Shown here in pieces: positions 1 through 32,725 of a stretch of DNA of 32,725 bases (position 1 is its first letter; each line of letters begins with the position of its first letter). The stretch covers positions 1-32,725 of the forward strand of contig DVGR01000102.1 in the NCBI GenBank assembly GCA_018712605.1, written 5' to 3'. The notes under the pieces were generated by a model. It made no database searches and was not told where the DNA came from. It worked only from the letters and a program-made list of their open reading frames with translations. The DNA comes from Candidatus Choladousia intestinigallinarum (GTDB lineage: Bacteria; Bacillota; Clostridia; Lachnospirales; Lachnospiraceae). The position numbers were made by a program, and so were the translations under genes.

Positions 1-300
1 TGATAAATCCAATGCATTTCCTTGATACGTTCTTATGTTAGAAATCCCAGCTATTTTGGAATTCATAATCTCCAAATTATGAGCAGTGTATTCTAACGCA
101 TCCACCTGATGCCCTTCCTTAGCTAAAGCTATGCTGTATCTTCCGGTTCCGGCTCCTACTTCCAATATTTTCTTTTTATCAGAATCACTTATCATATCAT
201 GAATATATTTCATGGTTGTTAAGTATTCCACCTGTCCGTGATTACTTGCAAGTCGCCCTTCTTCATCATAATTTTCATAATACTTCTCTAAATAATTCAT
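1..300 (-). CDS. Class I SAM-dependent methyltransferase (partial, N-terminal 100 residues)
   Basis: The gene starts at ATG 298-300 on the minus strand and runs off the left edge of the window, so only the first 100 codons are seen. The start has an excellent ribosome binding site, AAGGAGG, at 309-315. The translation begins MNYLEKYYENYDEEGRLASN and contains motif I of Rossmann-fold methyltransferases, LEVGAGTGRYS, at about residues 45-55, followed by an acidic motif II region (VDALEYT). This fold binds S-adenosylmethionine; the methyl acceptor cannot be told from the fragment. It is preceded by its own promoter, a small ORF and a terminator hairpin, an arrangement often found before ribosome-protecting or antibiotic-response genes, but that link is inference. 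It is not part of the kinase operon upstream in any obvious functional sense. Confidence 0.85.
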   Translation of the reverse strand, partial: MNYLEKYYENYDEEGRLASNHGQVEYLTTMKYIHDMISDSDKKKILEVGAGTGRYSIALAKEGHQVDALEYTAHNLEIMNSKIAGISNIRTYQGNALDLS

Positions 301-320
301 TATCAACGCCTCCTTGTAAT

Positions 321-366
321 AAAATAAAAAGCACCGCCAAACAATATCTCTATCGTCTGATGGTGC
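321..366 (-). terminator. Strong hairpin plus U-run in the methyltransferase leader (attenuator candidate)
   Basis: On the minus strand GCACC pairs with GGTGC, then after one A/C mismatch the stem continues with CAGACGATA against TATTGTTTG (several G-U pairs) around a GAGA loop. This gives a stem of about 16 positions, and TTTTTATTTT follows at once (plus strand 321-330). The hairpin lies between the small ORF stop (406) and the methyltransferase SD (309-315). It would therefore stop transcription from the promoter at 591-619 before the methyltransferase unless it is prevented from forming. Confidence 0.8.
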
Positions 367-405
367 AATAAACCCTTGCTATATTCCTATTATGAAAAAC
401 TTTCT

Positions 406-549
406 CTATACCTGCCGCTCATTCATTAGATAGAGAAATCCCATTCCCACAATGCAATATTTTCCATCAGCAATAGATCCAGGCTGCCGGCGGCAGACGG
501 GATTGACATCATAATTATTTGGCTGCGGAAGTCTATAACTATTCTGCAT
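406..549 (-). CDS. 47-aa small ORF in the methyltransferase leader (possible leader peptide)
   Basis: ATG at 547-549, stop TAG at 406-408. It is preceded by AAAGGAA about 8 nt upstream of the ATG. The peptide begins MQNSYRLPQPNNYDVNPVCR and ends in GFLYLMNERQV; it has two cysteines and no signal peptide or membrane segment. I do not recognise the family. It lies about 35 nt downstream of a near-consensus promoter and about 40 nt upstream of a terminator hairpin that precedes the methyltransferase. This position suggests a regulatory leader peptide, but at 47 codons it could also be an independent small protein. Its last codons contain a segment (429-438) that can pair either with the sequence overlapping its own stop codon (401-410) or with the terminator stem (347-354). 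Confidence 0.6.
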   Translation of the reverse strand: MQNSYRLPQPNNYDVNPVCRRQPGSIADGKYCIVGMGFLYLMNERQV

Positions 550-590
550 TGTGCTAATTCCTTTCATAAATCTTATAATAATTGTTATTG

Positions 591-619
591 ATAATACTTC
601 GGAATATGCTTATTGTCAA
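591..619 (-). promoter_or_regulatory. Sigma-A promoter of the small ORF/methyltransferase unit
   Basis: Minus strand -35 TTGACA (614-619, perfect), 17-nt spacer, -10 TATTAT (591-596). It lies just past the kinase stop codon (656), so the methyltransferase unit has its own promoter. Confidence 0.8.
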
Positions 620-655
620 CAAGATTTTTAATTTGTACCGTTTTTTCTCCATTCT

Positions 656-2131
656 TTACCTGCCACAAATTTCCCGGTAAAGTTCATTCATTCTCTGTCT
701 TTTTTCTTCGTATAGGCTGTGAAGCTCTGGGTTGGGAGTATAGCATTTTACCGGTATATGGCCGCAGACAGCGCCAAAAGCATCGGAAATATCTTTATAC
801 ACTCCCATCCCCTGGAGGGCTATCATCAAAGCCCCCAGCGCTGTGGCTTCACTGTCCTGCATACAATACAGGGGGATTCCATATATATCCGCCTGAAGCT
901 GATTCATACGGGAACTGTTCGTAAGACCGCCGCTTATAAACGCCTTTTCAATTTGTGTATAATTTGAAAACAGGTTTATATTATTTTGAATTTCAAAAAA
1001 AATCCCTTCCAGAAGGGCTTTTAAAATGCCGTTCCGTTCTGTTGAAAGAGAAATCTCCGAAAAAACCGCCCTGGCATGAGGATTCCATTCAGGCGTACTC
1101 CGTCCCTGGAAATAGGGAAGTACCAGTTCCCTTCCTACTATATTTTCCAGCGCTGCTAACTCCCTGTCAATCCGCCCATAGTCTGTGTCCCCCTCCCAAT
1201 CATAAAAGCTCCGGCAGAACCAGTCAAAGGCGGAACAGCATGTTATTACATTAGCCTCCACCATATAATGATTTTTCACAGATGAGCAGCCGCAGATCAG
1301 CTTCGGAGACAAATTTTCCGGTATCTGGCTTAAGGGTGCCGACAGAAAAGCGCCGGTTCCCGTGACCAGAGAAAGGCTGCCCTCCTGAAACACTCCCTGC
1401 CCCACCGCTCCGCACTGCTGGTCTCCCCCTGCGGTGACCACGGGAATCCCGGAGGGGATCCCTGTCTTCCGTGAGAATTCAGCAGTGATCCTCCCGCACA
1501 CTGTCCCCGGCTCCTGTATGACACACAGAAGCTTTTCCTCTACCCGGAAAATCTCCAGCATCTCTTGATCCCATTTCCTGTCTCTAAGGCTCATCAGATG
1601 GGAACGGCTTCCATAGGTTGCGTCTGTTTTATACTCCCCGGTCATATAGTGCATGACATACTCAGGGATATTTACGAATTTATAAAGATTTTTCACCGTC
1701 TCGGGACAATTCTCCATGATCCAGGTCATTCTGCTTCCTGAAAAAACCGTGTTTATGCTGGCTCCTGTCCTCCTAAAAATAAGCTCGCTCCGGGACTCTA
1801 AATCTCTGCAGATCCCAGCGTTTCTCTGATCCTGCCACATAATAGCGTTCATCAGCGGCTCTCCCTGCCGGTCCACAGGTATGACTGCGGAGCGCTGTGC
1901 CGTTACGGCAACGGCGTCTACGGCTTTCCCTGCTTTGTCAGAAGCCTTCACGATCTCTGCCGAAATTTTCTCTAAAGCGCTGATCCAGTCTCTGGGATTT
2001 TGCTCCACTCTTCCGTCCCCGTATTTTATAGTCTGGTATTTTACTTGGTGAACCCCCAGTCTCTTTCCTCTCTCATCAAAAAGAATTCCTCTCATGCTGG
2101 ATGTTCCAATGTCAATCACTAATAAATTCAA
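656..2131 (-). CDS. FGGY-family carbohydrate kinase
   Basis: ATP-dependent sugar or polyol kinase of the actin-like FGGY fold (xylulokinase/glycerol kinase superfamily), 491 residues from the chosen start. The N-terminal phosphate-1 motif LLVIDIGTSSMRG, the central AGGDQQCGAVGQG motif with its catalytic-type Asp, the TGTGAFLSAP loop, and the C-terminal ISGGLTNSS and ATALGALMIAL segments are all present. I chose TTG at 2129-2131 because a clear GGAGG lies at 2138-2142 with suitable spacing. The more upstream TTG at 2159-2161 falls inside a terminator stem and has a poor ribosome binding site. The gene follows an Opp-type importer on the same strand, separated by a terminator, so the kinase may phosphorylate a sugar-like solute brought in by that importer. 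The exact substrate cannot be told. Length is normal for the family. Confidence 0.85.
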   Translation of the reverse strand: MNLLVIDIGTSSMRGILFDERGKRLGVHQVKYQTIKYGDGRVEQNPRDWISALEKISAEIVKASDKAGKAVDAVAVTAQRSAVIPVDRQGEPLMNAIMWQDQRNAGICRDLESRSELIFRRTGASINTVFSGSRMTWIMENCPETVKNLYKFVNIPEYVMHYMTGEYKTDATYGSRSHLMSLRDRKWDQEMLEIFRVEEKLLCVIQEPGTVCGRITAEFSRKTGIPSGIPVVTAGGDQQCGAVGQGVFQEGSLSLVTGTGAFLSAPLSQIPENLSPKLICGCSSVKNHYMVEANVITCCSAFDWFCRSFYDWEGDTDYGRIDRELAALENIVGRELVLPYFQGRSTPEWNPHARAVFSEISLSTERNGILKALLEGIFFEIQNNINLFSNYTQIEKAFISGGLTNSSRMNQLQADIYGIPLYCMQDSEATALGALMIALQGMGVYKDISDAFGAVCGHIPVKCYTPNPELHSLYEEKRQRMNELYREICGR

Positions 2132-2144
2132 ATCCTTTTCCTCC

Positions 2145-2186
2145 AAAAAGGACTGCCGCAAGCTTCCCTATATCCTGCGGCAGTCC
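2145..2186 (-). terminator. Terminator between the binding protein gene and the FGGY kinase
   Basis: Perfect 11-bp stem on the minus strand, GGACTGCCGCA (2176-2186) with TGCGGCAGTCC (2150-2160), followed by TTTTT (2145-2149). The kinase SD begins only a few bases after the U-run. Kinase expression therefore depends on readthrough, which would lower its level relative to the transporter or allow regulation. Confidence 0.85.
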
Positions 2187-2255
2187 CCCATCTTAATTCT
2201 CTATTTTATTCATTCACGTCATAAACTCTAGAGTGTGCCTGCCGGCAGTCAGAGG

Positions 2256-3797
2256 TTACTCAGCAAAGTATGCGCCCGTTACATTCAACTGCTCTCCGGC
2301 CAGTGAAAAACCTTCCAGCTTGGCATTTACAAGGGTTGCGTATTCATCCTGGCGGATGGGATAAGTCAGGCACCACTCTTTTGTGAATTTCTCAGCAAAG
2401 GTCTTGGTCAGTTCTTCTCTCTCTGAATCATCATAGGTTGACAGTATCTGGTTAATCATATCCAGACATTCTGTAAAGTCCTCAGATGCCGTATCCCCGT
2501 GATGGAAAACAATCCACCAGCCTTCCAGCCATTTGGCAATGCTTCCCATACTTCCCGACTTTCCAAATTCCAAATCCCAGTCTACCGTCTGAGTCACATC
2601 CGCCAGATAGGAAGCATTGTCTCCTGTTTTAATTTCGACATTAATTCCGATCTGTGACATGGAGTTTTTAAACATTTCCACCGCTGTGGTTCTGTAAGTA
2701 TCGTTGTCCACACAGACCGTCAGGGTCGATCCTTCTGTAAGTCCCGCTTCTTCCATCAGTTCCTTTGCCTTCTCCAGATCCTGAGGATACGGATCTTCCA
2801 TGGGCTCCATAAATTCAAGGGTCTGGCTCGCCACAGTCTCTGCCAGGGTGCCGCTGTATTCAAAAGCCCCTTCCCACATGGCCTGTTTATCAATGGCATA
2901 GCAGATAGCCTGGCGGACTCTTACATCCGCACATGCCGATGATTCATCCAGGTTAAATACAATAAGCTGCTGGTACAGTCCCGGGCAAGTCTGATATTTT
3001 ACATTTTCATATACGCCTGCTTTTACATCGTCAATATCTGACTGGGCAGGATAGAGAATCATATCCACGCCTCCGGTCTGAAGTTCCATCATAGCTACTG
3101 TACTCTCGTCAATCCGGCGGATGGTTATGGTATTAATGGTGGAATCATTTCCCAGGAAATAGTCGTCAAATTTTTCAAAACTCATGGTATCCCCTGCCAC
3201 CCAGTCGGTCACGCGGTAGGGTCCATAACTCGCAAAGGCATCGGAGGTGGTAAAAACATCAAAATCCCCGCATTCTTCATAAGCCTCCTTAGAAAAAATC
3301 ATTCTCTCCCCCAGATCCTTCCAGTTTGAAATTCTTGCTGACAGGAAGCCTATATCAACCGTGTAGTCATCCACTGCTTCAATGTTCTCAAAATCAATAT
3401 TAATTCCATTTACACTGCCGAGAAGATCCGTGTTCTCAATACTGTACACTACATCGTAGGCATCCAGCATCGTTCCGTCATGCATGGGAACGTCTTCTCT
3501 GAGCTTCAGCACGATATGGGTGTTGTCCTCTGTCCATTCATAAGATTCTACGATGGAATTTTCCGTAACATACTCATAGCTTCCAGTCTCTGTCTGCACA
3601 CAATTCAGAAGGGTTGGAGCTGTTAGGCTGGCTACCATTCGTCCGTTCTGCGCATAGCCAATCTGCTGGCAGTCGCCGGCCATGGCAATCACTAAGTTAT
3701 CTTTTGAAGATTTTTCCGGTTCCTCAGCACAAACATTCAGTGCCATGGTACAGGCCAATGCCGTACTTAAGATTAATGCTGCTCTTCTTTTCATCAT
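2256..3797 (-). CDS. Family 5 extracellular solute-binding protein (Opp/Dpp type)
   Basis: 513-residue binding protein for the ABC importer encoded just upstream. The N-terminus is a Sec signal peptide (MMKRRAALILSTALACTMA) with probable cleavage after VCA near residue 24. There is a Cys but the lipobox is poor (LNVC), so lipoprotein anchoring is uncertain. The body has SBP family 5 features: TAPTLLNC near the start, VLKLREDVPMHDG and YDVVYSIEN in the middle, and the VRQAICYAIDKQAMW segment typical of the family. Family members bind peptides, but also nickel, opines or oligosaccharides. The sugar kinase next door makes a non-peptide ligand possible. The start ATG is preceded by GGAGAGGA. The gene is separated from the ATPase gene by a 217-nt gap that is filled by a structured repeat. 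Confidence 0.9.
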   Translation of the reverse strand: MMKRRAALILSTALACTMALNVCAEEPEKSSKDNLVIAMAGDCQQIGYAQNGRMVASLTAPTLLNCVQTETGSYEYVTENSIVESYEWTEDNTHIVLKLREDVPMHDGTMLDAYDVVYSIENTDLLGSVNGINIDFENIEAVDDYTVDIGFLSARISNWKDLGERMIFSKEAYEECGDFDVFTTSDAFASYGPYRVTDWVAGDTMSFEKFDDYFLGNDSTINTITIRRIDESTVAMMELQTGGVDMILYPAQSDIDDVKAGVYENVKYQTCPGLYQQLIVFNLDESSACADVRVRQAICYAIDKQAMWEGAFEYSGTLAETVASQTLEFMEPMEDPYPQDLEKAKELMEEAGLTEGSTLTVCVDNDTYRTTAVEMFKNSMSQIGINVEIKTGDNASYLADVTQTVDWDLEFGKSGSMGSIAKWLEGWWIVFHHGDTASEDFTECLDMINQILSTYDDSEREELTKTFAEKFTKEWCLTYPIRQDEYATLVNAKLEGFSLAGEQLNVTGAYFAE

Positions 3798-3824
3798 TTT
3801 CTGTCCTCTCCTTTTTTATTTATT

Positions 3825-4010
3825 ATAAAAGCCCAGTCTCGGTGAACGGACAGAAGGGAGCACAAGTGCGACCTTCTGTCTGGGCACCAGAGACGCTAAC
3901 CCGTAGGAGCAAGGAGCACGGTAGTGCGGATTGCGAATACGGGTAGGATTGCGGGAGCACGCAGTGCGGAGCAATCCATGGCTTTTATGTGCGGCGCTCC
4001 CACGCATGAA
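3825..4010 (+). repeat. Structured dispersed repeat, copy A
   Basis: The element is bounded by ATAAAAGCC (3825-3833) and its inverted complement GGCTTTTAT (3980-3988), with a short hairpin tail to about 4010. Inside are successive stems: GTCTCGGTG (3836-3844) with CACCAGAGAC (3885-3894, one bulged A); ACAGAAGG with CCTTCTGT (3850-3857/3872-3879); ACCCGTA with TACGGGT (3899-3905/3938-3944), capped by GCAA-GGA-GCAC/GTGC-GGA-TTGC; and GGATTGC with GCAATCC (3946-3952/3971-3977), enclosing another GCAC/GTGC. It sits between the importer ATPase and binding protein genes, inside a minus-strand operon. The strand given is the orientation shared with copies B and C. No protein is encoded. Confidence 0.85.
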
Positions 4011-4014
4011 TTTT

Positions 4015-4989
4015 TTATAATCGTTTCAAATTATTTAATTCCCTGGTCTTATGGCATGCCACGTAATGATTTGGTCTTACCTCTTCATTTACAGGATTTT
4101 CTTTAAAGCACCTCTCTTCCGCATACGGGCAGCGGGAGGCAAACCTGCATCCCGGCTTAGGGTCAATGGGGGAAGTCAGCTCCCCTTTCAGTTCAATGCG
4201 CTTCCTTTCATGGTCAATGTCCGGCAGCGGCACTGCCGAAAGAAGAGCCTTGGTGTATGGATGCAGGCGGTGTTCAAAGAGCTCTTCCGTAGGCGCTTTC
4301 TCCACCATCTGCCCCAGATACATAACCAAAATTTCATCTGAAATGTACTTGACCACCGATAAATCATGGGTCACAAAAATATATGTAAGCTTTCTTTCAT
4401 CCCGGATATCGCACATAAGATTCAAAATCTGGGCCTGAATGGACACGTCCAATGCTGATACCGGTTCGTCGCATACGATAAACTTAGGATTCATTACAAG
4501 AGCCCTGGCGATCCCGATGCGCTGCCGCCGTCCTCCGTCCAACTCATGGGGATACGTATTTACCAGCCGATCGGCCAATCCCACAGTTTCCATAATGCCG
4601 TACACCTTATCCTCAATTTCCTGTGCCGTAAAATTCCCCATAATCCGCAGGGGTTCGGCTATAGACTGAAACAGGGACATTCTGGGATTCAGAGAAGAGA
4701 AAGGATCCTGAAAAATCATCTGCATATTCTTCCTGAGCTCCGTCAGCTTTTTCCTGTTTACATGGGTAATATCCTCTCCCTCAAAAAATATTTTTCCTGC
4801 GCTGCTTTCCAGAAGATGGATCAGCACACGCCCCAAAGTAGATTTTCCGCATCCTGATTCTCCTACGACTCCCAGAGTTTTTCCCGCATAAAGCTTAAAG
4901 CTGATATCATCCACTGCATGAACAAGCCCTGCCGGCACTGAAAAATATTTTTTCAGATTCTGTACTTCTAGAATTGGTTGTTCGTTCAT
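4015..4989 (-). CDS. Oligopeptide-type ABC importer ATPase (OppF/DppF-like)
   Basis: 324-residue ATP-binding subunit of the importer. It shows Walker A GESGCGKST (about 43-51), Q-loop QDPFSSLNP, a variant signature LDGGRRQR (about 150-157) in place of the usual LSGGQ, Walker B IVCDEP (about 171-176) and the switch His in FVTHD (about 208). The C-terminal oligopeptide-transporter extension has the cysteine pattern GCRFASRCPYAEERC plus a later Cys. The equivalent Cys set in Dpp ATPases has been reported to hold an iron-sulfur cluster (family knowledge). I chose ATG 4987-4989, which has AAAGGAG ahead of it and overlaps the stop of the preceding ATPase gene as ATGA, indicating translational coupling. 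A longer reading frame start at 5025 lacks support. Confidence 0.92.
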   Translation of the reverse strand: MNEQPILEVQNLKKYFSVPAGLVHAVDDISFKLYAGKTLGVVGESGCGKSTLGRVLIHLLESSAGKIFFEGEDITHVNRKKLTELRKNMQMIFQDPFSSLNPRMSLFQSIAEPLRIMGNFTAQEIEDKVYGIMETVGLADRLVNTYPHELDGGRRQRIGIARALVMNPKFIVCDEPVSALDVSIQAQILNLMCDIRDERKLTYIFVTHDLSVVKYISDEILVMYLGQMVEKAPTEELFEHRLHPYTKALLSAVPLPDIDHERKRIELKGELTSPIDPKPGCRFASRCPYAEERCFKENPVNEEVRPNHYVACHKTRELNNLKRL

Positions 4990-6017
4990 GTCTTGTCTCC
5001 TTTCATACAGCCGTGATGATGGCACTGTACAAAGTGTCCTTCTTCTACCTCCAAAAGCTTGGGCGGTTCACGGAAGCATTCTTCCGTGGCATAGGGGCAT
5101 CTGGGAGAAAAGTTGCATCCTTCCGGGAGATTTGCCGGATCAGGCATCAGTCCCCGGATGGGCTTCAGTCTCTTGCTGTCTCCCGCCGCATTTGGCAGTG
5201 AATCGAACAGTCCCTGAGTATAGGGATGCTCCGTTCTTTTGAAAATGTGAACCAGATTTCCCATCTCCACAATCTCTCCTGCGTAGACTACCGCCACCCT
5301 GTCGCACATCTCGGCGATAATCCCCAGATCATGGGTGATCATCAGCACGGATGTCCCCAGTTTATTCTTTATCTCATTCATCATGTCAAGAACCTGAGCC
5401 TGGATCGTCACATCCAAAGCTGTGGTGGGCTCATCCGCCAGGAGAAGCTCGGGGGAGCAGGCCAGGGCAATGGCTATAACGATCCGCTGCAGCATCCCCC
5501 CTGAAAACTGATGGGGAAATTCACTGTACCGTTCCCTGGGGATCCCTACCAGCTCCATCATTTCCGCCGCTTTTTGGGCGGCCTCCGCCTTTGAACAGTG
5601 ATCGTGAAGAAGAACCACCTCCGCAATCTGGTCTCCCACAGGATCTACCGGATTCAGCGCTGTCATGGGATCCTGAAAAATCATGGAGATTTCCGATCCC
5701 CGCACGGTACGCATCTGCTTCTCACTGATTTTATAAAGGTCTGTTCCCTTAAAGGTAATGGTACCTCCGATGATCTTCCCCGGAGGGTTGGGAATCAGCC
5801 GTATGATCCCCAACGCAATGGTGGTCTTTCCCGCTCCCGTCTCCCCCACAAGGCCCAGAGTTTCACCTTTTTTAAGTTCAAGCGACACATGGTTGACTGC
5901 TTTACAGACTCCCATATCCTTCGTGACATAGTGAATGGATAGATCCTTTATTTTCAGAAGTGTGTCTCCTTTTTTTAATTCTTCCCAGACGATCTCTTTT
6001 TTTGCCGTTCTGCCCAT
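4986..6017 (-). CDS. Oligopeptide-type ABC importer ATPase (OppD/DppD-like)
   Basis: 343 residues. Walker [10 protein letters not shown] lies at about 58-66, Q-loop QDPMTALNP follows, the signature FSGGMLQR is at about 171-178 and Walker B LLLADEP at about 191-197, then the usual [11 protein letters not shown] stretch. The C-terminal domain carries the cysteine-rich [14 protein letters not shown] segment and a final [10 protein letters not shown]. It pairs with the OppF-like ATPase to form the nucleotide-binding dimer of the importer. Start ATG 6015-6017 has AAGGAGG directly overlapping the upstream permease stop (gap of 13 nt), and the 3' end overlaps the next ATPase by ATGA. The order permease, permease, ATPase, ATPase is standard for Opp/Dpp operons. 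Confidence 0.93.
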
Positions 6018-6030
6018 ATATTTATCCTCC

Positions 6031-6906
6031 TTACTGCTTCAGCCGGGGATCCAAAGCGTCTCTAAGTCCGTCTCCCACCAGATTCAGCGCCAGCACCATG
6101 GCTGCGATACAGAGCCCCGGGCAGGTTACAAGGTATGGATATTTCATGATGTACTGGCGGCCGTCAGAAATCATGCTTCCCCATTCCGGCGTGGGCGGCG
6201 TTACTCCCAGTCCCAAAAAGCTCAGGGACGCCGCTGTCAGGATTGCGTTTGCCAGGATCAAAGTAATCTCCACAATAAGCTGCGAGGATACATTGGGAAG
6301 TATGTATTTAAAGATAATACGTATATCTGCGGCGTCCGTTGAACGTGCGGCCTCTACATACTGCTGCGCTTTTGCGGACAGGATGGGCCCCCGCATCATT
6401 CTGGCAAAAGCCGGAACTGAGGAAATGCCGATGGCCAAGATGGCATTTGGCAGCCCGCCTCCCATAACCGCCGATATGGCGATGGCCAGAAGGATACTTG
6501 GAATGGAATTTAAAATATCCATAAGACGCATAAGAACATTATCGATTTTTCCTCCGTAAAAAGCTGCCGCCGCACCGATTGCCGTGCCAAATACTGTGGC
6601 AAAAGCAGTCGCCACTACCCCTATGAGAAGCGATGTCCTTCCTCCATATAGCAGACGGACAAAGACACTCCTTCCCAGATTATCGGTTCCGCACAGATAT
6701 TGACTGCCGGGGGCTATAAATTTTTTAGTTATATCCTGCACATCATATCCTTCAGGAGCAATCACTCCGGCCAAAAGGCTCAGTACAACCATAACCAGAA
6801 TAATAACCAGGCCCGCCATCCCTGTGGGATTCCGTGAAAAACGGATCAGCGCTTCTCTCAGCAGGCTGCGCTGCTTGATCTTCTGCTTTGCGCCATTTTC
6901 GCTCAT
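6031..6906 (-). CDS. Oligopeptide-type ABC importer permease (OppC/DppC-like)
   Basis: 291-residue inner membrane subunit. The N-terminus has the OppC-type cytoplasmic lead (LLREALIRFSRNPTGMAGL) followed by the first membrane segment. The motif CGTDNLGRSVFVRLLYGGRTSL is characteristic of the DppC/OppC family (it is split here only in description). About five further membrane segments follow, and the EAA-type loop EAARSTDAADIRIIFKYILP contacts the ATPases. The start ATG overlaps the upstream permease stop as ATGA. The C-terminus DGLRDALDPRLKQ is typical of the family. Ligand specificity comes from the separate binding protein. Confidence 0.92.
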   Translation of the reverse strand: MSENGAKQKIKQRSLLREALIRFSRNPTGMAGLVIILVMVVLSLLAGVIAPEGYDVQDITKKFIAPGSQYLCGTDNLGRSVFVRLLYGGRTSLLIGVVATAFATVFGTAIGAAAAFYGGKIDNVLMRLMDILNSIPSILLAIAISAVMGGGLPNAILAIGISSVPAFARMMRGPILSAKAQQYVEAARSTDAADIRIIFKYILPNVSSQLIVEITLILANAILTAASLSFLGLGVTPPTPEWGSMISDGRQYIMKYPYLVTCPGLCIAAMVLALNLVGDGLRDALDPRLKQ

Positions 6907-7895
6907 GCCTGTTCTCCTCCCTTCTCCAGATCCGCAGCGGTGATTTTCCTTTTTCTGACCGCAGACGCTTTAAAAGTAGCCTTAATCCTGGGATCCACCG
7001 CAGCGTAGAGCAGATCAATCAAAAGATTGATGACGGAAACCGAAACTGCCGTCAAAATAATAGCGGCCCGAAGCTGGGGAAAATCCCGGTTGTTAATAGC
7101 TTCCACCATATAACGCCCCAAACCCGGTATAGCAAAAATCTGCTCAATAATCATTGTGCCACCAAGAGCCATGGCAAACTGCAGGCCCGCGCAGGTGATA
7201 ATGGGCACTAGGGCGTTTCCCATAATATGATGCAGCACTACTTTACTCTCTTTCTGGCCTTTGGCCCGGGCTGTCCTCACGAAATCCTGCTTCACATTGT
7301 CCAGCACTGCCGCCCGGACGTTCCGCATATAGCCTGCCGCTCCTAAGACACCTGTGGAGACGGCCGGCAGCACCCAGTAAGAGGGGCCGTACCATCCGGA
7401 AACTGGGAACCAGTGACGCTCCACCGCAAACCACAAAATCAAAAGCAGGGCGAACCAGAAACTTGGCATTGCCGCTCCTATCATAGCCAGAAAGCGTACA
7501 AATCCGTCTTTCCAGGTGTTCCGGTTCAAGGCGGCGTATGTACCCGCCAAAATCCCGATTGTGGCCGCAACCACCTGGGTAAGAATGGCCAGTACGAAGG
7601 TGGTGGGCCATCTGCTGAAAATTTCTGAAGTTACACTCTGGCCCGTTCGGTACGATTTTCCGAAGTCCCCCTCCGTAACCACACCTTTCAGAAATTTTCC
7701 GTACTGTATCAGCAGGGGATCATTGAGATTGTAGGTTTCTCTCCATTCGTATTTTTCCTCCTCCGACGCATCGGTCCCAAGCTGCAGTGCGGCCGGATCC
7801 CCTGGCGCCAGATACTGCAGGAAAAAAATCAGGAAGGTAACACATAGAATTACCGGGACAATCAAAAGCACCCGTTTCACCATATAACGAATCAT
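6903..7895 (-). CDS. Oligopeptide-type ABC importer permease (OppB/DppB-like)
   Basis: 330 residues from the start chosen here. The N-terminus MIRYMVKRVLLIVPVILCVT is the classical DppB first helix, followed by FLQYLAPGDPA and LNDPLLIQYGKFLKG. The EAA loop is recognisable at RTARAKGQKESKVVLHHIMG, and the C-terminus has IFAIPGLGRYMVEAINNRD. I chose ATG 7893-7895 because AAGGAGGAGG lies just ahead of it; a start further upstream at 7922 would place this SD inside the coding region as Lys-Arg-Arg-Arg-Lys. It is the first gene of the importer operon and faces the LysR gene divergently. Confidence 0.92.
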   Translation of the reverse strand: MIRYMVKRVLLIVPVILCVTFLIFFLQYLAPGDPAALQLGTDASEEEKYEWRETYNLNDPLLIQYGKFLKGVVTEGDFGKSYRTGQSVTSEIFSRWPTTFVLAILTQVVAATIGILAGTYAALNRNTWKDGFVRFLAMIGAAMPSFWFALLLILWFAVERHWFPVSGWYGPSYWVLPAVSTGVLGAAGYMRNVRAAVLDNVKQDFVRTARAKGQKESKVVLHHIMGNALVPIITCAGLQFAMALGGTMIIEQIFAIPGLGRYMVEAINNRDFPQLRAAIILTAVSVSVINLLIDLLYAAVDPRIKATFKASAVRKRKITAADLEKGGEQA

Positions 7896-7933
7896 TTTCC
7901 TCCTCCTTTTCATCAAATTCACTGCATTTTGTT

Positions 7934-7949
7934 AAGAAAATATTTTCTT
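7934..7949. promoter_or_regulatory. Perfect 16-bp palindrome in the importer operon leader
   Basis: AAGAAAATATTTTCTT is a perfect inverted repeat, 38 nt upstream of the importer permease start and far from the LysR start. It could be an operator for the importer operon. It is AT-rich, so chance is possible. I could not find a convincing -35/-10 pair for the operon itself. Confidence 0.4.
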
Positions 7950-8014
7950 TAGATGAAAACCTTCTAATTTTTCTTTTGATTTTCTTCCTTTTTTGTGAAA
8001 TCATGGTATCATTT

Positions 8015-8049
8015 TCTCATTGATAAGTGAAATGCAAAAATGCTATAAT
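8015..8049 (+). promoter_or_regulatory. LysR gene promoter with overlapping imperfect inverted repeat
   Basis: The -35 TTGATA (8020-8025), 18-nt spacer and -10 TATAAT (8044-8049) form a good promoter for the LysR gene at 8082. A TTTC...GAAA imperfect inverted repeat (8015-8034) overlaps the -35. LysR regulators commonly bind such dyads between divergent genes and repress themselves, so this is a candidate binding site. Confidence 0.6.
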
Positions 8050-8081
8050 TAATTCAAAATCCGTATTAAAGAGGCTCAAAA

Positions 8082-8981
8082 ATGACATTAAAACAAATAG
8101 AATGTTTCCTTCATTTATCCGAAAATCTTAATTTTGCAAGGACGGCTGACGAACTTTTTATCTCGCAGCCCGCTGTTTCCAGGGAGATTAAGGCTCTTGA
8201 GACAGAACTGGGCGTCACACTATTTATCCGAACGAAGAGAAGTGTCACTCTGACTCCAGCCGGAAGCTGTCTCAAAGTAGATTTAGGCTCTTTGTATTCC
8301 AGTATTAACGATGCTGTCACAAAAGCCCGCAATGCGCAGAAAAATTTCTATCAGCAGTTAAACTTTGGGTTCTGCCATACGGCCAGCTTGTTAAGGCTGC
8401 CCGAAGGATTAAAAGAATTTCACAAACTGCACCCGAATATTTATCTTCGCCCCGTGACGGGTGAACTTCGTTCCCTGAATGTAGATTTTCAGGCCGGCAA
8501 GCTGGATATCCTCTTTGGCATGAAGGATGGCCTAACCCCGCGACAGTCAGATGGTTATGACCTGATTTATAAAGGAAGGCTGTGCATCGTTGTTCCCGAG
8601 GGCCATGAGCTGTACCACCGCAATGCTCTCACTTTAGAAGATCTGGATGGCCATACCCTCCTGTCCATTGACAAACAGTACATGCCTCCCCTGATCGGAA
8701 AAGTTTTCCGGGAGATTCTTGCGGCCTGCCCTCATTCTGTTCTCGCCAATGTGCCCAATATTGAGGAAGCACGGATTTTACTGTTATCAGGCCTTGGCAT
8801 ATCCCTTGCGCCCCAGTATTCTTTTGCGCCCTCTTCTCATTACAAGATGATCCCTCTGGAACATCCTGCTTTAAATAACACGGATGTATTGGATTACTAT
8901 GTCTGCTATCACCAAAACGATAACCGGAAGCATATAAAAAGATTTATTTCCATCATAAAAGCCCTGCATGCGGATATGTAA
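8082..8981 (+). CDS. LysR-family transcriptional regulator
   Basis: 299 residues. The N-terminal winged helix-turn-helix (residues 1-60) is unmistakable: MTLKQIECFLHLSENLNFAR, then ADELFISQPAVSREIKALE and LFIRTKRSVTLTPAG. The C-terminal effector-binding domain (about 90-295) is of the type 2 periplasmic-binding fold and ends in a normal place. The gene is transcribed divergently from the Opp-type importer operon with a 186-nt shared intergenic region, so the most likely target is that operon together with the kinase. Its effector is unknown, possibly the imported solute or its phosphorylated form. The 3' end lies tail to tail with a metallo-hydrolase gene, only 3 nt apart. Confidence 0.93.
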   Translation: MTLKQIECFLHLSENLNFARTADELFISQPAVSREIKALETELGVTLFIRTKRSVTLTPAGSCLKVDLGSLYSSINDAVTKARNAQKNFYQQLNFGFCHTASLLRLPEGLKEFHKLHPNIYLRPVTGELRSLNVDFQAGKLDILFGMKDGLTPRQSDGYDLIYKGRLCIVVPEGHELYHRNALTLEDLDGHTLLSIDKQYMPPLIGKVFREILAACPHSVLANVPNIEEARILLLSGLGISLAPQYSFAPSSHYKMIPLEHPALNNTDVLDYYVCYHQNDNRKHIKRFISIIKALHADM

Positions 8982-8984
8982 TTC

Positions 8985-9785
8985 TTACGCCATAAGCTCC
9001 TTCAGCTCCTGGCAGTTATAGCAGAATCCACAGTATTCAGGATCTCCGAATCCTCTGCCTGTGGTGTACAGCATCAGAGAATTTCCCAGTTCCTCTCTTT
9101 CATACGTCCTTCCCTTTTCCGGAGAGAAGGATTCCAGCATGGCGATCATCTTATTGGTCCAGCTCCGTGGCATGGGCATTGGATGATGGCCTGCCAGAAA
9201 TTCCTGAAAATCGGTATCCAACAATTTTAGCAGGCTCTGCTTATAAATTCTAAAGGGAATTACTGGTTTTGCGCAGAACAGAAACACTCTCTGGCTTAAG
9301 GTATCTCCCGTGATCATCATCCTTGTTTTTTCATCATAGACGCAGACGCTTCCGGCTGTATGCCCCGGCGTGGATATGATTCTTACCCTTCTTTCCCCCA
9401 AATCCAACTCCCCTTCTTTCAGGAAATGCAGCCTTGTTCCATTCAGGGTAAGTTTTTCCTGGTTAAAAGTCGCATCAGGAAAAACCTCCCGGCACTGGCA
9501 CAGATCCTTTTCGTGCAGCCACAGATCCTCAAACTGCGCATATCCTCCCATATGATCCGGGTGAGCATGAGACACCATTGCTATTACAGGCACTTCCGTC
9601 AGCTCCCCCACATATTCCGCCAACTTATCATCCCCGTAACCATTATCGATCAGCAATGCCCTCTCCTTTCCCACGATCAGTGTAGCATATACATGACCAG
9701 GCCCTGGAACCAGGCCGGAACATTGAATGTGATAGATTCCGTCTCTGCAGTAAGTGTAAAACAATGCCTGCTCCACATCTTTCAT
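8985..9785 (-). CDS. Metallo-beta-lactamase-fold hydrolase
   Basis: 266 residues. The metal-binding motif is HAHPDH (residues 73-78), followed by the second-site His in STPGHTAG (142), the bridging Asp in ITGDT (161) and the final His in LAGHHP (200 or 201). This is the full zinc or iron ligand set of MBL-fold hydrolases. The family covers lactonases, glyoxalase II-like enzymes and phosphodiesterases, and I cannot choose among them. The C-terminus ends with a compact CGFCYNC cluster about 10 residues from the end, which is not part of the core fold and might bind a further metal. Start ATG 9783-9785 follows GGAGG. The gene stands alone, convergent with the LysR gene. Confidence 0.88.
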   Translation of the reverse strand: MKDVEQALFYTYCRDGIYHIQCSGLVPGPGHVYATLIVGKERALLIDNGYGDDKLAEYVGELTEVPVIAMVSHAHPDHMGGYAQFEDLWLHEKDLCQCREVFPDATFNQEKLTLNGTRLHFLKEGELDLGERRVRIISTPGHTAGSVCVYDEKTRMMITGDTLSQRVFLFCAKPVIPFRIYKQSLLKLLDTDFQEFLAGHHPMPMPRSWTNKMIAMLESFSPEKGRTYEREELGNSLMLYTTGRGFGDPEYCGFCYNCQELKELMA

Positions 9786-9804
9786 TAATCTTTTCCTCCT
9801 TCTT

Positions 9805-9833
9805 GCGGTATTTATCTTCTTTGTTTATACCGC
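9805..9833 (-). promoter_or_regulatory. Inverted repeat ahead of the metallo-hydrolase gene (operator candidate)
   Basis: GCGGTAT (9805-9811) and ATACCGC (9827-9833) form a perfect 7-bp inverted repeat with 15 nt between the arms, directly upstream of the SD. On the minus strand the distal arm overlaps TATAAA, a possible -10 element, so a repressor bound here could block transcription. Alternatively it is an RNA hairpin in the leader. Confidence 0.45.
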
Positions 9834-9906
9834 ACAAAAAAAGAAAAGTGAAATATCATTTACTCATCATTAATAAACAAAACGTATTAAAATCCACGCA
9901 TTGTCG

Positions 9907-10947
9907 CTATTGCTCTTTCTCCCCTCCCCCATAGATCTCTCTTGTAATCTCCATCACGGTCAGCAGCGTCACCGGCCCCAGGAACACTCCGGCAGGGCCG
10001 TACAGATACAGGCCGGCGTACACCACCACCACCATGACGAAGGGATAAACTCCCAGCTTGGCCCCGATCAGCCTGGGCTCCAGGTATTCCCGAACCACAT
10101 ACGTCAGAAGGAACAGACCGGCGTATCCTGCCGCCAGCTTATAATTTCCTCTGAATACCAGAAATACTGCCATGGGAACCAGGATCGTTCCCGTGCCTAC
10201 AAAGGGCAGGGCATCCAGAAGGCCAATGACGATCCCCAGCAGAAGAAAATAGGGATTTCCAAAGACCCACAGGCCGGCGGCGCACAGAACGGTGATGATC
10301 AGTATAAGAATCATCTGGGCTTTCAGGTACATTCCCCCCTGCTTCCACATCCTCTGGGTAATCCGGTGGAGGGCCTGATAGCTTTTGTACTTCTCCAGAC
10401 TGGCCCGCATCTTATCATAATCCCGCATCAGCAGCACCACGGACACGAACAGCATCAGCAGGAATATCCCGGCCTCCGCCAGCTTTTTCAAATAGCGCAC
10501 GGAATAGTTGACCACGCCGGGGATAATATAGATCCTGATCTGTTCCGTGGCGTGATCCAGGCTGGAATACACAAAGTCTTTCACGTCATCCGTGCTGACG
10601 CCAAAGCTTCGCTCCGCCAGGTAGCAGCACTGGTCGATGATTCCGCAGAAGCAGTCATAATAGTAATCAAAATTGGTGGCGATTTTCCGGATCTGCTCCG
10701 TAAGCATACAGGACAGATAGTAAAAAAGCAGCGTAAAAAGCCCCAGAAACAAGGCCATCAAAACACAGACAATGATTTCCTTCTTCCAGGGAAGCTTCGT
10801 TCTTATCTTCTCCGTCACTGGGTTCAGTACATGTACCAGGGCGTAGGCAATAAAAAAAGGAATCACATAGGGGAGCAGGTATTTCATTCCCAGAAACACC
10901 CCTAATGCAATTCCAATTATCGTAATTAATTTCTTTCCCTCTTCCAT
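9907..10947 (-). CDS. AI-2E family transporter (YtvI/PerM-like membrane protein)
   Basis: 346-residue polytopic membrane protein. Two helices lie near the N-terminus (ITIIGIALGVFLGMKYLLPY and VIPFFIAYALVHVLNP), then a helical segment at about 60-90, a soluble loop at about 90-160, and a C-terminal block of helices with the family motif LLDALPFVGTGTILVP and a final YGPAGVFLGPV near the end. The family includes the B. subtilis sporulation protein YtvI and Na+/H+ or autoinducer exporters; the name AI-2E should not be taken as proof of autoinducer export. It appears monocistronic. The start ATG 10945-10947 has only a weak upstream AAAGG. Confidence 0.88.
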   Translation of the reverse strand: MEEGKKLITIIGIALGVFLGMKYLLPYVIPFFIAYALVHVLNPVTEKIRTKLPWKKEIIVCVLMALFLGLFTLLFYYLSCMLTEQIRKIATNFDYYYDCFCGIIDQCCYLAERSFGVSTDDVKDFVYSSLDHATEQIRIYIIPGVVNYSVRYLKKLAEAGIFLLMLFVSVVLLMRDYDKMRASLEKYKSYQALHRITQRMWKQGGMYLKAQMILILIITVLCAAGLWVFGNPYFLLLGIVIGLLDALPFVGTGTILVPMAVFLVFRGNYKLAAGYAGLFLLTYVVREYLEPRLIGAKLGVYPFVMVVVVYAGLYLYGPAGVFLGPVTLLTVMEITREIYGGGEKEQ

Positions 10948-11024
10948 ACGTTCCCAGACCTTTCTTCTTTTTGGTATGGTATCTAGTATGGAAGGGGCAA
11001 ACTTGTTTTATTCTGAATCGGTAT

Positions 11025-11759
11025 TTATATCTTCTGGAGGATCTGAAAAATCTTTCCAGAAGGATTGATAGAAAATTCCATTTTTTTGTCAGTGACCGGA
11101 TGCATAAAATTCAGTCCTGCGGCACACAGAGCTAAAGAAGCATTTTCAGCAGCTTCCCCCGCCGCTTTCGCCCACGTTTCCCATTGAGGATTATATTTCC
11201 TGTCTCCATATAAGGGCATTCCAATTCCTGCCATCTGCACACGAATCTGGTGATGCCGCCCTGTAATCAGACGGATTTCCACAAGGGCCAGCCTTTTATC
11301 CTGGACAAGAACATATTCTCCCAGCTTCCGGCAAAAAAGCTCCGCCCTCTTGGCTCCTTTCGTCCCTTCCGGCACAATCCGGGAGGCGTTGGTTTTTGCA
11401 TCCTTCAAAAGGCTGTGGGTCAGCCGGACAGAATCTTCTTCCAAAGACCCCGGCATCTTTTCCGCCTCCTGTATGCAGCACACGGCCAGATACGTTTTCT
11501 GCATCTGGTTTTCCTGAATCTGCCGGTTCAGTCCCGCTGCCGCCCTCTTCGTCTTTGCGAAAACCAGGATCCCCTCCACAGGCTGATCCAGCCTGTGAAT
11601 CAAACGGATCCTTTCTTTGCACCCTGTCTCCTTCAGGTGCAGGTTCAGTATACTCTCCAGATCTTTAGTACCCATATGGCTGCTCTGCACCGGAAGCCCT
11701 GCCGGTTTACGGCAGACCAGAATTTCCCTGTCCTCATATAAAATATTGTATTCGTCCAT
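11025..11759 (-). CDS. RluA-family pseudouridine synthase
   Basis: 244 residues. The catalytic motif is HRLDQPVEG (Asp at about 58), a variant of the usual HRLDxxTSG, and the family C-terminal signature appears as ITGRHHQIRVQMAGIGMPLY followed by GDRKY. The enzyme isomerises uridine to pseudouridine in rRNA or tRNA; the target site is not predictable. There is no N-terminal S4 domain, so it is a short RluA-type protein. HRLDQPVEG and GRHHQIR deviate from HRLDxxTSG and GRTHQIR, but the catalytic Asp is kept. The start is preceded by GAGGGA. Confidence 0.88.
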   Translation of the reverse strand: MDEYNILYEDREILVCRKPAGLPVQSSHMGTKDLESILNLHLKETGCKERIRLIHRLDQPVEGILVFAKTKRAAAGLNRQIQENQMQKTYLAVCCIQEAEKMPGSLEEDSVRLTHSLLKDAKTNASRIVPEGTKGAKRAELFCRKLGEYVLVQDKRLALVEIRLITGRHHQIRVQMAGIGMPLYGDRKYNPQWETWAKAAGEAAENASLALCAAGLNFMHPVTDKKMEFSINPSGKIFQILQKI

Positions 11760-11795
11760 CTGTCCGTCTTCCCTCTGAACTGTCTGTTACGAATT

Positions 11796-12428
11796 TCAAG
11801 CCTTCCTCAGAAGCTTCTCTGTAAAATGCACGTTAAAGAAGTGGATAAAGGGGCCAAAACCGAAAGCCGCCACCAAAGTTCCAAGGCCTACAAGCCCTCC
11901 TGCCAAGAAGCATACAAGGGCACAGGTACCGTCTGTCAGCATTCTGCACCAGAAATAAGGAATCTTGGGAAAACGCTTTGCGAGAATCAAAGAAAGGCTG
12001 TCATAGGGAGACACGCCTACGTCAGGGGTCTGATACATAGAGATCCCGAAACTTCCCACAATCACTCCCACACACACCACCAGCACCTGCTGCCAGAAGA
12101 TCTGGGGCGCAGAAAAAAATCTCAGCCACAGTTCATAAAAGAAAGTCACCACATACCCCAAAAGGAATGTATTGACAATCGTTCCGATCCCCACAAAATG
12201 TCTCCCTGCCGTCAGTTCAATTACAAACAGGATGAGACTGAAGATCACAAAAAAATGTTCATAGGGAATTCCCACACAGTCTGACAGTGCCATGACCATC
12301 CCGTTATACGCATCGTTTCCCAGGCCGGCCAGCTTAAAAATACTGACCCCCATTCCCAGAAAAATATTTCCCAGGATCATAATGATGATCCGCCTGCCCC
12401 CGGTTTTCTTTAAATACTCAGCCAACAT
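11796..12428 (-). CDS. YczE/YitT-family membrane protein
   Basis: 210 residues with five to six hydrophobic segments, beginning at IIIMILGNIFLGMGVSIFK. Family hallmarks are the GLGNDAYNGMVMALS segment after the first helix and the related TPDVGVSPYDSLSLILAK segment in the second half. This internal duplication with a conserved Asp in each half is seen in the YczE/YyaS/YitT group. Function is unknown in the family. The gene is 32 nt downstream of the phosphodiesterase gene on the same strand and probably cotranscribed. Confidence 0.8.
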   Translation of the reverse strand: MLAEYLKKTGGRRIIIMILGNIFLGMGVSIFKLAGLGNDAYNGMVMALSDCVGIPYEHFFVIFSLILFVIELTAGRHFVGIGTIVNTFLLGYVVTFFYELWLRFFSAPQIFWQQVLVVCVGVIVGSFGISMYQTPDVGVSPYDSLSLILAKRFPKIPYFWCRMLTDGTCALVCFLAGGLVGLGTLVAAFGFGPFIHFFNVHFTEKLLRKA

Positions 12429-12460
12429 ACTATATCCTCTCTTTTCCTCTTTTTCTCCCT

Positions 12461-13264
12461 CTACGGCCTGAAGCCTTCAAAAATAAAATAATCATAATAC
12501 GGCCTGCTCTGTTCCAACTGTCCGGGAGAGCGAACCGTCCATGCCACGGAAGGGCATTTAAAGAACTTTCTGCAGATGTTCTTGGACAGAGCCTCCTTAT
12601 CCCGGATTTCATAGGCAATAAAATCCGGCCTGCCAAGGAAATTCGTAAGCAGATGCCTTACCACGATCTGTTCCGGCGAATAGCTGCCCTCCTGACGCTG
12701 GAAATTCATAGCTAACTGCCCCCGCCGGATCTCCGGCCGGTGCTTTCTGTACCACATAAGAGCCCATGGGTGGAAGGACTCTATGCAGTATTCTCCTTTG
12801 TAATCCTTCAGGAATTCATCTGCCTTCTCGCAGATCCGGTTGCTGAAATTTCTGTACTTCAGTTCTATGATCAGGGGCACCCTGCCGTCCACCAGCTCCA
12901 GCACCTCCTTAAAAAGAGGAATCTTCTGGTCCGTGCCATATACAGAAAACCTCTGCAGCTCTTCATAAGTGTAATCGCAGACTCTTCCCGGTACCCCGCA
13001 GACTCTCTTCAGGTCCGTGTCATGGAAGACCACCACTTGTTCATCCTTCGTAAGCTGAAGATCCATCTCCATACCGTAGCCTGCGTCCATAGCCTTTTTA
13101 AAAGCCCGCAGTGTGTTCTCCGGAGCCGAGGATTTATTATCAAAAAGCCCTCTGTGGGCATAATAAACCTTCTTCCAGCGCCTTGGCCTTTTCTTTATTC
13201 TGGGCATAATAGCATAGATATAAGCTCCCAGCGCTCCAAGCATAAAACCCGCTTCTGTTTTCAT
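12461..13264 (-). CDS. Glycerophosphodiester phosphodiesterase family protein
   Basis: 267 residues. A single N-terminal hydrophobic segment (about 7-20) is followed by basic residues, so the enzyme is probably membrane-anchored with the catalytic domain inside. The GDPD catalytic set is complete: AHRG (His 37), APENT (Glu 49), EMDLQLTKD (Glu 66, Asp 68) and FHD (His 81). The TIM-barrel continues with LIIELK and ends with FEGFRP. It cleaves glycerophosphodiesters to glycerol 3-phosphate and an alcohol in phospholipid turnover. It is the first gene of a likely two-gene unit with the YczE/YitT protein and is divergent from purC. Confidence 0.9.
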   Translation of the reverse strand: MKTEAGFMLGALGAYIYAIMPRIKKRPRRWKKVYYAHRGLFDNKSSAPENTLRAFKKAMDAGYGMEMDLQLTKDEQVVVFHDTDLKRVCGVPGRVCDYTYEELQRFSVYGTDQKIPLFKEVLELVDGRVPLIIELKYRNFSNRICEKADEFLKDYKGEYCIESFHPWALMWYRKHRPEIRRGQLAMNFQRQEGSYSPEQIVVRHLLTNFLGRPDFIAYEIRDKEALSKNICRKFFKCPSVAWTVRSPGQLEQSRPYYDYFIFEGFRP

Positions 13265-13400
13265 ACGATCACCCTTTGTTTATTCTGATTGGCGGGGGTG
13301 TACTGCGCTTTACAGAAATTCTCCCGGTACTTCCCCTGCTGCCGCCATTATAACGCATTCTCAAATTCTCTGCAACGGGTTTGCCTTTCCTCATTTTTTC

Positions 13401-13429
13401 TTGACTAACCAATGGAAACAGTGTACGCT
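13401..13429 (+). promoter_or_regulatory. Candidate purC promoter
   Basis: TTGACT (13401-13406), 17-nt spacer, TACGCT (13424-13429), about 87 nt ahead of the purC start. The -10 is only a fair match. The leader also has an ACAGCAG/CTGCTGT hairpin. I see no purine riboswitch core sequences here. Confidence 0.4.
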
Positions 13430-13515
13430 TATAAAGTTAGAAGCGTCAGTAGATAAAACAGCAGGAAGCGCCTGAACAGCCTTTCTGCTGTCATAAAAAA
13501 TTATGAGGTGGGAAT

Positions 13516-14388
13516 ATGCAGGAAATGAAACCAATCAAAGAAGGAAAGGTCCGGGAGATCTATGACAACGGCGACAGCCTGATTATGGTAGCCACAGACC
13601 GGATCAGTTGTTTTGACGTGATTCTGGGAAATCAGGTGACAAAAAAAGGAACCGTCCTCACCCAGATGTCTAAATTCTGGTTTGACATGACAGAGGATAT
13701 CGTACCGAATCATATGATTTCTGTGGATGTGAAAGATATGCCGGAATTTTTCCAGCAGGAAAAGTTCGATGGAAACAGTATGATGTGCCGGAAGCTCAAC
13801 ATGCTTCCCATTGAATGCATCGTCCGGGGCTATATTACAGGAAGCGGCTGGGCCAGCTATCAGAATGACGGCACAGTCTGCGGCATCACTCTTCCTCAGG
13901 GGCTGAAGGAATCAGACAAATTGCCGGAACCCATCTATACGCCCTCCACAAAGGCGGAGATCGGGGATCACGATGAGAATATCTCCTTTGAGCAGAGTAT
14001 TGACCATCTGGAAAAATATTTCCCCGGCAAGGGCAGGGAATATGCGGAAAAACTCCGGGACTGCACCATCGCCCTTTACAAAAAATGTGCGGAATACGCA
14101 CTGTCCAGAGGGATCATCATTGCAGATACGAAATTTGAGTTCGGTCTTGACGAAAACGGAAATATTGTGCTGGGAGATGAGATGCTTACTCCCGACAGCT
14201 CTCGCTTCTGGCCGGCAGAAGGATATGAACCGGGCCACGGGCAGCCTTCCTTTGACAAGCAGTTTGCAAGAGACTGGCTGAAAGCCAATCCCGGCAATAA
14301 CTGGACCCTGCCTCAGGACATCGTGGATAAAACCATTAAAAAATACCTTCAGGCTTATGAGATGCTGACAGGCAAGACACTGAATTAA
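13516..14388 (+). CDS. purC: Phosphoribosylaminoimidazole-succinocarboxamide synthase
   Basis: 290-residue SAICAR synthetase, which joins aspartate to CAIR using ATP in de novo purine synthesis. The nucleotide-binding opening KEGKVREIYDNGDSLIMVAT is followed by DRISCFDVIL, and the substrate-binding RGYITGSGW and the IIADTKFEFG and DEMLTPDSSR motifs are all present. The length is that of the longer SAICAR synthetase form rather than the roughly 235-residue B. subtilis-like form. The start ATG has GAGGTGG ahead. It is not in a pur operon here: its upstream neighbour is divergent and a terminator follows immediately. Confidence 0.97.
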   Translation: MQEMKPIKEGKVREIYDNGDSLIMVATDRISCFDVILGNQVTKKGTVLTQMSKFWFDMTEDIVPNHMISVDVKDMPEFFQQEKFDGNSMMCRKLNMLPIECIVRGYITGSGWASYQNDGTVCGITLPQGLKESDKLPEPIYTPSTKAEIGDHDENISFEQSIDHLEKYFPGKGREYAEKLRDCTIALYKKCAEYALSRGIIIADTKFEFGLDENGNIVLGDEMLTPDSSRFWPAEGYEPGHGQPSFDKQFARDWLKANPGNNWTLPQDIVDKTIKKYLQAYEMLTGKTLN

Positions 14389-14398
14389 TTTTAAAAAC

Positions 14399-14460
14399 AG
14401 GCATATCCCTCAGGACTTGTTTTTCTGGAAAAGAGTCCCTGCCGGATATGCCTATTTTGT
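14399..14460 (+). terminator. purC terminator
   Basis: Long hairpin with AGGCATATCC (14399-14408) pairing to GGATATGCCT (14444-14453) and an inner GGACT/AGTCC pair, followed by ATTTTGT. It begins 11 nt after the purC stop codon. Confidence 0.8.
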
Positions 14461-14463
14461 ACT

Positions 14464-14706
14464 ATAAAAGCCAGTCTCGGTGTACAGGCAGAGGACGCGC
14501 TTGTGCGGCTGTCTGCCTGGGCACCAGAGACGCTAACCTGTATGAGCAAGGAGCGCAAAGGCGCGGATTGCGAATACAGGTAGGGCGCTGCGTGCCAGTG
14601 GCACGCGTTTAGCGCCGACCGAAGCGGAGCGGAGACTTGCGGAAGCAGGAAGTGCGAAGCAATCCGTGGCTTTTATGCGTAGTGGTGCCTGCGCCAGCAG
14701 GCATGT
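14464..14706 (+). repeat. Structured dispersed repeat, copy B (with extra arm)
   Basis: The element is bounded by ATAAAAGCC (14464-14472) and GGCTTTTAT (14668-14676), plus a tail hairpin TGCCTGC-GCCA-GCAGGCA ending near 14704. It shares with copy A the blocks CAGTCTCGGTG, GGGCACCAGAGACGCTAAC, GAGCAAGGAGC, GCGGATTGCGAATAC and GCAATCC. Relative to copy A, stems carry paired changes: ACCTGTA/TACAGGT (14536-14542/14575-14581) and GCGC/GCGC in place of GCAC/GTGC. It has about 50 extra bases including a separate perfect hairpin GGCGCT/AGCGCC enclosing CGTGCC/GGCACG (14584-14616). The last 49 bases (14658-14706) are identical to copy C. It ends 12 nt before the GH2 gene's SD. Confidence 0.85.
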
Positions 14707-14731
14707 CATTATTATACTAGGAGGGATGCAC

Positions 14732-16462
14732 ATGGAACGTATGGAACACAAGATTCCAAGGCCGGAACACCCCGAGCCTATGGCGGAGAGGAAAAACTGG
14801 GCCAGCCTTAACGGAGAGTGGGAATTTGCCTTTGATTTCGGGGAAAGCGGCCTGGACCGCCATTTTGAAAAAAGAGAGCATCTGGAGGGAAAAATCCTCG
14901 TTCCCTTCTGCCCTGAAAGCGAATTAAGCGGCATCGGGCATAAGGATTTCATCCCTGCCCTCTGGTACCGGCGGGATTTGGCTGTGACCCGGGAGCAGCT
15001 CAAAGGCAGGATTCTCCTTCATTTCGGCGCCGTGGATTACCACTGCATCGTATTTGTAAACGGAAGGGAAGCAGGATCCCATAAGGGCGGGTATACGTCC
15101 TTTGCCTTCGATATCACGGAGTTATGCCAGGAGGGCAGCAACAGCCTGACCGTCTATGCCAGGGATGATACAAGAAGCGGAAGACAGCCCAAAGGGAAGC
15201 AGAGCTCTTCCTTCTTTTCCCAGGGCTGCGACTACACAAGAACCACCGGGATCTGGCAGACGGTATGGGTGGAGTATGTCCCCAGGGATTACATAAAAAG
15301 CGTGAAATACTATCCTAACATCACCGAGGGAAGCCTGTCGATCCAGGCCCGTGTGCAGGGCTGCGGTCTCTTTAAGGCAAAAGCTTCTTTTGAGGGACGC
15401 CCCTGCGGAGAAGCCCAGGCAAGGACAGAGAACGGAAATGTATTCCTCACCCTCCCTCTGGCAGAGATTCATCTTTGGGAGGCCGGCAGAGGAAACCTTT
15501 ACGACCTGACGCTGACCTTCGGGGAAGATACGGTAAAAAGCTACGCCGGCCTCCGTGAAATCCGACTGGAGGGCAGAAAGGTCCTCATAAACGGAAAATC
15601 TGTGTTTCAGAGGCTGGTGCTGGATCAGGGATTTTATCCCGACGGCATTTACACGGCTCCCAGCGAGGAAGCCCTGGTGAGGGACATACGGCTGAGCCTG
15701 GAGGCAGGTTTTAACGGCGCAAGGCTCCATGAGAAAGTATTTGAACCGAGATTTTTATATCACTGCGACAGATTGGGCTATCTTGTCTGGGGTGAAATGG
15801 CCAACTGGGGGCTGGATCTTTCCTCCGGAGACAGCCTGGAGATCTTTCTGCGGGACTGGCTGGATGAGATTTCCAGAGACTTTAACCATCCCTCCATCAT
15901 TGGCTGGTGCCCCTTAAATGAAACCTGGGACTATGAGGGCAGGAAGCAGAAGGATGAGACAGTAGCCATGATCTACCGCATTACAAAGATGGCAGACCCC
16001 ACCAGACCCTGCATTGACACCAGCGGAAATTTCCACGTGTGTACAGATATTTATGATGTCCATGACTACACTCAGGAGGGAGATGTCTTTGCCTCTCATT
16101 ATGAAGATTTCAAAAAAGACGGGGGAAGCTTCCGGGATGAGCATGGCCTAAGACAGAAATATAGAGAGGGGCTTCCCTTTTTTGTCAGCGAATACGGCGG
16201 AATCAAATGGAATCCTTCCGGGGATGTGAAGGAAGCTTGGGGGTACGGTACCGGTCCCAAAACTCAAGAGGAATTTATCGAAAGATACCGCAGCCTCACA
16301 GACACGCTCCTTGATCATCCCAAAATGTTCGGCTTCTGCTACACCCAGCTTTACGATGTGGAACAGGAGACCAACGGCCTTTACACCTACTCAAGAGAGG
16401 CGAAATTTGACATGAAAATCTTCCGGGAAATCAACTCCCGGAAGGCGGCAATAGAAGAGTAA
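14732..16462 (+). CDS. Glycoside hydrolase family 2 protein
   Basis: 576 residues from the start chosen here. The order is an N-terminal jelly-roll sugar-binding domain (WASLNGEWEFAFD, then LWYRRDL, HFGAVDYHCIVFVNG and GGYTSFAFDIT), a short beta-sandwich, and a C-terminal TIM barrel. The general acid is in GWCPLNETW (Glu 397) and the nucleophile in FFVSEYGG (Glu 487), both as in GH2. Beta-galactosidase, beta-glucuronidase or related activity cannot be separated by eye. There is no signal peptide, so it acts in the cytoplasm. I chose ATG 14732 because AGGAGGG lies at 14719-14725. An in-frame start at 14666 lies inside the repeat and would add 22 false residues. The gene converges on the sugar ABC importer. 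Confidence 0.9.
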   Translation: MERMEHKIPRPEHPEPMAERKNWASLNGEWEFAFDFGESGLDRHFEKREHLEGKILVPFCPESELSGIGHKDFIPALWYRRDLAVTREQLKGRILLHFGAVDYHCIVFVNGREAGSHKGGYTSFAFDITELCQEGSNSLTVYARDDTRSGRQPKGKQSSSFFSQGCDYTRTTGIWQTVWVEYVPRDYIKSVKYYPNITEGSLSIQARVQGCGLFKAKASFEGRPCGEAQARTENGNVFLTLPLAEIHLWEAGRGNLYDLTLTFGEDTVKSYAGLREIRLEGRKVLINGKSVFQRLVLDQGFYPDGIYTAPSEEALVRDIRLSLEAGFNGARLHEKVFEPRFLYHCDRLGYLVWGEMANWGLDLSSGDSLEIFLRDWLDEISRDFNHPSIIGWCPLNETWDYEGRKQKDETVAMIYRITKMADPTRPCIDTSGNFHVCTDIYDVHDYTQEGDVFASHYEDFKKDGGSFRDEHGLRQKYREGLPFFVSEYGGIKWNPSGDVKEAWGYGTGPKTQEEFIERYRSLTDTLLDHPKMFGFCYTQLYDVEQETNGLYTYSREAKFDMKIFREINSRKAAIEE

Positions 16463-16500
16463 ATAATAAAAAGGGGATGCGGCATCCCCTTTTTATTATT
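16463..16500. terminator. Bidirectional terminator between convergent genes
   Basis: AATAATAAAAAGGGGATG and its mirror CATCCCCTTTTTATTATT form a near-perfect palindrome with A- and T-runs on both sides. It terminates both the GH2 gene (plus) and the sugar importer operon (minus). Confidence 0.9.
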
Positions 16501-16512
16501 ATTTATTATAAT

Positions 16513-17535
16513 TTATTTCTTCTTCTCTTTTACCATTGCAAAGATACTCTGAAGTACGATGAAGAAGCACAGCAGGGCAGCCACGGCGATGCTGGACCAG
16601 GAGCTTAACAGCTTTCCGTTGGTCTTAACCAGCGTAGAGATGGTACCCGTGATCAGCACTCCGAAGAAGGAACCGAAGACATTTCCCACGCCTCCTGTAA
16701 GGAGAGTTCCTCCGATAACCGAGGAAGCGATAGCGTCCATCTCAAGGCCCGTAGCCTGAGCCACGCTGGCGGACATAGTATTCATGCAGTAGCAGATACC
16801 GCCGATGGAGCAGAGGAAGGATGAGAGAATGTACGCTTTCATTTTCGTTCTCTTTACATTCAAACCCATCATAGCCGCTGACACTTCATTTCCGCCTACA
16901 GCGTAAAGGCTTCGCCCGAATTTCGTATACCGCAGCACCAGGAAGATCACCACCAGCACTACCAGAGAAATTACCACTGGGATTCTGAAATAGGGAATCA
17001 TAAGCTTCCCTTTATTGTTCAGGTAAGCGCCGATCTCAAAGGGGATCTCCAGCTTAATATTCGCCAGCTTTACGAACCATTCGTTGCTGCTCACAGAAAC
17101 CTGATCCGTGCTGATAACAGCCGTCATACCTCTGGCGAAGAACATCCCCGCCATGGTTACGATAAAAGGCTGAATGTTCAGATACCCTACCAGGAAGCCC
17201 TGGACGATACCAAACACGATACCAATGAGAAGCACGAAAACACACAGCATAATAGCGCTCATTCCCAGACGCTCCATGCCTACCGCCAGGATCATACAGT
17301 CCATAGCGATCAGAGAGCCTACGGAAATATCAATGCCCCCTGTAAGCATTACGCAGGTCATACCGCAGGCCACGCACAGAAGGCCGGCGTTGTTAATCAG
17401 AATATTCAGGAAGGTCTGCAGATGGTCAAAGCCCTTGTTATGATAAACTACACAGCCGATGGCGTACATAACCACAAAAAGTACAATGGTGATCAGAAGC
17501 AGGACTGTGTTGCTGTTCATGGATTTCTTTTTCAT
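16513..17535 (-). CDS. Sugar ABC importer permease (YjfF/RbsC-like)
   Basis: 340-residue permease of the ribose/galactofuranose class. About nine hydrophobic segments are visible. The family motifs are MLTGGIDISVGSLIAM after the second helix, GYLNIQPFIVTMAGMFFARG in the middle, VGGNEVSAAMMGLNV (the ATPase-contact EAA-like loop) and GGVGNVFGSFFGVLITG near the end. It is the last gene of the operon and forms a heterodimer with the permease just upstream. The SD AAGGAGG overlaps the stop codon of that gene, six nt before this gene's ATG, which suggests coupling. Confidence 0.92.
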   Translation of the reverse strand: MKKKSMNSNTVLLLITIVLFVVMYAIGCVVYHNKGFDHLQTFLNILINNAGLLCVACGMTCVMLTGGIDISVGSLIAMDCMILAVGMERLGMSAIMLCVFVLLIGIVFGIVQGFLVGYLNIQPFIVTMAGMFFARGMTAVISTDQVSVSSNEWFVKLANIKLEIPFEIGAYLNNKGKLMIPYFRIPVVISLVVLVVIFLVLRYTKFGRSLYAVGGNEVSAAMMGLNVKRTKMKAYILSSFLCSIGGICYCMNTMSASVAQATGLEMDAIASSVIGGTLLTGGVGNVFGSFFGVLITGTISTLVKTNGKLLSSWSSIAVAALLCFFIVLQSIFAMVKEKKK

Positions 17536-17540
17536 CCCGC

Positions 17541-18602
17541 TTACCTCCTTCCCTTAGCCAGGGCCCTCTGGGCAGCTTTCTTATTGAAGAAATCCTTCAG
17601 AGGCTGCGCCTGAACCGCTACAATGATAATTACGATAATTGCCTTGTACACCGGAGCCTCGTTGGAGGAAACCCGCAGAGCGTACAGGGTAGTGGTGATA
17701 GCCTGAATGGTGTAGGCGCCGATAATGGAGCCCGCCAGGTTGAATTTACCGCCGCCCAGGCTGTTCCCGCCCAGAGCTACCGCCAGGATTGCGTCCAGCT
17801 CATAGTTCAGTCCGATATTGTTGGAGTCCGCCGAATAGATTCTGGAAGATTCCACGATTCCTGCCAGTCCGGCGCACAGACCGCATACCACATAGCACAG
17901 GAAAATAATTTTCCGGGAATTCAGTCCTGCGATTCTGGAAGCCTTTTTATTAATACCCACGCTCTGTATGTACAGCCCCAGAGCCGTCTTTTTCAGCAGA
18001 AGCATCATCACTGCCACGCAGATAGCGGCTACCAGGATGGGAGTGGGAAGGAATCCCACGTATCCGCCCAGCACTTTATAAGCCGGGTCACGGATATATA
18101 CGATCAGGTTGTTGCACAGAAGCAGTCCAATGGCTCTGGCCGCCGAATAAAGGATCAGAGTAGCCACCATGGGCTGGATATTCAGGTACGCCACCAGGAA
18201 TCCGTTAAACATACCGCACAGACAGCCCATGAGAATTCCTGCCAGGAATCCCACGATCAGGGGGATCTGCAGCTCTACCGCAGAGGCCACGCCATAACCT
18301 GCCAGGAGCATACAGCACATGGAGGCGGACAGGGACATCACGGATCCCACGGAAATATCCGTTCCCGCAGAGGACGAAACCACCAAAGTCATACCTACCG
18401 CCAGGATGGCAATGGCGCTGCCCTGATTCAGAATATCAATGAGACGCCCGTAGAGAACGCCGTTGCGAATCTCAATCGTAAAGAAATTCAGTGCAAAGTT
18501 TCCGCTTGCCACATCGTATACAATATTGGTGGCCATCACCAAAAGCATACAGAAGATCGGCAGGAACAAGGGCATGGATACAATCTTTTTCCATTTACTC
18601 AT
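17541..18602 (-). CDS. Sugar ABC importer permease (YtfT/RbsC-like)
   Basis: 353 residues from the ATG at 18600-18602. The family motifs are VSSSAGTDISVGSVMSLSAS, FLVAYLNIQPMVATLILYSA, SVGINKKASRIAGLN and ALGGNSLGGGKFNLAGSIIG. The last three match the YtfT-type partner of a YjfF permease. The chosen ATG has GGAGG at good spacing; a GTG at 18611 would place the SD within the coding region. The start overlaps the stop of the ATPase gene by 8 nt, so translation is probably coupled. Confidence 0.9.
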   Translation of the reverse strand: MSKWKKIVSMPLFLPIFCMLLVMATNIVYDVASGNFALNFFTIEIRNGVLYGRLIDILNQGSAIAILAVGMTLVVSSSAGTDISVGSVMSLSASMCCMLLAGYGVASAVELQIPLIVGFLAGILMGCLCGMFNGFLVAYLNIQPMVATLILYSAARAIGLLLCNNLIVYIRDPAYKVLGGYVGFLPTPILVAAICVAVMMLLLKKTALGLYIQSVGINKKASRIAGLNSRKIIFLCYVVCGLCAGLAGIVESSRIYSADSNNIGLNYELDAILAVALGGNSLGGGKFNLAGSIIGAYTIQAITTTLYALRVSSNEAPVYKAIIVIIIVAVQAQPLKDFFNKKAAQRALAKGRR

Positions 18603-20115
18603 TAGATCCACCTCCTGCGATGGCCTTCATTACCCGGTTCTGGTTCAGCTCTTCCGTAAGCTCGCCCACCTTCTGGCCATCTCTTAAAACAATCATGCGG
18701 GAACAGGTACGCAGCATCTCTTCAATCTCTGATGAGATAAAGATGATGCTCTTGCCCTCTGCCGCCAGCTTCAGCACCAGCTTCTGGATCTCCGTCTTAG
18801 TTCCCACGTCAATTCCTCTTGTAGGCTCGTCCAGAATCAGGAACTCCGGATCTGTAGCCAGCCACCTTGCCAGAATCGCTTTCTGCTGATTTCCGCCGGA
18901 GAGCTGCTTGATCAGCGTCTCCCTGCTGGCCGTCTTAATCTGAAGGATATCAATATACTTATCCGCAATCTCGATCTGCTTGCTCATCGGCAGCAGACGG
19001 AACACGCCCCGCTTTGCCTGAAGGGCCAGGATAATGTTTTCCCGGACAGACAGATCCGCAATGATTCCCTCCGCCTTCCGGTCGTCCGGCAGAAGGCCCA
19101 TGCCAAGATGCATGGCCTCGATAGGAGCGTTAATCTTCACTTCTTTTCCATTTACCTTCATGGTACCGGTATTGGCCTTGTCCGCTCCGTAGAGAACACG
19201 GGCAAGCTCTGTACGGCCGGAACCCAGAAGGCCCGTAAGGCCCACAACCTCACCCTTGCGGATGGTAAAGTCAAAGGGTTTGATGGTTCCCTTATGGCTC
19301 AGGCCCTTAGCCTCTATGTAGAGAGGCGCCTGGGAGAGATCCTGACTCTCTTCACCCTTGATGGATGCCAGATCGTCAAAGTCCTTACCCATCATGGCAG
19401 CTACCAGCTTCACTCTGGGAAGTTCCTCCACAGGATATTCTCCCACAAGCTGGCCGTTGCGCAGCACGGTGATCCTGTCGCACACTGCGTAAACCTGCTC
19501 CAGGAAATGAGTTACGAACACAATGCCTACGCCCTGGGCTTTCAGCTTATTCATCAGCACGAAAAGCTTTTCCACCTCGTTGTCGTCCAAAGAGGAAGTA
19601 GGCTCATCCAGGATCAGCACCTTACATTCCATATCCACGGCTCTGGCAATAGCGATCATCTGCTGAATGGCCAGGGAGAAATTCTCCAGGTTCTCTGTAA
19701 CATCAATATTGATGTCCAGCTCCTTCATGATCCTTGCCGCTTCTCTATTAATTTTTTTCTTGTCAATGGTGTGGAAGGGGGTCATAGGCTCACGGCCAAT
19801 GAACAGATTCTCCGCCACGCTGAGGTTCGGACAGAGGTTTACCTCCTGGTACACCGTGGAAATCCCCTTTTTCTGGGCATCCAGGGTAGAATGGTTTACT
19901 ACCGGGCCATCGATTCCTTCCACATGGATTTCTCCGGCCTCGAAATCATTGATTCCCGTAAGGCATTTAATCAAGGTAGATTTTCCTGCGCCGTTCTCCC
20001 CCATCAGTGCATGGATTTCTCCCCGGCGCAGGGTAAAATCAACGCCGTCAAGGGCTTTTACCCCCGGGAAAGACATGGAGATACCACGCATGGTTAAAAT
20101 TACATTTTTTTCCAT
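18595..20115 (-). CDS. Sugar ABC importer ATPase with two nucleotide-binding domains (RbsA/YtfR-like)
   Basis: 506 residues with two ABC domains. The first has Walker A GENGAGKST, an atypical signature LAIQQMIAIARAV, and Walker B LILDEPTSSLDD. The second has a degenerate Walker A region GLLGSGRTEL, a canonical signature LSGGNQQKAILARWL and Walker B LILDEPTRGIDVG. This asymmetry is normal for the monosaccharide (CUT2) class. I chose ATG 20113-20115 with GGGAGGAG ahead of it; the longer frame start at 20142 is unsupported. The gene lies 120 nt downstream of its binding protein, with a strong hairpin between them. Confidence 0.93.
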   Translation of the reverse strand: MEKNVILTMRGISMSFPGVKALDGVDFTLRRGEIHALMGENGAGKSTLIKCLTGINDFEAGEIHVEGIDGPVVNHSTLDAQKKGISTVYQEVNLCPNLSVAENLFIGREPMTPFHTIDKKKINREAARIMKELDINIDVTENLENFSLAIQQMIAIARAVDMECKVLILDEPTSSLDDNEVEKLFVLMNKLKAQGVGIVFVTHFLEQVYAVCDRITVLRNGQLVGEYPVEELPRVKLVAAMMGKDFDDLASIKGEESQDLSQAPLYIEAKGLSHKGTIKPFDFTIRKGEVVGLTGLLGSGRTELARVLYGADKANTGTMKVNGKEVKINAPIEAMHLGMGLLPDDRKAEGIIADLSVRENIILALQAKRGVFRLLPMSKQIEIADKYIDILQIKTASRETLIKQLSGGNQQKAILARWLATDPEFLILDEPTRGIDVGTKTEIQKLVLKLAAEGKSIIFISSEIEEMLRTCSRMIVLRDGQKVGELTEELNQNRVMKAIAGGGSNE

Positions 20116-20162
20116 CTTTTCATCTCCTCCCGCATACAACATCGGTTTGCTCCCATGAATAA

Positions 20163-20192
20163 GGAGGACCAGGGATTACCCCTGTGTCCTCC
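20163..20192 (-). terminator. Intergenic hairpin between binding protein and ATPase genes
   Basis: GGAGGAC/GTCCTCC with an inner CAGGG/CCCTG pair gives a 12-bp stem with one bulge. No strong U-run follows, so it is more likely a partial terminator or RNase barrier that keeps the binding protein mRNA more abundant than the membrane subunits. Confidence 0.55.
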
Positions 20193-20235
20193 CACTCCAT
20201 CTTATTTCACTTGTCTGTTACGGGCTAACTTCTAA

Positions 20236-21249
20236 TTAATACTGAGCCTCAACGATCTCGTCTGTTACAACGGTCATTTCCATCTCGGTTCCGTCTACGG
20301 TGATGCTGGGAACTGTATCGTCATATACGAACCAGTGCTCTTCCATGTATACTTCTTTCTCGGGCTCCTCGCCAGCCTCAAGCTGCTGGATAACTTCCTC
20401 TACGAAGGGAGCTGCCAGAGGATTGCACTCGAAGTCAGCGTTGATGTCGCCTGCCTGTACATACTGAAGTCCAGCGGTGCAAGCGTCGAAGGAAATCAGG
20501 ATTACATCGCCGTCTACGCCGTAGGAAACGCCTGCTGCTGTCATAGCGTCCATAGCGCCGAATGCTTCGTTATCGTTCTGGCAAACCACTACGTTAAACT
20601 GTCCTTCATAGCTCTTGCAGTAGGACTCCATAACTTCCTGGCCGCCGTCCTGTGTGAAGTCACCAGTCTGGGAATCCAGGATGGTCCATCCATACTTGTC
20701 AGCGATTTCCTTGAATCCTTCTGTACGTCCGATGGTAGCGGATGCTCCTGTGGAGCCCTCGATTACCAGGATGTTCAGCTCTTCGATACCCTTTGCGTCT
20801 GCGTAAGCCTTCAGCCATTCGCCGGCTGCAAGACCCTCTGTCTTAAAGTTTGATCCTACCCATGATACGTATTTGTCAGAATCATCAATGGTACGGTCGA
20901 TTACGATAACGGGAATACCCGCATCCTCACACTCTGTAAGAACGGTGTCCCATCCGGTGGATACGATGGGGTCGATGATGATGTAGTCTACATCCTGCTC
21001 GATGAAGTTACGTACTGCCTCAAGCTGAACGGCTGAGTCATTGTCACAGTCTACGAATACCAGCTCATAGCCGTTCTCAGCGGTAAACACGTCCTGGCAG
21101 GACTGGGTGGAAGCGGTACGCCAGTCAGACTCATGTCCAACCTGTGCAAATCCCACAGTGATCAGATCTTCCTCAGCAGATACGGTCATAGCTCCTGCAA
21201 CGGTCATAGCTGCCAGTGCTGCGCCTGCCAATAACACTCTTTTCTTCAT
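20236..21249 (-). CDS. Sugar ABC importer substrate-binding protein (YtfQ-like)
   Basis: 337 residues. A Sec signal peptide (MKKRVLLAGAALAAMTVAGA) is followed by a likely signal peptidase I site, VSA before EED; there is no lipobox Cys. The mature protein is a periplasmic-binding protein type 1 fold: VGFAQVGHESDWRTAST, YIIIDPIVSTGWD, IPVIVIDRTID and NVVVCQNDNEAFGAMDAM are typical of the YtfQ galactofuranose-binding group. That specificity is family-based and not proven here. ATG 21247-21249 has AAGGAGG at good spacing. It heads the importer operon and follows its sensor genes after a 163-nt gap. No good -35 is visible, consistent with activator dependence. Confidence 0.9.
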   Translation of the reverse strand: MKKRVLLAGAALAAMTVAGAMTVSAEEDLITVGFAQVGHESDWRTASTQSCQDVFTAENGYELVFVDCDNDSAVQLEAVRNFIEQDVDYIIIDPIVSTGWDTVLTECEDAGIPVIVIDRTIDDSDKYVSWVGSNFKTEGLAAGEWLKAYADAKGIEELNILVIEGSTGASATIGRTEGFKEIADKYGWTILDSQTGDFTQDGGQEVMESYCKSYEGQFNVVVCQNDNEAFGAMDAMTAAGVSYGVDGDVILISFDACTAGLQYVQAGDINADFECNPLAAPFVEEVIQQLEAGEEPEKEVYMEEHWFVYDDTVPSITVDGTEMEMTVVTDEIVEAQY

Positions 21250-21336
21250 AAAAAAATCCTCCTTTTTTCCGCCCCTTTCGGGCCTCTTCGTTTCTGATGG
21301 CATTATTTTATCATCCATCTTTCAGGAAAAATACGG

Positions 21337-21354
21337 AAAACCTTCTCAGGTTTT
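21337..21354 (-). terminator. Hairpin after the sensor lipoprotein gene
   Basis: AAAACCT-GAGA-AGGTTTT on the minus strand, a 7-bp stem whose 3' arm ends in T-rich sequence, 59 nt after the lipoprotein stop. It would separate the sensor operon from the importer operon, although it is short and AT-rich. Confidence 0.4.
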
Positions 21355-21412
21355 TAGTAATTCTTCCACCTTGCACAGAAAAAAGTAGGATTTCTTCAGA
21401 TTTTTGTTAGAT

Positions 21413-22426
21413 TTAGTACATTCTTTCCTGACGGTTGGCCGCCGCATTCTCCGGCGTAAAAATCTGCTCCTCCACATAGTAAGCTTTCTCAATGGTCTCG
21501 CCGGCCTCCAGCTTTTTAATCAGCTCTGACAGCAGAGGGCCCTGGATAGGATTGCACTCATGGTCCGCATTGATTTTTCCCTCTTCCATCAGGTCAAAGG
21601 CCGCGGACACCGCATCAAAGGACAGCACCGTGATCTCTCCCTCCGTGCCGTATGTCCTGCCGTCCTCATCCATGGCTTCCAAGGCCCCAAAGGTCATATC
21701 GTCATTCTGGCTTACCAGTACGTCAATGTCCGCATACCGATCCAAGAATGCTTCCATTACCTCCCGCCCCTTGGCGGTGGTAAATTCTCCCGTCTCTTTC
21801 GCAAGAATGTTCCAGTTGGGATGCTGGGAGGCGATCTCTTCAAATCCTTCCGTCCTGCCGATCTCCGCAGAAGAGCCCAGGGTTCCCTGGAGGATTACGA
21901 TATTGATTTCCTCGTTTTCTCTTCCCTGTTCCTCCAGATACGTTTCCAGCCACTGCCCCATGGCGGTTCCCTCCGCCTTGAAATCCGATCCTACCCAGGC
22001 CGTATACAGGGACTCGTCTTCCACGTCCACCTCCCTGTCCGCCACCAGCACGGGAATGTCGGCATCTTTGGCCTCCTGCAGGACGCTGTCCCATCCCGTC
22101 TCCACCACAGGGGACAGCAAGATATAATCCACCTCCTGGAGAATAAAGTTCCGCACAGCCTTTAACTGATTCTCCTGCCTCTGCCGTCCATTGTCAAAGA
22201 CAAGAGTGTAGCCGTTCTCTTCCGTAAAAGCCTCCTCTATGGATTTCGTATAAGCGCTTCTCCAGTCAGATTCTGAACCAAGCTGTGAAAAGCCGACCAC
22301 AATGGAATCACCCTGCGCCTGCGGGGTCTCTGTCTGCAATTCTTCTTTCCTGCCGCAGCCGGAAGCTCCCGCCGCCGCAAAAAACAGCCCTGTTAAAAGC
22401 AGTCCTTTCCCATCGATCCTTATCAT
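21413..22426 (-). CDS. Sugar-binding lipoprotein, probable sensor component of the adjacent two-component system
   Basis: 337 residues. The N-terminal signal ends in a lipobox-type GASGC (Cys 24), so it is probably lipid-anchored outside the cell. The body is a type 1 periplasmic-binding fold and is clearly a paralogue of the importer's binding protein: VGFSQLGSESDWRSAYTKS, TGWDSVL, WVGSDFKAEGTAMGQWL and IGRTEGFEEIA all have close counterparts there. It is encoded 28 nt after the histidine kinase gene and in the same operon. A binding protein in such a place is known from three-component sugar sensors such as XylFII with LytS in Clostridium, so I infer it reports sugar to the kinase. It could instead be a second importer binding protein. 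Confidence 0.85.
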   Translation of the reverse strand: MIRIDGKGLLLTGLFFAAAGASGCGRKEELQTETPQAQGDSIVVGFSQLGSESDWRSAYTKSIEEAFTEENGYTLVFDNGRQRQENQLKAVRNFILQEVDYILLSPVVETGWDSVLQEAKDADIPVLVADREVDVEDESLYTAWVGSDFKAEGTAMGQWLETYLEEQGRENEEINIVILQGTLGSSAEIGRTEGFEEIASQHPNWNILAKETGEFTTAKGREVMEAFLDRYADIDVLVSQNDDMTFGALEAMDEDGRTYGTEGEITVLSFDAVSAAFDLMEEGKINADHECNPIQGPLLSELIKKLEAGETIEKAYYVEEQIFTPENAAANRQERMY

Positions 22427-22454
22427 ACCTTTTCCAGCACTCCTTCCATTTCCT

Positions 22455-23936
22455 CTATAACACCTCTGAACGGCGGACCTCCTGAGCAGGAATCTCGATG
22501 GTCACCCGGGTACCCTCCCCCGGGGCGCTGTCCAGCCAAAGTCCGTAGGCATCCCCATAATTCAGACGGATGCGCTGGAATACATTGGCGATTCCAAATC
22601 CGCTGTCATTTTCATCGTCCGCCTTATAGAGACCTTTTTTGACCCTGTTCAGTTCTTCCTGGCTCATTCCTACCCCATCGTCCGCAACAGTCAGACGGAT
22701 CTTATCCCCCTGCCGCAGGCCCTGCACCAGAATTTTCCCCATTCCCCGTTTAGGCTTAATCCCGTGATAAATAGAATTTTCCACCAGGGGCTGAAGAGTC
22801 ATCTTCAGAATCCGGCAGTCATAGATATCCGGGTCTATACGGATCTCATACTCCAAAATATCCCCGTAGCGGAACTGCTGGATCTTCAGATAGCTCTGGA
22901 TGTGTCTCTCTTCCTCCCGGATAGAGATAAAATCCCTTCCCTTGCTCAAAAGAATCCTGAAGAATTCCGAGAGCGCCACCACCATATCCATGGCTTCCTG
23001 GTTCTTTCCTCCCTCGATCAGCCAAATAATGGTGTCCAAGGTATTGTACAGAAAATGAGGATTAATCTGAGCCTGAAGAAGCTTCAGCTCCATATTTTTG
23101 AGATTCTGCTGCTCCTGCTGGATTCTCTCTACCAGAGATTCCAGATCCTCCGTCATGTGATTAAAACTCTCTGCCAGAAGCTGGACCTCATCCTGGGTCC
23201 TGCAGTCCGCCCGGACGCTGAAGTTCCCCTTCGCCACCTGATCCGCCACCCCGGCAAGCTGCCGCACCGGCTTGGTGACGCTGTGGGTCACCCACAGATT
23301 CAGCCCTATCGCCACCGTACTGACCAGGATCAAAGCCAGAATCCCCACGGTGATGGAGCCTCCCACCTGATCGTCCAGCTCCTGCCGGACCCTCTCCATG
23401 TTGGCGGATTCATAATATATATAATACTGAATTTCCTCCTGGAGAAGATCCGTCAACTGATAAATATTGGACTCCAGCATGTAAATATTCTCGTCGTAGT
23501 TTCCGCCCTCCTGAATGCTGTCCCGGATCTTGTCCACATTTTTTTCCAGCAGATCCAGGTTGGTCATCAGCCTCTCCAGCCAGGACTTGCTCTCCCCCTC
23601 TGCCGTATCGTACAGACTGGTAAATCCCTCCCTGGCATTTTCAATGAGGGTATAGGGATTCGTCAGCCCATCCCGCTCCCCGATGGTGTCAAAGGTAATG
23701 GAGCTGACCACCAGCTTGTACATGCTCTCATCCATTTCTTCCTTAAAATTCAGGTTATAGTCGTTGGCCGCCGTGATATTGCGGATATTCTGGTCATAGG
23801 CATCCGTAAAACGCATCAGGATCAAGCTCTGGTACACGGAAAGAAGGATCATGGGAATGATGATCACCAGTGAAATCGACACCAGCTTATATTTCAGGGG
23901 AACCTTCACCATATCTCCGTCCCTTTTTCTTCTCAT
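22455..23936 (-). CDS. YesM-type sensor histidine kinase
   Basis: 493 residues. A first membrane segment (about 15-35) is followed by an extracellular region (about 36-190) and a second membrane segment (about 190-215), then a HAMP domain (SVTKPVRQLAGVADQVAKGN). The kinase core is of the LytS/YesM His_kinase family: the phosphoacceptor His 294 lies in QINPHFLYNT, with LVENSIYHGIKPK and the ATP-binding DDGVGMS and GFGIANVFQRI in the C-terminal domain. The start ATG overlaps the response regulator stop as ATGA. It most likely senses a sugar through the lipoprotein encoded next to it and phosphorylates the partner regulator. Confidence 0.92.
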   Translation of the reverse strand: MRRKRDGDMVKVPLKYKLVSISLVIIIPMILLSVYQSLILMRFTDAYDQNIRNITAANDYNLNFKEEMDESMYKLVVSSITFDTIGERDGLTNPYTLIENAREGFTSLYDTAEGESKSWLERLMTNLDLLEKNVDKIRDSIQEGGNYDENIYMLESNIYQLTDLLQEEIQYYIYYESANMERVRQELDDQVGGSITVGILALILVSTVAIGLNLWVTHSVTKPVRQLAGVADQVAKGNFSVRADCRTQDEVQLLAESFNHMTEDLESLVERIQQEQQNLKNMELKLLQAQINPHFLYNTLDTIIWLIEGGKNQEAMDMVVALSEFFRILLSKGRDFISIREEERHIQSYLKIQQFRYGDILEYEIRIDPDIYDCRILKMTLQPLVENSIYHGIKPKRGMGKILVQGLRQGDKIRLTVADDGVGMSQEELNRVKKGLYKADDENDSGFGIANVFQRIRLNYGDAYGLWLDSAPGEGTRVTIEIPAQEVRRSEVL

Positions 23937-25555
23937 TCTTTCATCCCCTTCATTCTGTATTCCTTAGGCGTGCAGTTCTGAGTTTTCTTAAAAATGTAGC
24001 TGAAATAATGGGAATCCTGGTAGCCCGCCAGCTCTCCGATCTCCGTAATCTTTTTATTCGTACAGCGCAGAAGCTCTTTGGCCAGCTTCATCCTGGTCCC
24101 AGTCAGATATTCCGTAAAGGTCTGCCCTGTCTCCTGGGCAAAAATAGAGCTGAAGTAATTGGTACTTATGTTTACAGTGGAGGCCACCTTGTTCAGATTC
24201 AGGTCGCTCTCCTGGCAGTGCTTCTGGATATATTCTTTGGCATCCCTGATCAGCCTGCCGTACCTGCGGTTATTCACATGGTTTCTCAGTTCCATAGATT
24301 TTCCAAACAGACGGATCATAAATTCCCGCATGGCCTCCCTGGATGCAATGCGCCCGATCTCTTCATTCAGCCCGCCGCATACCTTCATCACCTCTTCCTC
24401 CGAGTTTCCGATGCTTCTCTGAAACCGAAGCACACAGAGATAGCTGTGCATGGTCACGTAATGACAGAAAATCATAGAGCTGATATTTTGATCGCCGTAG
24501 GCGCTCAGATAACCGTCAACAAAATTCTCTACCTCTTCCTCAATGCCGTTTCGCAGGAAGTTCTCAATGATATGAGCATCGATTTTCTCCATATCCATTC
24601 CATTTACATCGAAGGTCCCAGTACTCTCCCGTTCCAGACTCTTGTAGAGAAGAATCTGATCCGGCTTCTCGAAATACCGGAAAGAGAGAGCCTTATTGGC
24701 GTCATTGTAAGACCATTTCAGATCCCTGAGCCGGTACACAATCCGTCCGATCCCTCCGAAAAAGTGGATCTCCCCTCCTGCCGCCTTTCGAACAGTCTCC
24801 GCAAGTTCATGGCACAGTCCGTCCAGCCGCTCCTTCAGCTCTTCCTCGCTGTCCCCTCTGACTATAAAAAACCAGCCGTCAATTTCCCGCTCAAAAGCTT
24901 CTATCTTATCCAGCTTCTGAATATAGGAGAGAAGATCTTCCTCCGCCTGCACCATCTTATCTGTATACTCCGGGGCCGCATCCGTAAAGAGAAGCTGGAA
25001 CAGTACCGTCTGGTAAATGGGTGCCCCCAGCTCAATCCCCAGCTTCTTTCCCTTCTCTAAAAGCTCGGCTACAGAGAAATGCCCGCTGATCAAATCCCGG
25101 AACAGTTCCGTCCTTGCCTTCCTGCTGTCCTTGTCCATCTCCTGCCGGTACCGTTCCAGAAGCTGCTGCTCCTGGCGCTCCTTCTCAATGTTCTGCGCCA
25201 CGCCCCGCACCACCTCCAAAAGCTTGGAAGCCTTGAAAGGCTTAAGGAGATACTCCGTGACCCCCAGGTCAATGGCCTTCTGGGCGTATTCAAATTCCCG
25301 GTAGCCGCTGATAATAATAATCTTCAGGCCAGGCAGATCCTTCCGCAGAAGACGGCTCAGCTCCAGCCCGTCCATAAAGGGCATACGGATATCCGTGATC
25401 AGAATATCCGGCTTTTCCTTCAAAATGGCCGGATAAGCCATCTCCCCGTCGCTGGCGCATCCCACGAAGGAAAGCCCCTCCTTCTCCCAGTCCACGTTAT
25501 TACGGATTCCCTCCCGGATTACAATCTCGTCTTCTACCAAAAAAATCTTCAGCAT
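23933..25555 (-). CDS. YesN-type response regulator with AraC DNA-binding domain
   Basis: 540 residues. A receiver domain occupies about 1-120, with acidic pocket VEDE and the phosphoacceptor Asp 55 in ILITDIRMPFMDG. A long middle domain (about 150-400) has a GGDEF-like degenerate fold. The C-terminus (about 435-535) is a pair of AraC helix-turn-helices with LNKVASTVNISTNYFSSIF, GQTFTEYLTGTRM and AGYQDSHYFSYIFKK. It is the first gene of the sensor operon. The likely target is the sugar importer operon starting at 21249, whose promoter lacks a good -35, as expected for an activator-dependent gene. That target is inference from position. Confidence 0.92.
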   Translation of the reverse strand: MLKIFLVEDEIVIREGIRNNVDWEKEGLSFVGCASDGEMAYPAILKEKPDILITDIRMPFMDGLELSRLLRKDLPGLKIIIISGYREFEYAQKAIDLGVTEYLLKPFKASKLLEVVRGVAQNIEKERQEQQLLERYRQEMDKDSRKARTELFRDLISGHFSVAELLEKGKKLGIELGAPIYQTVLFQLLFTDAAPEYTDKMVQAEEDLLSYIQKLDKIEAFEREIDGWFFIVRGDSEEELKERLDGLCHELAETVRKAAGGEIHFFGGIGRIVYRLRDLKWSYNDANKALSFRYFEKPDQILLYKSLERESTGTFDVNGMDMEKIDAHIIENFLRNGIEEEVENFVDGYLSAYGDQNISSMIFCHYVTMHSYLCVLRFQRSIGNSEEEVMKVCGGLNEEIGRIASREAMREFMIRLFGKSMELRNHVNNRRYGRLIRDAKEYIQKHCQESDLNLNKVASTVNISTNYFSSIFAQETGQTFTEYLTGTRMKLAKELLRCTNKKITEIGELAGYQDSHYFSYIFKKTQNCTPKEYRMKGMKE

Positions 25556-25611
25556 TTTGCTGTGCCTCCGTCAGTAATTTCTATCTCTCATCTGATATAT
25601 GAACTATTAAT

Positions 25612-25640
25612 ATTTTAGCTATAATAATCCCAAATGTAAA
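25612..25640 (-). promoter_or_regulatory. Promoter of the response regulator/sensor operon
   Basis: Minus strand -35 TTTACA (25635-25640), 17-nt spacer and -10 TAAAAT (25612-25617). This is close to consensus and suggests constitutive expression of the sensor genes. Confidence 0.65.
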
Positions 25641-25678
25641 TAAAAACTTTTAAAACGGGGCTGCTGCCGCAGCCCCGT
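25641..25678 (-). terminator. Terminator of the YARHG protein gene
   Basis: A perfect 10-bp GC-rich stem, ACGGGGCTGC/GCAGCCCCGT (25655-25678), with a TGCC-sized loop, is followed on the minus strand by TTTTAAAAGTTTTT. It is 48 nt past the stop codon. Confidence 0.88.
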
Positions 25679-25726
25679 CCTCCTAATAAAACCTTTAATT
25701 TTTTTACAAACCCTTATCATCTCTGG

Positions 25727-26548
25727 TCAGCTGATCTTATTCATATACTCCACCATCAGGTTAATATTAGCCGACTCATACTGATTCATCACCCGGGTAT
25801 CAAAATCCTCCGCCTCTACATACCCATCATACCAGGACTTGGAATCAAAATACGCCTGTACCTCTTTCAGGACGAATTTTCGATGATGGCGGGCGTAAAT
25901 CTCATTAATAGCCATCTGGACCTGATCCGCCGACATGCCGGAAAGATCCGATTCATCCAGATACTCCGTGGAGCTCTGGGGCAGAATATAATCTGAAGAG
26001 GAAGAGATAGCCGCCCCTCCCTCAGATGCGGAAGCCCCGCTGATCTGAATATTGTCCAGTACCCACGAAACGTCTCCGCTCATATCCGAAAATTCTGCCA
26101 TCACTGCATCATCATCGTAGTACCCCTGAACATCTGTGGGGGTCGTGGCGTAGTAGATCCCGTCCGCCCCGTTCCCCAGTGTCTCAAAGCTGGGCAGATC
26201 CAGATAATCCAGCTCCTGGGTGTAGCAGATGCTGAAAAGATTCCCGCCGTTCGCAAAACCCAGCTCCTGGGTCCACAGCTCCCTGGAATCAATATGGAAG
26301 AAATCCACAGAGTCCGCATTGATACTCATGGCGCAGTTCCCGGCCCAGGAAGCCGGCAGCGTCACATCCACCTCAGAAAAACTAATGGTAATATTTCCTT
26401 CAGAATCTTTCCCTGTAGTATAATCCCAGCGGTTCCCCTCCTGGGCTCCTGCCGCAAATCCAAGGCTAGCTGCCAGACACAGGGACGCCGCAGCCGCCAA
26501 ACTGGCTTTTAAACATCTTCTCTTCATAGTCCCCCATTCCTTTCTCAT
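25727..26548 (-). CDS. Secreted protein with a C-terminal YARHG domain
   Basis: 273 residues from ATG 26546-26548, which has AGGAG ahead of it. The N-terminus is a signal peptide (KASLAAAASLCLAASLGFAA, cleavage after GAQ or AGA). Residues about 40-180 are a beta-rich region with an unrecognised fold, containing ITISFSEVDVTLPASWAG. After an Ala/Ser-rich linker (GASASEGGAAISSSS), the C-terminal 70 residues form a YARHG domain: MAINEIYARHHRKF, then YFDSKSWYDGY. This domain is common on the surface of Clostridia, and its role is unknown. The gene is alone, with a strong hairpin in its 5' leader. Confidence 0.75.
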   Translation of the reverse strand: MRKEWGTMKRRCLKASLAAAASLCLAASLGFAAGAQEGNRWDYTTGKDSEGNITISFSEVDVTLPASWAGNCAMSINADSVDFFHIDSRELWTQELGFANGGNLFSICYTQELDYLDLPSFETLGNGADGIYYATTPTDVQGYYDDDAVMAEFSDMSGDVSWVLDNIQISGASASEGGAAISSSSDYILPQSSTEYLDESDLSGMSADQVQMAINEIYARHHRKFVLKEVQAYFDSKSWYDGYVEAEDFDTRVMNQYESANINLMVEYMNKIS

Positions 26549-26565
26549 GTTTATCTCCTGCTCCA

Positions 26566-26599
26566 AGAATACAGCAAAGGTTCCCTTGCTCCGTATTCT
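26566..26599 (-). promoter_or_regulatory. Hairpin in the 5' leader of the YARHG protein gene
   Basis: AGAATAC/GTATTCT enclose AGCAAAGG/CCTTGCT around a small loop, ending just before the SD. It could control translation or mRNA stability. It is not a terminator as there is no U-run. Confidence 0.5.
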
Positions 26600-26706
26600 C
26601 CCTCCCCCCTGGGGAAAGGTTTAAGAATATCTATGTTTATTTTACAATATTTCCTGGCAAAAGAAATGAATGTATTCTTAAAAAACACAATGAAAAATAG
26701 AAAAGG

Positions 26707-26763
26707 CAGTGCGGAGCAATCCGTGGCTTTTATGCGTAGTGGTGCCTGCGCCAGCAGGCATGT
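26707..26763 (+). repeat. Structured dispersed repeat, copy C (3' fragment)
   Basis: GCAGTGCGGAGCAATCC matches copy A at 3961-3977 and the last 49 bases (26715-26763) are identical to copy B (14658-14706), including TGGCTTTTAT and the tail hairpin. The 5' two thirds of the element are missing. It lies between the end of a CobW gene (26768) and the leader of the YARHG gene. Confidence 0.85.
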
Positions 26764-26767
26764 AAGT

Positions 26768-27712
26768 TTAGTTAAAATATACCGTATCCGTCTCCGGTGC
26801 CCCAGTCAGCTCATAGGAGAGGGCGTGAAGCACGGGACCTTTATCTCCGTACTCCCTGGCATACTCGTACTGGATCCTGGCGGTTAGCCAGATCCACTGC
26901 CTGGCCCTTAAATCCCCGGCGAATTTTCCCCGGCACACATAGCCCACAAACCGGATATCATTCTCACAGCAGGTCATGGCATTCCTTCCTGGCACAAAAG
27001 TTTCTGCGTCAAACCTTCTGGATTTCATCACCTTAGCTCGGAAGCGGACTTTTTTACCCTCATACCGCTTAGGATTTTCGCTGACATCAAGATACCAGAG
27101 TCCATAATCCATATCCTCAATCTGGATCACATCAGCCTCCAGGTCATAAGGCGGCTGATCCATACCGGGATCTACAGGATTTCCCTGATCGTCCTCAAAG
27201 TAAATCATGGCTCCCTGGTTCAGTCCCCGGATGGTTCTGCGGTAGGAATGGAGGTCCATCTCTTCCGTACACCGGTTAAAAATCACCATCTCTGTATCCA
27301 GAAACAGATTGCTCAAAATACTTCTCATATTATTCAGATAGACAGGAAACGTACTTCCGTCTACAATGGTAATCACCTGGGCGATCTCCAGGGGCCTTGG
27401 AAGCTCCTCTTCCAAAAGCCACTTAGGATCCCACACGCCGTTCATTTCCACGAAAATCCGGCGGGGCCGGTAATGCTTTGCACACTGTTCCAGAAATTCT
27501 TTGTGGAATTCCTCCGGCTGCTCCACAGATATCACATCAATATTTTTAGAAGCCAGATCTGCCTCGTCATACTCTTCAATTCCCTCTTCACAGAGGATCA
27601 ATAACCCCTTCTGTCCGTCGGCAAAGTCTTCACTCTCAAGAACATCCCGAAGGAAAGAAGTCTTGCCGCTCTCCAAAAAACCGGTGATCACATAAACAGG
27701 AATTTCCCTCAT
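26768..27712 (-). CDS. CobW/G3E GTPase fused to a DUF1980/YcgQ-like C-terminal domain
   Basis: 314 residues. The N-terminal half is a G3E GTPase with Walker A GFLESGKTS (11-19), and FVEMNGVWDP and a TIVDG segment as in CobW proteins. The CxCC metal-binding motif found in typical metallochaperones of this family is absent. The C-terminal half (about 190-314) resembles the domain of YcgQ/TIGR03943 proteins: ETFVPGRNAMTCCENDIRF, then VGYVCRGKF and RQWIWLTARIQ. In Bacillus a YcgQ protein and CobW-type YciC belong to zinc-starvation regulons (known), so the fusion suggests a role in metal delivery. The gene is 24 nt downstream of the other CobW gene, with GGAGG before its start. Confidence 0.82.
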   Translation of the reverse strand: MREIPVYVITGFLESGKTSFLRDVLESEDFADGQKGLLILCEEGIEEYDEADLASKNIDVISVEQPEEFHKEFLEQCAKHYRPRRIFVEMNGVWDPKWLLEEELPRPLEIAQVITIVDGSTFPVYLNNMRSILSNLFLDTEMVIFNRCTEEMDLHSYRRTIRGLNQGAMIYFEDDQGNPVDPGMDQPPYDLEADVIQIEDMDYGLWYLDVSENPKRYEGKKVRFRAKVMKSRRFDAETFVPGRNAMTCCENDIRFVGYVCRGKFAGDLRARQWIWLTARIQYEYAREYGDKGPVLHALSYELTGAPETDTVYFN

Positions 27713-27736
27713 CCTTATTTCCTCCTGTCCAGCCCC

Positions 27737-28912
27737 TTATGCCAGATAAAAAAGCTTTTCCAGGGCCTCTTCCTTCAGCTTGGAACCTATTACGCACAGA
27801 CGTCCCGTATAGTCAGCCGATCCTTCCCGGATCTCATATTCTTCCGGCACGAAATCGAAGTGCAGCCATTTCCCTTCTTTATCAGGAAGCATTCCCTTAG
27901 CCCTCAGTATCACCCCGTAATCCTCGGAATTCTCAAGCTGGTGAAGAATCCCTTCCAGTTCCTCTCTTGTGTACTTTCTGGGAGTTTCCCTGCCCCAGGA
28001 AGTAAACACCTCGTCCGCATGGTGATGATGATGGCCGTGATGATGATCGTGACCATGGTGCTCATGGCATCCGCACTCTTCATGATCGTGATGGTGATGC
28101 TCATGGCCATGTCCTTCATGATCGTGGTCGTGATGCTCGTGTTCATGGCATCCGCACTCTTCATGATCATGATGGTGATGCTCATGGCCGTGTTCTTCAT
28201 GATCGTGGCCGTGATGCTCGTGGCCGTGGTCTTCATGATCGTGGTCGTGATGCTCATGATGATGGCCGCAGACCGGGCACACCTCTTCTTCCTCCATAAG
28301 CTTCTCTGCCAGAGAACCAGACCTCTCGATTGCGTTCAGGATCTGCTGTCCCGTCAGTTCCTCCCAGGGAGTAGTGATAATGACGCCTTCGGGATTTTTC
28401 TCCCGAATCAGTTCAACCGCTTTCATCTGCTTTTCCTCGGACACTTTCTGCGTTCTGCTGAGAATCACGGTACCGGCATACTGGATCTGATTATCATAAA
28501 ATTCCCCGAAGTTTCTCATATACATCTTAACTTTAGAGACATCCGCCACAGTCACAAGCCCATTAAGCTCAAGTCCTGCCTCCGGCGCCGCATCTTCCAC
28601 TGCCCTGCGCACATCGGAAAGTTTGCCTACCCCTGAGGGTTCTATAATGATCCGGTCAGGAGAAAATTTCTTTGTAACCTCTTTCAGAGCCTTTCCAAAA
28701 TCTCCCACCAGAGAGCAGCAGATACACCCAGAGTTCATCTCCGTGATGTTAATTCCCGCATCCTTCAAAAATCCTCCGTCAATGCCGATCTCTCCGAATT
28801 CATTTTCGATCAGCACAATCTGCTGTCCCGCAAACACTTCTTTGATCAGCTTTTTTATAAGCGTAGTCTTTCCGGCTCCCAAAAACCCTGAAACAATGTC
28901 TACCTTTACCAT
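27737..28912 (-). CDS. CobW/G3E metal GTPase with long His-rich insert
   Basis: 391 residues from ATG 28910-28912 (AAGGA ahead). Walker A is at GFLGAGKTT (9-17), and the family metal motif is at GCICC (Cys 63, 65, 66). A G3E-type EPSG motif follows (IIIEPSGVGK). Between the GTPase domain and the C-terminal CobW domain (about 320-391) is a His/Asp/Glu-rich stretch of roughly 80 residues with CPVCGHH before it and two copies of ECGCHEH, expected to bind zinc, nickel or cobalt. CobW proteins act as GTP-driven metal chaperones. The promoter at 29022-29050 drives this gene and probably the next CobW gene. No clear Zur box is visible, so regulation by metal is inferred only. Confidence 0.9.
   Translation of the reverse strand: MVKVDIVSGFLGAGKTTLIKKLIKEVFAGQQIVLIENEFGEIGIDGGFLKDAGINITEMNSGCICCSLVGDFGKALKEVTKKFSPDRIIIEPSGVGKLSDVRRAVEDAAPEAGLELNGLVTVADVSKVKMYMRNFGEFYDNQIQYAGTVILSRTQKVSEEKQMKAVELIREKNPEGVIITTPWEELTGQQILNAIERSGSLAEKLMEEEEVCPVCGHHHEHHDHDHEDHGHEHHGHDHEEHGHEHHHHDHEECGCHEHEHHDHDHEGHGHEHHHHDHEECGCHEHHGHDHHHGHHHHHADEVFTSWGRETPRKYTREELEGILHQLENSEDYGVILRAKGMLPDKEGKWLHFDFVPEEYEIREGSADYTGRLCVIGSKLKEEALEKLFYLA
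28020..28262 (-). repeat. In-frame tandem repeats coding the His-rich tract
   Basis: The stretch repeats with an 81-nt (27-codon) period: the block beginning at 28066 recurs at 28147 with few changes. The repeated unit encodes ECGCHEH followed by His/Asp/Glu-rich residues. Shorter internal repeats of about 6 codons are also seen. Such DNA can change length by slippage or recombination without breaking the frame. Confidence 0.8.
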
Positions 28913-29021
28913 GGTAATCCTTCTTTCTTTTAAAATAGAATACTGCCGGAGCCATAAAGTCCCCAGCCGTATCTTTCGCAATTAAACAAAACTAACTCAG
29001 AATTTTCTAAGTCCAGAACGT

Positions 29022-29050
29022 ACTATAGCATATATTTTTAAAAAATGCAA
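29022..29050 (-). promoter_or_regulatory. Promoter of the CobW gene pair
   Basis: Minus strand -35 TTGCAT (29045-29050), 17-nt spacer, -10 TATAGT (29022-29027), about 110 nt ahead of the His-rich CobW start. It is the strongest promoter in the gap. Confidence 0.7.
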
Positions 29051-29081
29051 AGTTTCTCTAAAACAAATAGTAACTCGCTAT

Positions 29082-29900
29082 TTAGCTGATGGCGGAACTG
29101 TTCCTCTCAAAATGCTGATAATCTATGGGACTGTTCCAGGATCCTCCCCATGAAAACCCGTACTTGTCAAATACGCTCCAGCACACATCCCCTTCCACAA
29201 TCACATGAGGATCCCCGGAAGTCCGGTCCAGATAAGGACGGGCATTCTCATCCAGGCACTGCAGGCTTCCATCCTCCCCATACCATACATAGGGATTCTG
29301 AAGAGGATTCAGATCAATAGCAAGTCCCAAGGCATGATTGGATAAATTTCCTCCGCCAGTGATCTCCCGATAATTAAAACAAGACGTATTGTTGGCCTTT
29401 GTGGAGGCCGTGTCCGTGGAATCAGGATCTCCTGTCCAGTAACGGTCAATGAGAAAGACGGACTGAATCTCATATTTCAGGGCAAACAATTCCCTGAAGA
29501 TATCCAGCACGTCTTCCGCCGCATTCTTATTCACAATCATCTCTCCCACCTGAATCTGCCCGTCAAAATTATAGTGAAGAAGGGTCAGATACCGCAGATC
29601 CTCCAACCCAATATGTGGATTTTCTCTGTAGGATTTACCGTATATCTGGTCGTAAACCTCGTCCCCCTCCGCAATCTCATGGATCTGAAAATAAGCATCC
29701 AGCTCTGACTCAGACAAAGAAGGATCGAGAAGCTGCACTTCCCACATAGATGACTCCGCAAGCTGAGATTCTTCCTGAGCTAAAACCGGGCCCTGTCCCT
29801 GCAGAATTGCAGATAACAGAAATACTCCAAACAGGAGCAGGCACCCGGCAGATTTTCTTATTAAAGTATCCTGTTTTATTATAGTATTTTTTCTTTTCAT
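29082..29900 (-). CDS. M15-family peptidase (D,D- or L,D-type carboxypeptidase-like)
   Basis: 272 residues. An N-terminal hydrophobic segment (about 18-40) is a signal peptide or membrane anchor. The C-terminal M15 zinc peptidase domain shows SNHALGLAIDLNP (His 189, Asp 196) and IDYQHFE (His 263), the three expected zinc ligands, with the YGFSWGGSWNSP segment between them. These enzymes trim peptidoglycan peptides, with M15C members closest. Its start is 2 nt after the amino acid ATPase stop and its SD is poor, so translation is probably coupled to that gene. The link may be recovery of cell wall amino acids, which is inference. Confidence 0.85.
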   Translation of the reverse strand: MKRKNTIIKQDTLIRKSAGCLLLFGVFLLSAILQGQGPVLAQEESQLAESSMWEVQLLDPSLSESELDAYFQIHEIAEGDEVYDQIYGKSYRENPHIGLEDLRYLTLLHYNFDGQIQVGEMIVNKNAAEDVLDIFRELFALKYEIQSVFLIDRYWTGDPDSTDTASTKANNTSCFNYREITGGGNLSNHALGLAIDLNPLQNPYVWYGEDGSLQCLDENARPYLDRTSGDPHVIVEGDVCWSVFDKYGFSWGGSWNSPIDYQHFERNSSAIS

Positions 29901-29902
29901 CC

Positions 29903-30664
29903 TTATATTCTCTGGTATCTGCCCAAAAATTCTTTTATTCTGGTATGATCCGCATCAAACACTTCCTCCGGCTTCCCTTCCAGCACTACCACACCTTTAT
30001 CCATAAAAATCACCCGGTCCGAAATCTCTCTGGCAAAGGCCATCTCATGAGTCACGATCACCATAGTAATCTTTAAATCCGCCAGGGAACGGATCACCCG
30101 AAGTACCTCTCCTGTAAGCTCTGGATCCAAAGCTGAGGTAGGCTCATCAAAAAAGAGGATTTTAGGATTCAAAGCCAAAGCCCTGGCAATCGCCACCCTC
30201 TGGCACTGTCCCCCGGAAAGCTGGCAGGGATAAGCCTTTTCTTTATCAGCAAGCCCCATCTTCTGCAAAAGCGCCCGGGCCTCCTGGTATACCTCCTGTT
30301 TGGGCCGCTTCTGAACCTTAAGCGGCGCATCCACAATATTCTTCAGAACAGAATAATGGGGAAAGAGATTAAAATTCTGAAAAACCAGCCCAAAATAAGA
30401 GCGGATCCTTTTTGCATCCTGCCCTTTTGGATAAACCGGCTTTCCGTCCGCTCCCACATAGGCTGCTTTTTCTCCCATATAGAGAATCTCTCCTGCATTG
30501 ATCTTCTCCAGCATAGTGGCACAGCGCAGAAGAGTGGATTTCCCGGAGCCGGAGGGTCCGATAATAGAGAGGATCTCTCCCTCTTTTACCGAAACAGAGA
30601 TATCTTTAATGACTTCCAAACCATCAAACTCTTTATTAATATGATTCATTTCCAAAAGATTCAT
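29903..30664 (-). CDS. Polar amino acid ABC importer ATPase (GlnQ-like)
   Basis: 253 residues. Walker [10 protein letters not shown] (36-44), Q-loop region [11 protein letters not shown], signature LSGGQCQR (149-156) and Walker B ILFFDEP (169-175), followed by [13 protein letters not shown] and the switch His in IVTHEM. This is the HisP/GlnQ class. It is 15 nt downstream of the permease gene and has GGGGAGG ahead of its ATG. One oddity is the Cys in LSGGQCQR where Gln-Gln or Gln-Arg is usual; it should not affect function. Confidence 0.95.
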
Positions 30665-30679
30665 CTGTTTTCCTCCCCA

Positions 30680-31330
30680 TTAATGATAGTAGCTCAATTT
30701 CTTCTCAATAGTTTCCATAACCACCGCCACCACAAGGTTAAACACGTAATAGAATACAGCGGCCACCACAAAGGGCATAAAATTTGTCTGTGCGGCAGCA
30801 ATCTGCTTGGCAATGGTAAACATCTCCGCATAAGCTAGGGAGAAGCTCAGAGAAGTATCCTTTACCAGAGTGATTACCTCATTTGTCACAGAGGGCAGAA
30901 TCCTCTTTACCACCTGAGGAAAGATAATCCGCACAAACCTCTGGCCCTTTCCATAGCCCAGCACCTGGGCGGCCTCGTACTGCCCCACCGGCATGGACTC
31001 AATCCCAGAACGGTAAATCTCAGCAAAATAAGCTGCATAATTCAGAGAGAATCCCAGAATAATGGCTGTGAACCGATAACTGCCCCCAATAGACATTCCG
31101 AACAGATAGTACGGCCCGAAGTATACCACCAAAAGCTGCAGCATCAGAGGCGTTCCTCTCATAACAGAAATATAAACTTTAACAATGGTTCTTATGATAA
31201 TATTTTTTGACATCCTGCCAAAAGCGATCAGAAGTCCCAGGGGCAGGGAAAACAGCAGCGTCAGGAAAAAAATCTCCATGGATCTCAGCATACCGCTGCA
31301 AAGCTGTTCCAGCATAACAGAAAAACTCAT
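30680..31330 (-). CDS. Polar amino acid ABC importer permease
   Basis: 216 residues, with about five hydrophobic segments. The HisM/GlnP motifs are present: YISVMRGTPLMLQLLVVYFG, GFSLNYAAYFAEIYRSGIES and the EAA loop GQYEAAQVLGYGKGQRFVRI with IIFPQ. The start ATG 31328-31330 has AGGAGG. It lies 222 nt after the binding protein gene across a structured intergenic region. Confidence 0.94.
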   Translation of the reverse strand: MSFSVMLEQLCSGMLRSMEIFFLTLLFSLPLGLLIAFGRMSKNIIIRTIVKVYISVMRGTPLMLQLLVVYFGPYYLFGMSIGGSYRFTAIILGFSLNYAAYFAEIYRSGIESMPVGQYEAAQVLGYGKGQRFVRIIFPQVVKRILPSVTNEVITLVKDTSLSFSLAYAEMFTIAKQIAAAQTNFMPFVVAAVFYYVFNLVVAVVMETIEKKLSYYH

Positions 31331-31414
31331 ATGTACCTCCTGCGGGCATCCTTCCCGCTCATCTAACTTCCTTTAAAAAACTGCCGCATTTCATAATCTG
31401 TCAGACACGAACAC

Positions 31415-31541
31415 AGCGGACATCCCCAAACCATACTGTTCGATGTCCGCTGCCTTTTTTCATAATTCAAGAATGCCGCCGGCATTCTTGCTGCGGTTAC
31501 TCCCTGCACGACCGTACCACATATACATCAGGCCCCGCAGC
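31415..31541. terminator. Cluster of hairpins between binding protein and permease genes
   Basis: Three stems occur. AGCGGACATC/GATGTCCGCT (31415-31424/31442-31451) is followed on the plus strand by GCCTTTTTT, so it looks like an intrinsic terminator for plus-strand transcription. AAGAATGCC/GGCATTCTT (31469-31477/31481-31489) is a compact 9-bp hairpin. GCTGCGG/CCGCAGC (31490-31496/31535-31541) lies next to the binding protein stop codon. On the minus strand they may act as 3' stabilisers or partial terminators. Confidence 0.6.
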
Positions 31542-31552
31542 AGCTCTGCGTC

Positions 31553-32455
31553 TTATTCTGCAGCCTCAGTTTCAGCTTCTGCCGCTTCGGTCTCAGCTTC
31601 TTCTGCTTCCGTGTCAGCCTCCGCTGCCTCGGTCTCAGCTTCCTCTGCTGCTCCCGTGTCCACACCCAACTCTTCTGCCATGCAGACCATATCTGTCAGC
31701 TCGTACTTCTCTGCCAGCTCATCAAAGGTGCCGTCTTCCAGAAGAGTAGCCAGAGCGTCATTTACCAGATCCCTAAGCTCTTCATTGCCCTGCTTGAATC
31801 CGATTGCATACTGCTCAGAGTTCAAAGTCTCATCCAGAATCGTATAGCCTTCCTTCTCTTTTAACTGATAGTTGGCCACGCCAACGTCCATAGCAATGGC
31901 GTCAATACTTCCTGCCTGCAGCTCCACAAACGCACTGTTGTATTCCGGGAACTGCTGAAGCGTTCCAAAGGTAGCTGCCAGATCCGCCTGATCTCCGCCC
32001 TCGCTCAAAAGCTCAAGAGCCGCAGAAGCAGCCTGAACGCCTACGATTTTCCCTGACAGCCCTTCCAGATCCGCAATGCCGGAAGCCTCAGACACTACAA
32101 TCACCTGGCTGTTGTCCACATACGGTACAGACCAAGTGTATTCTTCTTCCCGTCCATTCATGGTAAATCCGTTCCAAATACAGTCAATCGCTCCAGAATT
32201 CAGCTCCATATCCTTAGAATCCCAGTCAATCGGACGTTTCTCCAGCTCCCATCCGTACAGATCGCAGACAGCCTGAGCCAGCTCCAGATCAAATCCCGTG
32301 TATTCTCCATTGTCATCCATATATCCGTAAGGCGGGTATTCCGCATCAAATCCCACGATAAAGGTATTATCCTCCTCAGCAGAGCAAACAGTACCGGCTC
32401 CAAGAGACGCTATCATCGCAACACTCATCAGTGTACAAAGCCATCTTTTTGTCAT
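31553..32455 (-). CDS. Polar amino acid ABC importer binding protein
   Basis: 300 residues from ATG 32453-32455 (GGAGG ahead). A signal peptide (KRWLCTLMSVAMIASLGAGT) ends at about VCSAEE; a Cys is present but the lipobox is weak. The family 3 solute-binding fold is clear: VGFDAEYPPYGYMDDNGEYT, GFDLELAQAVCDLYG, PIDWDSKDMELNSGAIDCIW and YAIGFKQGNEELRDLVNDAL. The last 45 residues are an Ala/Glu/Thr-rich low-complexity tail (AEADTEAEEAETEAAEAETE) not needed for ligand binding. The gene heads the operon. The ligand is a polar amino acid by family only; Asp/Asn/Arg-type specificity is not assignable by eye. Confidence 0.93.
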   Translation of the reverse strand: MTKRWLCTLMSVAMIASLGAGTVCSAEEDNTFIVGFDAEYPPYGYMDDNGEYTGFDLELAQAVCDLYGWELEKRPIDWDSKDMELNSGAIDCIWNGFTMNGREEEYTWSVPYVDNSQVIVVSEASGIADLEGLSGKIVGVQAASAALELLSEGGDQADLAATFGTLQQFPEYNSAFVELQAGSIDAIAMDVGVANYQLKEKEGYTILDETLNSEQYAIGFKQGNEELRDLVNDALATLLEDGTFDELAEKYELTDMVCMAEELGVDTGAAEEAETEAAEADTEAEEAETEAAEAETEAAE

Positions 32456-32480
32456 AATCCCATCCTCCAATTCTTTTTTA

Positions 32481-32496
32481 TAGTAGCACTCTACTA
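32481..32496 (-). promoter_or_regulatory. Small hairpin in the leader of the amino acid binding protein gene
   Basis: TAGTAG-CACT-CTACTA forms a 6-bp stem between the -10 element and the SD. It might be an operator half-site pair or a leader RNA hairpin. Confidence 0.35.
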
Positions 32497-32513
32497 CGCT
32501 AAATCGCAGGTCT

Positions 32514-32542
32514 ATACTAGCAGATAAAATACAGGATGTCAA
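32514..32542 (-). promoter_or_regulatory. Promoter of the amino acid importer operon
   Basis: Minus strand -35 TTGACA (32537-32542, perfect), 17-nt spacer and -10 TAGTAT (32514-32519). This is strong and well placed for the binding protein start at 32455. Confidence 0.8.
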
Positions 32543-32559
32543 GCTTTAAAACTCTGAAG

Positions 32560-32725
32560 CTAACGGTTCTTTTTCAAATCCTTTTTTATTTCCTGCAGTT
32601 CTTCCATGGACATCTGGGCGGCATCGGCAATCTCCTCATCAGATAAAGTATTCATCTGCAGCAATGACTTTACCATGCGCAGCTTTTCCTCAGTTGCTCC
32701 CGCCTTCATTCCTTCTTTCATTCCC
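32560..32725 (-). CDS. C-terminal end of an Rpn-family nuclease/PD-(D/E)XK transposase-like protein (partial)
   Basis: The frame enters from the right edge and stops at TAG 32560-32562. The visible 54 residues begin GMKEGMKAGATEEKLRMVKS, followed by LLQMNTLSDEEIADAAQMS and MEELQEIKKD. The Gly-Met-Lys repeat and the closing helix with a DEEIA and EELQEI pattern are typical of the C-terminus of Rpn-family recombination-promoting nucleases. The catalytic part is outside the window, so the call rests only on this tail. It ends just upstream of the amino acid importer promoter. Confidence 0.55.
   Translation of the reverse strand, partial: GMKEGMKAGATEEKLRMVKSLLQMNTLSDEEIADAAQMSMEELQEIKKDLKKNR

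What the first reader, a model, noticed from the sequence alone, without database searches (positions are those of the whole stretch)
3825..26763. Dispersed structured element with terminal inverted repeats, three copies in 23 kb
The same non-coding element occurs at 3825-4010, 14464-14706 and, as a 3' fragment, 26707-26763. Full copies begin ATAAAAGCC and end GGCTTTTAT, and share CAGTCTCGGTG, GGGCACCAGAGACGCTAAC, GAGCAAGGAGC, GCGGATTGCGAATAC and GCAATCC. All copies have the same orientation. No protein or transposase accompanies them. It may be a MITE-like mobile element, a BIME-like repeat or a repeated structured RNA. I do not recognise it as a described family.
Basis: partly seen in the sequence, partly recalled or inferred. 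Interest (0 to 1): 0.85.

Follow-up and report, generated by a model that had tools for sequence, protein, structure and literature searches.

The report
Clostridiales-1 RNA is a mobile repeat
The repeat is a known but unexplained RNA family, Clostridiales-1, and comparison of related gut-bacterial genomes shows that the family behaves as a small jumping DNA element with a conserved folded core.

Summary
In detail: two full copies (3825-4010, 14464-14706) and a 3' fragment (about 26705-26763). The family is described: both full copies match Rfam RF01699, Clostridiales-1 (100.2 and 69.2 bits, cut-off 48). Its source paper lists it as a probable RNA, probably not cis-regulatory (passages). The window's genome has 48 matches over the cut-off; 130 of 299 genomes of its family have at least one.

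New here: the family is a MITE-like mobile DNA element. In genome G271, copies start GATnnCAGGGTCAAAAG and end CTTTTGACCCCAACATC, an imperfect terminal inverted repeat. A script recognised the right end in 29 of 66 copies; 22 of 29 have perfect 7- or 8-bp flanking duplications (mismatched flanks: 1.35% and 0.12%). Of 50 copies from 41 genomes, 23 have one, against 21 of 2426 control pairs. One site is empty in 5 of 5 congeners. Covariation of the core is strong (30 of 36 pairs).

For the window's own subfamily the support is presence/absence at thrS (2 of 30 loci); its duplication is unsettled. No transposase was found. Closest analogue: bcr1 of Bacillus cereus.

The parts
3825..4010 (+). Copy 1, subfamily A: RF01699 core (3827-3986) plus 3' hairpin (about 3989-4009)
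   Evidence: 100.2 bits; 3' extension by comparison of copies
3825..3833 (+). ATAAAAGCC, 5' arm of the closing stem P1 of copy 1
   Evidence: pairing in the Rfam alignment
3980..3988 (+). GGCTTTTAT, 3' arm of P1 of copy 1
14464..14706 (+). Copy 2, subfamily A with extra module: RF01699 core (14466-14674) plus 3' hairpin
   Evidence: 69.2 bits; comparison
14464..14472 (+). ATAAAAGCC, 5' arm of P1 of copy 2
14585..14640 (+). Extra module (approximate limits) before the last core hairpin; present in copy 2, absent in copy 1
   Evidence: same module in several other copies
14668..14676 (+). GGCTTTTAT, 3' arm of P1 of copy 2
14680..14706 (+). 3' terminal hairpin of copy 2 (TGCCTGC gcca GCAGGCA stem)
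   Evidence: shared with the 3' fragment and many copies
26705..26763 (+). Copy 3: 3' fragment (end of the last core hairpin, 3' arm of P1, terminal hairpin)
   Evidence: DNA match 26704-26763 at 97%

Best explanation
The element belongs to Clostridiales-1 (RF01699), and that family is a non-autonomous transposable DNA element (MITE-like) of Lachnospiraceae. A typical copy is about 184 bp: a left end GATnnCAGGGTCAAAAG, a folded core closed by stem P1 with three inner hairpins, and a right end that is itself a hairpin and ends CTTTTGACCCCAACATC. The two ends are inverted repeats of each other. A transposase supplied in trans, not identified here, is inferred to act on the ends and insert the element into A+T-rich DNA with a staggered cut that leaves a 7-8 bp duplication. 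Shown: ends, duplications, empty sites, high and variable copy number, conserved pairing. Inferred: a DDE-type transposase, action in trans, and that pairing is kept because the folded strand (RNA, or single-stranded DNA) helps the source element persist or move. The window copies are a subfamily (A) with altered ends, usually next to TTTACT or TTTAT; they are inferred to be mobile in the same way.
For: Rfam match of both window copies. G271: 22 of 29 copies with recognised right end have a perfect 7- or 8-bp duplication, control 1.35% and 0.12% (37 of 66 copies were dropped for lack of a recognised right end). 50 copies from 41 genomes: 23 exact-junction duplications against 21 of 2426 control pairs. 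TIR-like ends in G271: 172 against 9 for the reversed pattern. Empty site between two V/A-type ATPase subunit genes in 5 of 5 congeners. Subfamily A present at thrS in 2 of 30 loci. Subfamily B in the window's genome: 7-bp repeat by eye in 4 of 8 copies. Covariation.
Against: No transposase or autonomous partner was found, though the searches were partial. 27 of 50 copies show no exact duplication. For the window's subfamily A the flanks do not prove a duplication: of 14 copies with both flanks readable, 7 have TTTACT on both sides, but the motif is nearly fixed and at least 4 copies have unequal flanks. The strong conservation of the core is more than a plain MITE needs.
Confidence: 0.82

Rival explanations
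1. A functional non-coding RNA gene family, as Rfam files it, multiplied by ordinary duplication and kept for a regulatory role at each site.
For: Strong covariation; Rfam type Gene; sRNA; listed as a probable RNA by its discoverers.
Against: Target-site duplications and empty sites; truncated copies and short derivatives that keep both ends; no fixed gene context in G271 (convergent 18, both genes co-oriented with the element 15, both opposed 8, divergent 7, inside a predicted ORF 7, undetermined 11, of 66).
Confidence: 0.08
2. A REP/BIME-like or IS200/IS605-derived repeat moved by a Y1 transposase, with TTTAC(T) as target for subfamily A.
For: Hairpins at the ends; nearly fixed TTTACT left of subfamily A (19 of 25 copies) and a right end GTTTACT in 9 of 15; unequal flanks in some copies.
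Against: No Y1_Tnp in the 86.8% complete own genome; the G271-type copies make 7-8 bp duplications, which this class does not make (recalled); no strand bias, 35 of 66 leading-oriented (origin assumed at base 1).
Confidence: 0.04
3. Retrotransposition of a structured RNA by a reverse transcriptase (for example of a group II intron).
For: Structured core; two lengths of duplication; subfamily A often lies after a T-tract, a habit recalled for group IIC introns.
Against: Matched inverted repeats at both ends and a narrow duplication length suit a DNA transposase. Reverse transcriptases were not searched for.
Confidence: 0.03
4. Mobile element as above, but the two-sided changes of the stems come from correction of imperfect palindromes during replication and not from selection on a folded strand.
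For: Few G-U pairs: 27 of 1501 paired cells against 8 of 133 in tRNA acceptor stems, a small control.
Against: Conserved unpaired positions in the inner loops; within G271 one-sided changes are common (43 G-U, 51 broken, against 111 two-sided), so correction is not fast.
Confidence: 0.15

Closest known systems
Clostridiales-1 RNA motif, Rfam RF01699 (Weinberg et al. 2010, PMC2864571; passages seen)
   Same: Both full window copies match the whole model over its cut-off.
   Different: The entry is typed Gene; sRNA. The outer ends, the right-end hairpin, the target-site duplications and the mobility found here lie outside the model and were not found described in the papers searched.
bcr1 and other bcr repeats of the Bacillus cereus group (passages of PMC3446304, PMC6542083 and PMC2267715 seen; the original bcr1 paper was not held)
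   Same: Short intergenic, structured, MITE-like repeats in tens of copies, often part of UTRs, no own transposase, a TTTAT motif tied to movement.
   Different: Described for another bacterial group; sequences not compared here. The G271-type elements have variable 7-8 bp duplications and clear inverted repeats.
Bacterial MITEs
   Same: Short, non-coding, terminal inverted repeats, target-site duplication, shorter derivatives that keep both ends.
   Different: A conserved structured core shared across a bacterial family, and no parent insertion sequence found.
REP/BIME elements with RAYT
   Same: Dispersed intergenic palindromes in many copies.
   Different: No Y1 transposase found in the own genome; target-site duplications in the family.

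Membership tests
Clostridiales-1 (RF01699) | Covariance-model score over the gathering cut-off along the whole model | tested here: met
   100.2 and 69.2 bits against 48, model 1-166; copy 3 is a fragment and was not matched
MITE | Short element without a transposase gene | tested here: met
   Typical copy 184 bp in G271 (1076646-1076829); no transposase beside the window copies among the ORFs checked
MITE | Terminal inverted repeats | tested here: met
   GATnnCAGGGTCAAAAG / CTTTTGACCCCAACATC in G271 and most of the other genomes printed. Not shown for the outer ends of subfamily A
MITE | Target-site duplication, family level | tested here: met
   22 of 29 in G271; 23 of 50 across 41 genomes, control 21 of 2426
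MITE | Target-site duplication, window subfamily A | tested here: inconclusive
   TTTACT on both sides in 7 of 14 copies with both flanks readable; unequal flanks in others
MITE | Parent autonomous element with the same ends | tested here: inconclusive
   None found in the sequence and families searched; about one third of G271 was scanned and other transposase families were not searched
REP/BIME with RAYT or IS200/IS605 derivative | Y1 transposase in the genome | tested here: not met
   PF01797: 0 matches in the 86.8% complete own genome; control genomes rang in 5 of 14
REP/BIME with RAYT or IS200/IS605 derivative | Insertion without target-site duplication | tested here: not met
   Duplications in G271 and other genomes; open for subfamily A
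bcr1 repeats | Sequence homology to bcr1 | not tested
   bcr1 sequence not at hand; original paper not held
Group II intron or other retroelement | Associated reverse transcriptase, intron structure | not tested
   No reverse-transcriptase search was made; Rfam at gathering level gave no intron in the window

The most novel reading that the evidence does not exclude
Clostridiales-1 is a transposon whose folded core, as RNA or as single-stranded DNA, takes part in its own movement, for instance as cofactor or guide of a transposase encoded elsewhere. That would explain why a protein-free element keeps an intricate paired core with few G-U pairs (27 of 1501 paired cells) across many genomes while single copies decay.
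Probability: 0.12. Interest if true: 0.88.

Novelty: new variant of a known kind. Interest (0 to 1): 0.62.

Why it matters
A curated sRNA family of unknown function, over its cut-off in 130 of 299 genomes of one bacterial family, is better read as a mobile DNA element. Genome annotation that uses Rfam will report its copies as RNA genes. The result moves the search for function to mobility and to effects on neighbours such as thrS, shows that covariation alone does not tell an RNA gene from a structured transposon, and sets a clear target: the missing transposase and the role of the conserved fold.

Tried and rejected
Autonomous partner. Of the 172 TIR-like ends counted in G271, only the first 100 places were listed. 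Thirty-five regions around listed ends, mostly ends without a recognised copy, were fetched and read: truncated copies, probable chance matches and six short derivatives (about 64-101 bp) that keep both ends, five of them with a perfect 7- or 8-bp duplication by eye (L245, L250, L251, L256, first element of L271) and one with 7 of 8 (L249). PF01609 (15 matches in 4 of 7 genomes, none in G271) and PF00872 (6 matches in 3 of 7, one in G271) loci had no convincing pair of ends; one perfect end at L510 belongs to a neighbouring copy. Plasmids: no match. Phage records: 4 partial matches, not followed.

Weak script. Searches used a best-match option that misses sites. One search repeated the pair search with a plain mismatch count over the first 1.2 of 3.52 Mb of G271 and the other loci held: no end pair 450-5000 bp apart carried a 7- or 8-bp duplication.

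Exact empty site for the window copies: not obtained. After purC no element was seen by eye in up to 150 bases in 16 congener loci (L317 held only 49), but the next genes differ. For copy 1 no close flank was recognised in the genus search.

Lagging-strand preference: 35 of 66 copies in G271 lie in leading orientation; GC skew is positive over the 1.2 Mb seen; origin assumed at base 1.

G-U scarcity: 1.8% of paired cells against 6.0% in acceptor stems of 19 tRNAs, 133 pairs. The control is small and phylogeny is not accounted for; a hint only.

Literature. 'Clostridiales-1 RNA', 'RF01699', 'Clostridiales-1' with Rfam, MITE with Lachnospiraceae and target site duplication, MITE with structured RNA and Rfam: no paper listed describes mobility of this family. 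One search was too broad to inform (15 of 4161 listed). Supplements could not be read, and most subscription papers are not held.
Full report
What was checked. A DNA search of the window's genome (G000, 2.97 Mb in 279 contigs, 86.8% complete) with copy 1 gives 63 matches. Rfam identifies both full copies as RF01699, Clostridiales-1, over the whole model. The model finds 61 matches in that genome at E <= 0.001, 48 of them over the gathering score. The neighbouring genes of the window copies are a solute-binding protein and an ABC transporter ATPase (copy 1), and SAICAR synthetase (purC) and a family 2 glycosyl hydrolase (copy 2).

Subfamilies. Reading the flanks shows at least four kinds of copy in this genome, named here by the closing stem: A (ATAAAAGCC/GGCTTTTAT, the window copies), B (TGATGCC/GGCATCA), C (TAAGTCC/GGACTTA, often tandem) and D (GGATTAC/GTAATCC). 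The two arms change together. Beyond the Rfam model A and B have a further 3' hairpin. Copies of A occur with or without an extra module of about 55-60 bases; copy 2 of the window has it.

Distribution. Of 299 genomes of the same family, 130 have a match over the cut-off and 161 one at E <= 0.001; none of 14 control genomes has one (at most nine candidates per genome were scored, so copy numbers there are lower bounds). Single-contig genome G271 has at least 66 copies over the cut-off (150 of 177 candidates scored).

Ends and duplications. The 66 G271 copies gave the limits of the element by eye: GATACCAGGGTCAAAAGG at the left, CTTTTGACCCCAACATC at the right, an imperfect inverted repeat. A script recognised the right end in 29 of 66; the other 37 were dropped, among them tandem and truncated copies and at least one (L196) with an evident repeat by eye. 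Of the 29, 15 have a perfect 7-bp and 7 a perfect 8-bp direct repeat of the flanks; pairing flanks of different copies gives 1.35% and 0.12%. In 50 copies from 41 genomes (and search loci), 28 have the left 7-mer within 90 bases to the right, against 115 of 2426 pairs from different genomes. With the exact junction required it is 23 of 50 against 21 of 2426, in 18 of 41 genomes. In the window's own genome 4 of 8 main subfamily B copies (L062, L065, L067, L068) show a 7-bp repeat by eye. These are insertion footprints.

Empty sites. The G271 copy at 1076646-1076829 lies between genes for V/A-type ATPase subunits (ATP-synt_ab with the V/A C-terminal domain, and subunit D). The five other genomes of its genus have the same gene pair with 28-43 bases between the aligned parts and no RF01699 match there. 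For subfamily A, a copy at C237 sits between a T-box-like leader (motif recognised from memory; Rfam T-box passed its cut-off in only 2 of the 30 loci, not in the own one) and thrS (tRNA-synt_2b, tRNA_SAD and TGS domains). Sister genome G322 has the same insertion; G325, 83% identical in the gene part, has 42 bases instead. Of 30 loci examined, one per genome, 2 contain RF01699 (own and G322) and 28 do not. Forty-seven genomes were searched and 46 matched; the 16 matched genomes without a locus were not examined. So the window's subfamily also varies in presence between species, although loss is not formally excluded.

The window copies themselves. In one search, 19 of 25 subfamily A copies have TTTACT just left of the element, often after a hairpin and T-tract (by eye; no control made). 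Of 15 with a recognised right end, 9 continue GTTTACT and one is cut by its contig end; of the 14 others, 7 have TTTACT on both sides. Unequal flanks occur (L042, L077, L078, L080, L038). Copy 1 has TTTATT at its left and TTTTTTAT just right of its hairpin; copy 2 has GTACT and a nearby ATACT. This may be a duplication at a strongly preferred site or a fixed right end; it is not settled. Three copies (L008, L026, L047) run on into a palindrome TTTACTCT...AGAGTAAA, and G325 and G152 have a similar hairpin after the thrS leader, so subfamily A may insert into the foot of another repeat.

Structure. An alignment of 44 cores (four subfamily members of the own genome and one copy from each of 40 other genomes) has a consensus of 36 pairs, 30 with changes on both sides; 97.2% of cells pair, against 30.9-42.6% when the partners are slid, and none of 500 shuffles reached any of the five measures. 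The structure was predicted from the same alignment, which favours it, and the window row is misaligned at its 5' end. Only 27 of 1501 paired cells are G-U. Within G271, 47 of 48 core-length copies were compared with their consensus: stems differ at 6.4% of sites and loops at 9.6%, with 111 two-sided Watson-Crick changes, 43 one-sided G-U, 51 one-sided broken and 6 two-sided broken pairs. The reading that single copies decay while source lineages keep the pairing is inference. Correction of imperfect palindromes is not excluded.

Mechanism. Terminal inverted repeats with a 7-8 bp duplication point to a DDE-type transposase acting in trans (general knowledge of such enzymes). It was not found: no Y1_Tnp in the own genome; no PF01609 and one PF00872 in G271, without matching ends; no end pair with a duplication and room for a gene in the first 1.2 Mb of G271 or the other loci held. 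Short derivatives of about 64-101 bp keep both ends, five of six with a perfect duplication by eye. Either they moved as such, so that the core is not needed, or they lost the core after insertion.

Comparison. By description the closest known elements are the bcr repeats of the Bacillus cereus group: MITE-like, structured, often within transcribed UTRs, with a TTTAT motif (passages of PMC3446304 and PMC6542083). The Rfam 12 paper warns that MITEs may confound microRNA annotation in eukaryotes (passages). No paper listed describes Clostridiales-1 as mobile; supplements were not readable.

Verdict. Its nature as a mobile element is well supported for the family and probable for the window copies. 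The transposase and the purpose of the fold remain open.

Noticed in passing
L072 (G000:C237:30296-30455, minus strand): A subfamily A copy sits between a T-box-like leader terminator and the thrS genes, so it would be transcribed whenever the leader reads through.
   Followed up: partly
L200:1202-1252 (G271 1076646-1076696): The insertion replaces the C-terminal tail of a V/A-type ATPase subunit: the ORF runs 16 codons into the element and stops there.
   Followed up: partly
L008, L026, L047 (own genome), just right of the element: A separate palindromic repeat TTTACTCT...AGAGTAAA followed by AAGCTCCGCATGG-like sequence; similar hairpins follow the thrS leader in G325 and G152.
   Followed up: partly
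L245, L249, L250, L251, L256, L271 (G271): Short derivatives of about 64-101 bp that keep both ends of the element but little or none of the core.
   Followed up: partly
L083, L085/L090, L071, L079 (own genome); L192, L204, L212, L219, L227 (G271): Tandem arrays of two or more cores.
   Followed up: no
L242, L247, L254 and other orphan ends in G271: Truncated copies that keep only the left end lie just upstream of apparent gene starts.
   Followed up: no
MT835932.1, MT835871.1, MT838256.1, MT838939.1 (phage records, human faeces): Partial matches to the G271 element (27-74% of the query, 72-85% identity) in unannotated phage records.
   Followed up: no
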